Source of the DNA: Kutzneria viridogrisea
Lineage (GTDB): Bacteria > Actinomycetota > Actinomycetes > Mycobacteriales > Pseudonocardiaceae
Reading direction: 5' to 3'
DNA: 64,000 bases
NCBI GenBank assembly: GCA_014138725.1
Contig: JACJID010000007.1
Coordinates: forward strand, 1 to 64,000
A program made the position numbers and the translations under genes. How positions within the stretch are numbered: the first letter of the stretch is position 1; each line of letters begins with the position of its first letter. Positions 1-64,000 of this stretch are shown here, piece by piece. The notes beneath the pieces were generated by a model. The model was not told the origin of the DNA and did no database searches. It was given only the letters and a program-made list of their open reading frames with translations.

Positions 1-7
1 CGCCAAG

Positions 8-334
8 GTGGATGACTCCGGACGCGTCGCCGACCTGGTCCTGGCGTCCGCGCTGTCCTGGAAACCCGGCGAACCACTCGACATCACCGTTGTCGGCGAG
101 GCCGTGGTCATCCGTTCCGCGCCCGACGGGCTCTACTGCCATACCCGCAAGGCGTACCTCACGCTTCCCTCACGGATGCGGCAGCGGTGCCAGATCCAGC
201 CCGGCGACACCGTGGTGCTCACCGCGATCCCCGACCGGAAACTGATGATCGTCACCAGCGTCCGCCTGGTACACGACGCGCTCACCGATCACTTCCAGGC
301 GATCCTCGACCGGTGGAGCGTGGGCCATGGCTAA
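8..334 (+). CDS. AbrB/MazE/SpoVT-type DNA-binding domain protein
   Basis: A 108-residue protein starting at GTG 8 with a swapped-hairpin AbrB-like fold: an N-terminal block (VADLVLASALSWKPGEPLDI) and a second block (LTLPSRMRQRCQIQPGDTVV) typical of AbrB/SpoVT beta-strand repeats. Proteins like this are often encoded just before a tyrosine recombinase on actinobacterial mobile elements, and here the stop overlaps the recombinase ATG by 8 bases. The role is probably transcriptional regulation of that element (inference). The gene sits at the window edge, so the true start may lie upstream. Confidence 0.7.
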   Translation: MDDSGRVADLVLASALSWKPGEPLDITVVGEAVVIRSAPDGLYCHTRKAYLTLPSRMRQRCQIQPGDTVVLTAIPDRKLMIVTSVRLVHDALTDHFQAILDRWSVGHG

Positions 335-1358
335 TACCCCTGCCCCGGCGCAGATCCAGGCGGCCAAGCAATTGCTGGCCAGCATGGGAATCACGCCCGA
401 GGACCTCGCCGCCACCACCGTCACCTCGACCGCGCCGACGTTCGCCGAGTACGTGCCCGTGGTGGCCGGTGCGGTCAGCAGCGGCGCCCTGCGTACCTAT
501 GGCTCGTACTGGAATCGGGTCGTCGAGCGGTGGGGGCCGCGGCGGATCGACGAACCCACCCCGACCGAGATCAAACAGTTCGCCGAATGGGTCAAGGCCA
601 ACACCGTCCGCCGCCGCAACGCGCATGGGGGCCTGGGTGCGGTGGAGAACTTCATCGGCGCGATGCGGTGCCTATACCGGCACGCGGGCAACGACGGGCT
701 CATTCCCGAGTCGTTCAACCCGGCGCTGAAAGTGCCCAAGCCCCGGCGGGCGGAATCCCTGCGCCGGGCGATCACCGACACCCGCCTGGACGAAATCAAC
801 GAGACGGTGTCCACGACCGGGGACGACCCTGCCCTGGACGCCCTCATCGTCCGCCTGCACACCGAGACGGCCTGCCGCCGGGGCGGTGCCCTGGGACTGC
901 GGCCCCGCGATCTGGATCAGGACGACTGCCTGGTCTATCTGCGGGAGAAGGGCGAGAAGAGCCGCTGGCAGCCGGTGTCACCCACGCTGATGAATGCGCT
1001 GCTCGACCATGTCAGCAACCGGGGAACCGGGGACCGCGACGAGCAACTGCTGCGCTATCGCAGTGGTGAGCCGATCACCCGGCGCCGCTACGACTACATC
1101 TGGACCCGGCTGGGCGAGTGCCTGCCGTGGGTGGCCACGCAACAGGTCAGTGCGCACTGGCTGCGGCACACCACGCTGACCTGGGTCGAGCGCAACTTCG
1201 GCTTCGCCGTCGCGCAGGCGTTCGCCGGGCACGCCAAGGACCGCGACGCGGCCACCACCTCGATCTACACCCGCGCATCCATCCACGAGATCGCCGCGTC
1301 CGTCGCGGCGCTGACCAACGAGCCACACCCGCTGGCGCCCTCCGACGCGACCACATGA
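327..1358 (+). CDS. Tyrosine recombinase / phage-type integrase
   Basis: A 343-residue site-specific recombinase. An N-terminal SAM-like core-binding domain (about 38-140) is followed by the catalytic domain. Visible catalytic residues are Arg in TACRRGGAL (R184/R185), a Lys in the REKGEKSRW beta-hairpin, H277-x-x-R280 in SAHWLRH, H302 in GHAKD, and the nucleophile Y314 in SIYTRA. All are present, so the enzyme looks intact. The start codon lies within the last codons of the AbrB-like gene, suggesting translational coupling. No attachment site pair was identified. A hairpin terminator follows the stop. Confidence 0.9.
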   Translation: MANTPAPAQIQAAKQLLASMGITPEDLAATTVTSTAPTFAEYVPVVAGAVSSGALRTYGSYWNRVVERWGPRRIDEPTPTEIKQFAEWVKANTVRRRNAHGGLGAVENFIGAMRCLYRHAGNDGLIPESFNPALKVPKPRRAESLRRAITDTRLDEINETVSTTGDDPALDALIVRLHTETACRRGGALGLRPRDLDQDDCLVYLREKGEKSRWQPVSPTLMNALLDHVSNRGTGDRDEQLLRYRSGEPITRRRYDYIWTRLGECLPWVATQQVSAHWLRHTTLTWVERNFGFAVAQAFAGHAKDRDAATTSIYTRASIHEIAASVAALTNEPHPLAPSDATT

Positions 1359-1361
1359 GCA

Positions 1362-1397
1362 TGGTGGGTCCACGGATGCTGTCCCGCGGACCCACCA
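1362..1397 (+). terminator. Hairpin after the recombinase gene
   Basis: Arms TGGTGGGTCC and GGACCCACCA form a perfect 10-bp inverted repeat with a 16-nt loop, starting 3 bases after the recombinase stop codon. There is no T-tract, as is usual for high-GC actinobacterial terminators. It could also be a recombinase binding site. Confidence 0.5.
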
Positions 1398-2878
1398 CCC
1401 CCGAAGCCACACCGGCACACCGGGCGCCACCGCGATGCTCGCCGACGCCTGGATGCGACCCGCGCCGAGCTGAGCGTGGCTCGGCCGCCACCTCGCAGGT
1501 GAAGAGAGCGACCCCACCGGGTGCTGTGAACACTGGACGGGAACCCCGCCGTGATCACCGATTCTGCCACCGCCCCCACAGCATCCGAGACCGTCTCCGA
1601 CGACACGACCCCCGGAATGCAGGCGTCCTCGACGCCCGAGGCCGACACCGCGCGCTCTGGCCGCGGGCGTGGGGACAGCGGCCATCCGGGCACGCCGTGC
1701 GGCCGGACGTGGTCGCGCGTGTCCGCAAGGCGATCACCAGATCGCCGCGGCTGGGTGTGTGCAGCAGCAGCTTCCGCTGGACTTGACGGCCTGACCCACC
1801 CGGGGGCGACCGGTGTGTCGCGCGCACCGTCGGGGTGACGGTATTCCACGGCGTTGGCCGTGTTCGACGCGGCGATGACGCGGGTTGTCGCCCTCGGTCC
1901 CTATGACCGCGCACCGGACTCCTCGCGTCCTGTCCCCCGCCGTGACGCGACGGCACTACTGCCCCCGGACGCGGGCGGGTCGGTCAGCGACGCGAGGCGG
2001 TGAGCGCTCCGCGTGCCGACGTCCGCTCGCGGCTCGAACCGGTCCGCCCGGCGCCGGTGATCAGGTGTGTGTGCCACGTGGCATGTTGGCCAGCCGCGTA
2101 CCGACCTAGCCTCGCGGGATGAGGATCATGGTGTGGATGGTGGTGGCAGGCGTGGCCGCCGCGCACGGGTATCCAGCCCTGACCGCCACGGGGCTGGCGC
2201 TCCTGGCGTGCCTGGCCGGTGCGCGCCGCCTCCCCACGCGATCCCGCACACGGCGGGCACCCTCGCCGCCCGGGGCACCACGAACCGAGGGACAACGGCA
2301 GAGCCCGCAGTGCCGGCCACGCACGCCCAGGAGACCACCGGTCCAGCCGGTGCTTGCCGTCCTCGATCTCGCGTCGGGTGCCGCGCCGGCGTGGCCGCTC
2401 GGCAAGGTCCGGTAGGGCGTGCATCAAGCCGGTCAGGTCGTTCGGTCACGGCGGCGAGCTGGACGGGCTGGATCGGCCCGTAGCTTCCCTGAGGCGTGGC
2501 GAGGTGGCGGCGGAGGTAGCTGGGTTTGAGGTGGTTGGCGCCGATGTAACCCCTTCAGCCGGTCGAGCACGTTCTTCACCGTGCGCACCTTCGCCTCGGA
2601 CAACGCCCGGGGCACCGGCGCGGGCAGCGGCAGCAGGTCGACGCCCCTGGTCGGATCGCCCTGGGACAGGGTCTCGGCGGGGGGCGTGCGCGGCGACCCA
2701 GGTGAACGCGAGGTGCTCGCGCCACCCGCCGCACCACCCGGGGACCGCCAGACCCACCCGTGGCGGCTGTTGCCCGACGTGGGCGCGGACTCCTCTGTTG
2801 GGGTGAAGCCGCGCGAAGTCGGCCCCAGCGTGGCACCCACTGCCTACAGTCACCGGCCGTGATCACCGTGCTCCCCTG
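1398..2878. other. Long stretch without a convincing gene
   Basis: No frame here gives a recognisable protein. A GTG-initiated frame at 1551 (MITDSATAPTASETVSDD) looks like the acidic start of a coding sequence but then loses amino-acid logic. A frame at 2119-2415 begins with one hydrophobic segment (MVWMVVAGVAAAHGYPALTA) and then becomes Arg/Pro-rich noise. The stretch between the recombinase and the IS5 relic probably consists of eroded accessory DNA. Confidence 0.4.
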
Positions 2879-3330
2879 TGTCTGTTGCGTTGCCCCGACC
2901 GGGACCGGGCGCCCATGGCCCGTGGGCGGCTCAACCACGAGGTCGCGGCGGTGAGTGTGGGTGACCGCGTGGTGCTGGTCAGCTCCACCGCCGGCGGCAC
3001 CGGTTACCGCCACCCCGGCCGCGTCGGCCGCCGCCAGCAGCCGGGTCAGCACCATGTCCCACGTGCCGGTGGCCGACAGCCGACAGTGCCAGGCCCCGGA
3101 TCGTCTGCCACGGCCCGAACACCGCCGGCACGTCCCGCCGGGCGATCCCGCATCGGTAGCGGTAGATGATGCCCTCCACCATCGACCGCGCATCGGCGAA
3201 CGGCCTGCCCTGCCGATGCGTCCGCGCTGGTAACAGGTCCTCGATCAACGCCCACTGCTCGTCGGACAGCAGTGGGAACCGTGTCCTGACCGCCAGGGTC
3301 GCAGCACACCACCGCGATGTTTGTCAGGCA
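2879..3330 (-). pseudogene. IS5-family transposase relic (N-terminal part)
   Basis: Read on the minus strand, the frame ending near 2979 has LIEDLLPARTHRQGRPFADA followed by MVEGIIYRYRCGIARRDVP and AVFGPWQTI, the conserved DUF4096-type N-terminus of IS5/IS112-like transposases. The match then shifts frame into RLSATGTWDMVLTRLLAAAD and a degraded DxxxxRAHQH-like stretch. The catalytic DDE core is not recoverable. At least one frameshift and a 3' truncation mark it as a dead remnant. Confidence 0.65.
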
Positions 3331-3334
3331 CGCC

Positions 3335-3868
3335 CTAGTTCTTCGGCGTGTGCAGGCCGTCGAGTACGACGCGGGTCAGGTGGTCGTCGGCGCGGGCGCC
3401 GCAGCGGCAGACCGCCACGTTGAGTACGCGCACCACCTCCGTCGGCGGCACGTCGGCGCGTAGGTCGCCCTCGCGTTGAGCCTTCGCGGCGATCTTGGTG
3501 ATCAGCGCGTTGATCTCGACCTCCAACTCGGGCAGTTCGGGGCGTTCCGGTTCACTGGTGATCAGGGACTTGGTCAGCGCCAGCGGCAGGGCTACACAGT
3601 GGTCCACGATCCGCAGCAGCGCCGCCCACGCGGGCGTCCGGCCGACTTCCGCGCGCGTGGCGTCCAACAGTTCCCGCAGCGTGTCGACCGCGATGTCCTC
3701 CAACAGGGCGCGTCGGTCCGGGAAGTGCCGGTACAGCGTGCCGACGCCGACTCCCGCCGCCCGCGCGATGTCCTCCATCGACACCGCTTCGCCCCGTTCT
3801 CGGGCCAGCAGGAGGGCGGCACTGGTGATCGCCGACCGGTTGCGCCGCGCGTCCGCCCGCACCCGCAC
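3335..3868 (-). CDS. TetR/AcrR-family transcriptional repressor
   Basis: A 177-residue regulator. The N-terminal helix-turn-helix (about 10-55) has the TetR signature AVSMEDIARAAGVGVGTLYR followed by HFPDRRALLED; the C-terminal ligand-binding domain is variable and unassigned. The start is a GTG next to a GGGAGG ribosome-binding site. It is divergent from the F420-type oxidoreductase, and the 79-bp gap contains a palindrome, the classic arrangement of a TetR repressor controlling its neighbour and itself. The ligand is not predictable. Confidence 0.88.
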   Translation of the reverse strand: MRVRADARRNRSAITSAALLLARERGEAVSMEDIARAAGVGVGTLYRHFPDRRALLEDIAVDTLRELLDATRAEVGRTPAWAALLRIVDHCVALPLALTKSLITSEPERPELPELEVEINALITKIAAKAQREGDLRADVPPTEVVRVLNVAVCRCGARADDHLTRVVLDGLHTPKN

Positions 3869-3878
3869 CTCCCATCAA

Positions 3879-3897
3879 GCGGAATCTTGGATTCAGC
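3879..3897. promoter_or_regulatory. Probable TetR operator
   Basis: An imperfect palindrome in the divergent gap: GCGGAATC, TTG, GATTCAGC, with 7 of 8 arm positions complementary. A partial direct copy of AAGCGGAAT recurs near 3914. Its location between divergent tetR and oxidoreductase starts supports an operator role (inference). A TATGCT hexamer at 3899-3904 could be the -10 of the oxidoreductase promoter. Confidence 0.55.
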
Positions 3898-3947
3898 TTA
3901 TGCTACCTTCACAGAAGCGGAATGCCGAATTCACCTTTGGAGGGGCG

Positions 3948-4802
3948 ATGCGGATCGGCCTGTACGTCGGCGACCAGAGTGGTCTCGAGTCCCAGATCGG
4001 ACAGGCGCGCGCGGCGGCTGAACACGGCCTGGCCAGCGCGTTCTTCAACCAGGTCCTGGCGTGGGACCCGGTCACCGTCGCGGCGCTCGCCGGGGCGGCC
4101 GTGCCGGGGATCGAGCTGGGCACCGGCATCGTGCAGACCTACCCGCGCCACCCGATCTCGCTGGCCGGGCAGGCGCTCACGGTCGCGGTCGCCACCGGCA
4201 ACCGGTTCACCCTCGGCGTCGGGCCGAGCCACAAGCAGTTCATCGAGGGCGTGTACGGCCTGTCCTACGACCGGCCCGCGCAGCACACACGCGAGTATCT
4301 AACCGCGTTGCGCACCGAACTCTCCGGCGCCGGCCACGTCCACGTGCCTGGCGCGCAGCCCCCGCCGGTGCTGCTCTCCGCGCTCGGCCCGGTGATGCTG
4401 CGCATCGCGGGCGAACTGGCCGACGGCACGGTCACGGTGTGGGCGACCCCGGCCACGATCGCCGACCACATCCGGCCACGGATCGACGCCGTGGCAACGG
4501 ATTCGCGCGTCGTGGCGGCCGTGATGATGAGCGTGACCACCAGGCCGGACGCCGTGCGCGACGAGGTCGCCGGCATGCTTGGCTTCGCGTCGGACTTCCC
4601 CAGTTACCGGACACTCCTCGACCACCAGGGACAGCGCAACGTCGCGGAAACGATCGTCGCCGGGGACGAGGACACCGTCGCCGCTGCGGTCCACGCGTAT
4701 GCCGAGGCGGGTGCGACCGATGTGCTGTTCAGCCTCGTCGGCGACGACGCCGAGAAGGCCAGGACACTGAAACTAGCCGGAGAACTCGCCAGCTCCCGGT
4801 AA
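3948..4802 (+). CDS. F420-dependent LLM-class oxidoreductase
   Basis: A 284-residue luciferase-like monooxygenase-fold protein starting at ATG 3948, preceded by a GGAGG ribosome-binding site. The N-terminus MRIGLYVGDQSG, the core LALSG-type strands (ELGTGIVQTYPRHP) and VATGNRFTLGVGPSHK match the TIGR03564-type F420-dependent subfamily. Such enzymes use reduced or oxidised F420 (or FMN) to oxidise or reduce small organic substrates; the substrate here is unknown. It is the likely target of the divergent TetR repressor. Confidence 0.88.
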   Translation: MRIGLYVGDQSGLESQIGQARAAAEHGLASAFFNQVLAWDPVTVAALAGAAVPGIELGTGIVQTYPRHPISLAGQALTVAVATGNRFTLGVGPSHKQFIEGVYGLSYDRPAQHTREYLTALRTELSGAGHVHVPGAQPPPVLLSALGPVMLRIAGELADGTVTVWATPATIADHIRPRIDAVATDSRVVAAVMMSVTTRPDAVRDEVAGMLGFASDFPSYRTLLDHQGQRNVAETIVAGDEDTVAAAVHAYAEAGATDVLFSLVGDDAEKARTLKLAGELASSR

Positions 4803-5140
4803 GGAGCTACCAGACCGCGTCGTCCGCTGTTGCCGAATGGCTGCCACTGGCCAGGCTCTGGTACTGGCTGACTTCCCGTGTGGCGCGAGCAGAACCGGCG
4901 GCTCCGCGCCCCCGGTCGCCTTCTGGCCACGCCAGCAGTCCCCCGTCCCGCAGGCGACCGGATCGGTTGGCTGCCGCCGGGCGCGGTTGGGGAGGACGAG
5001 GCAGGCAGGCGATGCCGGATGGTGGCCGATAGTCGGCTGTTGGGTCCGGTAGAGCTGACCGGACCCCACGGCCTGCTGGCTCTGCACGGATGCGGACAAC
5101 GCATACTGCTCGCACACTTAGCACCGCAACGACACACCGC
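4803..5140. other. Gene-free stretch
   Basis: No recognisable coding sequence or RNA. It separates the oxidoreductase from the small secreted protein and probably contains the promoter of the latter. Confidence 0.4.
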
Positions 5141-5461
5141 ATGAGGAAGGCGGCCCTGTTGGCCATCGGGGCGCTCGGCCTGGGCACAGCCGCGGTGATC
5201 GCCACCGCCGCACCCGCCTCGGCCGCGACGATCATCGGCGGCATCGACGTCGCCCGGCAGTGCCAGGTACAGGAGCGGCGGCCGCTGGAGGTGCGGTTGC
5301 TGGACTCCGGCAATCCCTACTCGTGGCGGTGCTACTCGCCCTACACGGGCAACTACTACAGCGTGAACATGAACGCCGCGTGCGTGAACCAGTACGGCAG
5401 CGGCGCGTTCCCGGTGGTGCTCGACCCACACAACGCCTACTCCTGGCGCTGCGCCCGCTAA
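5141..5461 (+). CDS. Small secreted protein with two SWRC motifs
   Basis: About 106 residues if translation starts at ATG 5141; an in-frame start at 5090 would add 17 residues. The N-terminus is a clear Sec signal peptide (MRKAALLAIGALGLGTAAV, then ending APASA). The mature part carries a repeated aromatic-Cys motif: NPYSWRCYS and NAYSWRC, plus two other Cys, suggesting disulphide bonds outside the cell. I recognise this only as a family of small actinobacterial exported proteins with no assigned function. No clear ribosome-binding site precedes 5141. Confidence 0.7.
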   Translation: MRKAALLAIGALGLGTAAVIATAAPASAATIIGGIDVARQCQVQERRPLEVRLLDSGNPYSWRCYSPYTGNYYSVNMNAACVNQYGSGAFPVVLDPHNAYSWRCAR

Positions 5462-6301
5462 CCACGGTCCGCGTGCCCTCACCGTTGGATAACAAGGCCG
5501 AGCCGGAGGTTCCTAGTGGGCTCGGCGACTGCCAGAGAGCTGGCCGACCACCAGGTGCTGGACCGCTGACAGCTCACACTCCCCACATCGGCCAGCCACA
5601 GCGCGATAATCCGGTCGGCATCGACATGGGCTCCCGCGCTGCGATCATCACCCCGATCAGACACAGCTCGATGACCGAGCCCCCGCCGAGGTCATTCGCG
5701 CAGTGCACGTGGCCACCGAGGACCGTGCCGTGGTGCACTACGTCGGGTTGGTCTGCCGAAGATTGCCGCTGTTGGAGACCGGCGCGCGGAAGTGCCGAGA
5801 ACCGGCGAAACAAGGCCAAGGAACCATCCGTCCACTCATCGTCACGGTGACAAATCAGCATCCGCTCGACCGGCGGTATCCCCACCACGCTGTGACTGGG
5901 CGTCTCGGCTGGCCGGGTGCGCACGCAGGTCGGCCGGTGAGCCCCTCACCTGTGGTCGGCGTTGTCCCGTCCGCAGGCCTGCCAACACGCTCGCCGCGCC
6001 CGACCTCGACGCCTGCCTGGCAGGGCAGCGAGGTAGCGCTGCCCTGCCAGGACAGGAACTCAGGGCGCTCCAAGCCGAATAGCGCCGAGCGCGCTGCGTC
6101 TCCCACCGTCACACCAGCCACGGGACGAGCACATCGACTCAGCACCGCGAACCGGGGCAGCCACAGCCTCCGATGACGTGAACCGGTCACGCCAGGAGGG
6201 CGGTGCGTGCACTGTGCGAGCCGCCGCCCCATCCTGGTCAGAGCCGACCTTGCCCGAGTCGCACTGCGCGGGCAGCAACGCACACGGGGTCGACGGCGTG
6301 G
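5462..6301. other. Gene-poor stretch with a strong palindrome
   Basis: No frame gives a recognisable protein. The notable element is the perfect 15-bp inverted repeat at 6016-6051, listed separately. The rest looks like eroded non-coding DNA. Confidence 0.4.
6016..6051. repeat. Perfect 15-bp inverted repeat, 6-nt loop
   Basis: Arms CCTGGCAGGGCAGCG and CGCTGCCCTGCCAGG are exact reverse complements around AGGTAG. There is no adjacent T-tract and no gene ends nearby on either strand within 500 bp, so it is not an obvious terminator. It could be a protein-binding site, a mobile-element end or a small structured RNA. Confidence 0.6.
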
Positions 6302-6577
6302 TCATAGTGGTGGCTGCTCGGGATGGGAACCCTCGTACTGGTAGTACCAGGCCGGGGCACTGCCCTCCTCGGACACCAGAACGTAGCGGTGGCACATGCC
6401 GCCCCGCCACCCGCCGGTGCGGGCCGGTGGCCGTCCCTCGTGGTCCAGGCGAATGATGCGGATCTTGCCGTCGAACGGGCCGCCCCGCAGCGTGATACCC
6501 ACCTCGCCGTTGATGATCTCGCCGCGCAGCAGACGGTGAATCCGTGCCCTGTGCTCGCTGCTCTCCGACGCCACCAT
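6302..6577 (-). CDS. Small hypothetical protein
   Basis: A 91-residue frame starting at ATG 6577. It has a plausible globular pattern: GGPFDGKIRIIRLD, then HRYVLVSEEG and AWYYQYEG, resembling small actinobacterial proteins with a GGPxDG...Y.Y layout. No catalytic or binding residues can be assigned. The ribosome-binding site is weak, so the start is uncertain. Confidence 0.5.
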   Translation of the reverse strand: MVASESSEHRARIHRLLRGEIINGEVGITLRGGPFDGKIRIIRLDHEGRPPARTGGWRGGMCHRYVLVSEEGSAPAWYYQYEGSHPEQPPL

Positions 6578-6717
6578 CTCATGTCAGCACAGCATCCTCG
6601 CCGAGGTCGGGGAGTTCACTGCGGGCGCACACCGCGCTCTGGGCTGGCCACTGTGGCGCGAGGTGAGGACGACCGCGCGTGCTGTGGCGGTCGTGGGTGG
6701 CGTGGCAGGGTGTCCGC

Positions 6718-7362
6718 ATGACGGCACAGGCAGCACTGCGGGCGGCACTGCGCGAGGTGGTCGCGCCCGCGGCACGGCACGAGGGCTTCCGAGGAAGCGC
6801 GCCTACCTGGCGGATGACCAACGCGCTCGGGGATTGGGCGGTCGTCTCCGTGCAGACCTCCCGGTACAGCACCGCGAGTTCACTGCACTGCGTCCTCAAC
6901 ACCGCGGTCGCCCCAGCGCCGTGGTTGGCGTGGCAACAGCAGTCCCTCGGGTCCCTCCCCCAAGCGGTCCCGGAGTCGCTTGGCCTCTACCGTCGCCGCC
7001 TGCATCCCACCGGCACACCCGCCGCCCGCGACGGCTGGTGGGAGATCACCGGCGACGACGACGCCCGGACGGCGGCGACCGACATGGTCACGCAACTCGC
7101 CACGGACGGCTGGCCGATCCTGAGGCAGTTGCTCCACCGTGAGGCGATGCTCGACCAGATCCGCTGCGGAGACCTGGGTTTCCTGCAGGCTGACCACTCC
7201 CCCGCGTACTTCGCCCGGGCTGAGGCACTGCTGCTGGCCGAACTCGGCCCCAGCCTCCAGCTCGACCAGGCCCTCACCACCGCGACACAGAACACCGCTC
7301 CCACCCACCAGAACCAGGACAGGGCATTCGCGGACTGGGTCCGCGCCCGAACAACGCGGTAG
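6718..7362 (+). CDS. DUF4304-type protein
   Basis: A 214-residue protein starting at ATG 6718. It opens with ALREVVAPAARHEGFRGSAP and TWRMTNALGDWAVVSVQTSR, the start of the DUF4304 fold, in which a short helix is followed by a beta sheet with a central W. Function is unknown; members are cytosolic and sometimes found among immunity-protein clusters. No operon partner is clear, although the next gene is a broken SMI1-like immunity fold. Confidence 0.65.
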   Translation: MTAQAALRAALREVVAPAARHEGFRGSAPTWRMTNALGDWAVVSVQTSRYSTASSLHCVLNTAVAPAPWLAWQQQSLGSLPQAVPESLGLYRRRLHPTGTPAARDGWWEITGDDDARTAATDMVTQLATDGWPILRQLLHREAMLDQIRCGDLGFLQADHSPAYFARAEALLLAELGPSLQLDQALTTATQNTAPTHQNQDRAFADWVRARTTR

Positions 7363-7557
7363 CGCAGGCGCCAGCCTGGACCCTCGAGCACATGCTCGCC
7401 ACGACACCGTGGGGCACACCGCGCGCCACCATCACCAGTCACCTCGACCTCGGTGCGAGTGAACCGGCCACCGTCGTAGTCGACTGCCCCCGGAGGGCTC
7501 CGCCGAAGCGGCCACCGTGATGCGGGTGCCACTGTCGTGGCTTCCTGCACTTGCGCC

Positions 7558-7800
7558 ATGGCAGGCAGCTGGACGGCAGTACGCGACCGCATCGCCGCGC
7601 TGGCGGCACATCCAGCCAGGGACCGGATGCTCGGCGCCCGCGAGCACCGCCTCGAGCTAGCGCCACCACTGGCCGCAGGCGATCTTGCCGCCGTCGAACA
7701 ACGCTTGGGCGCCCGTCTCCCCGGCGCCTACCGCCGCTTCCGCACCGCGGTCGGTGCCCGCGGCGCGGGCACGTGCGATGGCTTATTCGGCTTCCGGTTC
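7558..7800 (+). pseudogene. Truncated SMI1/KNR4-family protein
   Basis: From ATG 7558 the frame gives a recognisable SMI1/KNR4 start: RDRMLGAREHRLELAPPLAA, then DLAAVEQRLGARLPGAYRRF and a GxGxxxGLF-like end. After about 80 residues the similarity stops and the frame becomes Arg/Pro-rich. Normal members are 150-200 residues. SMI1/KNR4 folds often act as immunity proteins for polymorphic toxins, but no toxin is visible here. It is a 3'-truncated relic. Confidence 0.55.
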
Positions 7801-7921
7801 CGCGGCGAGTTCACGCAGCCGGCGCCGCGTCCACAACGGTCCGCACCTCGGCAACCGAAGCGGCGGCGGAGAATCGGTCGAGTTCCCCAGCTCGACGAAG
7901 GGCCGCGGTTAGACTCCCGCC

Positions 7922-8611
7922 ATGGGGTTGACCTTCGGCGCCGTCGCCGGTGAACTGCCGCTGGTGCGGCGCGTGTGGTCGGCGAGCTGTGACGCCGCGA
8001 CCGGTTTCACCTCGGCGGCCAAAGGCTCCTCCATGATTGCGTTCGCGCGCAACGGTGGCAGGGTGACGGTGCACCTGCGCGGACCGGAGACCAGAGCCAC
8101 TCGGCTGACCTGTCCGGAGGACTGGGAGTTCTTCGGCGTCGAGCTGCGGCTCGGTGCCTACCTCCCCCTCTTCCCGCCTTCCGGTCTGGCCGACCTCAAC
8201 GATGCTCTGTTGCCGACCCCGTCGGGCAACCGGATTCTGCTGGACAACCGAGACTGGGAGATGCCGACCGAGCAGAACGTCGACGTCTTCGTCAACAGGC
8301 TCGTGCGGGCGGGTCTGTTGTTCTTCGATCCGCTCGTCGACGAGATCCGTCAAGGCGAACGACCGCGAGCCCTGTCGGAGCGGACGGCGCAAGTCCGGTT
8401 CCGCCGTGCCGTGGGGGTATCGCGCCGCAAGCTCGTCAGCATCGAGCAGGCGCAACGTGCCGCGCAGCTCCTCTCGGCGGGGGAATTGATCGCCGACGTC
8501 GTCACCGGCTGCGGCTACTACGACCAGCCACAGCTCGCGCGGGCGATGCGCTGGGCGACCGGCCACACCCCGGGCGAGCTGAGGTCCGGCATCCCGTTCC
8601 TCGCGTTCTGA
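7922..8611 (+). CDS. AraC-family transcriptional regulator
   Basis: A 229-residue protein with an N-terminal sensing domain (about 1-130) and a C-terminal AraC double helix-turn-helix (about 145-225): RFRRAVGVSRRKLVSIEQA, then AQLLSAGELIADVVTGCGYY and DQPQLARAMRWATGHTPGEL. The second helix-turn-helix shows the usual GYYDQ..L.R.......G.TP pattern. It is followed 66 bp later by the dihydrofolate-reductase-like gene, which it probably regulates (inference). Confidence 0.85.
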   Translation: MGLTFGAVAGELPLVRRVWSASCDAATGFTSAAKGSSMIAFARNGGRVTVHLRGPETRATRLTCPEDWEFFGVELRLGAYLPLFPPSGLADLNDALLPTPSGNRILLDNRDWEMPTEQNVDVFVNRLVRAGLLFFDPLVDEIRQGERPRALSERTAQVRFRRAVGVSRRKLVSIEQAQRAAQLLSAGELIADVVTGCGYYDQPQLARAMRWATGHTPGELRSGIPFLAF

Positions 8612-8677
8612 CCGCCGGCCCGGCGAGGTTCGGTTCGATACAAGACCGGCCGGTCGACGGGATGGTTCACTTCCGGA

Positions 8678-9220
8678 ATGCGAAAACTTGTCGAGTACGA
8701 CCACCTCTCGATCGACGGGCGCTTCACCGGGGACGACTTCTGGACCGCGCAGATGAAGGTCGCCCCGAACGACAACCACTTCGCCTACCAACTCCGGCTG
8801 CTGGAGCACGCCACCGGTCTCGTGCTCGGACGGGCGACCTACCAGGGCTTCGCCGCGACGTGGCCGACCATGACCGGCGACCTCGCCGACAAGCTTAATT
8901 CCCTGCCGAAGCACGTCGCCTCCACCACTCTGACCGAGACCACCTGGAACGCCGAGGTGCTCCCGGGCAACGCCGTCGAAGCCGTCGCCCAGCTCAAGGA
9001 GTCCGGCGACGGCACGTTGGTGAAGTACGGCAACGGCCCGTTCAGCCGGGCGCTCGTCGAGGCGGGCCTGCTGGACGAGCTGCATCTGAGCATTTCCCCG
9101 TTCGTCGCCGGTTCCGGAGAGTCGCTGCTGGCGGGCATCGGCGCGACCCCTATGAACCTGACGCGAGTGACCGAAATCGGCAACGGCGCGGTGGTGCTGA
9201 CCTACGCACTGGGGCAGTGA
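8678..9220 (+). CDS. Dihydrofolate reductase-like (RibD C-terminal fold) protein
   Basis: A 180-residue protein with the DHFR/RibD-C fold: MRKLVEYDHLSIDGRF at the N-terminus, LVLGRATYQGFAATWP (the GRxTYE-type nucleotide-binding motif) and LVKYGNGPFSRALVEAGLLD (the phosphate loop region) before ELHLSISPFVAGSG. Such proteins are NADPH-dependent reductases of uncertain substrate, widespread in actinobacteria and distinct from true FolA. It is the likely partner of the upstream AraC regulator. Confidence 0.85.
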   Translation: MRKLVEYDHLSIDGRFTGDDFWTAQMKVAPNDNHFAYQLRLLEHATGLVLGRATYQGFAATWPTMTGDLADKLNSLPKHVASTTLTETTWNAEVLPGNAVEAVAQLKESGDGTLVKYGNGPFSRALVEAGLLDELHLSISPFVAGSGESLLAGIGATPMNLTRVTEIGNGAVVLTYALGQ

Positions 9221-9341
9221 CCCTGGTGGCTGGTGCCGCGCGTGCGGACGCTCCTCGAACTCCATGAACGTTCTGTGACGGGAGGATCCTTTCCCGTCCA
9301 ACTGGCGAACAGTGAGATCATCTTGTCGATACGGTGCCTGG

Positions 9342-9983
9342 ATGCAGACCGGTGTCATCGCGGTACCCACCTACGATCTCGGGCAGTCTGTCGTCGACCA
9401 GCCGGTGGGCGATCCATTGAAAGTGGTGTGGCAGGTTCCACTGAGCGGGTTCCACACGCGCGCGACCCGGCTGGAGTCGGTGGCGGGCGTGGCAGTGTTG
9501 ATCTCCCCCGAGAACGGTGTGCTGACACCGAGTGCCGCGCCGCCCGACTTCGGCTCGGACCTGTGGCCGATCCCGGTGCGGATAGCGGGTTCGGCGTCTT
9601 CAGGGCAGATGATGCTGGTCGACCAGTCGGGCACGGTATACCGGCTCACCCCTGGGCGGACACCCGTGCCGGTATGGCGCGGGAATCGCCACCCTGACGA
9701 GCTCGGCGTGGTGGGACTGCCCGGCGGTCGCCTGCTCTCGTCGAGCTTCGACGAGTCGTGGGCACGGACCGAACTGATCGATGAGGCGAGCGGGCGAATC
9801 GCGTGGACCAGCCCTGTCTCCCTGTCGCCGACCCTGGTGGTGGGCGAACAACTGGTCGGCGAGGGATTCGGCCCGGTCACCGGCCTGATGTCACTCGACA
9901 TACGCACTGGTGAGCGGCGGTGGCGGCGTGAGGACCTGTGGTTGAGGCCAAACCTGATTGCGGTGGTCGGCCAGGTGCTGTGG
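9342..9983 (+). pseudogene. PQQ-like beta-propeller protein, broken by IS30
   Basis: From ATG 9342 about 214 residues read as repeated propeller blades: GVIAVPTYDLGQSVV, MMLVDQSGTVYRLTPG, ELIDEASGRIAWTSPVSLSP, MSLDIRTGERRWRREDLW. The frame enters the left end of the IS30 element at 9984 and its 3' part is absent: the sequence on the other side of the element is an IS3 relic. It is therefore a 5' fragment of a gene once twice this size. No signal peptide is visible, so the protein may have been cytosolic. Confidence 0.75.
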
Positions 9984-11185
9984 CTTAGATTCAACCGGTC
10001 AAGGCAACACACTCGGCGGGTGTGCGGAACCCCAAGCACTTTCGTGGCCTGGTGTTGAGTTTCCATGCGATCGCGTCCAACTCGTCCTGGCTCAGTGTCG
10101 CCAGGTTCGTACCCTTGGGCAGGTACTGCCGCAACAGCTTGTTGGTGTTCTCGTTCGTGCCCCGCTGCCACGGGCTCCGCGGCGCAGCGAAGAACACATC
10201 CACACCGGTGGCCGCTGTGAACCTCTTATGTGCAGCCAATTCCATGCCTCGGTCCCAAGTCAGCGTCCCGTGTAGGCGGGGATCGAGACCGGCGTAGGCC
10301 GCGATCAACGCATCGACGACCACCGTGGTGTGACGGCTGGCCAACTTCACGATCGCGAGGAACCGTGACTTGCGGTCGACCAGAGTCGCGATCTGACTGG
10401 TGTTCGACCCGAGTACCAGATCTCCCTCGAGGTGCCCGAGCGCACTCCGGTCCTCCGCGGTCGTGGGGCGCTCTTCGATCGAGCGGGCGTCGATGATCTG
10501 CGAGCGCCACTGCCCCTTTACAGTGTGCCGCTTGTTCTTCCTGATCGGCCGACCCGTCCGCAGCCGTTTGCACAACTCTCTGGGGACGACCTTCCAGCGG
10601 GTGGTGTAGATCGACCGGTAGATCGTCTCGTGACTGATTCTCATCGCAGGGTCGTCCCCGTGGTGCAGACGCAGGTGCCCGACGATCTGCTCAGGCGACC
10701 ACTCACCCTGTAGCAGCGCCACCACCACCTTGCGCAACGCGGGGCTACGGCTCAGCACGCACTTCTTCGGACGCCGCGCCTGATCGTGCGCCCGCTCCTG
10801 CGCAGTGACGGCACGATACCCGTCGCGTCCGCCGTTCCTACGCACTTCTCTGCTGATCGTGGAGACCGCGCGGCCCAGCAGCGTGGCGATTGTTTGGTAG
10901 GACTGGCCAGCATGCAGGCCACGGGAGATCTCTTCCCGCTCGCGCATGGTCAAGCACCCAGCACGGGCCGTGCGCTGTGCTGGAGCTATCCCGCCATGGT
11001 GCTTCAGCACGGTGAACACCGAACCAGGTGGTTTGCCGATTCCCCGGGAGATGTCGCTGATCGACTCGCCCGCCCGCCACCTCCGCCATAGCTCGTCCTT
11101 CATCTCGTCCGACATGCCCGGCCTGCCCAGTCGCGCCACGCACCCACCTCAAGCAGCACTGTTGCTCTGACCGGTTGAATCTAAG
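9984..11185 (-). mobile_element. IS30-family insertion sequence (intact)
   Basis: A 1202-bp element with near-perfect terminal inverted repeats: left CTTAGATTCAACCGGTCA, and the right end reads the same after reverse complement, continuing into a few mismatches before CAACA. It carries one full transposase. The bases outside the two repeats differ (GTGG versus ACGG), so there is no target-site duplication: the flanks come from two different loci (a beta-propeller gene and an IS3 element). Confidence 0.88.
9991..11139 (-). CDS. IS30-family transposase
   Basis: A 382-residue transposase of normal length. Two N-terminal helix-turn-helix regions ([20 protein letters not shown] and [20 protein letters not shown]) precede a DDE catalytic core: Asp in [10 protein letters not shown], Asp in LTWDRGMEL, Glu in [12 protein letters not shown]. 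The C-terminus runs into the left inverted repeat. Nothing suggests inactivation, so the element may still be mobile. Confidence 0.93.
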
Positions 11186-12009
11186 ACGGCTTTCTTCGCT
11201 CGGGAGACCCGGTGAACGTCTACCCGTTCATCGAGGCGGAGAACGCCAGCGATCGCGGCAACGTCAAGCGTGCCTGCGAACTGCTGAAGGTCTCCCGCGC
11301 CGCCTACTACGCCCACCACACCACCGGCCCCTGCCGACGTGTCCGCGACGACACCGCACTGACCGAGAAGATCGTCAAGATCCACGACGAGTCCCGGGGA
11401 ACCTACGGCACGCCACGAGTGCACGCCGAACTGCGGGCCCAGGGCCACCGGCACTCCCGCAAACGCATCGCCCGGCTGATCCTCACAGTCCGTGGCAGCG
11501 GGGCACGAACGAGAACACGAATGGCTTGCTGCGCCAGTACTTTCCCAAGGGAACCGACCTGTCACGCTGGAGTCGGGACGAGCTCGATGCCGTTGCCGCC
11601 GCGCTCAACAGTCGTCCACGCAAGACACTCGACTGGAAGACACCAGCCGAAGCACTGAACGAGCTGATACTCTCGCTTCAGTGAGCCGGTGTTGCGACGA
11701 CCGGTTGAACCTGAGCAATACACCTCCGGGCAGTACGCCCGGGCGGCCGGAGAGATCGGAGTCCGTCTGTCGGTCGGGCGCAAAGGGCAGTGCTGGGACA
11801 ATGCGGTCGCCGAGTCGTTCTTCGCCACCATCAAGACTGAGCTGCTCGACCGGCAGCCCTTGCACACCAAAGCCAAGGCACACAAGGCAATCTTCGAATA
11901 TGTCGAGGGCTGGTACAACACCCGCAGACGGCTTTCCAGCCTGGGCTACCTCAGCCCCGCCGCCTACGAAGCCATGCAGTCGCCCGCTCCTCGATCTGCA
12001 GTAGCCTGA
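11186..12009 (+). pseudogene. IS3-family element, scrambled remains of orfA and orfB
   Basis: Bases 11186-11215 encode the last residues of IS3 OrfA (TAFFARETR, stop), cut by the IS30 end. OrfB starts at GTG 11212 in a GTGA overlap ([20 protein letters not shown], then [20 protein letters not shown]) and is read to about 11486. An IS30 3' fragment then replaces the OrfB middle, and OrfB resumes at about 11716 (QYTSGQYARAAGEIGVRLSV, CWDNAVAESFFATIKTELLD) to the stop at 12009. The first two catalytic Asp are lost, the Glu is kept. Non-functional. Confidence 0.85.
11487..11715 (+). mobile_element. 3' end of a second, different IS30 element
   Basis: This segment encodes the last 66 residues of an IS30 transposase ([20 protein letters not shown] onward to ELILSLQ, stop at 11684) and ends in an inverted repeat GTGTTGC..GACCGGTTGAACCTGAG, similar but not identical to the ends of the intact IS30 nearby. 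The protein differs at many positions from the intact copy, so it is a separate element. Its first 950 bp or so are missing. Confidence 0.85.
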
Positions 12010-12049
12010 CCGCATATCGACCCTGTCCGTCGAATCGGGTCAACCCCAG

Positions 12050-12256
12050 GTGCCCCCCGGCCAACGGCACGTCGGCAAGCTCGTCACCGTCGTTATCGAG
12101 GACACCCACTTCCGCATCCCGCACGGTGAGGAAGAACTGGCAGTCCGCCCCCGTCGCAACCCTGGGCCCATCACTCGATTCAACGTCACCAGCGGAGAGA
12201 TCGCCCCGCGACGAAGTCAAGCATCTCCTGACGACAAACGGTCAAGTATGTCCTGA
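12050..12256 (+). pseudogene. Transposase C-terminal relic (IS481-like)
   Basis: A frame encoding GQRHVGKLVTVVIEDTHFRI and NPGPITRFNVT resembles the extreme C-terminus of IS481/integrase-core type transposases. Upstream parts are missing. Two direct copies of a 16-mer follow, GTCAAGCATCTCCTGA at 12216 and GTCAAGTATGTCCTGA at 12241 (14 of 16 identical), as found near ends of such elements. Family assignment is tentative. Confidence 0.5.
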
Positions 12257-12552
12257 GCCCTCACATTGACACCTCGGTTCAACGGTCGTGTATTACTCCA
12301 TCGAACTGCCGGCCAGACCTGAGTGCAGGGCAGGAAGTCCCTGTCGGCCGGACGGGACGTACGGTCCTGCTGAGGAGAGGAGGCAAGCCGCTGGCCTCCC
12401 ACGGCATGCCAGCCCTCGTGGTGAGCTGGAGCGCCGCAGGAGGCCGTGTCGAGGTGTCGCAAGGTTGAGAACATGACTGTGCCGCGTCCGGTGGCCGGCG
12501 GTTGTGGGCCGCCGCGGCGTAGTGCGTTTCCTGTCGCGATCTTGGCATCTCG
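12257..12552. other. Gene-free, hairpin-rich stretch
   Basis: No protein is recognisable. It contains many short inverted repeats: GCCGGCC/GGCCGG flanking 12310-12352, GGAGGC/GCCTCC near 12382-12402, CCAGC/GCTGG near 12409-12429. At 12325-12341 the minus strand reads GGGACTTCCTGCCCTGC, similar to the DosR-like motif described elsewhere, and GGGACGTACGGTCCT lies at 12353. A structured RNA or group II intron fragment is possible; I cannot decide. Confidence 0.35.
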
Positions 12553-12768
12553 TCAGTCGGTGCTGCCGTCCGCGAGGGAGTCAGTCGGGGCGCAGGGAAG
12601 CCTGTGGCGGTTGAGCGTCCGGATGACGGTCGCCACGCCGTGGATGATCAGAGCGAGCCCGAGCACCCGGGCCACGAAGCCAACCCATACGCTCAGTGCT
12701 CCGAGGACGAGTTCACGCAGCTGCCTGATGTCTTCGATCTGGTTCGCTGGGCCTTGGGGATAAGGCAT
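12553..12768 (-). CDS. Small membrane protein
   Basis: A 71-residue protein. The ATG at 12768 is preceded by AGGGAGG at ideal spacing, which is the best support that it is translated. A charged N-terminal helix (QIEDIRQLRELV) is followed by one or two membrane segments (LGALSVWVGFVARVLGLALI, then IHGVATVIRTL) and a basic end. No family is recognised. It lies beside relics of hydrogenase and transposase genes. Confidence 0.55.
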   Translation of the reverse strand: MPYPQGPANQIEDIRQLRELVLGALSVWVGFVARVLGLALIIHGVATVIRTLNRHRLPCAPTDSLADGSTD

Positions 12769-12909
12769 CAGAACCTCCCTGAAAGGTACGGTGAGGGGCT
12801 GTCAGGACGCGAGGCCGGCCGACCCGGTTCAGGAAGGGTATGCGCCGTTGGCACATCTCAGGCACATTTTCGCTACATCACAAGCACAACTGATGGGGTG
12901 GGACGCGCA

Positions 12910-13150
12910 TCGCCGGGACTCCGGCGCCGTCACCCTGAACGTGCGGAACACTCGGCCGATGGCTTGCTCGTCAAGGCCGCACACACGCAGGCGGGAACCA
13001 GAGCGACGATGTTGGGCTGTGCAACCGGCACGAAGCAGCCCCGGTCGAAGCCGGGGCACAGCGCGCGCAACCGGCGTGCGTCACCGGGCCGTGGCGGGGT
13101 GTGCCGTTGCCGACCAGCACGCAGGTCAGTCCGCCGAGTTCGGCCTGCCT
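12910..13150 (-). pseudogene. Decayed group 3b hydrogenase small-subunit relic
   Basis: On the minus strand, frames joined by shifts read GLTCVLVGNGTPRHGPVTHA, GC, then CPGFDRGCF and QPNIVALV, then CGLDEQAIGRVFRTF and RVTAPESRR. The intact HydD at 56.1-56.8 kb has [63 protein letters not shown]. The match is unmistakable, but there are at least two frameshifts and one cluster Cys (IPCLGP) has become Arg (TPRHGP). Only the C-terminal 85 residues or so remain. Confidence 0.82.
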
Positions 13151-13879
13151 GGTACGACCGGGAACTCCAGAGCCATAAGTGGAGCCTATGGGAAGTTGAG
13201 ATTGTTCCGGAAGTTCCGGTTCCCGACATAGTGACCGGACGGTCGGTCACCTACTCGCCGACCAACCGGCAGCGATCCGAGGCCGACCGCCCCGACCGGG
13301 CGGGACCGAGTTCGCCACGCCGGAGCCAAGCAGGTGGTCCACAAGACCGCCCGACTACGCGCGGCTGAGATTGGAATGCGCTTTCCGCCGGTGCACCGTC
13401 GCTGCTGGTACCGGTGTTCGCACTTGGGGGTATGACACCATCTCATGGCCGAACTCGAATTTCGCCACCTGCGGGTGGTACGCGCGGTCGCCGAGGCGGG
13501 CAGCGTCAACCGGGCCGCCACCCAACTCGGGATCAGCCAGCCCGGACTGACCGCGCAGCTCAAGCGGATCGAGCGGGTCCTGGGCGGCGAACTGTTCAAG
13601 CGCGGCCCGGATGGCGCTCAGCCGACCGCGCTGGGCAGCTTCGTGCTCAACCGGGCCGACGCGGTGCTGGCCGACCTGCGTGCGCTGGTGGTCAACGCGC
13701 GCCAGCGCAGCGGGGCTGACCAGCGGACACTGCTGCGGGTGGGCAGCATCCCGCTCACCATGCTCGGCAGGTTCCTCCGGCATCTGCACCTGGCCGCACC
13801 CGAACTCGACGTGCGCACCTGTGTCGAACCCTCTGGTTCGGTGTTGCTGAAGTTGTTGGCCACCAAACGAATTGATCTA

Positions 13880-14777
13880 AAGGTTGTCCCGTATTGATCA
13901 AGAGTGTTGGCGGGCATGGGTGACAGCGGCCTTGTCTGCTGTCGGGGGCCGCTCAGGCCGTCATGGACAGATTGCGCATCTGCGCGATGCCTCGGGTGGC
14001 GTGCCAGACACCGTCGCGTGTGCGGCGGCAGTTGCGCAGGATGTTCCAGGACTTCATGTGTGCCAGGGCGTGCTCTACCCGTGCGCGGACGCTCTTGTGG
14101 ACGGTGTTGAGGTCTTCTTTCCATTGCGGCAGCGGTGGTTGTCCCTTGCGGGGCTGGCGGTAGGGCATGATCACCCCTGGGTTGCCCTGGTAGCCGCCGT
14201 CCGCCAGCACGTTCGCGCTCCGGCACTGCTCATCGACGCCGGAGTCGGTGTAGGCGCGGCAGTCGTTGCGGTTGCCCGGCGTGGGTTCGCCGACCGCGAC
14301 CACCAGGCGGGTATTGGCGTCGATGACGACCTGCATGGTCACCGAATAGCGGTAGTTCTTCGACGAGGCGGACATGCCGCGGTCGTGGGTGGGCACCAGC
14401 GTGCCGTCCACGATCAGCACGGTGTCCGGGCCGTGCTCGCGGGTCACCGGCGCGAGCGCCAGCAGCGGCGCCAGGTGATCCACCACGCGGTTCGCGGCCG
14501 ACTTCGAGATCCCAAACAACAGCGCGACCTGCCGAAACGTTAGATTCGTCCGGTAGTACACCGCCACCAGCAACACCCGATCCGCCAGCGACAAGCCCCA
14601 CCGCCGGCCGGTGCCGGTCTGCTCACCACCCCGACGGGCCACGATCCGCACGAGCTTGCGAAACACCCGCACCGACACGCCCGTGAACACCGGCACCCAC
14701 TCCGGCCGGTCCGCACTGATCACCTGCTCCACATCACGATCATCGATCTTGCCGAGACGGCGTTACGGGACAACCTT
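13880..14777 (-). mobile_element. IS5-family (IS427-like) insertion sequence
   Basis: An 898-bp element with inverted repeats AAGGTTGTCCCGTA at the left end and the exact reverse complement at the right. It is flanked by a TA duplication (13878-13879 and 14778-14779), as expected for the IS427 group. One transposase fills it. The restored LysR frame on excision confirms the ends. Confidence 0.9.
13953..14732 (-). CDS. IS5-family transposase
   Basis: A 259-residue transposase with an N-terminal helix-turn-helix (TNLTFRQVALLFGISKSAAN) and a DDE_4-type core: Asp in VLIVDGTLVPTHD, Asp in NVLADGGYQGNPGVI, and Glu in VRARVEHALAHMKSW. Length and motifs are complete, so it is probably functional. 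Confidence 0.92.
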   Translation of the reverse strand: MEQVISADRPEWVPVFTGVSVRVFRKLVRIVARRGGEQTGTGRRWGLSLADRVLLVAVYYRTNLTFRQVALLFGISKSAANRVVDHLAPLLALAPVTREHGPDTVLIVDGTLVPTHDRGMSASSKNYRYSVTMQVVIDANTRLVVAVGEPTPGNRNDCRAYTDSGVDEQCRSANVLADGGYQGNPGVIMPYRQPRKGQPPLPQWKEDLNTVHKSVRARVEHALAHMKSWNILRNCRRTRDGVWHATRGIAQMRNLSMTA

Positions 14778-15364
14778 TAGCGGTGCTGGAGCGATTCGAC
14801 GGTATCCAACCGCATCACCTGCTCGGATTGTCGGTGCGCACGATGGTCACCGAGCCAGTCTTCGTCGGAGTGGCCGACGGCCACCCGGCGGTCCGCGACG
14901 GAATGATCGACCTGGCCGACCTGGCTGGCTGCGAGTGGGTGCTGCCGCCGCCGCACGAGAACGCCGCGCGGATGCGGTTCCTGGACGCGTGCGAGTCAGC
15001 CGGGTTCACTCCGAAGGTCCGCCACTACACCTCCGACGCGGTCACCGCGCGTGCCATGGTCGAGGCGGGCTGCGTGTGCATGGCGGCGCCCAGTTTCCGG
15101 TCCAGTGGCGGTGTCTCGGCCTTCCCGCTGCGCGGCGACCCGCTGCGGGCCGAGGTGCTGTTCGCCATGCGCGCCAACGACACACTGGACCCGACCGACC
15201 GGTTCTTCCACTGTGCCGCACTGGCCTACCGGGCCGGCGTGGCGGCGAACCCGCACTTCCAGCGCTGGTGGGACGAGCATCCCCAAGAGCACGCGGAGTT
15301 GGACGCGGCGATCACCACCGGTGCGAACACCGATCCATAAAGTGCGCGTTATCCCCATCGGGGA

Positions 15365-17143
15365 TTACCAGCTCACTTCCGGTCCGATCGATGCTCGCTT
15401 GGTCTTCATCCCCCTCGCAGATGTGGTCGAGCGCCGCGCGGGCTTGGATCGGGCGGTCTCCCGGGCGTGGTCACGGACCAGGTCGTGGAACCTGTACCGG
15501 CCCAGCGCCGGCTGGCCGAGCAGGTTCACGTCGACGAGGTCCTCCAGAAGCCGGGTCGTCCGCTCGATGCCGGCGTCGGCGATCGCAGCCGGGGCGATGT
15601 CCACGCCGGGGAAGTCGCCAAGCAATCGGTACAGCCGTTTGTGCTCGGGGCTGAGCCGGCGGTAGGACAGGGTCAGCGCGTTGCCGACGCTGCGGTCGCC
15701 GGCGCTGAGTGCGGGCAGCCGACGGTGGTCGTCCCGCAGCAACGACAGCAGGTGCTCAACCGTCCAGAGTGGACGGTCACGGAACCGACTGGCGGCAATC
15801 CTGAGAGCCAGCGGCAGGAATCCGCACAGCGCGGCGATCTCGTGCACTTCGTGGGCGTGCCCGGCGAGGCGACGCTTCCCCGCCACACGGGCGAACAGGT
15901 CGACTGCCTCCGGCCCGGACAGCACGCCCAGCGGCGTCATGCCGACCGCGTCCAGGCTGGTCAGATGGCTGCGGCTGGTGATAAGGAGCCGGCAGTCGGC
16001 GCCGCCGCCCGGCAGCAGCGGGCGGACCTGGGCGGCGTCGGCGACGTCGTCCAGCACGACCAGGATGCTCCGCCCGACCAGCAGCGACCGCCACAGCGCC
16101 GCGCTCTCGTCCAGCCGGTCGGGGATCCGGTGGCCGTTGACCCCGAGCTGCCGGAGCAGGGCGGCCTGCGCGGTCAGCGGCGCGTGCTTGCTGTGCGTGC
16201 GCAGGTCGACGAACAGCTGGCCGTCGGGAAACCACTCCCCCAGGCGGTGGCCGAGGCGGACGGCCAGTGTGGTCTTGCCGATGCCGGCCATGCCGCTGAG
16301 CGCGTGCACACCGTTGCCGCTCGTGGTCAGCAGCCTCTCCACGAGCTGGTCGGTCTCCATGTCCCGGCCCACGAAGTCGTGCACGTCGCGGGGTAGGAAG
16401 TTGTGGCCGGCCGGGGCATCACGGGGCGACACCTCCTGCCGCAGCACGGTCAGCTGCGCGGCCCGGAGCTCGGGGCCGGGCTCGATGCCCAGCTCCGCGG
16501 ACAGCCGGGTCGACAGGTTCTCGTACAGCTTCAGCGCGCCGGCCTGCTGCCCGTCGCCGGCCAGCGCCGTCATCAGCCGCGCGTGCAGGCCCTCATGCAG
16601 CGGCTCGTCCTCCCGCACGGCTTCCAGCCGAACGATGGTCTGCTCGTGCCGGCCGAGCAGCCGGCCGACATCGGCCAGGGCCAGCGTCGCGGACAGCCGC
16701 TGCCGTGACAGCACGTCCACGACCGGCCCCGTCTGTTCGTGGCCGGCGAGCACCGGACCACGCCAGCAGTCCAGGGCCTGCTGGTAGGTGTCGTACGCGG
16801 CTTCCAGGTCGCCGGCCTCATAGTCAGCCCGCGCCTGCGCGGTGAGTCGGCCGAACTGCAGGAGATCCAGCTGCTCGGGGGCGAGGTCCAGTTGGTAGAC
16901 GCCGCGGCCCACGGCGGACAGTCGCAGCTCCGGGCCGCACAGCAGGCGCAGCCGCCGCACGTAGCGGTTCACCAGCTCGCCATGCGACGCGGGCGGGCGG
17001 CCGGTCCACAGCGCGTCGGCCACGCTGGCTAGCGACAGCGGGCGGTTGGCCGACAGCGCGAGCAGACCCAGCAGCCGCGCCTCTCGGGTGTCGCCCAGCG
17101 ACAGCACCTGGCCGTCGTACTCGACGACCAGCGGCCCCAGCAC
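15365..17143 (-). CDS. SARP/BTAD-family regulator with NB-ARC ATPase domain
   Basis: A 592-residue AfsR-like regulator. An OmpR-like winged helix (about 1-90, LLALSANRPLSLASVADALW, VNRYVRRLRLL) is followed by the bacterial transcriptional activation domain (about 95-235), then an NB-ARC ATPase (about 265-540) with P-loop GMAGIGKTT, LLVGRSILVVLDDVADA as Walker B, and LITSRSH. It lacks the C-terminal TPR region of full AfsR. The GTG start lies 29 bp after the hydrogenase protease stop on the same strand, so it may be cotranscribed with the hydrogenase operon. Targets unknown. Confidence 0.88.
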   Translation of the reverse strand: MLGPLVVEYDGQVLSLGDTREARLLGLLALSANRPLSLASVADALWTGRPPASHGELVNRYVRRLRLLCGPELRLSAVGRGVYQLDLAPEQLDLLQFGRLTAQARADYEAGDLEAAYDTYQQALDCWRGPVLAGHEQTGPVVDVLSRQRLSATLALADVGRLLGRHEQTIVRLEAVREDEPLHEGLHARLMTALAGDGQQAGALKLYENLSTRLSAELGIEPGPELRAAQLTVLRQEVSPRDAPAGHNFLPRDVHDFVGRDMETDQLVERLLTTSGNGVHALSGMAGIGKTTLAVRLGHRLGEWFPDGQLFVDLRTHSKHAPLTAQAALLRQLGVNGHRIPDRLDESAALWRSLLVGRSILVVLDDVADAAQVRPLLPGGGADCRLLITSRSHLTSLDAVGMTPLGVLSGPEAVDLFARVAGKRRLAGHAHEVHEIAALCGFLPLALRIAASRFRDRPLWTVEHLLSLLRDDHRRLPALSAGDRSVGNALTLSYRRLSPEHKRLYRLLGDFPGVDIAPAAIADAGIERTTRLLEDLVDVNLLGQPALGRYRFHDLVRDHARETARSKPARRSTTSARGMKTKRASIGPEVSW

Positions 17144-17172
17144 GCCGATCCGCAGTCCGGAACCAGGGAGGT

Positions 17173-17688
17173 TCAGCTGTGCCTGTTGACCAGGGACTTG
17201 TGGTGGAAATCAGTGCACCACGCCTGGACAGCGGCCATGGCCGCGGGCACTGTCCGTGCGACGGACGGGCTGAGTGTGAGGCCGAGGCTGGTCGTGGCAA
17301 CCTGTATCCCGATCAGGACCGCATGAGCGGGCAGAACGCCGGTCAGGCGGGCGGCACCGATCATGTCGGCGAGCCCGACCTGGTGCACCGTCACGTGGGT
17401 GCCCGTGGTGGCGCGCAGCAGGTCATCCGCGTAGGTGTGCAGGCTGCCGGGCGGTGCGCCGACGTCCACGGCGTCGACGATCACAAGTGCTCGCGCCGTG
17501 GCGACCAGTGGGAGCAGTTCCAGTCCTTGTGTTCCACCGTCAACGACCTCGGTCTCCGGTGGCAGGCCGGTAGCGCCGTCGAGCGCCTGGACGACGCGCA
17601 CCCCGATCCCGTCGTCGCTGAGCAGGATGTTCCCGATCCCGAGCACCAGCAGGGGATGCCGCGCGCCGCCGGTGTGCGTGCTGGTCAT
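17173..17688 (-). CDS. [NiFe]-hydrogenase maturation protease (group 1 type)
   Basis: A 171-residue endopeptidase that removes the C-terminal peptide of the large subunit after nickel insertion. The N-terminus shows LLVLGIGNILLSDDGIGVRV, the HybD/HyaD nickel-recognition signature GxGNxLxxDDGxG, and VVDGGTQGLELLP; the third ligand-type His is in VHQVGLADM. The start chosen (ATG 17688) gives an ATGA overlap with the large-subunit stop, indicating coupling. It is probably specific for the upstream large subunit. Confidence 0.92.
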   Translation of the reverse strand: MTSTHTGGARHPLLVLGIGNILLSDDGIGVRVVQALDGATGLPPETEVVDGGTQGLELLPLVATARALVIVDAVDVGAPPGSLHTYADDLLRATTGTHVTVHQVGLADMIGAARLTGVLPAHAVLIGIQVATTSLGLTLSPSVARTVPAAMAAVQAWCTDFHHKSLVNRHS

Positions 17689-19394
17689 CCGACGCGGACG
17701 GTGACCGAGGCACCGTTGGACGGATCGTGTACGTGTACCGCGCAGGCCATGCACGGGTCGAAGGAGTGCAGGGTACGCAGGACCTCCACGGGGCGTTCGG
17801 GGTCGGCGAGCGGGGTTGCGATGAGCGCTTCCTCCCAGGCGCCGCGCTTACCCTCAGCATCTCGAGGGGAACCGTTCCAGGTGGTGGGGACGACGAGTTG
17901 GTAGGCGGCGATCGTGCGGTCGGACAGGCGGACCCAGTGGCCGAGCGCCCCGCGGGGCGCCTCGGTCGCACCCCACCCGTCCGCGGTGGGCGGCCAGGTG
18001 GCCGGATCCCACTTCCCGTTGTTGGCTACCCGCAGGTCTCCCTGGGCCATGTTCTCTCGCAGGGAACGCAGCCAGATCAGCAGGCGCGCCGCGAGAAGCT
18101 GAGTCTCGATCGCACGCGCCGCGACCCGGCCAAGCGTGCTGAACAGGTCGGTGGGGCGAAGTCCCGCTCCGGTGAGGAACCTGTCGACCGCTTCGCGGAC
18201 CGCACCGCCGCTGGCCGCGTAGGCGACAGCGAGGCGAGCCAACGGTCCGACCTCGTACACCTCGCCCTGGTAACGCGGGGCTTTGAGCCAACTGTACTTG
18301 ACGCTGGTGATGGACTCGTACGGCGGTTGCGGCCCCGTGTAGTTCGGACGGGTTTCACCTGCACTGGGGTGCTTGAGTGTCGCATCGCCCTCGGTGTAGG
18401 TGTACCAGGAGCGGGCGACTGTCTCGGCGATCGCGGCTTGGTCGACCGGCAGAACGGTGTCCAGCCTGCGCCCGGTGATCCGGCCACGGGGCAGGAAGAA
18501 CGAGCCTGGCCCCGTGTCGTCCTCGGGAAAATCCCCGTATGACAACAGGTTTCCCGGCCCCATGCCCAGTACGGCCCACGTGGTCTTGTAATGCGCGGCA
18601 AGCAGTCCCACGTCGGGGACGAGGACCTTGTCGACAAAATCCTTCCCCGTGGTGAGCAATCGTTCCAGCTGGATGAGCGCCGCGGTGTTGATCCCGCTCG
18701 GGGCGTCCGGGGCCAGGGTCAGGGCCATGCCACCCACCGCGTAGGTCTGTGGGTGCGGATTCTTGCCGCCGAGGATCGCGTGCACCCGGATGAACTCGCG
18801 CTGCCACTCCAGTGCCTCCAGGTAGTGGGCGAGCAGGAGCAGGTTGGACTCCGGTGGGAGCGTGTAGGCGGGGTGCCCCCAGTAGCCACCTCCGAACAGG
18901 CCGGGTTGCCCCGAGTCGAGGAACCTCTGGATTCGTGTGCGTACCTCGCCGAAGTAGGCGGCGCTGTTGTTGGGCCAGCCGATGTTCGTCCGTGCACACA
19001 GCTGTGCGGTGGCGGCGGGGTCGGCTGACAGGGCGGAGGTGACGTCGACCCAGTCCAGGGCGTGCAGGTGGTAGAAGTGGATGACGTGGTCGTGCACGAA
19101 CTGGCTGCCACTCAACAGGTTGCGCACGATCCGGGCGTTGGGTGGGATGGTGATACCCAACGCGTCCTCCATGGCCCGTACCGAGGCGATGGCGTGCACG
19201 TGCGTGCAGACTCCACAGGCGCGTTGCGCGATCACCCACGCCTCCCGGGGATCGCGGCCGGGCAGGATCAGCTCGATGCCGCGGAACATGGTGCCGGTGC
19301 TCCAGGCGTCGTGGACCATGTTGTCGGTGTGCTCGACCTCCAGGCGCATGTGTCCTTCGATGCGGGTGATGGGGTCGATGGCCGTGCGGTTCAT
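17685..19394 (-). CDS. [NiFe]-hydrogenase large subunit, group 1
   Basis: A 569-residue catalytic subunit holding the Ni-Fe(CN)2CO centre that splits H2. L1 motif RACGVCTHVHA supplies C60 and C63; L2 motif DPCMACAVH supplies C548 and C551. The protease would cut after H554, releasing 15 residues. GGKNPHPQTYAVGG and the L1/L2 forms are those of group 1 uptake enzymes. ATG 19394 overlaps the small-subunit stop (ATGA). No cytochrome b, HupF/G/H-like chaperone or hypABs accompany it. The large subunit is expected to be carried through the Tat system by the small subunit. Confidence 0.95.
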   Translation of the reverse strand: MNRTAIDPITRIEGHMRLEVEHTDNMVHDAWSTGTMFRGIELILPGRDPREAWVIAQRACGVCTHVHAIASVRAMEDALGITIPPNARIVRNLLSGSQFVHDHVIHFYHLHALDWVDVTSALSADPAATAQLCARTNIGWPNNSAAYFGEVRTRIQRFLDSGQPGLFGGGYWGHPAYTLPPESNLLLLAHYLEALEWQREFIRVHAILGGKNPHPQTYAVGGMALTLAPDAPSGINTAALIQLERLLTTGKDFVDKVLVPDVGLLAAHYKTTWAVLGMGPGNLLSYGDFPEDDTGPGSFFLPRGRITGRRLDTVLPVDQAAIAETVARSWYTYTEGDATLKHPSAGETRPNYTGPQPPYESITSVKYSWLKAPRYQGEVYEVGPLARLAVAYAASGGAVREAVDRFLTGAGLRPTDLFSTLGRVAARAIETQLLAARLLIWLRSLRENMAQGDLRVANNGKWDPATWPPTADGWGATEAPRGALGHWVRLSDRTIAAYQLVVPTTWNGSPRDAEGKRGAWEEALIATPLADPERPVEVLRTLHSFDPCMACAVHVHDPSNGASVTVRVG

Positions 19395-20443
19395 CGCGCA
19401 CCTCCTGTGTCGCCGCTGACCACGTGCAGGGCAAGGGGGGAGGCGGTGGTGGGAAAGGCGTTGCTGAGGTTGTCCCAGAACCTTGGCCGGGTGCAGCCCA
19501 GACAGGGTGCGCCCGCGGCGACCGGCCAACTCGTTCCGCTGTTGAACCGCACCGTCGCGCAGTTGGCCGGAGTTCCCGGTCCCTGGCAGCCCATCTTCAG
19601 CAGGCACCAGCCCTGCTGGTGGCCAGCATCGCCCCAGCTCAACACGAACCGCCCAGCCTGGTAGTGCTGCCGTCGCTCACACGAGCGGTGCAGGCAGCCG
19701 CCGTAGGCGAACTCCGGCCGCCCGAGGTCATCCAGCTCTGGCCACTTGGCGAAGGTGAGATAGTGCACGATGGTGGCCGTCAGGTTGTCCACGTTCATCG
19801 GGCAGCCCGGCAGTGTGATGATCGTTTTCCCGCTGCCGGCGAGGAACTCCCGGACACCGATGGCACCTGTCACACCTCCCTCGGCGGCGGGCAGTCCTCC
19901 GTCGAACGCACAGCTGCCAACGCCGACGACCGCCAGTGCGTCGGCTGCGGCCTCCCGCAGGATCTGGGTGAACGCCTTGCCCCCGACGCAGCAGAAGGCG
20001 CCGTTGGCGGCGGTGGGCACCGATCCCTCGACCACGAGCACGTACCGGCGGGAGTAGCGGGCGATGGTGTCGGCCATCCGAGCCTCGGCGGCCTTGCCGG
20101 ACGGTGCCATCAGCAGTTCGACGTAGTCGATCGACAGTCGGTCCAGAACGAGTTCGGACGGAGTGGGGTTGGCCGCTCGCAGGAAGCCCTCGATGTTGCC
20201 ATTGCAGTCCTGCCCGTTCAGCCACAGAACGGGCAGCCGCGGCGTAGTGGTGAGTGCGTCGGCTATCCGCGCACCGAAAGGCTCAACGGGCAGAGCGAGC
20301 ATCCCCGCGATGTAACCGCACCAGCGAAGGAACGACCGCCGCCCAATCCCGTCCTGCGCAAGCAGCGCGGCGATCGACCGCCCGTCGGTGCACGCTTGAC
20401 TGCGCGCGGTGTCATGTGTCCGGGTGGTTCCGTTCCGCGCCAT
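19391..20443 (-). CDS. [NiFe]-hydrogenase small subunit, group 1, Tat-exported
   Basis: A 350-residue electron-transfer subunit. ATG 20443 follows a perfect GGAGGAGG site. A twin-arginine signal (GRRSFLRW, R35-R36) precedes a hydrophobic segment. Medial and distal cluster ligands are normal (H252, C255, C280, C286; C295, C314, C317). The proximal site keeps C80, C178 and C214, but the usual CxxC reads C80-N-G-N83, so one ligand is Asn. The C-terminus ends at VVSGDTGGAR with no transmembrane helix. The enzyme is probably exported and peripheral or soluble, with an altered proximal cluster. Confidence 0.94.
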   Translation of the reverse strand: MARNGTTRTHDTARSQACTDGRSIAALLAQDGIGRRSFLRWCGYIAGMLALPVEPFGARIADALTTTPRLPVLWLNGQDCNGNIEGFLRAANPTPSELVLDRLSIDYVELLMAPSGKAAEARMADTIARYSRRYVLVVEGSVPTAANGAFCCVGGKAFTQILREAAADALAVVGVGSCAFDGGLPAAEGGVTGAIGVREFLAGSGKTIITLPGCPMNVDNLTATIVHYLTFAKWPELDDLGRPEFAYGGCLHRSCERRQHYQAGRFVLSWGDAGHQQGWCLLKMGCQGPGTPANCATVRFNSGTSWPVAAGAPCLGCTRPRFWDNLSNAFPTTASPLALHVVSGDTGGAR

Positions 20444-20488
20444 GGCACACCTCCTCCGGCACACAATCGCACCCCCCACCCACGAGAA

Positions 20489-20506
20489 GCAGGGGCCAAA
20501 GACCCC
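20489..20506 (-). promoter_or_regulatory. DosR-like box upstream of the group 1 hydrogenase
   Basis: Minus strand GGGGTCTTTGGCCCCTGC, 46-63 bp upstream of the small-subunit ATG. It matches the motif found before hypF (GGGGGCTTTCGCCTCTGC) at 15 of 18 positions. It resembles the M. tuberculosis DosR consensus core GGGACTWWAGTCCC (11 of 14). Confidence 0.6.
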
Positions 20507-21209
20507 AGAGGGAACTGAGTACGTGATCGATACTCAGCATGTGGCCGCCACAGGTTTCTTTGCGCGTATGCCATGTGGCTGGCTAGGTGGCCGATGTGAG
20601 GTCCACCTGTCGGCATGCCTGTACCGTCCCACTTGGTGTCCACAACGCTCTCTTGACGTACATGCGCCACGGACAACTGCCCGTCACGAACTGCGTTCGT
20701 GGATGCCAAAGCTGCGGTCCGGCCCTTACCCAACAGGCACTTGCACCGAACGAGTCAAGAGGATCCCCTTGCCGCGATCCAGCCTCCGCGAAGCGATGCG
20801 TTCGCCGCGACGGCGCCACCGGTCACCGAGATGGTTGCGGTTCGGATACCCCGCCGCGCCGAGTGGCGGGACGGCAACCAGAGTGGCGTCGGTTCAGCAC
20901 CGAGCACATGGGCCTGGTGGCAGGGCGCAAGGCTGCCCGTCGACCCGCGCGTTCACGACTACTCGCTGAACTCTGGGCAGGCGGGCGTCTCTGTCTCGCC
21001 GCGTCGCACGAGCGATCCCTGCCCCACCGTGGTGCCCCAGCCGTTGTGCTGGACCGGACCGAAAACGAGCCGAACGCCCACGCGGGTGGAGGCACCCAGC
21101 CGGGTAGAGCCGCTCGGGCTTACGCCAAAGGCGTGTACCTGGTCGAGCCCACGGCGGTACGCAGTATCGGCCCCTGGAGCCCAGACACGCAGGGTCATAA
21201 GCTGTCCGG
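20507..21209. other. Gene-free stretch between divergent hydrogenase and phoU
   Basis: No coding sequence is convincing in either direction. It must hold the phoU promoter and the upstream part of the hydrogenase promoter. Nothing else is recognised. Confidence 0.4.
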
Positions 21210-21911
21210 ATGCGCGAAATCTTCCACGCCGAGTTGGACCAGTTCGGCCAGCAGTTGGCCCTCATGTGCCACACGGTCAGCGAGGCGATGGAACAGGCGA
21301 CCCGCGCCCTGCTGGCGGCAGACCTCGCCCTTGCTGAGCGGGTCATCGGTGGTGACCTCGCGATTGACAAAGCCCGTACGGCCGCCGAAGATCACGCCCA
21401 ATCACTTCTTGCGCTCCAGTCGCCAGTGGCCACCGACCTGCGTGTCGTGTTCGCCGGGCTGCGGGTCGCGGAAAGCCTGGAGCGAATGGGAGACCTGGCC
21501 CGGCATGTGGCGCAGGTCGCCCGCCTGAGGCATCCGGAGCCAGTGCTACCGGACGATTTTCGGTCGGCGTTCGCCACCATGGGCCGCGTTGCGGTACAGA
21601 TGGCCGCTGGCGCCGAGCAGGCCATCCGCGACAGCGACCCGTCCTTGTCACAGTCGTTGGCGGAGGCCGACGACCAGATCGATGCCTTGCACAGCAGCCT
21701 GTTCACGGCGATCAACAGCAAGGCCTGGAACCACGGTGTCCAGGTTGCGGTAGATGTCGCGCTGTTGGGGCGGTTCTACGAGCGCTACGCCGACCACGCT
21801 GTCTCCGTCGCCCGCCGGATGGACTTCGTACCAACTGGCACACTGTGGAGCGTACGCGAGCAGGCCGCCAGCAAGTCGGGCCTGACGGAGCCCGAGCGCG
21901 GCGATGGGTGA
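21210..21911 (+). CDS. phoU: PhoU-family phosphate regulator
   Basis: A 233-residue all-helical protein made of two PhoU repeats. The first has MREIFHAELDQFGQQLALMC and DLAIDKARTAAEDHAQSLLA then SPVATDLRVVFAGLRVAESL, ERMGDLARHV (the E-R-x-G-D metal-binding signature); the second has RFYERYADHAVSVARRM. PhoU normally restrains the PstSCAB transporter and PhoR-type kinase. No pst or phoR gene is near. The small membrane protein downstream overlaps its stop by 8 bp. Confidence 0.92.
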   Translation: MREIFHAELDQFGQQLALMCHTVSEAMEQATRALLAADLALAERVIGGDLAIDKARTAAEDHAQSLLALQSPVATDLRVVFAGLRVAESLERMGDLARHVAQVARLRHPEPVLPDDFRSAFATMGRVAVQMAAGAEQAIRDSDPSLSQSLAEADDQIDALHSSLFTAINSKAWNHGVQVAVDVALLGRFYERYADHAVSVARRMDFVPTGTLWSVREQAASKSGLTEPERGDG

Positions 21912-22128
21912 CTACCCGGGCCTGCTCGGTGGAATGGTCCTGGTGGAATTCAGCTTCAGCATCACGGTCGTGAGTCTGTTCGCGCTGGGGATCCGTGGCT
22001 TGGCGCAGCGCAGCGAGGCCAAGCGCGTCGGCGCGTCAGGCGTTCTCAGCCTGACAACCGCCATCGTGTGCTTCACCGCCTGCGTGGCTATCGTGGCCTA
22101 CGGGCTGTCCCTCATGCTCAGCCGATGA
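21904..22128 (+). CDS. Small two-helix membrane protein
   Basis: A 74-residue protein overlapping the phoU stop, so probably coupled to it. Two transmembrane segments are visible: GMVLVEFSFSITVVSLFALG and LTTAIVCFTACVAIVAYGLS, separated by a short basic loop (QRSEAKRVG). No family is recognised. Linkage to PhoU suggests a membrane-associated role in phosphate or redox response, which is only inference. Confidence 0.7.
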   Translation: MGDYPGLLGGMVLVEFSFSITVVSLFALGIRGLAQRSEAKRVGASGVLSLTTAIVCFTACVAIVAYGLSLMLSR

Positions 22129-22134
22129 CACTGG

Positions 22135-22506
22135 TCACTCTCCAGCAGCGGACGCTGTGTGGCGGCGCGCTCTGTTCGCCTGCGAGTCGGCCTTGACGAC
22201 GTAGACCTCCCAGGGCTCCTTGCCGGGGCCGTGTACCCAGACCTTGTCCTGCACGGCGTAGCAGCAGGTGGTGTCGTTCTCCACGTCGGTGAACAGCCCG
22301 AGGGCGGACAGCCGCTCGCTGGCCTCGGTGACCTGCTCGCTGGACTCGACCTCCACCCCGAGGTGGTCCATCACCGTCTCCTGGCCTGGCTCGCCCGCCA
22401 GCAGTACCAGCTTCAACGGTGGCTCGGTGACGGCGAAGTTGGCGTAGCCGGGACGGCGTTTGGCTGGTTCGACGCCGAACAGCTTGGTGTAGTCAGCACC
22501 GTGCAC
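22135..22506 (-). CDS. CadI/ArsI-like glyoxalase-fold protein, N-terminally shortened
   Basis: A 123-residue protein strongly resembling actinobacterial cadmium-induced CadI/ArsI (VOC fold): YTKLFGVEPAKRRPGYANFA, VTEPPLKLVLLAGEPGQETV, MDHLGVEVESSEQV, NDTTCCYAVQDKVWVHGPGK and EPWEVYVVKAD. The Cys pair and the metal-binding Glu (PWEVYVV) are present, but the first strand (normally about 20 residues with a His/Gln ligand) is missing: upstream sequence gives only VHGADYTKLFG. It may be a pseudogene or use a non-standard start. It abuts a copper-ATPase relic. Confidence 0.7.
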   Translation of the reverse strand: MHGADYTKLFGVEPAKRRPGYANFAVTEPPLKLVLLAGEPGQETVMDHLGVEVESSEQVTEASERLSALGLFTDVENDTTCCYAVQDKVWVHGPGKEPWEVYVVKADSQANRARRHTASAAGE

Positions 22507-22755
22507 GCCACGGCCGCGCCCGGCCTACCCGTTCCGTGCGGGTGATGCTGACGGTGTGCCCCCCGGGGTCCGTCGGCTGGCTGCGCCGCTGCGGACAGGG
22601 CCCTCCTGCCCCGCTGCACGGTGGCCGAGGCCCCTACCCGAGGCGGGTATGCGTGCGAGGGTGGAGGGCATACCAGGTCGGGACAGCACCATCCCAATCG
22701 CCGAGTGGTAGCGGACGTGAGAGCGAGGTGAGCACGAGTTCGCCGCCGGCTACTG

Positions 22756-23010
22756 GCTGGCGCCCGCGCGGGCATCCTGATCCGCTCCACCCAGGCCCTG
22801 GAAACCGCGCACCGGTTCGACCCGATCGTGCTGGACAAGACCAGCACCATCACCGACGTCCACACGGCGGGCGTCCCGGTGGCCGCCGGAGCGCTCCACT
22901 CACTGCTCGACCTACGACTCATCGCCGATGATCGCCACCGCGGCGATGGCGCTGTCGGTGGTCGGCAACGCCAACCGGCTACGCCGTTACCGGCCCAGGC
23001 CCCTGCCCCC
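22756..23010 (+). pseudogene. Copper-type P-ATPase relic
   Basis: In one frame from 22756: ARAGILIRSTQALETAHRFD, PIVLDKTSTITDVHTAG. The catalytic DKTGT is altered to DKTST. From about 22931 another frame reads MIATAAMALSVVGNANRLRR YR, the extreme C-terminus of CopA-type ATPases. About 300 residues between them are missing. This is a deletion relic of a P1B-ATPase beside copper-related genes (cupredoxin, multicopper oxidase). Confidence 0.8.
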
Positions 23011-23049
23011 ACTCAGACACGTCCGCGTCCACTGCGAGGTGATCTCCTG

Positions 23050-23715
23050 ATGAGCGTCAAGATTCTCGTTGTTCTCCTGACCGTTACGGTGCTGCTCGTT
23101 GGGGTCGCGCTGACGATCGGTGGTGGATCGAGCATCCCGATGCCGGGCACCACCGGTCTGTGGGGGCACGGCAGGATGATGGGCGACGGCCGCCGTGACC
23201 CCGGCACGGCGATGGGTGCTGCGCTTGCCGATGCGCCCGGTCCACGGGTGAGCGCGGCGCAGGCCACCGAGCTGGCCCAACAGATCCCAGCGGGGGCGAG
23301 CGTGGACCGCACGGCCCGCCAGGTCACCTTGAGCGGTTCGGCGGTGTCGTTCGCAGCAGTGGCCAGCCAGTCGAGCATGTACAGCTTCCAGATCGCCGGA
23401 ATGACCAACCCGAGCGTGACCGTCCCCACCGGAACGCGCGTGAGCATCCAAGTGATCAACGCCGACAACGACATGGCCCACGGAGTGGTCGTCACAATGG
23501 CTCATTCCACATCGTGGATGCCGATGATGGCCGCCGGCCCGGCATTTCCCGGCGCCGGGCTGTTCGCACTCGGCGAATCGACCTCGGCGGGCCTGCACAC
23601 CGCCACGATCACCTTCACCGCCGGCACACCCGGGCGATACACCTACCTGTGCGCCGTGGCCGACCACGCCCGACGCGGCATGCTCGGGTCCTTCACCATC
23701 CAGGACCATGGGTAA
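23050..23715 (+). CDS. Exported cupredoxin (sulfocyanin/plastocyanin-like)
   Basis: A 221-residue protein with an N-terminal membrane anchor or signal (ILVVLLTVTVLLVGVALTI) and a Met/Gly-rich linker, then a cupredoxin domain (about 115-221). Type 1 copper ligands are visible: His in NDMAHGVVVTM, then Cys, His and Met in YLCAVADHARRGMLGSF. It should carry electrons outside the membrane, as a partner for a copper oxidase or terminal oxidase. It is followed by a hairpin. Confidence 0.85.
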   Translation: MSVKILVVLLTVTVLLVGVALTIGGGSSIPMPGTTGLWGHGRMMGDGRRDPGTAMGAALADAPGPRVSAAQATELAQQIPAGASVDRTARQVTLSGSAVSFAAVASQSSMYSFQIAGMTNPSVTVPTGTRVSIQVINADNDMAHGVVVTMAHSTSWMPMMAAGPAFPGAGLFALGESTSAGLHTATITFTAGTPGRYTYLCAVADHARRGMLGSFTIQDHG

Positions 23716-23727
23716 GCAGTGCCAGGA

Positions 23728-23746
23728 ACCGGATCTCAAGTCCGGT
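23728..23746 (+). terminator. Hairpin after the cupredoxin gene
   Basis: ACCGGA and TCCGGT arms around TCTCAAG, 12 bases after the stop. No T-tract follows. A short arm makes this a weak candidate; an operator is also possible. Confidence 0.35.
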
Positions 23747-23790
23747 CCACTCGACAGGGGCTTCCGGCCTCACACCAGCCCCGGTTTCGG

Positions 23791-23808
23791 GAGGGCTTTC
23801 GCCTCTGC
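23791..23808 (+). promoter_or_regulatory. DosR-like box upstream of hsp20
   Basis: Plus strand GAGGGCTTTCGCCTCTGC, about 63-80 bp upstream of the Hsp20 ATG. The 16 bases GGGCTTTCGCCTCTGC are identical to those upstream of hypF at 56 kb, 32 kb away and on the opposite strand. Confidence 0.7.
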
Positions 23809-23870
23809 AACCAGGCTGGCCGGGGCGGTCCCATGAAGTTGTACCAGACCACCAAACCGAGGAGGTAGCG

Positions 23871-24305
23871 ATGGCGGTGCCAGTTCACAGGCCCCAGCAC
23901 GGGTTGTTGCCCAACCTGATCGACTGGGCCGAGTCCTTTCCACCGCTGCTCTGGCTCCAGCCCACACCAGGCATCCAGGGCATCCGGATCGAGGACCGCA
24001 TTGAGGACGGCAAGTACGTGGTGCGGGCGGAGTTGCCAGGCATCGACCCGGACGAGGACGCCACGATCACGGTTGACGGTCGACTGCTGACCATCTCGGC
24101 CGAGCGCGCCGAGGAAACCACCGAGTCGGGCCGATCCGAGTTCCGCTACGGCTCCTTCTCGCGGACCATCACGCTGCCCGCCAACGCCAAGGACAGCGAG
24201 ATCACGGCGACCTACAACAGGGGAATCCTGACCGTCACAGCGCCGCTCGACGAGGCGGCCACAGAACAGCGCAAGATCCAGGTCCAGAACGAGAAGGAGA
24301 GCTGA
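23871..24305 (+). CDS. Small heat-shock protein, Hsp20/alpha-crystallin family
   Basis: A 144-residue holdase chaperone. ATG 23871 follows GGAGG. The alpha-crystallin domain (about 40-130) shows YVVRAELPGIDPDEDATITV, LLTISAERAEE, EFRYGSFSRTITLPANAKDS and the ending NRGILTVTAPLDE (GxLxVxxP). In M. tuberculosis the homologous hspX is the hallmark DosR target, and here the gene has the shared upstream box, which supports induction by low oxygen or redox stress (inference). Confidence 0.93.
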   Translation: MAVPVHRPQHGLLPNLIDWAESFPPLLWLQPTPGIQGIRIEDRIEDGKYVVRAELPGIDPDEDATITVDGRLLTISAERAEETTESGRSEFRYGSFSRTITLPANAKDSEITATYNRGILTVTAPLDEAATEQRKIQVQNEKES

Positions 24306-24344
24306 TCGCCCCGAGGCCGCGGGGACAACGCCTTGAAGCCACCT

Positions 24345-24455
24345 GAGCACGCGTGCGCCCGCATCGAGGTCTACGGCCAGGTGCAGGTGATCTGCTATCG
24401 GTCGCACGTCTACCTGCTTGGGCACTGGACTCGGTATCGACGATAGCTGGAATTG
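24345..24455 (+). pseudogene. HypF N-terminal (acylphosphatase) relic
   Basis: The frame from 24345 reads EHACARIEVYGQVQVICYRS, HVYLL, then after a one-base shift GTGLGIDD. The intact HypF at 54-56 kb starts ERVCARIEVYGRVQAVGFRP, CVYRLATELGIDG. The acylphosphatase catalytic Arg (GFRP) has become Tyr-Arg (CYRS). About 35 codons are left between hsp20 and the pyruvate-kinase-like gene; the rest of hypF is absent. Confidence 0.75.
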
Positions 24456-24460
24456 GGCAG

Positions 24461-26257
24461 ATGTGCTCCGACACGGACAAGTGGGTGCGGCTGCGCTCGG
24501 ACCTGGAGGCCTTGACCGTCGCGTTGGCTGACGCAGAGGAGCAGTGGTCCTCGTGGCTGGCCGCGGTGGAACCTGGGCAGCTGGGTAGTGCCCGCAACCT
24601 CGTGCACTACTGGGCGATCCGGCAACGGGACCTCAGGGACCTGCAACTCCGGCTCGCAGCCCTCGGGTTGTCCTCGCTCGGGCGCAGCGAACCGCATGTC
24701 GCGGCCACCCTCTATGCCGTCGAACGCGCCGTGTACGCGCTGTCCGGCATGCCCTGGCGTTCCTGCCGCAGAGCCCCGGCCCAACCGGGGGAAGGATCGC
24801 GGTGGTTGACCGATCGAGCCGCCGATCTGCTCGGCCCCGTTGCCCCCGGCCGCCGTGCCAGGGTGATGGTCACCCTGCCGTCCAGCGCAGCTGACGACCC
24901 CGATCTGGCACGGCGGCTCCTCGCCAGGGGAATGAGACTGGCCAGGATCAACTGCGCACACGACGACGCGGACGCCTGGCGCCGGATGACACACAACGTC
25001 CGGGAAGCGGCACGGTCGGCCAGCGGGGACTGTCGGATCGTGATGGACCTGGCCGGTCCGAAACTGCGCACAGGGCCACTTGCGCCAGGCCCAAAGGTCG
25101 TCCGATTGCGGCCAACCCGTGACCTGCTCGGCCGGGTCACCGCGCCAGCACGCTGCTGGTTGACCCCGGCTGAAAGGCGCATGGCGCCGCCCGATCCGCG
25201 GATGACATCAGTACCTGTGCCGATGGCCTGGCTGCTCGCCCGGCGCGATGGCGAGACCGTCACGGTGCGCGACACCCGTGGAGCCAACCGGGCACTTGTG
25301 CTGGCCAGGTGCGGCGACGGGATGATCGCCACTGTCGAGCGGACCACCTATTTGGCGACTGGCACCCCGCTCGCCGACTCCTGCACCGTCGGGGAACTGC
25401 CGGCGGTCGAGCAGCGCCTGCTGCTGCGCGCCGGTGACGTGCTGGAACTGACCAAGGACTGCGCTCCCGCACCGGTTGGCCCAGGTCAACTACGCATCGG
25501 CTGCACTTTGCCGGAGGCGATCGAGCACGCCGAAGTGGGGCAGCCGGTGCACATCGACGACGGCAAGATCAGCGGCCGGGTCATCGCCAGGACACCGGAA
25601 CTGCTCAAGGTCCGGATCACACGGGCCGGACCCAATGGCTCCCGGCTGGCTGGCGGCCGTGGCGTCAACCTCCCCGAGACGCGGCTACCGGTCTCGGCAC
25701 TGTCCAGCAAGGACCTGGCTGACCTGCCGACTGTGCTCGACCTGGCGGATGTCGTCGAGTTGTCCTTCGTGCGCGACGCCACTGACGTCGAACAGCTGTT
25801 CGGCGAGTTGGACCGGCTGGGTGACGACCGAGTCGGGGTCGTGCTGAAGATTGAGACCAAGCAGGCGTTCGAGCGGTTGCCGCAGGTGTTGCTGACCGCG
25901 ATGCGACGGCCTCGAGTCGGTGTGATGATCGCGCGCGGTGATCTGGCCGTCGAGTGCGGCTACGAGCGGTTGGCTGAGCTGCAGGAGGAGATCCTGTGGC
26001 TGTGCGAGGCCGCGCACTTGCCGGTGATCTGGGCGACCCAGGTGCTGGAGCAGTTGGCCAGGCGTGGCCGGCCGTCGCGGGCCGAGATCAGTGACGCGGC
26101 GATGAGCGAACGCGCCGAGTGCGTGATGCTGAACAAGGGGCCCTACATCGAAGAGGCCGTCAGCACGCTGGACAACGTGCTGCGACGCATGTCGAGGCAT
26201 CACTACAAGAAGAACGCCTTGCTGCGGTCACTGCACTCCTGGCGGCCGGACCAGTGA
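24461..26257 (+). CDS. Pyruvate-kinase-like protein with N-terminal extension
   Basis: A 598-residue protein from ATG 24461. The first 130 residues are helical and not part of a normal pyruvate kinase. The barrel follows: RRARVMVTLPSSAADDPDLA, LARINCAHDDADAW, VMDLAGPKLRTG, HIDDGKISGRV, VVLKIETKQAF, GVMIARGDLAVECG, VIWATQVLEQLARRGRPSRA. The usual RxNxSH is RINCAH (Ser to Ala). It ends after the barrel, without the regulatory C domain. Likely phosphoenolpyruvate to pyruvate with ATP formation, but the reaction is not certain. Such variants occur in actinobacterial dormancy clusters. Confidence 0.8.
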   Translation: MCSDTDKWVRLRSDLEALTVALADAEEQWSSWLAAVEPGQLGSARNLVHYWAIRQRDLRDLQLRLAALGLSSLGRSEPHVAATLYAVERAVYALSGMPWRSCRRAPAQPGEGSRWLTDRAADLLGPVAPGRRARVMVTLPSSAADDPDLARRLLARGMRLARINCAHDDADAWRRMTHNVREAARSASGDCRIVMDLAGPKLRTGPLAPGPKVVRLRPTRDLLGRVTAPARCWLTPAERRMAPPDPRMTSVPVPMAWLLARRDGETVTVRDTRGANRALVLARCGDGMIATVERTTYLATGTPLADSCTVGELPAVEQRLLLRAGDVLELTKDCAPAPVGPGQLRIGCTLPEAIEHAEVGQPVHIDDGKISGRVIARTPELLKVRITRAGPNGSRLAGGRGVNLPETRLPVSALSSKDLADLPTVLDLADVVELSFVRDATDVEQLFGELDRLGDDRVGVVLKIETKQAFERLPQVLLTAMRRPRVGVMIARGDLAVECGYERLAELQEEILWLCEAAHLPVIWATQVLEQLARRGRPSRAEISDAAMSERAECVMLNKGPYIEEAVSTLDNVLRRMSRHHYKKNALLRSLHSWRPDQ

Positions 26258-26657
26258 GGCAGGTTGTTGGATTCCTGTGCCAATCGATCTTGAGCGGGCG
26301 GCACGGCCATCGACAGCCGGCGCCCCGACGGATCGGTTGAACCTGGGTAGTTCGGATCGTGGGCATTCACCAGGCGTGCCAGGGACTCCGGGCTCGTGCC
26401 GTTACCTGGAGACGAGTACCTGGAGATCTTCCACACGTCCTCACCCACTCGGGTGCTACCACCAGCAGTCGTGAACCGGGACGGCCGTACCTGCGTCTGC
26501 CGGAAGGACATGTCCACGAACGCGCGGCTCCCTCAACTCGCCGATCGAGCATGCATTCGTGGTGCCGACCAACAATGCCGAAGCGCCCCCGGTACTGATG
26601 CCCCCGCTCGTGCTCTGGAGGCCATTCGGCTACGCCTTGCGGAGACGGGAACAGTTC
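26258..26657. other. Gene-free leader of the multicopper oxidase
   Basis: No convincing gene. An in-frame GTG at 26559 could extend the oxidase, but would push the Tat motif to residue 66. Two GGGAC-containing sites lie here: GGGACTCCGGGCTC at 26382 and GGGACGGCCGTACC at 26478. A GATCGGTTGAACCTG at 26333 resembles the end of IS30 elements seen at 11.7 kb. Confidence 0.4.
26478..26491 (+). promoter_or_regulatory. Possible DosR-like box before the multicopper oxidase
   Basis: GGGACGGCCGTACC matches the GGGAC-N4-GTCCC framework with one mismatch. It lacks the central TTTC seen at the other boxes and lies 167 bp before the preferred start, so support is weak. Confidence 0.3.
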
Positions 26658-28697
26658 ATGGACGACAGCACCGGCGCAACGCCCGTGCACGCATGCGCAG
26701 CAACTCGAATGACCCGCCGCACCCTTCTGCGCGCGGCCACACTAGGTGGCTTCGTCGCGGTGTCGATGCCTTCGCACGCCCAAGCCCGAGGCTCTGGACC
26801 GCGCCGACCGGCCCTCGCTGACCGCGGTGCGCGAACAGGCGGCACGCTGGACCCGGCACGGATCGCCAAGTACGCCACCGCCGTGCGGGTCCTACCAGTG
26901 ATGCCGCCCGGCGAGCCCGTGCCTGGCATCGACAACTACACGATCGGAGTGCGCCAGTTCCGGCAACAGATCCTGCCGCCCGGGCTGCCCAGCACGCTCG
27001 TGTGGGGCTATGGTTCGACATTCGACGCCACAACCTTCCACAGTCCCGGGTTCACCATCGAGGCACGCGCCGGCCGTCCCGTCCGGGTCACCTGGGTGAA
27101 CCAGCTGGTCGACGGCGACGGCCACTTCCTGCCCCACCTGTTACCGGTCGACCAGACGCTGCACTGGGCCAATCCCGCTGGTGGCGTCTCAGGCCGGGAC
27201 AGCTGCCCCATGTTCACCACGACACCTGGCGCCTACACCGGCCCCGTGCCGGTGGTGGCACACCTGCACGGTGCGCACTGCAGCGAGGAGAACGACGGCT
27301 ATCCGTCGGCCTGGTACCTCCCGGCCGCCCGCGACCTGCCCGCCGGGTACGCGACGGTCGGTTCGTTCTACGACCGCCACCGCGCCCAGGCAGCGGACCG
27401 TCTGGCCGTGAACTGGCTGCCCGGCACCGCCGTCTGCCAGTATCCCAACGACCAGCCCGCAAGCACGCTGTGGTACCACGACCACACGTTGGGGATGACC
27501 CGGGTGAACGTCCACGCCGGACTGGCCGGCTACTACCTGATCCGTGGTGGCGACTGGGACCTCCCACCCGGCACGTTGCCCGAGCCGGCCCCCCGACACG
27601 GCGGCCTGCCCGACACACGTCACCACGAGATCGCCCTCGTGGTCCAGGACCGCTCGTTCAACCGGGACGGATCCATCTTCTTCCCAACCGGCCGCGGCTT
27701 CTTCGGTGACACGCCACCGGATGCCACGTTCATCCCGGTCAGCGACGTGCCGCCGATCTGGAACCCGGAGTCCTTCGGCAACACGATGGTGGTCAACGGC
27801 CGCACCTGGCCCGTACTGGCGGTCGAGCCACGCAGGTACCGGTTCCGATTCCTCAACGCGTGCAACGCCCGCACCCTGATCCTCAAGATCGCACACAATC
27901 CGCTCGCCGCCAGGCCTGCGCGATCAGCACTGCCGTTCTGGCAGATCGGTTCGGACGGCGGCTTCCTGCGCGCTCCCGTACAGCTCGCGCAACTGCTGTG
28001 CGCACCGGCCGAACGCGCCGACGTCATCGTCGACTTCACCGGCCTCACGGTCGGCACCGAGCTGTACCTCATCAACGAGGGCCCGGACATGGCGTTCAAC
28101 GGGGCCGCCGACGCCACGCCCGCCGACCCTGCCACCACGGGGCAGGTGATGAAGTTCGTCGTGACACCGCTGACCTCGCCGGACACCAGCGTGCCGCCAG
28201 CGCACCTGACCCTGCCCGCGCCCAGGCCTGCGACGGCTTCCGACCACACCTGGAAGATTTCGCTGAACGAGATGCGCTCGCGGTCCTACCCACAGGCTCC
28301 GGCCACCGCCATGTTGGGCACTGTCCACGCGGACGGCACAGCCAATCCGCTGCGATGGGGAGCCCCCGTCACCGAGACCCCGGTCGTGAACGCCACGCAG
28401 ACGTGGGAAATCGCGAACTTCACCGCGGACGCGCATCCGATCCACATCCACCAGGTGCAGTTCCAGATCACCAACCGACAGCCCTTCGGTGGATCACCCC
28501 GTCCGCCGGAGAGCTGGGAAACCGGGCTCAAGGACACGGTGATCGCCTACCCGAACGAGTTCACCCGGTTCACCGCGCGCTTCGACATCCCCGGACGCTA
28601 CGTCCTGCACTGCCACATCCTGGACCACGAGGACAACGAGATGATGCGACCGATCCAAGCCGTGCTCCCTCGACCATCTGCCGCGCAGACGACGTGA
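26658..28697 (+). CDS. Multicopper oxidase (CotA/bilirubin-oxidase-like), Tat-exported
   Basis: About 679 residues from ATG 26658; a Tat signal (MTRRTLLRAATLGGFVAVS) begins at Met 26709, a possible alternative start. All four copper motifs are present: HLHGAHCSEENDG, TLWYHDHTLGMTR, HPIHIHQVQF, and HCHILDHEDNEMM with the type 1 Cys/His/Met. The three-domain layout and the GAYTGPVPVVAHLHG loop resemble CotA-like oxidases. It would oxidise metals or phenolics and reduce O2 outside the membrane. With the cupredoxin and CopA relic it suggests copper handling. Confidence 0.93.
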   Translation: MDDSTGATPVHACAATRMTRRTLLRAATLGGFVAVSMPSHAQARGSGPRRPALADRGARTGGTLDPARIAKYATAVRVLPVMPPGEPVPGIDNYTIGVRQFRQQILPPGLPSTLVWGYGSTFDATTFHSPGFTIEARAGRPVRVTWVNQLVDGDGHFLPHLLPVDQTLHWANPAGGVSGRDSCPMFTTTPGAYTGPVPVVAHLHGAHCSEENDGYPSAWYLPAARDLPAGYATVGSFYDRHRAQAADRLAVNWLPGTAVCQYPNDQPASTLWYHDHTLGMTRVNVHAGLAGYYLIRGGDWDLPPGTLPEPAPRHGGLPDTRHHEIALVVQDRSFNRDGSIFFPTGRGFFGDTPPDATFIPVSDVPPIWNPESFGNTMVVNGRTWPVLAVEPRRYRFRFLNACNARTLILKIAHNPLAARPARSALPFWQIGSDGGFLRAPVQLAQLLCAPAERADVIVDFTGLTVGTELYLINEGPDMAFNGAADATPADPATTGQVMKFVVTPLTSPDTSVPPAHLTLPAPRPATASDHTWKISLNEMRSRSYPQAPATAMLGTVHADGTANPLRWGAPVTETPVVNATQTWEIANFTADAHPIHIHQVQFQITNRQPFGGSPRPPESWETGLKDTVIAYPNEFTRFTARFDIPGRYVLHCHILDHEDNEMMRPIQAVLPRPSAAQTT

Positions 28698-28866
28698 GCT
28701 CGGCGAGGGCCGGAAACCTGCCAACGGTCGCACTGACGCGCTCGACCTGTCCGTGCCAGCCACGCCTTCCGGCTCTTACCGCATTCTCACCACGGTCACA
28801 TCAAGCCCTCACCCGATTAGGCAATGGTGATCACCGTTGGTTCCGGATCGATCCACGAGGGAAGTA

Positions 28867-29448
28867 ATGAGCACCATCAACGGTCTGCCGGCCCATATCC
28901 TGCTCGTGCACGCGATCGTCGTGTTGCTGCCGTTGAGCGCCCTGCTGCTGGTGCTGAGCGCCGTCTGGGCCAAGGCGCGGCGCATGCTCGCCCTGCCGAA
29001 CGCGCTGCTGGCCGTGCTCGTGCTGATCCTGGTCCCGATCACCACCGATGCCGGTGAATGGCTGGAGCGACGCGTCCCCCGCACGTCGCTGCTGCACGCA
29101 CACACCGAATTGGGTGACACGGCCCTGTTTGTCGCGATCCCAGTGGCGGTCCTCGTGCTCGTCGTGTGGTGGCGCCAGCGCGAAAGTGCCATCGCGTCGC
29201 AGCCGTCTGCCGAGTTCGGTGTGGACGAAGTCGCGGGTAGCGGCACGTCGACGATGACCATGACAGCTGTGCGTCGCAGGACTTTCCTGGCCCCGGCCTC
29301 CAGGGCGGTCACCACGGTGATCGCGGTCCTCGCAGTGCTGGTCGCTGGTGCGGCCTGCTACCAGGTCTACCGCATCGGCGACTCGGGTGCGCAGGCCAGC
29401 TGGCAGGGTCGGTTCAGCTCCGAGCCCGCTCCCCGCGGCGGCCACTGA
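28867..29448 (+). CDS. DUF2231-family membrane protein
   Basis: A 193-residue integral membrane protein. ATG 28867 follows GAGGGAAG. Segments: INGLPAHILLVHAIVVLLPL, LLAVLVLILVPITTDAGEWL, TALFVAIPVAVLVLVVWWRQ, AVTTVIAVLAVLVAGAACYQ. Conserved His residues (PAH, LVH, HAHTELGD) fit the DUF2231 pattern and could bind haem or metal, which is unproven. It is the first gene of a tight run through ApbE at 34.27 kb. Confidence 0.85.
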   Translation: MSTINGLPAHILLVHAIVVLLPLSALLLVLSAVWAKARRMLALPNALLAVLVLILVPITTDAGEWLERRVPRTSLLHAHTELGDTALFVAIPVAVLVLVVWWRQRESAIASQPSAEFGVDEVAGSGTSTMTMTAVRRRTFLAPASRAVTTVIAVLAVLVAGAACYQVYRIGDSGAQASWQGRFSSEPAPRGGH

Positions 29449-29573
29449 CCGAAGTGCCCGAACAGAGCAGCGAGCCCGACCACACCGGGCACGGACCTGG
29501 CGGCAGTGACGCCGCGGCACGCGAATCGGTACGGCACCGCACCGACTGGGCGCCGTGGCGGCATCATGGTGCG

Positions 29574-30263
29574 GTGCCGTACCGAGTGCTGGTCGCAGAC
29601 GACGACCGGGCGATCCGTGAGTCGTTGGTGCGCGCCCTGGAACTGGAGGGCTACGAGGTAGTCGAGGTCAGTGACGGTGTCGACACACTGGCCACGGCCC
29701 GGCGCGAGCGGTTCGACGTGCTGATCCTGGACGTGATGATGCCGTCCGTGGACGGACTCGGCGTGTGCCGGGTGCTGCGGGCCGACGGGGACGGCACGCC
29801 GATCCTGATGCTCACCGCGCGGGTGGAGACCACCGATCGGGTGGCCGGGCTCGATGCGGGGGCCGACGACTACCTGCCCAAGCCGTTCGAGCTGGACGAA
29901 CTGCTCGCCCGGCTGCGGGCGCTGCTGCGGCGCGCCGCCCCGGACGCCGCGGGTGGGCCGGGCCAGCGGCTGCGGTTGGACCGGCTGACCGTCGATCCCG
30001 GTGCGCGGCGGGTGTGGTGGCTCGACACCGAGATCAGCCTGTCCAAGACCGAGTTCGACCTGCTGGAACTGCTCGTCCGCAACACCGGGATCGTGCTGGA
30101 CCGAGCCACGATCTACCGGCGCATCTGGGGCTACGAGTTCGGCCCGGAGTCGAAGAACCTGGCCGTCTACATAGGCTACCTGCGGCGGAAGCTCGAGGAG
30201 GCGGGTGCCCCTGAGCTGATCCACACGGTGCGCGGCGTCGGCTATTCGGTGCGATCGACGTGA
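29574..30263 (+). CDS. OmpR-family response regulator
   Basis: A 229-residue two-component regulator. GTG 29574 gives the standard start ([20 protein letters not shown]); an in-frame start at 29454 would add 40 unlikely residues. Receiver Asp is in [15 protein letters not shown], with DD acid pair at the N-terminus and Lys in LPKPFELDE. The winged-helix output domain has [20 protein letters not shown] and [12 protein letters not shown]. It resembles MprA/TcrR-type actinobacterial regulators. It overlaps the kinase start (GTGA), so the pair is coupled. Confidence 0.93.
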
Positions 30264-31615
30264 ATCTCGCTGCCCGGCTCGCGCTCGCCTTCGCCGCCGT
30301 CGGCGCGGTGGTCGCGATTCTGGTCGGCGTGTTCAGCTACCAGACCGCGTCCGACCGGATCCACGAGGAACTCGACCGCACGCTGTTGACCACCGCCGCG
30401 GCGATCTCCACTGGGGCGACCGCGGTGCTCGCACCGAACCCGGCGATCACCGGCCCGGGCAACGACCATGACCAGGCGCAGCCGATGGTCGCCCAGCGGA
30501 TCGTCCCTGACGGGAGCGTCCAGCGCGTTGGCGGCCGCCTGGCCGCCCTGCCGATCACCCTGGACGAACGAGCCCTGGCCGTGCGGGGCAAGCCCGGCGA
30601 GCACCTCTACTACGACGTCACCGCGGGCCCGGACGACTACCGCGTCGTCACCGTCGCCCTGAGCTCCGGCCAGGGCGCACTGCAACTGGGCATCGACGTC
30701 GACGGGACGCGGCACGTCCTGTCCTCGCTGGCCACCCGAATCACCCTGGTCAGTGCGCTGGTGCTGGTGGCAGCGGCGGCCGCCGGGTGGTTGATCGCCC
30801 GCCGCGTCACCCGGCCGCTGGTCCGGCTGACCAGGCTGGCCGAGCAGGTCAGCTCCAGTGGCCGGCTCGACGTCGAGGTGCCCGTCGATGGCCGCGACGA
30901 GGTGGGCCGGCTCGCCACGTCGTTCGACGCGATGCTCAGCCGCCTCGCCACCTCACGCGACGACCAGGAACGCCTGGTGCAGGACGCCGCGCACGAACTG
31001 CGGACGCCGTTGACCAGCCTGCGCACCAATGCCCGGGTCCTGCGCCGCTTCGGCGAACTCAACCCTGGCGCGCAGGAGCGGCTGCTCGAGGACGTCGACG
31101 GCGAGACCCGCGAGCTGACACACCTGGTGGACGAACTGGTCGAACTGGCCACCCGCCGCTACGAGGAGGAACCGCCGGAGCCGGTGGACCTCGCCGAGGT
31201 CGTGACACGCGCCGCGGAGCGGGTTCGGCGGCGCTCCGGACGAGAAATCCGTGTTGACGCCGAACCAGTGCGCATGCTCGGGCGGGCCCGAGCACTCGAT
31301 CGCGCGGTGACCAACCTGCTGGAGAACGCGGTGAAGTTCGACCGCACCGGGACGGTCGAGGTCGTGCTGCGTGGCGGCCACGTCGAGGTGCGCGACCGCG
31401 GGCCCGGCATCGCTGAGGCCGACCGGGCGCACGTGTTCGACCGGTTCTACCGCGCCGACACCGCACGTGCCCTGCCCGGATCGGGGCTGGGCCTGGCGAT
31501 CGTGCGGCAGGTCGCGCTGGCGCACGGCGGTGAGGTCACCGTGACGGCCCGGCCCGGCGGCGGTGCCGTGGTGGGGTTCGCGGTGGCCGACGACCGGCTC
31601 TCACCGGACTCTTAA
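30260..31615 (+). CDS. Sensor histidine kinase (MprB-like)
   Basis: A 451-residue kinase with two transmembrane segments (about 5-25 and 158-178) bracketing an extracytoplasmic sensor of about 130 residues. HAMP, then HisKA with phospho-acceptor His in [20 protein letters not shown], then HATPase: N box [10 protein letters not shown]1 DRGPGI, G2 [12 protein letters not shown]. All catalytic motifs are intact. It is coupled to the response regulator and upstream of a redox membrane module, so it may sense envelope or redox state (inference). Confidence 0.93.
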
Positions 31616-31651
31616 CCGCGCCAAGCTCGCTCCTCACCCGGCGAGGGCAGG

Positions 31652-33073
31652 GTGGCGGGAAACCGATCTCAGGAGCCCTCGTTGACCGTCACCCACCGCG
31701 CCGCCACACCACTCGCGCCGAGGCGGCCGCGTCCCGTCCGGGTGTGGTGGCGCGACGTCTGCGGGCTGACGGCCTGGTTCAGTGTGCTGTTCGTGCTGGC
31801 GCTGTGGGTGTCCGGCCGCGGCGTGCAGGACCTCGCAGCGGACCCGTTGACTTCGCTGGGACGGCTGACCGGTCTGGTCTCAGCGGACCTGCTGCTGCTC
31901 CAGGTGCTGCTGATGGCCCGGATCCCGTGGGCGGAACGTGGATACGGCCAGGACGAGCTGGCCCGCCGACACCGGACGGTGGGATTCGGCTCGGTGACGC
32001 TGGTGCTCGCGCACATCACGCTGATCAGCCTCGGCTACGCCGCGACCGACCACAGTGGACTCCTGCGTGAAGTGTGGGACCTGGTCACCACCTATCCCGG
32101 CATGCTGCTGGCCACGGCCGCAACGGCGGCCCTGGTCCTGGTCGCGGCGACCTCGATGCGCGCCGCCCGGCGGAAGCTGCGGTACGAGTCCTGGCATCTG
32201 CTGCACCTCTACTCCTATCTCGGCGTCGGGCTGGCGCTGCCGCACCAGCTGTGGACCGGTGCGGATTTCACCGCGTCCCCGGTCGCGACCGTGTTCTGGT
32301 GGACGGCCTACGCCCTGGCCATCGGGGCGCTGCTGGTCTGGCGGGTCGCCGTGCCGATCGTGAGCAACCTGCGGCACCGACTGGTCGTCGACCGCGTGGT
32401 CCACGAGGCACCCGGCGTGGTGTCGGTGTACCTGCGCGGGCGGGCCCCCGGGCGGCTCCCGGTCGCGGCAGGTCAGTTCTTCGTGTGGCGGTTCGTCGAC
32501 GGTCCTGGGTTCACCCGCGGCCACCCGTTCTCGCTTTCGGCCGCGCCCAACGGTGTCCACCTGCGGATCACGGCGAAGAACCTGGGCGAGGGCAGTGCCC
32601 GCCTGGCACGGCTGCGGCCGGGTACCCGAGCGCCGTTCGAAGGCCCTTACGGTCGGCTCGGCTCGGTGCGCAGCGGCCCGAAGGTCACCCTGATCGCCGC
32701 CGGGATCGGCATCACGCCGTTGCGGGCGCTGCTGGAGGCGATGCCCTACCGGCCCGGCGACGCCGTGCTCCTCTACCGCGCCGGCTCCCCCGGCGATGTC
32801 GTGTTCCGCCGGGAACTCGACGCGATTGCCGCCCAGCGCGGGGTCCACCTGGCGTACCTGTACGGCCGCCGGCCCCGTGCGCGGACGTCCTGGCTGCCAG
32901 ACCGCTACCGGGGCGCCTCCGACGCGCACGTTCTGCGGCACTTGGTCCCGGACATCGCCGAACACGACATCTACGTGTGCGGCCCCGAGGCGTGGACCGC
33001 GGCCGTTGTCGCTTCGGCGCGAGCTGCCGGCGTGGCCCGCAGCCGCATCCACACCGAGAGTTTCGCCTGGTAG
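31652..33073 (+). CDS. Ferric-reductase-like membrane flavoprotein
   Basis: A 473-residue protein. The N-terminal half has six membrane segments with haem-binding His candidates (RRHRTVGFGSVTLVLAHITL and ESWHLLHLYSYLGVGLALPH), the FRD/cytochrome b-like fold. The C-terminal half is a ferredoxin-reductase module: FAD-binding RGHPFSLSAAP, NAD(P)-binding VTLIAAGIGITPLRALLEAM, and the ending YVCGPEAWT. It should pass electrons from NAD(P)H across the membrane. It is followed by an FMN-binding protein and ApbE, suggesting the flavin protein is its electron acceptor. Confidence 0.9.
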   Translation: MAGNRSQEPSLTVTHRAATPLAPRRPRPVRVWWRDVCGLTAWFSVLFVLALWVSGRGVQDLAADPLTSLGRLTGLVSADLLLLQVLLMARIPWAERGYGQDELARRHRTVGFGSVTLVLAHITLISLGYAATDHSGLLREVWDLVTTYPGMLLATAATAALVLVAATSMRAARRKLRYESWHLLHLYSYLGVGLALPHQLWTGADFTASPVATVFWWTAYALAIGALLVWRVAVPIVSNLRHRLVVDRVVHEAPGVVSVYLRGRAPGRLPVAAGQFFVWRFVDGPGFTRGHPFSLSAAPNGVHLRITAKNLGEGSARLARLRPGTRAPFEGPYGRLGSVRSGPKVTLIAAGIGITPLRALLEAMPYRPGDAVLLYRAGSPGDVVFRRELDAIAAQRGVHLAYLYGRRPRARTSWLPDRYRGASDAHVLRHLVPDIAEHDIYVCGPEAWTAAVVASARAAGVARSRIHTESFAW

Positions 33074-33086
33074 GAAGGACCGACGA

Positions 33087-33563
33087 ATGCGAAGGATCGC
33101 CCTGGTCTTCGCGGCCACGGTGTCGGTGGTGGTGCTGCTGTTCAGCTACCGCACCAGCACCCACCCGGACGCACTCGCCGCTACCGGACCGCGGACTCGG
33201 GTGTCGGCCGGCACGGCCGCGCCGAGCCCTTCGTCCACCCCGGCGACGCCCGGCAGCGCCCCTTCGGCGACAGGCGGCGCTGGTGTGAGCGGAAGGTACG
33301 ACGGTGGTGCGGTCCAGACCCGCTACGGTCCGGTGCAGGTCCGCATCACGCTGTCCGGTGGGCGGATCACCAACGCCCAGGCCCTGCAGGTGCCCAGCGG
33401 GAGCGGCCGCGACATCGAGATCAACGACATGGCCGTGCCCGTGCTGGTGCAGGAAACTCTGCAGGCGCAAAGCGCCCAGATCGACACCGTCAGCGGCGCC
33501 ACCTACACCTCCGAGGGCTACATCGAGTCCCTGCAGTCCGCGATAGACGCGGCGCACCGGTGA
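33087..33563 (+). CDS. FMN-binding domain protein (exported, covalent flavin)
   Basis: A 158-residue protein with an N-terminal signal anchor (IALVFAATVSVVVLLFSY), a Ser/Thr/Pro-rich linker, and an FMN_bind domain (about 75-158): YGPVQVRITLSGGRITNAQ, INDMAVPVLVQETL, and DTVSGATYTSEGYIESLQSA. The SGAT motif is the site where ApbE links FMN to Thr. It should sit outside the membrane and take electrons from the preceding ferric-reductase-like protein. Confidence 0.93.
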   Translation: MRRIALVFAATVSVVVLLFSYRTSTHPDALAATGPRTRVSAGTAAPSPSSTPATPGSAPSATGGAGVSGRYDGGAVQTRYGPVQVRITLSGGRITNAQALQVPSGSGRDIEINDMAVPVLVQETLQAQSAQIDTVSGATYTSEGYIESLQSAIDAAHR

Positions 33564-34270
33564 CTGACCGACGCGCCTGGGTGGAGCAGGTCATGGGCAT
33601 GCCAGTCAGCCTGCACCTGCGCGGCCCCGGCATCCGCGATGATCCACGCGCGGCCGCCGCCGCGACCGGCGTGTTCACCTTCCTGCGCGAAGTCGACCAA
33701 CTGTTCAGCACCTACCGTGAGGACAGCGAGATCAGCGCGATCCGCCGCGGCCGACCTGGCCGCCATCCGCTGGTCCGTGAGGTGCTCGCGTTGTGCCTGG
33801 AAGCCCGGGACCGTACCGAAGGCTGGTTCGACCCCTGGCTTCCCGGCGGCTTGGATCCCTCCGGTCTGGTGAAGGGCTGGGCGGTCGAGCGCGCCGCGGC
33901 CGCGCTGCATGCTCTTGACGACGTCGACCACTGTCTCAACGCGGGGGGCGATATCGCCCTGCACGTCGCGTCGCCGTCCCGGCCCGCGTGGCGGGTGGGC
34001 ATCGAGGATCCGCGCGATCCGCACGCCCTGCTCGGCGTTCGGACGATCCGGACCGGCGCGGTCGCGACGTCCGGCACCGCCGCTCGCGGCCCGCACATCA
34101 TCGACCCCCACCGTGGGATGCCGGCCGCCGGTCTGCTGTCGGTGACGGTATCCGGTCCGTCCCTGCTGTGGGCCGACGTCTACGCCACCGCGGCGTTCGC
34201 CCACGGACCCGGTGCCCAGGCGTGGCTCCGGCAGCGAGCACCGGAGTACGAGATCACCGTGGTGGCCTGA
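33560..34270 (+). CDS. apbE: FAD:protein FMN transferase (ApbE)
   Basis: A 236-residue flavin transferase that attaches FMN to Thr of FMN_bind proteins. GTG 33560 overlaps the FMN-binding gene stop (GTGA). Motifs: DQLFSTYREDSEISAIRRG, HCLNAGGDIALHV, and AVATSGTAARGPHIIDPHRG (the FAD/Mg site). It is shorter than typical ApbE (about 300) and has no signal peptide, so it may act in the cytosol or be secreted in a folded state by another route. The obvious substrate is its neighbour. Confidence 0.9.
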   Translation: MTDRRAWVEQVMGMPVSLHLRGPGIRDDPRAAAAATGVFTFLREVDQLFSTYREDSEISAIRRGRPGRHPLVREVLALCLEARDRTEGWFDPWLPGGLDPSGLVKGWAVERAAAALHALDDVDHCLNAGGDIALHVASPSRPAWRVGIEDPRDPHALLGVRTIRTGAVATSGTAARGPHIIDPHRGMPAAGLLSVTVSGPSLLWADVYATAAFAHGPGAQAWLRQRAPEYEITVVA

Positions 34271-34420
34271 GCCCCTCGGGCGGAGTGCGTGTCAGGCTCC
34301 GCAGCCCGCCGGGACCTCAACCGTCCCAGCGCGAACCGGTGGCTTCACGGTCGATGCGGACCTCGAGCGAGGCACTGCCGCCAGGTGATCGTGGACGCGA
34401 TCTTGTACCTGCGTGTTCCC

Positions 34421-34627
34421 TCATCCACGCGGGGCGGCGCCGGCTGCCCGAACCACGCGCGCGTCAGGTCCCGGGAACACTGTGGCCTCACGGCTGCTCT
34501 CGAGCCAACGTACGACGTACGGGGGTGCACCGTCCGCGCCGCGCACTTCGAGGATCAGTCCTCGCTTTCCGGGACGGCCGATGCTGAAACTCTCGACGAC
34601 CAGCATGTCGCCAGCTCCGGCATACAT
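34421..34627 (-). CDS. DUF1918 protein (Rv0569-like)
   Basis: A 68-residue cytosolic protein with an SH3-like fold typical of DUF1918: AGAGDMLVVESFSIGRPGKR, GLILEVRGADGAPPYVVRWL, and VFPGPDARVV. An AGGTGAG site precedes the ATG. In M. tuberculosis the relative Rv0569 belongs to the DosR regulon and is encoded beside Rv0571c; the same pair is conserved here, because the next gene is an Rv0571c-type fusion. Its molecular role is unknown. Confidence 0.85.
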   Translation of the reverse strand: MYAGAGDMLVVESFSIGRPGKRGLILEVRGADGAPPYVVRWLESSREATVFPGPDARVVRAAGAAPRG

Positions 34628-34746
34628 GTTCTCACCTCACGTATCCTGTTTGCCAATGCTGCTCACCTTGTGCCGTGCGGCTCACGCCCTCAACGTGGAA
34701 CTGCGCCTTGTGGCCGACACCCCGCCGGGAGTGGCGTTGTGGATGG
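34628..34746. promoter_or_regulatory. Upstream region of the DUF1918 gene with a weak box
   Basis: Minus strand GAGGGCGTGAGCCGCACG (about 34691-34708), 65-80 bp before the DUF1918 ATG, retains GGGC-N4-GCC of the shared motif but not the TTTC centre. Weak. Confidence 0.25.
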
Positions 34747-36081
34747 TCAACCGAACGTGTTGTCCAGTTTCACCGTGAGGTGCGTGCCGAACCAGTCACT
34801 GGCAAGACCACTTACCGCTTGCAGCGCACCGGGTTCCTCGAACAGGTGCGTGGCTCCCGGGATGACGGCCAACTCGGTCGTGCAGCGCATTCGGGCTTGC
34901 GCGCTGTGGTTGAGGTCAAGGACGGTCCGGTCTCGACTGCCCACAATCAGCAGCGTCGGGGCCTTGACCAACGGAAGCCGACCCCAAGCGAGGTCAGGCC
35001 GCCCGCCACGGCACACAACGGCTCCGACGCCCGTGTCCGATTCGACTGCCGCCCACAGCGCTGCTGCCGCCCCAGTGCTTGCGCCGAAATAGCCCACTTG
35101 CGCGAACCCTTCCCGCAGTTGTCGAGTCGCGGCGGCAAGCCTGCTGGCCAGCAATGCCGCATCGAACACCATCGTGCGATCACCCTCCTCCTCCACAGTG
35201 AGCAGGTCGAGCAGCGCGGTCGCGAATCCCTTCTGGTTGAGTGCGGAGGCCACGAACCGGTTGCGCGGACTGTGGCGGCTGCTCCCGCTGCCGTGGGCGA
35301 ACACCACAAGCCTGTTCGCTCCAGTCGGCACTGCCAGGCGACCAGCAAGTGCCGTCGTACCCGCGGTGGGCCGGATGTCCCGCTCGCAGATCTCCGGTGG
35401 GTCGGGCTCGGCGTCGGACCGTTGGTTCACGACTGTCGCCCTATCAGCGGCAGAGGCTTGAGCGAGCAGGGAGACAACCTCCCCGTCACTGGTCTGTCCG
35501 AAGTCGACATACCACTCCCCCACACCGCAGAACTGTCGTGGGGACTCCAGGTAAACGACCTCGTCGGCGACGGTCCGCAGACTGTCCACCGCGTCCTTTG
35601 CGCAGACCGGGGCCGCGACGACCACCCGCATGGCACCTTGTTTCCTGGCAACCTGGCAGGCGGCATGTGCGGAAGCCCCGGTGGCGATCCCGTCGTCCAC
35701 GATGACGACGTTCCTGTCAGCCAGGCACAGCTGGGGACGATCTCCACGCAGACGCCGCGTGCGGGCGGCGAGTTCCACGAGTTCGTGGTTGGTCACAGCC
35801 CGCAGTTCCACGTCGGTGACACCGGACCGACGCACCACGTACTCGTTGAGAATCCGAACACCGCCCTCCCCGATGGCTCCCATCGCCAGTTCGGGCTGGA
35901 ACGGAACACCGAGTTTGCGGACCACGATCACGTCCAACGGCGCGTCGAGGTGTCGCGCGACTTCGAAGGCGACTGGAACACCACCACGGGGAACACCGAG
36001 TACCAGTACGCTCTGACCGCGCAGGCCTGCCAGCCGTTGAGCTAGGCGTTTTCCTGCCTCAGACCTGTTCTTGAACGGCAT
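34747..36081 (-). CDS. Phosphoribosyltransferase-dienelactone hydrolase fusion (Rv0571c-like)
   Basis: A 444-residue two-domain protein. Start ATG 36081 follows GAGGA. Residues 1-220 form a type I phosphoribosyltransferase with PRPP loop VVIVDDGIATGASAHAACQV. Residues 230-444 form an alpha/beta hydrolase: RLVVFAHGSGSSRHSPRN, VGYFGASTGAAAALWAA (nucleophile Ser in GASTG), and a C-terminal His (GATHLFEEPG). The same architecture is found in Rv0571c of the M. tuberculosis DosR regulon. Substrate unknown. Confidence 0.9.
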   Translation of the reverse strand: MPFKNRSEAGKRLAQRLAGLRGQSVLVLGVPRGGVPVAFEVARHLDAPLDVIVVRKLGVPFQPELAMGAIGEGGVRILNEYVVRRSGVTDVELRAVTNHELVELAARTRRLRGDRPQLCLADRNVVIVDDGIATGASAHAACQVARKQGAMRVVVAAPVCAKDAVDSLRTVADEVVYLESPRQFCGVGEWYVDFGQTSDGEVVSLLAQASAADRATVVNQRSDAEPDPPEICERDIRPTAGTTALAGRLAVPTGANRLVVFAHGSGSSRHSPRNRFVASALNQKGFATALLDLLTVEEEGDRTMVFDAALLASRLAAATRQLREGFAQVGYFGASTGAAAALWAAVESDTGVGAVVCRGGRPDLAWGRLPLVKAPTLLIVGSRDRTVLDLNHSAQARMRCTTELAVIPGATHLFEEPGALQAVSGLASDWFGTHLTVKLDNTFG

Positions 36082-36234
36082 GGGGTCCTCCGTCCGAGTC
36101 TCGGCGCTAACCAGATTCGGTTTGCCACCAGTGCAGCCGACGCCGAAGCGCAGGACAAGCGCCGAACCTCGTCGTACGTGACAGCGAGCAGCCCGCCGTT
36201 GGACGCATGGGTGCCACATGTTCCGAAGCAGCCA

Positions 36235-36492
36235 CTAACTGTGTCCCTGCTGGCTTCGACCAACCAGGAAGCTGATACACCGGTCCAGCGTGGACATTTG
36301 CTCGTAGTCCTCTTCCTCGATGCGCAGCCCAGTCCTGCGACTCAGGTTGGCCACCAGGTTCTGGAAGTCCAGCGAGTCGAGTTCGAGCGCGCTTCTCAGG
36401 TCAGTGTCCGGCGCGAGGCCGTCCATCTCGGCATCTGGCGCGACACGCAGCAGTTCCGCCACGACGATCTCACGTGATTGTTCTGGGGTCAC
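36235..36492 (-). CDS. Acyl carrier protein
   Basis: An 85-residue carrier protein. GTG 36492 overlaps the E2 stop (GTGA). The phosphopantetheine Ser is in LELDSLDFQNLVANL, with the following helix RRTGLRIEEEDYEQMSTLDR. It is the last gene of a run acs-E1alpha-E1beta-E2-ACP. An ACP linked to a 2-oxoacid dehydrogenase is unusual; it could accept an acyl group from the complex or a ligase (inference). Confidence 0.9.
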   Translation of the reverse strand: MTPEQSREIVVAELLRVAPDAEMDGLAPDTDLRSALELDSLDFQNLVANLSRRTGLRIEEEDYEQMSTLDRCISFLVGRSQQGHS

Positions 36493-37802
36493 AACACCTC
36501 CGGTCGTTGCAGCAACTCGTTGAGCGTGCTCAGGAACCGGGCGCCGGTATGGCCGTCGGTGGCCCGGTGGTCTGCGGACAGGGTCGCGGTGACCATGCTC
36601 CGCACACCGAGCAGACCGTCGACCGCACATGGGCGCTCGCTGAGCTTGCCGAAGCCGACAAGTGCGACCTGAGGCGGGTAGATCACCCCGTGCACGGACT
36701 CCACGCCCAGGTCGCCGAGATTGGTCACGGTGATGGTCGCGTCGGTGAGCTCGGTGCCCCGCAGACGCCCGCTGCGGGCTCGCCGCACCAGGTCCCCCAG
36801 CCTTCGCATCAGTTCTGCCAGGTCGAGCTCGTCGGCGCTGCGGATGGCCGGCGCGATCAGGCCGCCGCCGCGCAGTGAGATCGCAACCCCGAGGTGGACC
36901 GCTGTGCCGGGCGCGAACTGGTCGTCGAGCCAGTGACCGTTGAACGCGGGTACCCTCCTGGCTGTCACCGCGGTTGCCTTCAGCAGTGCCGCGGCGGCAA
37001 GGACGCGGTCCTCGACAGGCAGTTCCAGATTGCGCCCGCGCAACAGCGCGTTGACCCTGGTCATGTCAATCTCAGTGCTGAGGTAGTAGTGGGGGATCTC
37101 CCGCTTCGATCGGGCCATCAGGCGTGCGGTGGCCAGTCGCATGGCCGTCAACCGGTCCGGTTCCTGGGGCGACTGGGTGGTCGGTTCACCCGATGTCGAT
37201 GGCTGGTGGGTCGCGGCGGCTCGGACCTGTGCCGCCCGCACCGGCGTGCCCGTGGAGTCGCTGGTCAGGGCCGCCAAGTCGACTCCGAGTTGCTTGGCGA
37301 GTTGGCGTGCGTAGGGCGTGACCTGGGTTCGGCCACCCTCTACGGCCTTGGGCGTGGCCACCTGTGCGGCGGGTGCGCCGCGGGGCTCGGGCGTGACCAC
37401 CGGTGCGGCGCGGCGGACGTCCGCCCTGGTGATCGCACCGTTGCGGCCGGTGCCCGATACTGACGCGAGGTCGACCCCGAGTTGCTTGGCGTACTCGCGT
37501 ACCGGTGGGCTTGCCAGCGCTGGCGGACACGGAGGCCGTGGAGCAGCGGGTTGCGGAAGTTGAGCCGGCTCGGTCGTGATCGTGGCCAACGGTGTGCCCA
37601 CCGGCACCCGCTCGCCCTGCGGCACCATGATCCGCTCAACCACGCCGCTGTCGAAACACTCCACCTCGACGGTGGCCTTGTCGGTGTCGATCACGGCGAC
37701 GACATCTCCCCTGCGAACGGTGTCGCCCGGTTTCACCAGCCACTGGGTCAGCGTTCCCTCGTCCATGTCAGCGCCGAGCGAGGGCATCAGGAAGTCAGCC
37801 AC
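36489..37802 (-). CDS. pdhC: 2-oxoacid dehydrogenase E2 (dihydrolipoamide acyltransferase) with two binding domains
   Basis: A 437-residue protein from GTG 37802, overlapping the E1beta stop by 8 bp. A lipoyl domain (1-75) carries the lipoyl Lys at 42 (DTDKATVE). Two peripheral subunit-binding domains follow, [20 protein letters not shown] (about 100-135) and [20 protein letters not shown] (about 165-200); one is usual. The catalytic domain (about 220-437) ends in [20 protein letters not shown] with the His and Asp. No E3 gene is here, so lipoamide dehydrogenase must come from elsewhere. Confidence 0.9.
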
Positions 37803-38787
37803 CTCCGGCCACCACCCGGCGCACCGCGGCGACGATGTCCGACTGCTGGGGAAGGGCCGCCCGTTCGAGGTGCTGGGCATAGGGAATCGGCGTCTCGACG
37901 GTGCAGACCCGCTCCACCGGGGCGTCGAGATCGTAGAATGCCTGTTCGGTGATCCGGGCGCTGATCTCGGCGGCGAGGCTGCCGCTGCGCCAGCCCTCGT
38001 CCACCACCACCGCCCGATGGGTGCGGCGCACTGAGTCCATGATCGTCGCGTCGTCCAGCGGACGCAGCGCCCGCAGGTCGATCACCTCGGCGTCGACACC
38101 GGCGGCGGCCACCTCCTCTGCCGCCTCGAGCGACTTGGCCAGGGTTCCGCCGTAGGTGATCACGGTGACGTCGGTACCGGCTCGCCGGACCGCGGCATGG
38201 TCGATATCCACCGGTGCCAGTTGTTCGGCGAGCGTGGCGGCAGTGTTGTACAGCGAGGCGTGTTCGAAGATCAGTACGGGGTCCGGGTCGCACAGCGCCG
38301 TCCACAGCATTCCTCTCGCGTCGGCCACCGTGGCCGGCGCAACCACCCGTAGCCCCGGGATGTGCGCATACCAGCCCTCAAGGCTGTGCGAATGCTGGGC
38401 TGCCAGCTGCCGGCCAGCCCCCGTGGTCATCCTGATCACCAGCGGAATGCTGAACTGGCCGCCGGACATGTGCGGCATGGTCGCGGCGTTGTTGACGATC
38501 TGGTCGAGTGCGAGCAGGCTGAAGTTGACCGTCATGATCTCCACGACGGGCCGCATGCCGACGAGGGCAGCGCCGATGCCGGCGCCGACGAACGCCGATT
38601 CCGACAGTGGGGTGTCGCGGATACGCTCGGGCCCGAACTCCTCGAGCAAGCCAAGGCTCACCGCGTAGCAGCCACCGTAGCGGCCGATGTCCTCCCCCAT
38701 CAGGAACACGCGCTCATCCCGGGAGAGCGCATCGCGCAGCGCCTCCCGCACGGCCTCGCGGTAAGTGGTCTTCCGAGTGGTGGTCAT
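37795..38787 (-). CDS. pdhB: 2-oxoacid dehydrogenase E1 beta subunit
   Basis: A 330-residue transketolase-like subunit of an alpha2beta2 E1. It shows [40 protein letters not shown] (TPP-binding Glu), [20 protein letters not shown], and the C-terminal [20 protein letters not shown]. Coupled to E1alpha by an ATGA overlap. With the acetyl-CoA synthetase it probably serves pyruvate to acetyl-CoA, though acetoin or branched-chain substrates cannot be ruled out. Confidence 0.92.
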
Positions 38788-39775
38788 CGCGGCCGCTCCG
38801 CGTACACGAACCGAGTCAGGTCCTCGACCGGCTCGACCGGCGCGGTCTCCGCCATGGCGACGGCCTGGTCCAGCTCCTTCTTGATGCCCTCCTCGATCCC
38901 AGAGAGCTCATCGTCGGTGAGTTCACCGTGGGCGCGCAGGTCGGCAGCCAAGCCGTCGATGGGATCGCGTTGCTTCCAGCGCTCGATCTCTTCCTTGTCC
39001 CGATAGCGATCCGGGTCGTACATCGAATGCGCGCGGAAGCGGTAGGTGCGCAGTTCCAGGAAACACGGTCCGGCTCCGGCACGCACTCCCTCGACGGCAC
39101 GCTGTGCGGCCTCTGCAACCGCTATCACGTCCATTCCGTCCACAGGCCACGAGGTCAGGCCGTAGGAGCTGGCGCGCAGCGCGAGGTCAGTCACCGCCTG
39201 TGCCTGGTTGAGGGCGGTGCCCATCGCGTACAGGTTGTTCTCACAGCAGAACAGGACCGGCAGTTGCCACAGCGCGGCGAGGTTCAGGCACTCGTGGAAC
39301 TCGCCCTCGGCCACCGCACCGTCGCCGAAGAAGCACGCGGACACCCGTCGCCTTCCGGACATCACGTCGCCGAGAGCAAGTCCGACACTCAGCGGCAGGC
39401 CACCGGCCACGATGGCATTGCCACCGTAAAAGCGGCGTCGCACGTCGAACAGGTGCATCGACCCGCCGCGCCCCCGACTGCACCCGGTCGCCTTGCCGTA
39501 CATCTCGGCCATCACCGCGTCCATCGGCACTCCACGAGCGAGTGCGTGACCGTGATCCCGATAGGTCGAGACCAGTGCGTCGTCCTCGCTCAGTGCGTGG
39601 GTCACTCCCACCGCCACTGCTTCTTCGCCGACGTAGAGGTGCAGGAATCCGCGGATCTTCGACGCGCTGTACAGCTCCGCGCAGCGCTCCTCGAACCGGC
39701 GGATGCGCAGCATCTGTCGCAGCAGGTCGGTTCGGTGGTCGATCGGTGTGTCCTCCGGCTGGGTCTCGGTGGAAC

Positions 39776-39779
<4 letters not shown>
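38784..39779 (-). CDS. pdhA: 2-oxoacid dehydrogenase E1 alpha subunit
   Basis: A 331-residue TPP-binding subunit. The thiamine motif is clear: [20 protein letters not shown] to [11 protein letters not shown]. Upstream regions [38 protein letters not shown] and [20 protein letters not shown] fit the pyruvate/acetoin dehydrogenase class. ATGA overlaps bind it to the acs gene before and E1beta after. Part of the five-gene coupled operon starting at 41539. Confidence 0.93.
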
Positions 39780-41539
<1,760 letters not shown>

Positions 41540-41591
41540 CGCTGGTCACCTCCAGTTCCCACCTTCGAGCATCGCGAGAATCGGTGGCGGA

Positions 41592-41610
41592 GCACAGGGA
41601 CGAAGGTCAC
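41592..41610 (-). promoter_or_regulatory. DosR-like box upstream of acsA operon
   Basis: Minus strand GTGACCTTCGTCCCTGTGC, 53-71 bp before the acsA ATG. Its core GTGAC-CTTC-GTCCC matches GGGAC-N4-GTCCC at 9 of 10 fixed positions. Confidence 0.6.
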
Positions 41611-42205
41611 TGTTTCCCATCGCTGAAGTACCGCTTCGAGTAGGCATACCGCCGCGCGAGTAGACGTCCCTGGCGGGCCAGGCTGATCACTTCGCCCGGT
41701 ACTCGATCGTCCATCGGTGCCGCACCGCCTTCGGGGTGCTGCTGTTCTCCGACTACGGTTCAGTGCGTGCCGCGAATGTCCAGGCGACACTGCTCCGAGC
41801 GCGATGCCACGGCCTTCTGCTCCAGCAGATCGGCGCCGCGCTGGGGGATGGTGCGAGCACAGACGCCCGGCTTGACCTGGCGGCACCTGGACCATCGCAA
41901 TCGCGCGTTCAACAACGAGGTCAACTCGCTTCGTGGCAAGCCTGAACCAAGCAGTGGCCACCACGCCGAGCTGGTATGTAGGGCCTGCTGTCACGGCCCA
42001 GCAAGGCCCCTCCGCCCCGCTGTCGGTCGAGGTCAGATCCCGGGCATGCGCTCAGCCTACGTTGCCTGCTCCTTAACGGCTTCCTCCACGCGCAGGGCTG
42101 CTACGCAGTCCCCACCAGCTGTCGACCCACCGGGCGGCATCTCGGACGAACCGTTCAGCCCGCTGCCTGCCGTCCTGTCGGAGCCGGACCGCCTGGTGCT
42201 GCACG
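41611..42205. other. Gene-free stretch
   Basis: No convincing protein or RNA between the acsA promoter and the aldolase stop. Short charged frames here have no family resemblance. Confidence 0.4.
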
Positions 42206-43123
42206 TCATCGAGCAGGGTCGGTCGCGCCAGCTCGCGGCTTCGCCTCTGACAGGACATCGTGCAGCCGCTCGACGAACCGCAGTGACTCCGCGAGCCCAC
42301 GCTGCCACACGTTGCGGCCGAAGATCAGTCCGGTCGCGCCCGCCCGGATCGAGGCTCGAGCCTTGTCGAGCATGGCCTGGTCCCCTGCCCGTTCTCCGCC
42401 GGAGACCAGCAGGAGCGTCCTGTTCGCCGACCGCACGACAGCGTCAATGGCCTGTTGCGCGCTGAACTCCGCGTCGTAGGAGGGCGGAACCCCGGTGCGC
42501 ATCTCCGGGTGTGGAAAGTTCACCTTCACCATGTCAGCGCCCAGTTCGCTGGCCGTGCGGGCAGCATAGTCAACGGCGTAGAAGGAGCTCCGCCCACCTT
42601 TGGCGCCCACCGCACTCCCCCGCGGGTAGGCCCACACGACCAACGGCATGCCCGCTCGTTGTGCCTCGGCCCTGATCTGCCGGTATTGGGCGAAATCCTC
42701 ACTCTGTGCAGGAGTGCCGACGTACAGCGTGTACCCGACCGCGTCGGCGCCGAGCCGCACGGCGTCCTCGACGCCGGCGTGCAGCGGGGACAGCGCGTGG
42801 TCGGACGGCGGGATGTCGGTCTTGCCGTTGAGCTTGAGGATCAGCGGTACCTCGCCCGCGTAGTCCCAGTAGAACTTCTCGGCGAGCCCGATCTGGATGG
42901 CAATACCGTTGAAGTGTCCGTCCACGGCCAGCCGCAGCACGTAGTGCGGGTCGCTGGCCTCCTGGTTGGCGAAGAAGTCGCGCGGACCGTGTTCCAGCCC
43001 CTGGTCATAAGGAAGGAAGAGCGCCGTACCGTTGCGCAGTCCGTGGTGGTGCAGGATGCGGTGCAAGCGAGCCTTCTTGCCGGCGTTCAGCCCGAGTTGG
43101 TTCAGATCGCGTCGGTCAGCCAT
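42206..43123 (-). CDS. Class I fructose-bisphosphate aldolase (DhnA/FbaB type)
   Basis: A 305-residue archaeal-type class I aldolase, metal-independent. The Schiff-base Lys lies in LGADMVKVNFPHPE; other family blocks are FLPYDQGLEHGPRDFF, LAVDGHFNGIAIQIG, LKLNGKTDIPPSDHALSP and LLVSGGERAGDQAMLDKARA with GLIFGRNVWQR (phosphate loop). It cleaves or forms fructose-1,6-bisphosphate. A DosR-like box lies 73-90 bp upstream, suggesting a role under hypoxic or energy-limited conditions. The start ATG has only a weak ribosome site. Confidence 0.92.
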   Translation of the reverse strand: MADRRDLNQLGLNAGKKARLHRILHHHGLRNGTALFLPYDQGLEHGPRDFFANQEASDPHYVLRLAVDGHFNGIAIQIGLAEKFYWDYAGEVPLILKLNGKTDIPPSDHALSPLHAGVEDAVRLGADAVGYTLYVGTPAQSEDFAQYRQIRAEAQRAGMPLVVWAYPRGSAVGAKGGRSSFYAVDYAARTASELGADMVKVNFPHPEMRTGVPPSYDAEFSAQQAIDAVVRSANRTLLLVSGGERAGDQAMLDKARASIRAGATGLIFGRNVWQRGLAESLRFVERLHDVLSEAKPRAGATDPAR

Positions 43124-43195
43124 GGGGTGTCCCGTCCAGGTGTTCCTCGCCTGCTTGCCTTGCCAGTCCATCCGACCGCACCCGCACCAGGGTGC

Positions 43196-43213
43196 GAAGA
43201 GGCGAAAGGCCCC
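43196..43213 (-). promoter_or_regulatory. DosR-like box upstream of the aldolase
   Basis: Minus strand GGGGCCTTTCGCCTCTTC, 73-90 bp before the aldolase ATG; 16 of 18 positions match the hypF box. Confidence 0.65.
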
Positions 43214-43232
43214 GGAGCACCTGGGCCGGGGC
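43209..43232 (-). terminator. Hairpin after the DUF4232 gene
   Basis: GCCCCGG and CCGGGGC arms around a 10-nt loop, 69 bp beyond the DUF4232 stop on the minus strand. No T-tract. It overlaps the DosR-like box of the aldolase, so the two roles cannot be separated by eye. Confidence 0.4.
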
Positions 43233-43300
43233 TTCCGCTGACCAGCACCTCGCTGCTGGCGAATCCACGTCACCCGCCTGCCGTCGGGGAAGGCGTGCTC

Positions 43301-43852
43301 TCACGGATATGCGCTGCGCATCGGGGCGACCGTGAGCTGGCTCTGGCCGGACATGTGCCTGGTGCACCCCCGGGCGTGCGGTACGGGCAGGATCACCGAT
43401 TCGGTGTTGTCGGGCGGGTACACCCTCAGGCCGTCGACCGGGGTTGGCTCACAGGCTGTGAAGTCGTAGTTGTCGACGTTCACCTGGTTCAGCCACCCCA
43501 GCGCCGACTGCCCCTGCTGGAGCACCACCTCCGGCTTCGGACCTGCCTCCCTGGAGGCGGCATCACCGATCTGGTGGCGGTCACCGCCGGCGACGTAGGA
43601 CACGCCGGGGTAGCCGGTGATGCCGCATGGGTTGTTGCTGATGTTGGTGAGGACGATCGGCCGGTAGAAGTGCCCCACGGCACCGTTGCCCTCACCGAGG
43701 ACGATGCTGAGACTGCTCGTGGCGCAAGTCTCCACCGGTGTCCTGGTCGCCGTAGCGACGGCAGCGGAACTCGGTGTGCCGAGGACCAGCGCGACCGCAA
43801 AGGTGCCGCCGGCCAGTGCGAGCGAGTGCGGACCGAAACCTGTCCCGGTCAT
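43301..43852 (-). CDS. Secreted DUF4232 protein
   Basis: A 183-residue exported protein; ATG 43852 follows GGGAGG. Signal peptide: LALAGGTFAVALVLGTPSSA. The mature domain is DUF4232: CATSSLSIVLGEGNGAVGHF, IVLTNISNNPCGITGYPGVS, and VLQQGQSALGWLNQVNVDNY, with paired Cys. The family has a beta-sandwich fold and unknown function, common in actinobacterial cell-envelope proteins. Confidence 0.88.
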   Translation of the reverse strand: MTGTGFGPHSLALAGGTFAVALVLGTPSSAAVATATRTPVETCATSSLSIVLGEGNGAVGHFYRPIVLTNISNNPCGITGYPGVSYVAGGDRHQIGDAASREAGPKPEVVLQQGQSALGWLNQVNVDNYDFTACEPTPVDGLRVYPPDNTESVILPVPHARGCTRHMSGQSQLTVAPMRSAYP

Positions 43853-43949
43853 CTGGCGACCTCCCGAGAACGCCTTGTGCCCTGTGCTGCAAGTGTTTCC
43901 CGAAACCGGTTGCCTCCGCGATCGCACGCGATCGGTTGCCCGGTCGTGG

Positions 43950-44402
43950 CTCGCGGGTAATGGTGACAAGCATCGGATCGGTGAGATGGATCTGTGTGTC
44001 GACTACGCCGTTGACCCTGCTGGTGAGCGTCTCCGCCAAGCGGGTCTTGCACTTGGGTTCGAGTTCCCCGTGCAGGGTCACCACGCCGAGTTCACGTTCA
44101 AGGACGCCCTGGACGATCTCCGCCACGTGCCCTCGTCCTTGCGGGAGAAGACACTGAGCGCGTCGCGCCAACTGAGGATGCCGAGCAGCCTGGCGGCCTC
44201 GACCACCGTTGCTCCGGAACCGATCGTGCAGGCGAGTGCGGTCATCAACTCACCAGCGGTCGTAGCCTCGAAACGGTCACGTTCCCAGTCGCGTCGCAAC
44301 CACTCCGGCGATACCCACGCGCACGATGTCCTTGTGGGAGGGGCCCTCCTGAACCGTCGCCACATCCGCAGTCATCACGTTCTCGATCTTTCGCTGGTTC
44401 AT
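43950..44402 (-). pseudogene. CBS-BON domain protein relic
   Basis: From ATG 44402: MNQRKIENVMTADVATVQEG, PSHKDIVRV, then an internal deletion; in another frame RRDWERDRFEATTAGELMTA, IGSGATVVEAARLLG, WRDALSVFSRKDE; in a third frame AEIVQGVLERELGVVTLHGE, LTSRVNGVVDTQIHL. Together they spell out a CBS-pair plus BON protein typical of actinobacterial hypoxia clusters, but with at least two frameshifts and two internal deletions. Non-functional. Confidence 0.82.
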
Positions 44403-44536
44403 CGCGGCCTCCATATCCCGCAGGTTCAACGGTAGGACCCGCCCGCCCAGCCGACCAGTGGCATGCGCCCTGAAGACACCAGGACTTCATACCCTGACTG
44501 GCCGAAGACCAAGATCATCCATTGTGGATCGCCTCC

Positions 44537-45298
44537 TCACCGCTCGACGCCGAACATGGCTTGGGGCACCCCGTCGAGTCGCAGTTCGGCCATCAGCCGC
44601 AGCCTGATCTCACGCAGGTGCATCGGCCGAATCACCGGGCGCAGGCGCACGCCCTGCTGACGCACCTGTCGTTCGGCCAGCCCCATGGCGGCTCCCGCCA
44701 GCACGTGGTCACGCCGATCGTCACCATCGGTGACCACGATGATCATCGGGTGGGCGAACAGCCTGGCCGCGACAGCGCGCACCGCGTCGTCGTATGGCGG
44801 CACGAGGCGTCGCGTCCGCGCGGGTACGAGCGCCTGCACCGAGGGCTTGTGCCAGGGCGCGATCTCAGCGGCGCAGCGGCGGTCACCGTCCAGTTGCCTG
44901 CTGACGTCGAGCAGCAGCCGGGCCAGGGACGCGGTCTGCTGCTGGTCGGTGACCAACTCCAGCCGGGCCGTTCGCAGACAGTCGGGCAGCGCTGGTGACG
45001 TAACGCGATGCGGAACGACCCTGGCCACCAGGTCGGACCGCAACGGGTCGGGATCGAACTCGATCTCCGCCTGAAACCCCATGCCCTGCAGCGCACAGAC
45101 GAGTTCGGCCAGCGTCGTACCACAGGACAACAACCGGTCCAAGCCCGCGCTGTCGTGCCGCTCGTGTCCCCCGTGGTCGACCAAGTCGATTGCCCGACCA
45201 TCGAACTCCAGCAGCCAGGGCGGTTCCTGGGAGAGCATCGGAGCACGCCGCACCTGGGCGACCAGCCAAGCCCGCTGTTTGCGGGTCCACCGCCTCAT
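44537..45298 (-). CDS. Acg-like nitroreductase-family protein
   Basis: A 253-residue protein from ATG 45298 after GGGGAGGAG. It has the layout of the FMN-binding Acg/Rv3131 family (DosR regulon of M. tuberculosis): RAPMLSQEPPWLLEFDGRAI, LDRLLSCGTTLAELVCALQG, GFQAEIEFDPDPLRSDLVAR, and VVTDGDDRRDHVLAGAAMG. Normal members are about 330 residues, so it is shortened in the middle. Acg proteins may sequester flavin rather than act as reductases. Confidence 0.7.
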   Translation of the reverse strand: MRRWTRKQRAWLVAQVRRAPMLSQEPPWLLEFDGRAIDLVDHGGHERHDSAGLDRLLSCGTTLAELVCALQGMGFQAEIEFDPDPLRSDLVARVVPHRVTSPALPDCLRTARLELVTDQQQTASLARLLLDVSRQLDGDRRCAAEIAPWHKPSVQALVPARTRRLVPPYDDAVRAVAARLFAHPMIIVVTDGDDRRDHVLAGAAMGLAERQVRQQGVRLRPVIRPMHLREIRLRLMAELRLDGVPQAMFGVER

Positions 45299-45382
45299 CG
45301 CCAACTCCTCCCCACCAGCGGGCACCGAGAACCTCCCCTGCTTCCACCGAATGTCGGTGCGGCGCCACTCCCGAGTCCACTG

Positions 45383-45697
45383 TCAGTCTCGCCAGCGGTT
45401 GAGGGGCCAGCGCGGCAGCCGGTACCGCCCGTACAGGACCAGTTCAGCGCGCGCGTATGCGTCGTCCGGTGCCAGTGGCGCACTGGTGAGCTCACCATTG
45501 GCGTCGATCCAGATCGGTACCTGATCGCCGGTGTGGTGCCCGAGCGTGACATCGATGTGCCAGCACGCCTGCCATCCGGTGTCGGCCGCGAAGGAGGCCG
45601 CCACAGCTGGAACCGTGTAGACCGAGGCGACCTGGTGGCCGGTCCGCGGCAGCTCGGTGAGGGTGTGCTGAGTGGTGGGGGTGATCGGCGTGGTCAT
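45383..45697 (-). CDS. Hypothetical protein in the hibernation-factor operon
   Basis: A 104-residue protein encoded 8 bp after the RafH gene. GWQACWHIDVTLGHHTGDQV and PIWIDANGELTSAPLAPDDA suggest a small alpha/beta fold with several His. I do not recognise a family. It is probably cotranscribed with RafH. Confidence 0.65.
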   Translation of the reverse strand: MTTPITPTTQHTLTELPRTGHQVASVYTVPAVAASFAADTGWQACWHIDVTLGHHTGDQVPIWIDANGELTSAPLAPDDAYARAELVLYGRYRLPRWPLNRWRD

Positions 45698-45705
45698 CGC
45701 TTCCC

Positions 45706-46509
45706 CTACTCGGCTGGCGTGATCAGGCCATAGTGCCCGTCGTAGCGGCGATAGAGCACCCCTGCGCGCGCGTGTTCGGCGTCGAGGAAGAACACGAACG
45801 GCTGGCCCGACAGGTCGAGCCTGTCGATGGCCTCGGTCGTGCTCAGCACCGGCGCGTCCTGGTCGCTTATGGTCAGTGACACGGTGAAGGGAGTCAGGTG
45901 TTCGCGGGGCGCCGGGTTGACCTGGGCCAGCCGGTACCCGGTGGGGTCCGTCCGGTGGAGCACGCTGTCCTGCTCGCTTCCGGCCTCGGTGAACAGGTGG
46001 AAGTCGTAGTCCATCATGTCCATCTCGAACGCGGCCTCGTCGATACCGATCCTGGACAGCGTGTAGGACTTGTGGCGGATGATCTCGCGTTCACCCGCTG
46101 GCCGGGGGAAGTAGGTAGGGCGGGATGTGCGCGGAGTGTCGTGCCGCCACTCGTGGGCCACAGGGGTGGACATCCTGCCGCGCCTGGCCTCCCAGTGCTG
46201 GGCGATCCGTTCCAGCCGGTGGGCGAGTCTTGTCTCGAGCAGGTCCACCGCCTCCCGCGCGGTCGGCGCTTCGACCTGGGCGCGCACGATTCTTCCGCTG
46301 ATATCGAGGGTCGCCTGGGCTACGACCGGCCGCGCCACGGCGGGATCGCGATGCGTGGTCAGTCTCACCTTGGCGTACAGAACGCGATTTCGGACGCGCC
46401 GGGTCACGCGGGCAACCTTGTCCCGCGCGTACTGCACGACGTCCTCGGGTATCGCCTTGCCGACTGCTACCCGCACGTCCTGAGGCGAGATCGGTTCCAC
46501 CCGGTGCAT
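45706..46509 (-). CDS. Ribosome-associated hibernation factor (RafH/HPF family)
   Basis: A 267-residue two-domain protein. The N-terminal HPF/S30AE-like domain (about 1-110: YARDKVARVTRRVRNRVLYA, VAQATLDISGRIVRAQVEAP) should bind the small ribosomal subunit. The C-terminal half has a repeated HPF-C-type block (EIIRHKSYTLSRIGIDEAAF, MDYDFHLFTEAGSEQDSVLH and FVFFLDAEHARAGVLYRRYD). This is the layout of Rv0079/MSMEG_3935, the DosR-controlled hypoxia ribosome factor. A weak GGGTC-type site lies about 52-68 bp upstream. Confidence 0.88.
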   Translation of the reverse strand: MHRVEPISPQDVRVAVGKAIPEDVVQYARDKVARVTRRVRNRVLYAKVRLTTHRDPAVARPVVAQATLDISGRIVRAQVEAPTAREAVDLLETRLAHRLERIAQHWEARRGRMSTPVAHEWRHDTPRTSRPTYFPRPAGEREIIRHKSYTLSRIGIDEAAFEMDMMDYDFHLFTEAGSEQDSVLHRTDPTGYRLAQVNPAPREHLTPFTVSLTISDQDAPVLSTTEAIDRLDLSGQPFVFFLDAEHARAGVLYRRYDGHYGLITPAE

Positions 46510-46560
46510 GAGACCTCCTCGGCTAGGACACTCTCACTCTGAGCCGAACAGCCGCAGTGC

Positions 46561-46577
46561 CTAAGGTCCTGACCCGG
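46561..46577 (-). promoter_or_regulatory. Weak candidate box before the RafH gene
   Basis: Minus strand GGGTCAGGACCTTAGGC, 52-68 bp before the ATG. The position fits, but only about half the bases match the shared motif. Confidence 0.25.
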
Positions 46578-46634
46578 ACATGCCGGAAGTCGTTGGTCTT
46601 CAGCGGGCATCAGGCTGGTTGCCCATAGCGTTGA

Positions 46635-47318
46635 TCACGGGTGGCGACCCGCAGTTGGAGTGCTGGTCGCCACGTCCGTCGGGGCCGTCGTAACGCTGCC
46701 GTTGCTGGTCGTCGACGGGTCGGCGGAGGCTGACGCCGTCGTTGTGGTGGACCTGGCCGGGGGGCTGCTTGCTTGCGTCGTGGTTGTCGGTGATGGGTTC
46801 GGTGTGCTGGTCGGGCCCGGAGTTCGCGTTTGGGTTGGGCGCTGCGTGGGCCGCCCGAACAGACTGCCCACCGTGGTCCCCGCGTTGCCTCCGGAGATCG
46901 GGCCACCATGGAGCAACTCCACGCCGGTCAACAAACCCATACCCAGCACGAACGCCGCTACGGCCAGAACGATCAGTGTCGGCCACTGGTGCCCGCGCCA
47001 TCCGTTGCCCGTCGGTATGTTGATCGGTTCAGGCATCATGGCTGACAAGCGCTTGTCCAGCGCAGGTCGGTCTGCGGAATCACTGGAACCAGGTCGCGGC
47101 GCCTGCCGCGAACGCAGTGATTGCCATGCACGATCCAGTGAGTGCTGGTAGACGGTAGCACCGACCGCCGAGACCAGGCTGGCGAGACCAGCGCCGATCA
47201 CTGTGCCGGCGACACCGAACAGAGAGCCGAGAAGCGCGGCGGTGACAGCAGCCAGAGCGCCAGCGATCAACTGGATCGGGCGCAGTGCGGATCTGCTGGT
47301 GCCCTTGTCATCAACCAT
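46635..47318 (-). CDS. Membrane protein with Thr/Pro-rich C-terminus
   Basis: A 227-residue protein from ATG 47318. Membrane segments: LRPIQLIAGALAAVTAALLG and SLFGVAGTVIGAGLASLVSA near the N-terminus, then WPTLIVLAVAAFVLGMGLLT. The last 70 residues are Thr/Ser/Pro-rich low complexity (TTTTQASSPPARSTTTTASA), probably an extracytoplasmic cell-wall-spanning tail. No function assigned. Confidence 0.75.
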   Translation of the reverse strand: MVDDKGTSRSALRPIQLIAGALAAVTAALLGSLFGVAGTVIGAGLASLVSAVGATVYQHSLDRAWQSLRSRQAPRPGSSDSADRPALDKRLSAMMPEPINIPTGNGWRGHQWPTLIVLAVAAFVLGMGLLTGVELLHGGPISGGNAGTTVGSLFGRPTQRPTQTRTPGPTSTPNPSPTTTTQASSPPARSTTTTASASADPSTTSNGSVTTAPTDVATSTPTAGRHP

Positions 47319-47751
47319 GGTCCCGCGAGCGACTTTGAACGGCGCAGGGTACTTGGACAAACCGGGTGAGTTGGAATAGGACGACCTCTTCCTGGCCACC
47401 AGGGCCGATCGATTGGACACCGAAGGCCGGTACCGATCTCCAGCAGGTGCTGCGCATCGGTGAGGACGAGGCCCTCGATCACCCGCGCGGACCACGACGG
47501 CTGCGTGGTGACCTGGTTGTCGCCGCTTGGAATGACCGCATCGTGAGTGGCGAACGTAGCGTGGTCAGCGGGGGCGAACTCCGCCTGGATCGTGTCAAGC
47601 GGGGTCTCGTCGCCGACACCGGCCAGGCTATGTGCGTGAACCAGAGCCTGCCGAACCGCTCAATGAAGATGCCCATCCCGCCGTCTGGCGCGATTTGTGC
47701 ACACCGTCGACCGAGAAGTGAGCGGTCCTCTGCTCTCCCATGAGCGCATCG
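47319..47751. other. Gene-free stretch
   Basis: A plus-strand frame from about 47404 has coding-like composition (IDWTPKAGTDLQQVLRIGED) but no family match or start site. Likely a relic or non-coding. Confidence 0.4.
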
Positions 47752-48180
47752 CTACACCTGCGGCCGCAGCAGTGCGCGTATGCCGTCCGGCAACCGGTCG
47801 AGTGCCTTGCTGACCTGACCTGGGGATAGATGGCGCTGCGCGACCGCTGTCACCGCCGGTGCCGCGCGGTGCACGTCCTGCAGGGAGATGTTGGCATCCC
47901 GCGCGAAACGCGACTCATAGGCGCTGGCGTCGTACCGCTGTGGGACCGAACTGGGATCCCACCCCTCGTAATAGATTCCGCGCAGCAGTTCGGGCAGTTG
48001 CGCGGCGAAGTGCGCGCTGGCTTCTACCGTGAGCCGGTCACGCAGGGTGTGCAGCCACGCGCGAAGGACCCGGTAGGCGAACTTCCGGTCGTCGGTGTCG
48101 AACTCGCTGGCCACATCGCGCACCCACTCGTTCGCGGCCTGCACCGCGTGATCGAAGACGGACGCTTTCGTCGTTGGCAT
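47752..48180 (-). CDS. DUF2267 protein
   Basis: A 142-residue helical protein matching DUF2267: FDHAVQAANEWVRDVASEFD, FAYRVLRAWLHTLRDRLTVE, ASAHFAAQLPELLRGIYYEG, and VTAVAQRHLSPGQVSKALDR. Start ATG 48180. Function unknown, but such genes are frequent in actinobacterial hypoxia islands. A DosR-like box (GGTGGACTTTCGCCTCTG) lies 61-80 bp upstream. Confidence 0.88.
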   Translation of the reverse strand: MPTTKASVFDHAVQAANEWVRDVASEFDTDDRKFAYRVLRAWLHTLRDRLTVEASAHFAAQLPELLRGIYYEGWDPSSVPQRYDASAYESRFARDANISLQDVHRAAPAVTAVAQRHLSPGQVSKALDRLPDGIRALLRPQV

Positions 48181-48240
48181 GATCAGCCTCCCAGGGCATC
48201 GCTCCCCGGCAACGAGTGTCCAGCCCTCCCGCACGAGGGC

Positions 48241-48260
48241 TACAGAGGCGAAAGTCCACC
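48241..48260 (-). promoter_or_regulatory. DosR-like box upstream of DUF2267
   Basis: Minus strand GGTGGACTTTCGCCTCTG then TA, 61-80 bp before the ATG. The core GGACTTTCGCCTCTG differs from the hypF box at one position and is close to the known GGGACTTTCGGCCC-type DosR sites. Confidence 0.68.
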
Positions 48261-48619
48261 CTGGCTCGGTGCACTGTAGGGCGACCTCAGGTACGGCGTG
48301 TGCGGGAACGCACGCCGCTACCCACTGAATCCGCGCTGCGACTGGCCTTCACGACCACGAGTGCGGACCGGTCGGGCATCGGCCGTGGTCATGCGGTGAA
48401 CCAACTCGCCGAGTCGGCGTTGGGCGATACGGACCAGAGTCCTCGGGTCGTAGGGCTGTACCGATTCACTGGCCCGCGCGGCGGGGCAGAAGTCCCTGCA
48501 CAGCAAGGGACCGGGACCCTAGGGGCGGCAGCGTGGACCGAACAGACTGGGAATGAGGAGAGAAGCGATCACGCTGCGCGACCGACCGTGGATCGGTGGG
48601 CAGTCGAGGGAGTGCGGAG
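48261..48619. other. Gene-free stretch with clustered GGGAC half-sites
   Basis: No gene. At 48492-48520 the sequence carries GTCCCT, AGGGAC and GGGACC within 30 bp (GTCCCTGCACAGCAAGGGAC is a 6-bp-arm inverted repeat). These could be regulatory sites for the following universal-stress-protein genes, 100 bp downstream. Confidence 0.4.
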
Positions 48620-48724
48620 ATGGCAGGCACGGTCGTGGTCGGCGCGGACGGTTCGCCCGACGGTGCAGCGGCTTGGGAATCTGCCTACCAGGAGGCGGTA
48701 GCACACGATCCTGGAGCGACGTGA
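48620..48724 (+). pseudogene. Universal stress protein N-terminal fragment
   Basis: A 34-codon frame, MAGTVVVGADGSPDGAAAW followed by ESAYQEAVAHDPGAT, is the first strand and ATP-loop start of a UspA domain (VVVGxDGSxxxxxA). It then stops. Normal domains have about 140 residues. Its TGA overlaps the next ATG (TGATG). Confidence 0.65.
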
Positions 48725-48885
48725 TGCCGGAGTGGGCCCAGTCCTCGCCGTTCCAGGGGGCCGACTGGCTCGCCAGGCAGAGATCGGAATGCCGCACGCT
48801 CACCGAGCTCCTCGCCGATTGGTCGAGGCGGCGACAGCGCGGAGCTGCCTCCTCCCCTGCTGGACAAGTGAAGGAGGCCTCCTGA
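48724..48885 (+). CDS. Short ORF coupled to the universal stress gene
   Basis: A 53-residue frame (MPEWAQSSPFQGADWLARQR, then LTELLADWSRRRQRG) lying between TGATG overlaps with the fragment before and the Usp gene after. No family is recognised. It may be a small protein, a leader peptide or the decayed remainder of the first Usp copy. Confidence 0.4.
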   Translation: MPEWAQSSPFQGADWLARQRSECRTLTELLADWSRRRQRGAASSPAGQVKEAS

Positions 48886-49373
48886 TGCGTGTCAGGAAGA
48901 TCGTTGTCGGGGTTGACGGCTCGCAGGCCAGTTTCGCCGCGCTGCGTTGGGCGGTGGCGGAGGCCGAGCGGATCGACGGCGCCGTGGAGGCCGTGACCGC
49001 CTGGCAGACCGATCCGCCGCTGCTTGGGTCGGCCTACAAGTCGCCCGACGAGGCGATGGCTGAACAGGGCGAGCGGCTGAGCAAAGCTGTCGAGCAGGTC
49101 TGCGGCAGGACATCCCGGGTGCCGGTACGTGAGGTGCTCGTTGACGGGTGGCCCCAGAAGGCACTGGTGGCGCAGGCTCGGAACGCCGACCTGTTGGTGG
49201 TCGGCAGGCACGGGCACGGCTGGCTCACCGAGAAGCTGCTGGGCTCGGTCAGCACGTACTGCCTGCGGCACGCGTCCTGCCCGATCGTAGTCATCCCCAG
49301 TCCGGTGGCGCCGGACCAGGCCACACCGGCGACCGAGCAGGAGACACCGCTGACTCCGGGGCCGTTGCTCTGA
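48885..49373 (+). CDS. Universal stress protein (UspA family)
   Basis: A 162-residue single-domain Usp. ATG 48885 follows AAGGAGG. Nucleotide-binding features: KIVVGVDGSQASFAALRWAV and the late G-x2-G-x9-G-S/T loop, GRHGHGWLTEKLLGSVSTYC. ATP-binding Usps are prominent DosR targets in mycobacteria and support non-growing survival. The last 20 residues are a Pro/Thr-rich tail. Confidence 0.92.
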   Translation: MRVRKIVVGVDGSQASFAALRWAVAEAERIDGAVEAVTAWQTDPPLLGSAYKSPDEAMAEQGERLSKAVEQVCGRTSRVPVREVLVDGWPQKALVAQARNADLLVVGRHGHGWLTEKLLGSVSTYCLRHASCPIVVIPSPVAPDQATPATEQETPLTPGPLL

Positions 49374-49515
49374 TATGCGAGCTACCGTGTCCTGGTACTG
49401 GGCGAGGAACGACACCATAGCGCGGCGCGTTTTCCGAACGTCCGCTTCGCCCGCCAGGGCATCCACAGTGCTCGGTGGTCCGATCGGGCGGCAGTGGTGA
49501 GCGAACCCCGTCCCG

Positions 49516-49971
49516 TCAGCAGGGACCAAACGCCCTGCCACCGGACAGTTCGGCCATCGCCTGGCTCACCAGTGCGGGCAGGGCAGCGGCGACAGCGGGC
49601 GACAAGCCCGTCCCGAGACTGATGTCGGCGGCTTCGACGGCCAGGACCACCAGCCGGGCCGGCATCCGGCCGAGCGCACGGCCGAGCGCGACGGCCTCGG
49701 GAATGCCCAGGCCGTGCGAACTGGGTGCGCCACCGGCCAGGGGCAACTCGTCGACGCTGGTGCGATGGACGCGGCCGGGAGTCGACGGTTCGCAGACGAC
49801 GGCGTCGACGACGATCGCCAGATCGGCGTTCTCCCACGCGAGCAGCATGCCTGCGGGTTCGCCGTCGGACTGCACCGCGTTGCCGCCCCTGCGGGCGACC
49901 TGGTCGGCGACCAACGGCCCGACCCCGTCATCGCGACGGTAGGGATTGCCCACCCCGATCAGGACGTTCAC
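49516..49971 (-). CDS. Hydrogenase maturation protease (group 3b type)
   Basis: A 151-residue endopeptidase of the HybD/HycI/HoxW family: VNVLIGVGNPYRRDDGVGPL contains the GxGNxxRxDDGxG nickel-recognition motif, followed by the conserved Asp in IVVDAVVCEPSTPG. GTG 49971 overlaps the HydA stop (GTGA). It should cut the last residues of HydA after H421. It differs clearly from the group 1 protease at 17.2 kb, so each hydrogenase has its own. Confidence 0.9.
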   Translation of the reverse strand: MNVLIGVGNPYRRDDGVGPLVADQVARRGGNAVQSDGEPAGMLLAWENADLAIVVDAVVCEPSTPGRVHRTSVDELPLAGGAPSSHGLGIPEAVALGRALGRMPARLVVLAVEAADISLGTGLSPAVAAALPALVSQAMAELSGGRAFGPC

Positions 49972-51260
49972 CGCTCGGTCCGAGTCAGGTCGAGGAAGTG
50001 CGCCGAGCACGAGATGCACGGGTCGTAGTTGCGGATCGCCCGTTCGCACAACGGGGTCAGCTGCTCATCTGGCAAAGCCAGGTTCGCCGCTACCAACGCA
50101 CGGAGGTCGGCTTCCACCGCGGCCTGGTTCTGCGAGGTGGGCGGCACGATCGTGGCCGTGGTGACCAGCCCGTCGGTCCCGATGCCGTATCGGTGGTACA
50201 GCACGCCTCTCGGCGCCTCGGTGACCCCGTGGCCGATCCCCGCGCGGGGTGGCACCGGGTGGTGGGCCGGTTGGAACGGCTCGTACTCGGAGAGCAACCG
50301 CAGTGCCTCGTCCACGGCGTAGACCAGCTCCACCGCGCGCACCACGATGCTGCGGAAAGGATTTCTGCACGAGGACCCCAAGCCCGCCGCCGTGGCGGCC
50401 TGCCGGGCGATCGGCGAAAGTTGCTCGAAATTGAGGGTGTACCTGGCCAGTGGGCCGGTCAGGTAGCGGTGTCCGTCGAGCTCGGCGTGCAGCGCGGTCG
50501 AGTGGGGTACCTGGTGTTCCACGACGTGGTCGGGGAATTCGGCGACCGGGAAGTCCAGGCCGCTGCTCGAGCGCAGCCGGCCTCGTGTGATCGCGTATTG
50601 GCTCTCCGCGTGTACCGCCAGCAGGTCGTGATCCAGTTCCAGATCGGGGAACTCGAAGCTGGCGACCCAGTCGACCGTGGCCAGAGCGGTGTCCAGGGCG
50701 GACCGCAGCTGCTCGGCGACCGGCGCCAGCGTGGCGCGAGTCGGGGCCTGGTAGAAGCCGCCCACCCGGACGTTGACCGGATGGATGGCCCGTCCGCCGA
50801 TGGCCGCCAGCAAGGCGTTGCCCGCCTTCTTCAGCGCCAGGCCACGTTCCAGCGTGTCCCGGTGCTCGGCGGCCATCGCGATCGCGTCTGGATAGCCGAG
50901 GAAGTCCGGCGCGTGCAGCAGGTAGACGTGCAGGGCGTGGCTGGAGATCCACTCGCCGCAGTAGAGCAACCTGCGCAGCGCCTCGACCTCGGTGGACACC
51001 GCCACGCCGCAGGCGTCCTCGATGGCCAGGCAGGCGCTGAGCTGGTAGGCGACCGGGCAGATGCCGCAGATGCGGGCGGTGATGTCCGGGGGCTCGGTGT
51101 ACGCGCGGCCCCTCAACAGCGCCTCGAAGAACCGGGGTGGTTCGTAGATCCGCAGTTCGGCTCGTTCCACCGCGCCCTCGTGCAGCACTACGTTGAGCGC
51201 GCCTTCTCCTTCGACCCTGGCCAACGCGCTGACCCGCAGTTGACGTGCGCGGTGACTCAT
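49968..51260 (-). CDS. hydA: Group 3b [NiFe]-hydrogenase large subunit
   Basis: A 430-residue catalytic subunit of a cytosolic NAD(P)-linked bidirectional hydrogenase (sulfhydrogenase). L1 motif ARICGICPVAYQLSACLAIE gives C65 and C68; L2 motif NYDPCISCSAHFLD gives C415 and C418, with 9 residues after the cut His. These are group 3b hallmarks. Unusually it is separated from hydBGD by hypFCDE. No Tat signal. It would exchange electrons between H2 and NAD(P)H together with HydD, HydG and HydB. Confidence 0.93.
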   Translation of the reverse strand: MSHRARQLRVSALARVEGEGALNVVLHEGAVERAELRIYEPPRFFEALLRGRAYTEPPDITARICGICPVAYQLSACLAIEDACGVAVSTEVEALRRLLYCGEWISSHALHVYLLHAPDFLGYPDAIAMAAEHRDTLERGLALKKAGNALLAAIGGRAIHPVNVRVGGFYQAPTRATLAPVAEQLRSALDTALATVDWVASFEFPDLELDHDLLAVHAESQYAITRGRLRSSSGLDFPVAEFPDHVVEHQVPHSTALHAELDGHRYLTGPLARYTLNFEQLSPIARQAATAAGLGSSCRNPFRSIVVRAVELVYAVDEALRLLSEYEPFQPAHHPVPPRAGIGHGVTEAPRGVLYHRYGIGTDGLVTTATIVPPTSQNQAAVEADLRALVAANLALPDEQLTPLCERAIRNYDPCISCSAHFLDLTRTER

Positions 51261-51281
51261 CGGTCCGCTCCCTGTCGTGAG

Positions 51282-52334
51282 TCAGCAGATCCGGGGCAAC
51301 TGTTCGCCGACGAGCATGTCCACCACCCGGTGGGAACCGATCAGCGTCCGGGCCAGCACCCGGCCGACCGGGCCCTGGGTGAGCACTCCCACGCGGCGGG
51401 CCTGTTCACCTTCGGGCAGGGCACGCATCGCGGTCAGCACTCGATCCGCTGCCTCGGGGGCGACGAAGGCGACCAGGCAGCCCTCGCAGGCCACGTGCAG
51501 CGGGTCGAGGCCCAGCAGCTCGCAGGCGGCGGCGACCTGAGCCGACACGGGCAGGTGCTGCTCCACGAGCTCGACGCCAACACCCGAGGCGGCCGCCAGT
51601 TCGTTCAGCGCGCTGGCCAACCCGCCCCTGGTGGGGTCGCGCAGGCTGTGCACCGCGGCCCCGCCGACTTCGATCATGGCGGCGACCAGGCGGTGCAGCG
51701 GCCGGCTGTCGGAGATGATCCCGCTGTCGATGCCCAGCTCCGCGCGTGCGTCGAGGACCGCCATGCCGTGCTGCCCGAGCGGGCCGGACACCAGCACCAC
51801 GTCGCCGGGCTGACCGGATCCCGCCGACGGGTAGGCTTCGCGCAGCCGCACCCCCAGCCCGGTGGTGGTGACGTACAAGCCGTCCGCGGCCCCCCTGCCG
51901 ACCACCTTGGTGTCGCCGGTGACCACCGGGACCCCGACCTCGGCGGCGGCCCGGGCGACCGAGCGCGTCACGCGGCGCAACTCCTCGATCGGCAGTCCCT
52001 CCTCAACCAGGTAGGCCAGGCTCAGCGCGAGCGGGCGGGCGCCGCGCATCGCGAGGTCGTTCACGGTGCCGTGCACGGCCAACGACCCGATGTCGCCGCC
52101 GGGAAAGAACCTCGGCGTGACCACGTAGCCGTCGGTGCTGAACACCAGGTCCAGGTCGGCGATCCCGACCAGGGCCGCGTCCTCCGGCGGCGCGGTCACA
52201 CCCAGTTCGGTCGCGATCACCTGGTCGATCAACTCGGCCATGAGCCGGCCGCCGGAGCCGTGGCCAAGCAGCACACGCTCGTGCTCCGTGGTGGGAGCCG
52301 GACAGGTCGCCGCGAGCGGATCACCACTCATCAT
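51282..52334 (-). CDS. hypE: Carbamoyl dehydratase HypE
   Basis: A 350-residue protein that dehydrates the thiocarbamoyl group to the Fe-bound CN ligand of [NiFe] hydrogenase. The C-terminal PRIC supplies the carbamoylated Cys. ATP-site features: [37 protein letters not shown] and [12 protein letters not shown]. It overlaps HypD (ATGA) and precedes hydA by 21 bp. Confidence 0.96.
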
Positions 52335-53437
52335 TCCTCCACAGTGGACATTCGGGTGCGGCCGGCGTTGTGGAACGCGGCGCAGGTGCCCTCGCTGGAC
52401 ACCATCGGAGCGCCCAGTGGTGTGCGTGGCGTGCAGGCCGTGCCGTAGACGGGGCAGTCAGTGGGCAGCCTCGTACCGCGCAGGATCTCGCCCGCGATGC
52501 ACTGCGGGTTCTCCGCGACGCTGAGCTCGGCGGTGGCGAAGCGCAGGTCCGCGTCGAAGGCGGTGAACCGCTCGGTGAGCGCGAGCCCGCTGTGGTCAAT
52601 GGTGCCGATACCCCGCCATGTTCTCCTGGTTACGCGGAAGACCCGTGCCATCACCTCCCGCGCGGCCTGATTTCCGTTGCGGCGCACGGCACGCACGTAC
52701 TGGTTCGCCACCTCGGCGCGGCCCTGTTCGAGCTGGCGCACAGCCATCAGAATGCCCTCGACCAGATCCAGCGGCTCGAAACCGGTGACCACGATCGGCA
52801 CGCCGTAGCGCACGGCGATGGGCTCGTACTCGGTCCACCCCATCACCGCGCACACGTGCCCCGCAGCCAGGAACGCCTGCACCTGGTTGTCCGGGGAGTC
52901 CATGATCGCTGTGATCGCCGGCGGCACCAGCACGTGGCTGACCAGCACGCTGAAGTTGGTCAACCCGGCCTCGGCCGCGCGCAGCACCGCCATCGCGTTG
53001 GCCGGAGCGGTCGTCTCGAAGCCGACCGCGAAGAACACCACCTGCCGCCCTGGGTTCTGCTCGGCCAGGCGCACCGCGTCCAGTGGTGTGTACACCACGC
53101 GCACGTCGGCGCCTCGGGCGCGCAGCCCGAGCAAGTCGCCGTGTGAGCCTGGAACCCGCAGCATGTCACCGTAGCTGGTGAAGATCACCTCCGGCCGCGC
53201 GGCGATGGCAAGCGCCTTGTCCACGGCCGCCAACGGGGTCACGCACACGGGACACCCCGGTCCGTGGATCATCCGGACACCAGCCGGGAGCACCTCGTCG
53301 ATGCCCTGGCGCACGATGGTGTGCGTCTGGCCACCACAGACCTCCATGATGGTCCAGGGCCTGGTCGCCGTCCGGTGCAGCTCGTCGAGCAGTCGCCGGG
53401 CCAGCTCGGGGTCGCGGTACTCGTCCAGGTACCTCAT
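52331..53437 (-). CDS. hypD: Hydrogenase Fe-CN/CO assembly factor HypD
   Basis: A 368-residue [4Fe-4S] scaffold for Fe(CN)2CO assembly. Conserved Cys motifs: [38 protein letters not shown], and the C-terminal cluster site in [28 protein letters not shown]. All Cys are present. It partners HypC and HypE in the same coupled operon. Confidence 0.96.
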
Positions 53438-53682
53438 GCCGTCCCCAGTTCGGCGGCCAGGGCGTCCGGGATGGCCCGGATCACCGCGAGGGTGCGGGCC
53501 GCCTCATCGGGATCGACGGTGCTGATGGCGAAGCCCACGTGCACGACCACGTAGTCGCCGGGCCGTGCTTCGGGCGTGTAGGCCAGGCACACCGAGCGCC
53601 GCACGCCGTCGAAGTCCACGGTTCCCATCGCGCGGCCGTCCGGCTGGATCTCGACGATGCGACCGGGGATTCCGAGACACAT
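53434..53682 (-). CDS. hypC: Hydrogenase assembly chaperone HypC
   Basis: An 82-residue chaperone starting [16 protein letters not shown], with the essential Cys2 that carries the Fe ligand, and [13 protein letters not shown] at the end of the OB fold. ATGA overlap with hypD. It delivers the Fe(CN)2CO unit from HypD to the large-subunit precursor. Confidence 0.96.
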
Positions 53683-53688
53683 CCGTGC

Positions 53689-55971
53689 TCACCTCCTGTC
53701 CAGCCGGGCCGCCGCCACCGCGGCCTGGCCGTAGCTGATGCCCCCGTCGTTGACGGGGACCTGTGCGCTGACCAGCCCGTGCAGTCCCACCTCGCGCAGG
53801 CCGTCGAGCACCTGGGTGAGCAGCCGCCGGTTCTGGAAGACCCCGCCGCCGAGGCACACCGTGCGCACGCCGCTGTCGCTGGCGACCTGCTCGGCCAGTG
53901 CGACGGTCACCTCGGTCATGGTGGTGTGGAACCGAGCGGCGACAGCCCCGGGTGGCGCGTCGATGGCTGCCTGGAGCAAGTGGCGCAGGGTCGGTACCGG
54001 GTCGAAGACCCACAGGTCCTCCTGCCTGCGCAGCGACCAGTGCAGCACCTTGCCGTCGGGATGCCCGGCGGCGGCCGCCTCCAGCAGCACCGCCGCCTCG
54101 CCTTCATAGCTGGCGCTGTCGCATACTCCGAGCAACGCGGACACGGCGTCGAAGAGCCGGCCAGCACTGGAGGTGACCGGGCAGTTGAGCCGCTTGCCAA
54201 CCGCCGACCGGATGCCGCGCACCTCGATCGGGTCGAGTCTGTCCAGCAGCACCGCCGCCTCCGCGGCGTGCAGCGGCTCGGCGCGGGTTTCCGCCCCGTA
54301 GAGGTAGCCGAGCGCCATCCGAGCCGGTCGGCGGATGGCCGCTGCCCCGCCCGGCATCGGCGCCAGACCGAACCGCCCCACCCGACGGTGCTCGCGGAAC
54401 GTGGCCAGCAGGATCTCGCCGCCCCAGAACGTGCCGTCCTCGCCCAGACCGAGCCCGTCGTAGGCGATACCGATGAACGGGCCGTCCACCCCGTGCTCCG
54501 CGGCCGTCGCGGCGACGTGGGCGTGGTGGTGCTGCACCGGAATTCGCCGGCCGGCCGGCCACCGCTCGGCGAACCTGGTCGACAGGTACTGAGGATGCAG
54601 GTCGCACGCGCAGTACTCGGGACTGACCTGGTGCAGGCGCAGCGTCCGCGCCACCCCCCGCTCGAAGGCGGCCAGCGTCTCCGCGTTCTCCAGGTCCCCC
54701 AGGTACGGTCCGAGGTAGGCGCGGTCCTCGACCGCGAGCGTGGTGGTGTGCTTGAGCTGTGCCCCGACCGCGAGCACCGGCGCGGTGGTCGCGCAGGGCA
54801 GCCGGAGGAAGTCCGGAGCGTATCCCCGGGCACGGCGCAGGAGTGTGGTACGACCCGACACAACCCTTGCCACCGAGTCGTCGCAGCGGGACCAGATCGG
54901 GCGATCGTGCCGCAGGACGCCGTCCACCAACGGACCGAGCTCGGTGGTGGCCGCGAGGTCGTCGATGACGATCGGTGAGCCGGCCACATTGCCGCTGGTG
55001 ACGACCAGCGGCCGGGCAAGGCCCGCCAACAGCAGGTGGTGCAACGGGCTGGTGGGCAGGAACAGCCCCAACTCGGCCACGTCGGGGGCAACCGAAGGAG
55101 CGAGCCGCGCAGACGTTCCCGCGCACAGCACGATGGGCGCCTCCGCCGAGGCCAGGACGGTGGCCTCGGGCTCGGTGAGCGGGGTCAGTCGTCGGGCTTC
55201 GGCCACCGATCCCGTCATCACGGCGAACGGCTTGCGCTGACGGGCCTTCAGCCGACGCAGTCGCCGTACCGCCTGATCGTCAGTGGCGTCACAGACGAGT
55301 TGGTACCCACCGATGCCCTTGACCGCCACGATCCCGCCGTCGGCCACGGCCACGATCGCGGCCCCCAGCGCGTCCTCGCCGCGTGCGGTGTCCCAGGCCA
55401 GCTGTGGTCCGCAGTCCGGGCAGGCGATCGGCTCGGCGTGGAACCGCCGGTTCCCCGGGTCGTGGTACTCGGTGGTGCATCGCGCGCACATCCAGAAACC
55501 GCGCATCGAGGTCCTGCTCCGGTCGTAGGGCAGGCTTGTCATGATTGTGGCGCGCGGCCCGCAGTTCGTGCAGTTGACGAACGGATATCGGTAGCGACGG
55601 TCGGCCAGGTCCCACAGCTCGCGCAGGCAGTCCTGGCAGGTGGCCAGGTCGGGAGTGACCGTACCGGCGCTGTGGTCCACGCTGCTGCCCGCGATGGCGA
55701 ACCCCGCACCGAGGTGCGTCGAGGGATCCGGAGTGACGTCCACGCGGTCGATCCGCGCGTGCGGCGGCGCGGTCCGCTCCAGCCGGGCGACGAACTCGTC
55801 CAGGTTCTGGCGGCAGCCGGACGCGGAGATCACCACGTGCCCACCGGCGTTGCGCACGAATCCGTCGATGCCGAGCTCGGTGGCCAACCGGTAGACGCAC
55901 GGTCGGAAGCCGACCGCCTGCACGCGGCCGTACACCTCGATGCGTGCGCACACGCGCTCAGCTGCCTCCAT
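53689..55971 (-). CDS. hypF: Carbamoyltransferase HypF
   Basis: A 760-residue enzyme making carbamoyl-adenylate for cyanide-ligand synthesis. Domains: acylphosphatase (1-95, VYGRVQAVGFRPCVYRLATE), two zinc fingers (CQDCLRELWD to NCTNCGPRA; CARCTTEYHD to ACPDCGPQL), YrdC-like (about 205-390), and a Kae1-like C-terminal domain with metal ligands in PVQHHHAHVAATAAEHG. ATG 55971 is chosen because it fits the acylphosphatase start; GTG 56007 is an alternative with a better GAGGTG site. A DosR-like box lies upstream. HypA and HypB are not in the window. Confidence 0.96.
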   Translation of the reverse strand: MEAAERVCARIEVYGRVQAVGFRPCVYRLATELGIDGFVRNAGGHVVISASGCRQNLDEFVARLERTAPPHARIDRVDVTPDPSTHLGAGFAIAGSSVDHSAGTVTPDLATCQDCLRELWDLADRRYRYPFVNCTNCGPRATIMTSLPYDRSRTSMRGFWMCARCTTEYHDPGNRRFHAEPIACPDCGPQLAWDTARGEDALGAAIVAVADGGIVAVKGIGGYQLVCDATDDQAVRRLRRLKARQRKPFAVMTGSVAEARRLTPLTEPEATVLASAEAPIVLCAGTSARLAPSVAPDVAELGLFLPTSPLHHLLLAGLARPLVVTSGNVAGSPIVIDDLAATTELGPLVDGVLRHDRPIWSRCDDSVARVVSGRTTLLRRARGYAPDFLRLPCATTAPVLAVGAQLKHTTTLAVEDRAYLGPYLGDLENAETLAAFERGVARTLRLHQVSPEYCACDLHPQYLSTRFAERWPAGRRIPVQHHHAHVAATAAEHGVDGPFIGIAYDGLGLGEDGTFWGGEILLATFREHRRVGRFGLAPMPGGAAAIRRPARMALGYLYGAETRAEPLHAAEAAVLLDRLDPIEVRGIRSAVGKRLNCPVTSSAGRLFDAVSALLGVCDSASYEGEAAVLLEAAAAGHPDGKVLHWSLRRQEDLWVFDPVPTLRHLLQAAIDAPPGAVAARFHTTMTEVTVALAEQVASDSGVRTVCLGGGVFQNRRLLTQVLDGLREVGLHGLVSAQVPVNDGGISYGQAAVAAARLDRR

Positions 55972-56036
55972 GGTGGTCCCGTTCCATGTCGTTCGCTCGG
56001 GTACCACCTCATCGAAGCGCCACCTCAGACCCGCGT

Positions 56037-56054
56037 GCAGAGGCGAAAGCCCCC
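56037..56054 (-). promoter_or_regulatory. DosR-like box upstream of hypF
   Basis: Minus strand GGGGGCTTTCGCCTCTGC, 66-83 bp before ATG 55971 and in the gap between hypF and the small subunit gene. Strongest match of the shared motif, with the identical 16-mer at hsp20. It implies that hypFCDE-hydA can be transcribed separately from hydBGD. Confidence 0.7.
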
Positions 56055-56068
56055 GACGCGCGTCGAGG

Positions 56069-56818
56069 TCACCGCCGGAATTCCGGTGCCGTCGCGTTGA
56101 ACGTCCGGAACGCGCGGTCGATCGCCCGCTCGTCGAGCCCGCAAGCCCGCAACTGGTCCACCAGCGCGGTGATGTTGGGCTGGTTCATCGGGCCGAAACA
56201 GCCGAAACAGCCACGATTGTGCGCGGGGCACAACGCGCCGCAGCCGGTGTGGGTGACCGGCCCGAGGCACGGGATGCCGTCGGCGACCATCACACAGGTC
56301 AGCCCGCGCCGTTTGCACTCGGTGCAGACGCTGGTGTCGGGCAGGTTGGGCTTGCGCCCCGCCAGGAACGCGGTGAGGACCTCCAGCAGTTGGCGGCGGT
56401 CGATGGGGCAGCCGCGCAGTTCGTAGTCCACCGGCACGTGGGCGGAGATAGGCGTGGAGGTGGCCAGCGTCTCGACGTGCTGGGGGCTGGCGTAGACCAG
56501 TGACTGGTACTCGGCGATGTCGCTGAACTCGCGCAGTGCCTGGATGCCGCCCGCGGTCGCACATGCGCCGATGGTGACCAGGATCTTCGACTGCTCGCGT
56601 ACTCGCTGGATCCTCGTGAGTTCTTCCGGCGTGGTGACCGAGCCCTCGACCAGCGACACGTCGTACGGTCCCTGGATGACCGTGCTGCTGGCCTCGGTGA
56701 ACCGCGCGATGCGCACCGCACCGGCCAGTGCGAGCAACTCGTCCTCGCAGTCCAGCAGAGTGAGCTGGCAGCCGTCGCAGGAGGTGAACTTCCAGACGGC
56801 GAGACTGGGTGTGCCCAT
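56069..56818 (-). CDS. hydD: Group 3b [NiFe]-hydrogenase small subunit
   Basis: A 249-residue small subunit with no signal peptide. Proximal cluster Cys are normal: [26 protein letters not shown] and [12 protein letters not shown]. Further cluster motifs are [14 protein letters not shown] and [20 protein letters not shown] followed by RGCFGCFGP. It shares the TGATG overlap with hydG. A decayed copy of its C-terminus is at 12.9-13.15 kb. It passes electrons from HydA to HydG and HydB. Confidence 0.94.
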
Positions 56819-57648
56819 CACAGCTCCTTGATCGTGAGCAGTGCACCGACGGCGGCGTAGTTCACCACCGGGCCGTCCCAGCACACCAGGAGCGGGCCGA
56901 GCTGGCAGTGCCCGCACTGGCCCAAGCCGCACTGCATGTTGCGCTCCAGGGAGAGCCGGATCTGGCCTGCCAGGATGCCTCTGCGCAGCAGCGCCGAGGC
57001 GCAGAACCGCATCATCGGCTCCGGTCCGCACAGGAACGCCGTGGTCGCGGAGGGATCCAGCGCCAGCCAGGACAGGGGTTCGGTGACGAAGCCGACCTGT
57101 CCGCGCCAGCCCTGGGTGGGACGGTCCACCGTCAGCACCACGGCCATGTCCTCGCGTCGCGCCCATTCGTCGAGCTCCCGGCGATACAACAGGTCATCGG
57201 GTGTGCGCGCGCCCACCACCAGGATGAGCCGGCGGTAGCGCCACCGCTGGGCCAGCGCGGCGAGGACCACCGGGCGCAGTGGGGCCAGTCCGAGCCCGCC
57301 AGCCACTACGAGCACGTCGGTGTCGCAGGCGCTGGGCAGGTCCCAGCCGGTGCCGAAGGGTCCGCGCACCCCGATCACCGTGCCGACGGGCGCGGCGCAC
57401 AGGGCACGGCTGACCGCGCCGACCTCGCGCACGGTGTGTGTCAACGAGCCGTCCACAACGGACAGGTTGCCGCTGATCGAGATCGGGATCTCGCCGACGC
57501 CCCTGACGTAGAGCATGGTGAACTGGCCGGGCCGGAGCCGGGGGATGGTCAGGCGCACCGGCTTCAACCGCAGCGTGACCGTGTCATCGGTCTCCGGGGC
57601 CCTGTCGGTGACCACGTACGGCAGCGGCAGCAGAGGATCACCGCTCAT
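56818..57648 (-). CDS. hydG: Group 3b hydrogenase FAD/NAD(P)-binding subunit
   Basis: A 276-residue ferredoxin-reductase-like diaphorase subunit. FAD region [23 protein letters not shown](P)-binding [20 protein letters not shown], and a C-terminal [2Fe-2S] site [20 protein letters not shown]. It exchanges hydride with NAD(P)H. It overlaps the cNMP-binding gene by 11 bp and hydD by one base. Confidence 0.94.
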
Positions 57649-58102
57649 GGGGGCGTCCGTACAGGTCGAGCAGCCGTGCCCTCGTCGCCTGCAGGCGTTC
57701 CAGCAGCGTGGCCAGCAGTGTCATCGCCACCGGGTAGCCGAAGGACGGGTCGTGTTCTGCCCAGGCCCGCAGCTGCTCGGTGTCCAGCTCCACCGCGAGC
57801 GTCGGGGTGACGGCCACCGCGCCGAAATGCCAGCGGTACGGCGGGACGAGCCAGGACCAGCCGACCACCTGGCCGGGTCCGAGGGTCTGCACCACACCGG
57901 GAGCCTGGCCGGGGAGCACCGTGTCCACGGCGACACAGCCCCGGCGGACCACCCAGCAGCCCACCGCGGGTGCGCCCTCCTCGAACAGCCGCTGGCCCTC
58001 GGCGAAACTCACCTCGCGGGCGGCGCGAGCGAGTACTTCCAGGTGCGATTCCGCCAGCCCCGCGAACGGGGTGCCCTCGCCGAACAGGTCACGCGCGCGC
58101 AT
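57638..58102 (-). CDS. Stand-alone cyclic-nucleotide-binding domain protein
   Basis: A 154-residue protein from ATG 58102, overlapping the hydB stop by 14 bp. The Crp/cNMP-type beta roll is clear (VSFAEGQRLFEEGAPAVGCW, VVRRGCVAVDTVLPG, LGPGQVVGWSWLVPPYRW), followed by one helix and no helix-turn-helix. The usual phosphate-binding Arg of cAMP sites is replaced by WSWLVPP, so the ligand is uncertain. Its place between hydB and hydG suggests a regulatory or structural role for the hydrogenase. Confidence 0.85.
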   Translation of the reverse strand: MRARDLFGEGTPFAGLAESHLEVLARAAREVSFAEGQRLFEEGAPAVGCWVVRRGCVAVDTVLPGQAPGVVQTLGPGQVVGWSWLVPPYRWHFGAVAVTPTLAVELDTEQLRAWAEHDPSFGYPVAMTLLATLLERLQATRARLLDLYGRPHER

Positions 58103-59162
58103 CGGATCCGCTTCTCTCGGCGGCCAACGCCGCCGCTTCCTCGGTGATGTCGATGCCGACCGGGCACCAGCCGATACACCGCCCACAGCCGACGCATCCC
58201 GAACTGCCGAACTGGTCGTACCAGCTGCTCAGCTTGTGGGTCAGCCACTGCCGGTACCGGCTGGCCGCGGAGGTGCGCACGCTGCCGCCGTGCAGGTGGG
58301 AGAAGTCGATCTCGAAGCAGGAAACCCAGTGCTGCCAACGCTCGGCGTGCTGACCGGTCAGGTCGGTGACGTCCTCGGTACTGGTGCAGAAGCAGGTCGG
58401 ACACACCATGGTGCAGTTGCCGCAGGTCAAGCAGCGCTGGGCGACGTCGTTCCACCGCTGGGCCGCCGAGGAATCGCGCAGCAGCGTGCGCAGGTCCACC
58501 TCCGGCATCACCCGTCCCATCCGCCCCGTGGCCGAGGCCACCTGCGACCTCGCGCTGGCCACCTCGGGGCCGCGGGCTGACCGGCGGGGCACCGGTAGCA
58601 GCGCACGAGCGCCCCTCGGCGTGCCCACCTCCACCAGAAATCGGTGCGGGTCGAGGAGTTCGGTGAGCACCAGGTCGTAGCCCGGTCCCGCCGCAGGCCC
58701 GGTGCCCATCGAGGAGCAGAAGCACAGCCCACCGGGTTCCGTGCAGTTCGCCGCGATGACCAGGGGGCGCGGGCCATCGCCGAGCACCTGGCCGAGGATG
58801 CCGAGCGCGGCCAGGTCGCAGCCACGCACTCCCAGAAACGCCAGCGGTGTGCGGTCCTCCTCCGCAGGCACGTATTCGCCGTCCCGGTCGGTCTGCCAGA
58901 GCTTGCGACGCGCTGGATGCACGAACTGCTTCCAGGACTGCGGACCGGCGCTGTGCGCGAACACCGCCATGTCCTCCCTGCGGCGCAGTCGGTAGCTGCC
59001 CGGCGCGACCTCGACGCCCCAGCCGTCGGGCAGTTGCGCGCCGCCGGACAGCTCATCGAGCACGATCGCGCTGTCCCGTACGGTCGGGCCGATCACGCGG
59101 TGGCCCGTCGCGAGCAATGAATCGACGAGGTGGTTCAGGCCGTCCCTGTCGAGGATTTCCAC
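58089..59162 (-). CDS. hydB: Group 3b hydrogenase iron-sulfur subunit
   Basis: A 357-residue HydB/AsrA-like electron carrier. The N-terminal 230 residues hold the core domain (AFLGVRGCDLAALGILGQVL, LVIAANCTEPGGLCFCSSMG); two [4Fe-4S] motifs lie in the C-terminal part: RCLTCGNCTMVCPTCF and GCVGCGRCIGWCPVGID. It links the cluster chain to other partners (NAD(P) or sulfur). It is the first large gene of the operon. The ATG 59162 lies 7 bp after a small membrane-protein gene. Confidence 0.92.
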   Translation of the reverse strand: MEILDRDGLNHLVDSLLATGHRVIGPTVRDSAIVLDELSGGAQLPDGWGVEVAPGSYRLRRREDMAVFAHSAGPQSWKQFVHPARRKLWQTDRDGEYVPAEEDRTPLAFLGVRGCDLAALGILGQVLGDGPRPLVIAANCTEPGGLCFCSSMGTGPAAGPGYDLVLTELLDPHRFLVEVGTPRGARALLPVPRRSARGPEVASARSQVASATGRMGRVMPEVDLRTLLRDSSAAQRWNDVAQRCLTCGNCTMVCPTCFCTSTEDVTDLTGQHAERWQHWVSCFEIDFSHLHGGSVRTSAASRYRQWLTHKLSSWYDQFGSSGCVGCGRCIGWCPVGIDITEEAAALAAERSGSDARA

Positions 59163-59169
59163 GCCAGCC

Positions 59170-59304
59170 TCAGCTCCTCAGCAGATCCCGCTGCCCGATG
59201 TACACGGCCACCGCGAGCGAACCTGCCCAGAACAGCAGCATTCCCAACGCCGCTGTCACCGACGCCAGCCAACCGCCATTGGGTCCACCGCACCATGGAG
59301 TCAT
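59170..59304 (-). CDS. Small single-helix membrane protein at the hydB operon head
   Basis: A 44-residue protein missed by most length cut-offs. ATG 59304 follows GGGAAGGTG at good spacing. One transmembrane segment (SVTAALGMLLFWAGSLAVAV) after a short Cys/Gly/Trp-rich N-terminus (MTPWCGGPNGGW). It lies just before hydB, and the DosR-like box lies 55-72 bp upstream of its start, so it is probably the first gene of the hydrogenase operon. It may anchor the enzyme or act independently. Confidence 0.6.
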   Translation of the reverse strand: MTPWCGGPNGGWLASVTAALGMLLFWAGSLAVAVYIGQRDLLRS

Positions 59305-59358
59305 CGCGCACCTTCCCAGCTTGACGCGTTCAGCCTGACCAACGGGCACACGCGGTGA

Positions 59359-59376
59359 ACAGATCTGAAAGCCCTT
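59359..59376 (-). promoter_or_regulatory. DosR-like half-box before the hydB operon
   Basis: Minus strand AAGGGCTTTCAGATCTGT, 55-72 bp before ATG 59304. The left half GGGCTTTC and the TCTG end match the shared motif; the centre-right is degenerate. Confidence 0.45.
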
Positions 59377-59410
59377 GTGCGGGAGGGGCCACCGCCCCTG
59401 AGACACCGCG

Positions 59411-61621
59411 TCACCGTGCCGAGGGCAACCGGACGATCACGCGGAGCCCACCGCCCTCGGTGCGCGCACACCGGAGCTGGCCGCCAATCGCCTCGACGAG
59501 TCCGCGCGCCACCCGGAGCGCGACGCTGGCGACAGTCGCGGGATCGACCGCGGAGTCGTGGTCAAGGATCTGGATCTCCACATGCCCCGGCGGTGTGGTC
59601 ACGACAATCGACGGTGGCCTGCCGGGCAGGCTGTGCCGCAGCGCACGAGCGGTGAGCGTGGTGACGGCGCGGATCAGGGTGGCGGCATCCGCGATCACGT
59701 CGGGTACGTCCTCGGCCATCCGCAGCTCGATGTCCGGGCCACCAGGACCGAGCGCCTCCAGTGCGGCGGCGATGACCTCGTCCACGTCCACGGCGCGCAG
59801 GTACAGGTCCAGTGCGCCGGCACGCAGTCGGGTGAGCACCAGGAGATCGGCGACGAGCAGGCCGATCCGTTCCACCGCCGCGCTGGTGGCGGCAACGTGC
59901 TCGCCGTCCTGGTCGGCCAGTTTCGCGAGCGCGTCGCGGGCCTGGTTGAGCGCGGTCTGGAGGTCGTGGGTGGCAGTCGCCAGCAGCGTGCCACGGGTGC
60001 GGTCGGCCGCGGCTCGCTCGTCGAGTTCGGCGGCGTGCTCGGTGATCCGCTGGTGCGAGAGGTCGGCGGCGAGCTGGGTCGCGCAGGCCAGCAGGACCTG
60101 CCGGTCGCCGGTGCCACGCATCCGGCCGCGTCCGGCGAGGATCACCGAGCCGGTGGCCGGGACCCGCACGTCGGCCTGGTCGGGTCGTTCGGGCGGCCGG
60201 TCGCCCGCGCTGGCGATGACGTACCAGTCCGGCGAACCAGGCCTGGGCTCCAGCAGGCTGACCGCGGCCAGACCCACCGTCTCGCGGACGAGTTCGAGCA
60301 GCGCGGGCAGTTCCACCTGGCCCCGGGGCACTCCGGCCGCCAGGGTGGTCAGAGCACTGGCCACCAGTCGGGAGCGAGCCGCGCTGTTGGCCTGCCACGC
60401 CGCGATGCCGACGGCGAGGACGGCCAGCGCGGCGGGAAGGAAGGACTGCGGGCCCAATGCCACCGCGACCGCGAGCAGCAGTCCCCCGATCGCCGCCGCG
60501 CCGTACCACCGCCAGCGAGTGCTGCGCCCCGGCGAGCCGGCCGCATGTCCGTGCGTGACCACATGCACATCGACCGAGCCCAGCAGGCGGATCACCCGTG
60601 AACCGACGCCCTCTCCGAGAAGCAGTGACCGAAGTGGACCTCGGTGCCCCGCGCCGAGCACCAGCTGGGTGATGCTCTCGGACCTGGTGAACCGCCGCAG
60701 CCCCTCGGCGACATCCTCGTCAAGCACCTGGTGATAGCTTCCACCGAGGTCCTCGACCAGTTCGCGCAGCGTCGCGAGCACGGCCGGATCCGTCTCGGTC
60801 AACCCGTCCACGCTCACCACGTGGACCGCCAGCAGGTCGCTACCGGGGATCCGGGCGGTGATCCTGGCCGCCCGGCGGATGAGCACCTCGTCCTCGAGGT
60901 GACCGAGTAGCCCGACAGCGACCCGCTCCCTGGTCTCCCATGTCCCGGCAATGCCGTGTTCAGCCCGGTAGCGCTGCAGCCCCTCCTCCACCCGGTCGGC
61001 AACCCACAGCAGCGCCAGCTCCCGTAGGGCGGTCAGGTTGCCGGGCCTGAAGTAGTGGGTCAGCGCGGTGTCCACCCGGTCGGGCGGGTAGACGTTGCCG
61101 TGCACCATCCGCCTGCGCAGCGCCTCCGGGGTCATGTCGACCAGTTCGATCTGGTCGGCCCGCCGGACGACCTCGTCGGCGATGGTCTCGCGCTGTCTGA
61201 TTCCGGTGATGTCCTCGACCACGTCGTTGAGCGACTCCAGGTGTTGGATGTTGAGCGTGCTCACCACGTCGATACCGGCCGCCAGCAACTGGTCGACGTC
61301 CTGCCAGCGCTTCTCGTTGACCGACCCCGGCACGTTGGTGTGTGCCAGTTCGTCGACCAGCACGACCTGGGGGCGGCGGGCGAGCACCGCGGCCAGGTCC
61401 ATCTCGGTCAGGTCCACCCCGCGGTAGGTCAGCGCACGACGGGGCACCGTCCGCAGCCCCTCGGCCATCGCGATCGTCAGCTTGCGACCGTGCGATTCGA
61501 CGAAGCCGATCACCACGTCGGTGCCGCGATCGAGACGACGATGCCCCTCAGCCAGCATGGCGTAGGTCTTGCCGACACCGGGCGCGGCACCGAGGTAGAT
61601 CCGCAACCGCCCGCGCGTCAT
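59411..61621 (-). CDS. KdpD-like sensor protein with degenerate kinase domain
   Basis: A 736-residue protein. The N-terminal KdpD domain (1-215) has P-loop YLGAAPGVGKTYAMLAEGH, VLVDELAHTNVPGS and DVVSTLNIQHLESLN; a Usp domain follows (about 225-360), a short membrane pair (WYGAAAIGGLLLAVAVALG, LPAALAVLAVGIAAWQ), a GAF-like region and a HisKA helix (TATHDLQTALNQAR). The ATPase domain lacks the N box Asn (TTLTARALRHS), has DHDSAVD in place of DxGxG, and has no second glycine box. It is probably a pseudokinase. ATGA overlap couples it to ntpD. No kdpFABC or kdpE nearby. Confidence 0.88.
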   Translation of the reverse strand: MTRGRLRIYLGAAPGVGKTYAMLAEGHRRLDRGTDVVIGFVESHGRKLTIAMAEGLRTVPRRALTYRGVDLTEMDLAAVLARRPQVVLVDELAHTNVPGSVNEKRWQDVDQLLAAGIDVVSTLNIQHLESLNDVVEDITGIRQRETIADEVVRRADQIELVDMTPEALRRRMVHGNVYPPDRVDTALTHYFRPGNLTALRELALLWVADRVEEGLQRYRAEHGIAGTWETRERVAVGLLGHLEDEVLIRRAARITARIPGSDLLAVHVVSVDGLTETDPAVLATLRELVEDLGGSYHQVLDEDVAEGLRRFTRSESITQLVLGAGHRGPLRSLLLGEGVGSRVIRLLGSVDVHVVTHGHAAGSPGRSTRWRWYGAAAIGGLLLAVAVALGPQSFLPAALAVLAVGIAAWQANSAARSRLVASALTTLAAGVPRGQVELPALLELVRETVGLAAVSLLEPRPGSPDWYVIASAGDRPPERPDQADVRVPATGSVILAGRGRMRGTGDRQVLLACATQLAADLSHQRITEHAAELDERAAADRTRGTLLATATHDLQTALNQARDALAKLADQDGEHVAATSAAVERIGLLVADLLVLTRLRAGALDLYLRAVDVDEVIAAALEALGPGGPDIELRMAEDVPDVIADAATLIRAVTTLTARALRHSLPGRPPSIVVTTPPGHVEIQILDHDSAVDPATVASVALRVARGLVEAIGGQLRCARTEGGGLRVIVRLPSAR

Positions 61622-62244
61622 AGCGAGTCAGCACGCGTGGACGGCCCCGGCCGGTGTTGCGCCCAGCGGCGGCGGACGCCCTCGGCCCGTTCCAGTTCCT
61701 CCAGTTCGAACTCGACCGCAGCCAGCTCCTGGCGCAGCCGTGGCAGCCAGTGCTGCCGCAGTGCGCGGACCCGCAGTTGGGTGATGGCCAGTTCGGTGGT
61801 GATCCGCTCGCACGCCGCACGCGCTACGGCGTGCTCCACGGCAGCGACGGCCGCGGCGGCGTAGGCCGAACCCGCCTGCGCGGTCGCGGCGCCACAGGGT
61901 GGGGTCCGCGGCGACGGCCACGACGGGCTCACCCAGCGGACGCCGTCGGGGTGGCGGATTCCCATCGTGGCACCCCATTGCACGGTCAGCTCGGTCGGCG
62001 CGACCAGCTCGGCCATGCGCAGCGTTCGCTGGCCGCCGAGCAGCGAAGCCCGCAGCATCAGCGCCTCGGCGTCGGCCACGCGCTCCCGCCAGGCCGCCGC
62101 TGTCCGCCGTTCCCGGTCCAGGAACCGCTGCTGTTCACGACGGAGAACGCGTAGCTTCTGTTCGAGCGTCGCCGCGCCCCTGGTGGCGAGGTCCAGTCTG
62201 TCCCGCAACCACAGACGGCCCGCCCGCCCCGGCGGTGTCCGCAT
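61618..62244 (-). CDS. ntpD: V/A-type ATPase subunit D
   Basis: A 208-residue central-shaft subunit. ATG 62244 follows GGGAGGTG. The N-terminal RTPPGRAGRLWLRDRLDLAT, GAATLEQKLRVLRREQQRFL and the C-terminal coiled coil (RVRALRQHWLPRLRQELAAV) are typical of NtpD/AtpD of V/A ATPases. The start lies inside the coding region of subunit B (110-bp overlap). The stop overlaps the KdpD-like start. Confidence 0.88.
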   Translation of the reverse strand: MRTPPGRAGRLWLRDRLDLATRGAATLEQKLRVLRREQQRFLDRERRTAAAWRERVADAEALMLRASLLGGQRTLRMAELVAPTELTVQWGATMGIRHPDGVRWVSPSWPSPRTPPCGAATAQAGSAYAAAAVAAVEHAVARAACERITTELAITQLRVRALRQHWLPRLRQELAAVEFELEELERAEGVRRRWAQHRPGPSTRADSL

Positions 62245-63616
62245 GCTGAGCACCTCCCTTCGCACGAATGCGGGCATCCACCTGTGCCGTCGGCATCATG
62301 GCCAGCTCACGCCTGGGCAGCACGAGAGCCGTTTGCCAGCACCGTTCCAGGGTGTCGTCGATGTCCCGGGTCTCGTCCGGCCGCTGGTTGACCAGTTCGC
62401 GGTCGAACGCCTCCTCGAAGCTCAGGTACGGCAGGTCGCGCTCGCTGACCGCGGCCTGCCCCACCAGATCGGCCAGCTCCCGCACCTGCCGGGCCTTGGC
62501 CAGCGCCGAGAGCAACTGCGCGGCGAGGTCCAGGTGGTCGGCGCGAGTGTGGCCGGCACCGGCACCCCTGCGCATCAGCCGTGACAGTGAGGCCAGCGCG
62601 TCCACCGGCGGATAGACGCCCCGGGCGTGCGCCTGGCTGGAGAGCACGATCTGCCCCTCGGTGATGTACCCGGTCAGGTCCGCGACCGGATGCGTGATGT
62701 CGCCCGCGGGCATCGTCAACACGGGCAGCACGGTGACCGACCCCGGCCGGTCCCTGATCCGCCCGCAGCGCTCGTACAGCGAGGCGAGATCGCTGTAGAG
62801 GTAACCGGGATACGCCCGGCGGGCCGGGATCTCGCCGCGGGCGGCGGAGACCTCCCGCAGCGCCTCGGCGTAGCTGGTCATGTCGGTCATGACCACCAGC
62901 ACGTGCCTGCCACCGGTGAACGCCAGTTCCTCGGCGACGGTGAGGGCCAGCCTCGGGGTGATGACGCGCTCGATCACCGGGTCGTCGGCCAGGTTGAGCA
63001 GCAGCACCACCTCACCCTCGGCCGTCCGTGCCTCCAGCGCGTCACGGACCAGCGAGCCGTCGGCGTGGGTCAGGCCCATCCCGGCGAACACCACGCAGAA
63101 CGGCGCGCCACCCGCGGTCGCGTTGGCGGCGATCTGCGTGGCCAACTCCAGGTGCGGCAGCCCCGGCACGGAGAAGATCGGCAGCTTCTGGCCGCGGACG
63201 AGGGTGGTGAGCGCGTCCACGGCCGACACACCGGTCAGCACCGGCTCACTGGGCGGTTCCCGCCACGTCGGGTTGAGCGGGTACCCGGACACCGGCGCCG
63301 TGGTCGCGCTGAGCACCGGCGGGCCGCCGTCGATCGGGTCGCCGCGCCCGTCGCACACCCGGCCAAGCCACCCCGTCCCCACCGGAATGCGCATCGGGTG
63401 GCCCACGAAGGTCAGCCCGGTGCCGGTGGGGCTCATGCCCGCGGTGCCCTCCAGCACCTGCACCACGGCAGTGCCCCGATCGACCTCCAGTACCAGACCA
63501 TGCCTGGTTTCCCCTGAATCGAGACGAATGCTGACGGAATCATCCCATCCGACGCCCCGCACCCCGTCGACCACGACCAGCGGTCCCCGCAATTCGCCGA
63601 CGCCGGTGTACTCCAC
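62135..63616 (-). CDS. ntpB: V/A-type ATPase subunit B
   Basis: A 493-residue non-catalytic nucleotide-binding subunit from GTG 63616 after GGAGG. Family motifs: VEYTGVGELRGPLVVVDGV, GQKLPIFSVPGLPHLELATQ (in place of a Walker A), HVLVVMTDMTSYAEALREVS, ARRAYPGYLYSDLASLYERC, and TGYITEGQIVLSSQAHARGV. The last 37 residues lie in the overlap with ntpD and look like non-conserved tail. It starts 2 bp after the subunit A stop. Confidence 0.93.
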   Translation of the reverse strand: MEYTGVGELRGPLVVVDGVRGVGWDDSVSIRLDSGETRHGLVLEVDRGTAVVQVLEGTAGMSPTGTGLTFVGHPMRIPVGTGWLGRVCDGRGDPIDGGPPVLSATTAPVSGYPLNPTWREPPSEPVLTGVSAVDALTTLVRGQKLPIFSVPGLPHLELATQIAANATAGGAPFCVVFAGMGLTHADGSLVRDALEARTAEGEVVLLLNLADDPVIERVITPRLALTVAEELAFTGGRHVLVVMTDMTSYAEALREVSAARGEIPARRAYPGYLYSDLASLYERCGRIRDRPGSVTVLPVLTMPAGDITHPVADLTGYITEGQIVLSSQAHARGVYPPVDALASLSRLMRRGAGAGHTRADHLDLAAQLLSALAKARQVRELADLVGQAAVSERDLPYLSFEEAFDRELVNQRPDETRDIDDTLERCWQTALVLPRRELAMMPTAQVDARIRAKGGAQHADTAGAGGPSVVAGQTGPRHQGRGDARTEATRSPS

Positions 63617-63618
63617 GT

Positions 63619-64000
63619 CTACGACACCTCCGCCAAGCGGGCCAGCACGATGTCCCGGCGCTCGCACACCTCGTCGGCAGTGCGGGCCTCCTCACGGGCG
63701 CGCAGCAGCGGACCGAAGTCGAGCTTCTCGACGGCCTGCGCGGCGGTTCCGGAGCCGACGGCACGCCGGCAGCCCTCGATCACCGCGAGCACGGACGACA
63801 CCAGGGCCTCGGCCCGCTCGTCAGAACAGAAGGAGTCCACAGTAGACAGTGAACTCTGCTGGAGCACCGCCTCACGGATCAGGCGTCCGGCCAGCACCGC
63901 GACCCGTTCGTGATCGGGTAGTGCGCCGATCCCGACGAGCTCGGCGAGGCTGCCCACCCGGTCGGCCTCGCCGAGCAGGCTGACCAGGGTGACCCGCATG
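63619..64000 (-). CDS. ntpA: V/A-type ATPase subunit A (C-terminal part)
   Basis: The visible 126 residues match the C-terminal helical domain of catalytic subunit A: EADRVGSLAELVGIGALPDH, ERVAVLAGRLIREAVLQQSS, LSTVDSFCSDERAEALVSSV. In other V/A ATPases this region reads as QLVGxDALPxxxR....REDFLQQNAF..VDTFCP. The gene continues beyond the window, so the catalytic P-loop cannot be seen. It confirms an A-B-D gene order. Confidence 0.9.
   Translation of the reverse strand, partial: MRVTLVSLLGEADRVGSLAELVGIGALPDHERVAVLAGRLIREAVLQQSSLSTVDSFCSDERAEALVSSVLAVIEGCRRAVGSGTAAQAVEKLDFGPLLRAREEARTADEVCERRDIVLARLAEVS

What the first reader, a model, noticed from the sequence alone, without database searches (positions are those of the whole stretch)
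20489..59376. A repeated DosR-like promoter motif ties together hydrogenases, Hsp20, acsA-pdh, aldolase and DUF2267
The sequence GGGRCTTTCGCCTCTGC recurs on both strands, always 45-90 bp upstream of a gene start: 20489-20506 (group 1 hydrogenase), 23791-23808 (hsp20), 41592-41610 (acsA), 43196-43213 (aldolase), 48241-48260 (DUF2267), 56037-56054 (hypF), 59359-59376 (hydB operon, half). A 16-mer is identical at hsp20 and hypF, 32 kb apart. The arms (GGGNC, GNCNC) are pseudo-palindromic around TTTC, like the DosR/DevR core GGGACTWWAGTCCC. This implies one regulon for H2 oxidation, pyruvate/acetate metabolism and dormancy.
Basis: partly seen in the sequence, partly recalled or inferred. Interest (0 to 1): 0.82.

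Follow-up and report, generated by a model that had tools for sequence, protein, structure and literature searches.

The report
DosR-type dormancy regulon with hydrogenases
A short DNA motif repeated in front of hydrogenase, stress-protein and acetate/pyruvate genes is very probably the binding site of a DosR-type low-oxygen regulator, a known kind of dormancy switch that here seems to control an unusually broad energy-metabolism set.

Summary
Six of the seven sites hold. Five (hydS, hsp20, aldolase, DUF2267, hypF) share the motif; acsA has a canonical DosR palindrome instead; hydB is at background. GGNCTTTNGNCYCTG occurs 8 times in the 10.25-Mb genome (3 for the reversed pattern): 4 in the window, 4 at three other loci, each directly upstream of a universal-stress-protein gene. 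In 437 kb of own-genome DNA, 15 of 15 strong matrix hits are intergenic and 14 of 15 lie within 200 bp upstream of a called start. The genome encodes a close DosR/DevR homologue, a DosS-like kinase and three DosR paralogues, near usp, nitroreductase and P-type ATPase genes that also carry boxes. Boxes recur upstream of acsA (2 of 3 relatives), DUF2267 (4 of 6) and some hypF orthologues. Against: the pattern is not enriched in 59 relatives overall (90 versus 84 reversed), and a matrix of published Streptomyces OsdR sites recovers only acsA. A DosR-type regulon with a variant box is the best reading. The kind is known, including DosR control of hydrogenases in M. smegmatis. Less expected are acsA-PDH, a HyaB-like hydrogenase and a V/A-type ATPase operon. 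Binding and hypoxic induction are untested.

The parts
20489..20506 (-). DosR-type box GGGGTCTTTGGCCCCTGC, 45 bp upstream of the hydrogenase small subunit
   Evidence: fits GGGNC-N4-GNCCC fully
19391..20443 (-). [NiFe]-hydrogenase small subunit (hydS)
   Evidence: PF14720, PF01058
17685..19394 (-). [NiFe]-hydrogenase large subunit, closest to HyaB/HybC-type models (below their curated cut-offs)
17173..17688 (-). hydrogenase maturation protease, HyaD/HybD-like
23791..23808 (+). DosR-type box GAGGGCTTTCGCCTCTGC, 62 bp upstream of hsp20
23871..24305 (+). Hsp20/alpha-crystallin
   Evidence: PF00011
41594..41611 (-). canonical DosR palindrome (AGGGACGAAGGTCACT), 54 bp upstream of acsA
   Evidence: box also upstream of acsA in 2 of 3 relatives
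36489..41539 (-). acsA-like AMP-binding enzyme, PDH-type E1alpha, E1beta, E2, likely one operon
43196..43213 (-). DosR-type box GGGGCCTTTCGCCTCTTC, 24 bp upstream of the aldolase
   Evidence: no box at p<=0.01 in 3 relatives
42206..43171 (-). DeoC/LacD-family aldolase
   Evidence: PF01791
46554..46571 (-). weak box CAGGACCTTAGGCACTGC, 44 bp upstream of HPF; uncertain
   Evidence: score 12.4, within the range of shuffled windows; shuffle p=0.02
45706..46509 (-). ribosome hibernation factor (HPF-like)
   Evidence: PF16321, PF02482
48242..48259 (-). DosR-type box GTGGACTTTCGCCTCTGT, 61 bp upstream of DUF2267
   Evidence: box at nearly the same place in 4 of 6 close relatives
47752..48180 (-). DUF2267 protein
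   Evidence: PF10025
48885..49373 (+). universal stress protein gene beside the DUF2267 gene; no strong box of its own
56037..56054 (-). DosR-type box GGGGGCTTTCGCCTCTGC in the hydD-hypF gap, 83 bp upstream of hypF
   Evidence: relatives
49516..55953 (-). hypF, hypC, hypD, AIRS-family (hypE-like), NiFe large subunit (hydA), HycI-type protease
56069..59162 (-). hydD-, hydG- and hydB-like subunits and a cNMP-binding protein: group 3b-type (sulfhydrogenase-like) hydrogenase; NCBIfam scores below curated cut-offs
61618..63999 (-). window part of a V/A-type ATPase operon (subunits D, B, part of A); its box lies outside the window at contig C7 69249

Best explanation
The repeated motif is the binding site of a DosR/DevR-type NarL-family response regulator encoded elsewhere in the same genome (contig C10, 222 aa). 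Under low oxygen (or NO/CO) a DosS-type GAF-domain kinase would phosphorylate DosR, which would bind inverted half-sites GGGNC and GNCYC separated by four bases, 24-83 bp before the start codons, and activate transcription. The set includes two hydrogenase units (hydS operon; hypFCDE-hydA-hycI), Hsp20, acsA-PDH, a DeoC-family aldolase and DUF2267, beside usp, nitroreductase and P-type ATPase genes elsewhere. Shown: the sites, their positions, the regulator genes, and recurrence of several sites in relatives. Inferred: binding, phosphorylation, hypoxic activation, and which of four DosR paralogues acts.
For: 8 exact pattern sites genome-wide versus 3 for the reversed pattern: 4 in the window, 4 at three usp loci. 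15 of 15 matrix hits >=16 are intergenic and 14 of 15 lie 10-200 bp upstream of a called start (background 20% and 7.6%) over 437 kb; 9 of the 15 are the training seeds. With a matrix from 12 non-window sites the top five window hits are exactly five reader sites. DosR homologue: E=2e-83 to DevR 3c3w, helix FLAEKTVKNYVS identical. DosS-like kinase: E=1e-60 to 2vzw, GAF, HisKA_3 and HATPase_c. Boxes lie 36 bp before dosR and 96 bp before dosS, and before the paralogues on C4 and C7 (44 and 40 bp). Relatives: acsA 2 of 3, DUF2267 4 of 6 close and 9 of 23 distant; hypF in G031 and G292, G022, N. anaemiae. In G018 a box precedes acsA-E1-E1-E2-usp-CBS genes in a cluster with usp, P-type ATPase and nitroreductase genes.
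Against: A matrix of published S. coelicolor OsdR sites ranks acsA 3rd but the aldolase, hydS, hypF, DUF2267, hsp20 and hydB sites 35th, 164th, 346th, 651st, 1153rd and 1492nd. Four of the five motif boxes have GNCTC where DosR has GNCCC. In 59 relatives the exact pattern is not enriched (90 versus 84 reversed; 9 versus 14 in the six of the same genus). With one mismatch it is not enriched in the own genome (51 versus 72). In one search, 6 of 30 column-permuted matrices gave at least the 8 hits >=12 of the real one. No box: aldolase 0 of 3, HPF 0 of 4; hydS strong in only 1 of 9. The C5 dosR paralogue has no box above threshold. No expression or binding data.
Confidence: 0.85

Rival explanations
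1. The TTTCGCCTCTGC-type box is read by a different regulator (another NarL/LuxR response regulator or an unrelated factor) that co-regulates the same dormancy genes, while DosR reads only canonical palindromes such as acsA.
For: The asymmetric boxes score poorly with the OsdR matrix; 25 places in the genome match DosR at E<=1e-30, 21 beyond the four close paralogues, with 150 of 211 candidates scored.
Against: Same half-site spacing as DosR (by eye); intermediates such as AGGGACTTTCGCCCCTGC, GGGGACTTTCGGCTCTGC and CGGGACTTTCGGCCCTGC occur before hypF, nitroreductase-like and GAPDH-like genes in relatives, and boxes of both kinds lie near dosR/dosS in G053 and G038; the helix core FLAEKTVKNYV is the same in all four close paralogues.
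Confidence: 0.1
2. The motif is an RNA element (5' UTR hairpin) or a dispersed repeat.
For: It can be drawn as a 5-bp stem with a TTTC loop; 76.7% of cells pair.
Against: Column pair 5/12 does not pair in 9 of 12 sequences and shuffles give the same pairing (75.7%); no Rfam match in the window at gathering thresholds; similarity beyond about 18 bases is not seen by eye.
Confidence: 0.03
3. Chance similarity picked out by eye.
For: The motif was found by reading; hydB is weak; relaxed patterns are not enriched, nor is the exact pattern in relatives.
Against: 0 of 100 shuffles; out-of-window exact hits at usp genes; boxes at the same place before orthologues.
Confidence: 0.02

Closest known systems
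DosR/DevR regulon of mycobacteria, especially M. smegmatis
   Same: DosR and DosS-like proteins; usp, Hsp20, nitroreductase genes; box architecture. M. smegmatis: dos regulon includes hydrogenases Hhy and Hyh (PMC8125079, passages read); hypoxia-induced clusters near two devR copies with a NiFe hydrogenase, P-type ATPase and PEP synthase (PMC2799521, passages read); consensus GGGACTTNNGNCCCT (PMC6448022, passages read). A PPDK-type gene lies just behind a box here too (C10:256660)
   Different: Four of the five motif boxes have GNCTC as second half; four DosR paralogues; acsA-PDH, DeoC-family aldolase, DUF2267 and apparently a V/A-type ATPase are added. That these are absent from the mycobacterial regulons was not checked gene by gene
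OsdR regulon of Streptomyces coelicolor (PMC5069765; passages and the section with Table 1 read)
   Same: DevR orthologue; palindromic boxes at usp, PPDK and nitroreductase genes around osdR
   Different: Consensus AGGGCCGATCGGCCCT lacks the TTT centre; a matrix of its listed sites recovers only the acsA site here; the word hydrogenase does not occur in its main text

Membership tests
DosR/DevR regulon | DosR-type response regulator with conserved recognition helix encoded in the genome | tested here: met
   C10:337364-338032, E=2e-83 to DevR 3c3w; receiver and GerE domains; helix core FLAEKTVKNYV in all four close paralogues
DosR/DevR regulon | DosS/DosT-type GAF-domain kinase | tested here: met
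   C10:338589-340256: E=1e-60 to 2vzw, kinase-domain matches 3zxq and 3zxo, GAF, HisKA_3, HATPase_c; heme binding itself not tested
DosR/DevR regulon | Box GGGNC-N4-GNCCC | tested here: inconclusive
   counted by eye: hydS fits fully; acsA, hypF and aldolase have one deviation; hsp20 and DUF2267 two; the usual deviation is GNCTC
DosR/DevR regulon | Boxes sit upstream of genes, including the regulator's own | tested here: met
   14 of 15 hits >=16 lie 10-200 bp upstream; box 36 bp before dosR
DosR/DevR regulon | Typical targets: usp, Hsp20, nitroreductase | tested here: met
DosR/DevR regulon | DosR-dependent induction by hypoxia, NO or CO | not testable with these tools
   needs RNA-seq or mutants
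DosR/DevR regulon | Direct binding by phosphorylated DosR | not testable with these tools
   needs EMSA or ChIP
OsdR (Streptomyces) box | High score with a matrix of published OsdR sites | tested here: not met
   1 of 7 reader sites (acsA) ranks in the top 10; the others rank 35 to 1492

The most novel reading that the evidence does not exclude
One low-oxygen switch in this bacterium drives a whole alternative energy module: a HyaB-like hydrogenase rare among its relatives, a group 3b-type hydrogenase, an acsA-PDH carbon operon and a V/A-type ATPase, through a lineage variant of the DosR box (GGNCTTTNGNCTCTGC) that may let four DosR paralogues with the same helix core share or divide the targets.
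Probability: 0.35. Interest if true: 0.6.

Novelty: new member of a known kind. Interest (0 to 1): 0.45.

Why it matters
It extends likely DosR control of hydrogen metabolism beyond mycobacteria with sequence evidence, adds acetate/pyruvate entry (acsA-PDH) and DUF2267 as candidate dormancy targets whose boxes recur in relatives, and suggests that a V/A-type ATPase may belong to a DosR regulon. It gives concrete promoters to test in a non-mycobacterial lineage.

Tried and rejected
RNA hairpin reading: not supported (no Rfam match). hydB site: scored with three matrices, stays at background. A joined C10-C7 island: the contig ends show no exact overlap of 20-399 bases and the end genes did not look like one gene, so adjacency is not shown. 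Hydrogenase small-subunit relatives: no other of 200 family genomes at E<=1e-80 and 9 others of 394 class genomes at E<=1e-90; of these 9, one has a strong box and two more reach shuffle p=0.01 at weak scores. The permuted-column control was not discriminating at cutoff 12 (6 of 30 permutations reached the real count). A first upstream scan ignored strand and was redone. -10 elements were looked at by eye only and are not claimed. The 24-hypF control is imperfect: whether those genes head a transcription unit was not established, and three of them start 29-41 bp after a same-strand gene. Of 29 motif-hit loci from relatives, 4 fell below the matrix cutoff; of the other 25, 22 are intergenic and 3 lie inside genes, and 6 of 25 have a neighbour similar to usp, DosR, nitroreductase or hypF of this genome. 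Paper searches: DosR binding with consensus and hydrogenase in M. smegmatis (0), hydrogenase-DosR-Pseudonocardia (0), DUF2267 with DosR (0), a mixed query (15 of 21 listed) and one with V-type ATPase and acetyl-CoA synthetase (10 of 11 listed, listing only; no title on a DosR-controlled ATPase). They cover only the open library.
Full report
Observation. The motif is real. GGGRCTTTCGCCTCTGC with up to 3 mismatches gives 5 matches in the window against 0.62 expected, and 0 of 100 shuffles reach 5. These are the hydS, hsp20, aldolase, DUF2267 and hypF sites. acsA is a different, canonical DosR palindrome (AGGGACGAAGGTCACT, 41596). The hydB half-site is at background. The 16-mer shared by hsp20 and hypF is present. 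Gaps from box to called start are 45 (hydS), 62 (hsp20), 54 (acsA), 24 (aldolase), 61 (DUF2267), 83 (hypF) and 196 bp (hydB); starts come from my own simple gene caller and may be off.

Genome-wide test. GGNCTTTNGNCYCTG has 8 exact matches in 10.25 Mb against 3 for the reversed pattern. Four are in the window. The other four lie at three loci, C4:1218712/1218768, C10:271006 and C10:328017, each directly upstream of a universal stress protein gene; a Pfam search lists 22 Usp-domain matches in the whole genome, some weak. With one mismatch the matches do not exceed the reversed control (51 versus 72), so only near-exact sites are informative. In 59 relatives the exact pattern is not enriched overall (90 versus 84; 9 versus 14 in the six of the same genus), although single genomes such as G053 (9 versus 0), G038 (12 versus 3) and G018 (7 versus 1) are rich in it.

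Position. In 437 kb of own-genome DNA scanned with a matrix of nine seeds, 15 of 15 hits >=16 are intergenic and 14 of 15 lie 10-200 bp upstream of a called start (background 20% and 7.6%); outside the window the counts are 10 of 10 and 9 of 10. Nine of the 15 (four of the 10) are the training seeds, but their position was not used to choose them. The stretches were chosen around pattern hits and are not a random sample of the genome. The one exception, C7:69249, is 92 bp upstream of an ORF the caller had missed, at the head of a V/A-type ATPase operon. At cutoff 12 the matrix does not discriminate well: 6 of 30 column-permuted matrices reach the real count in C7.

Matrix from outside the window. 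A matrix from 12 non-window sites puts five reader sites as the top five window hits (21.9 to 17.1). Sixth and seventh are 49519, at the 3' end of the hycI-type gene, and 12325, with no clear gene near; acsA is 8th and hydB 10th. Forty block-shuffled windows reach at most 17.4, so four of the five exceed every shuffle and the fifth does not.

Regulator. C10:337364-338032 encodes a 222-aa protein matching M. tuberculosis DevR (3c3w) over residues 7-217 with E=2e-83; FLAEKTVKNYVS is identical in both. That residues of this helix contact DNA is recalled. Beside it lies a 555-aa kinase whose GAF domain matches the DosT/DevS sensor domains (2vzw, E=1e-60) and whose C-terminus matches DosT and DevS ATPase domains. 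A box of modest score (12.0) but perfect GGGNC-N4-GNCCC form lies 36 bp before dosR, and one (16.8) lies 96 bp before dosS and 48 bp before a nitroreductase gene. Three further DosR paralogues (81, 74 and 61% identical) keep FLAEKTVKNYV; two of them have T for S at the next residue. Those on C4 and C7 have boxes 44 and 40 bp upstream; the one on C5 has none above threshold. The same C10 region holds usp, a second Hsp20, P-type ATPase, nitroreductase, PPDK-type and GAPDH genes.

Boxes in other genomes. p is the share of shuffles of about 230 bp upstream sequence that reach the score, taking the better of two matrices without correction. acsA: 2 of 3 relatives (G013, G018) have a strong box, G313 none. 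DUF2267: 4 of 6 relatives with >=64% identity have a box at -74 to -79 (p<=0.003), three with the same GCCTCT half; of 23 more distant DUF2267 genes, 9 reach p<=0.01. hypF: seven relatives have >=52% identity. G031 (p=0.003) and G292 (p=0.010) have a box; G013 is weak (p=0.033); N. anaemiae has one with a single deviation 125 bp before the match start, and G022 a very good one 75 bp before the called start, neither shuffle-tested, and G022 was found through its motif; G039 and G041 have none, and there hypF directly follows another gene. 24 less similar hypF genes give 0 of 24, but I did not establish which of these head a transcription unit. hydS: 1 of 9 strong. Aldolase: 0 of 3 at p<=0.01, two of them inside likely operons. 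Hsp20: 1 of 2 tested; HPF: 0 of 4, though in G018 and G939 HPF follows DUF2267. In G018, acsA-E1-E1-E2, usp and CBS genes lie on one strand behind a box AGGGACCTTGGCCCCTGC 53 bp upstream, in a cluster with further usp, P-type ATPase and nitroreductase genes.

Against the reading. A matrix of published S. coelicolor OsdR sites ranks only acsA high among the seven (3rd); the others rank from 35 to 1492 of 63,985. The M. smegmatis consensus GGGACTTNNGNCCCT (PMC6448022) looks closer by eye because of the TT(T) centre, but four of the five motif boxes have GNCTC for GNCCC. I read this as a lineage variant of the DosR box because intermediates occur at hypF, usp, nitroreductase-like and dosS-neighbouring genes in other genomes. 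A second regulator is not excluded.

What is known. PMC8125079 states that the M. smegmatis dos regulon includes hydrogenases Hhy and Hyh. PMC2799521 reports hypoxic induction of clusters near two devR copies that include a NiFe hydrogenase, a P-type ATPase and PEP synthase. OsdR is a functional DevR orthologue in Streptomyces (PMC5069765). So the system is a new member of a known kind. acsA-PDH, DUF2267 and a V/A ATPase did not turn up as DosR targets in the few searches made, which is weak evidence of novelty. The HyaB-like hydrogenase's small subunit has no other match at E<=1e-80 in 200 family genomes, and an integrase-core ORF and a DDE transposase lie to its left, which fits horizontal acquisition but does not prove it.

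Noticed in passing
contig C7 61618-69156 (window part 61618-63999); L033: V/A-type ATPase operon (A, B, D, I and a weak C/AC39 match below cut-off) with a motif-like box AAGGGCTTTGTCCTCTGC 92 bp upstream of its first ORF.
   Followed up: partly
G000 C10:337364, C4:403470, C7:475438, C5:142441: Four DosR-type response regulators with the same recognition-helix core in one genome.
   Followed up: partly
window 50257-50334: ARAGORN calls a tRNA-Arg(gcg) inside the hydA coding sequence; probably a false positive.
   Followed up: no
window 11689-12009 and 13953-14732: Integrase-core (rve) ORF and a DDE transposase left of the hydrogenase genes.
   Followed up: partly
window 57638-58102: A cyclic-nucleotide-binding-domain protein encoded between the hydB- and hydG-like genes.
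   Followed up: no
window 12327-12368: Two canonical DosR-like boxes (12327 and 12353) 26 bp apart, with no clear gene close by.
   Followed up: partly
window 26800-26815: OsdR-type box (score 13.1) about 100 bp upstream of a multicopper oxidase gene.
   Followed up: no
C10:338501-338562 (L044): Three OsdR-type boxes spaced 23 bp apart, upstream of a 114-aa ORF with no Pfam match, next to dosR/dosS.
   Followed up: partly
C10:263179-264219 and 266574-267614: Two 346-aa genes with the same length and first 25 residues, probably a duplication.
   Followed up: no
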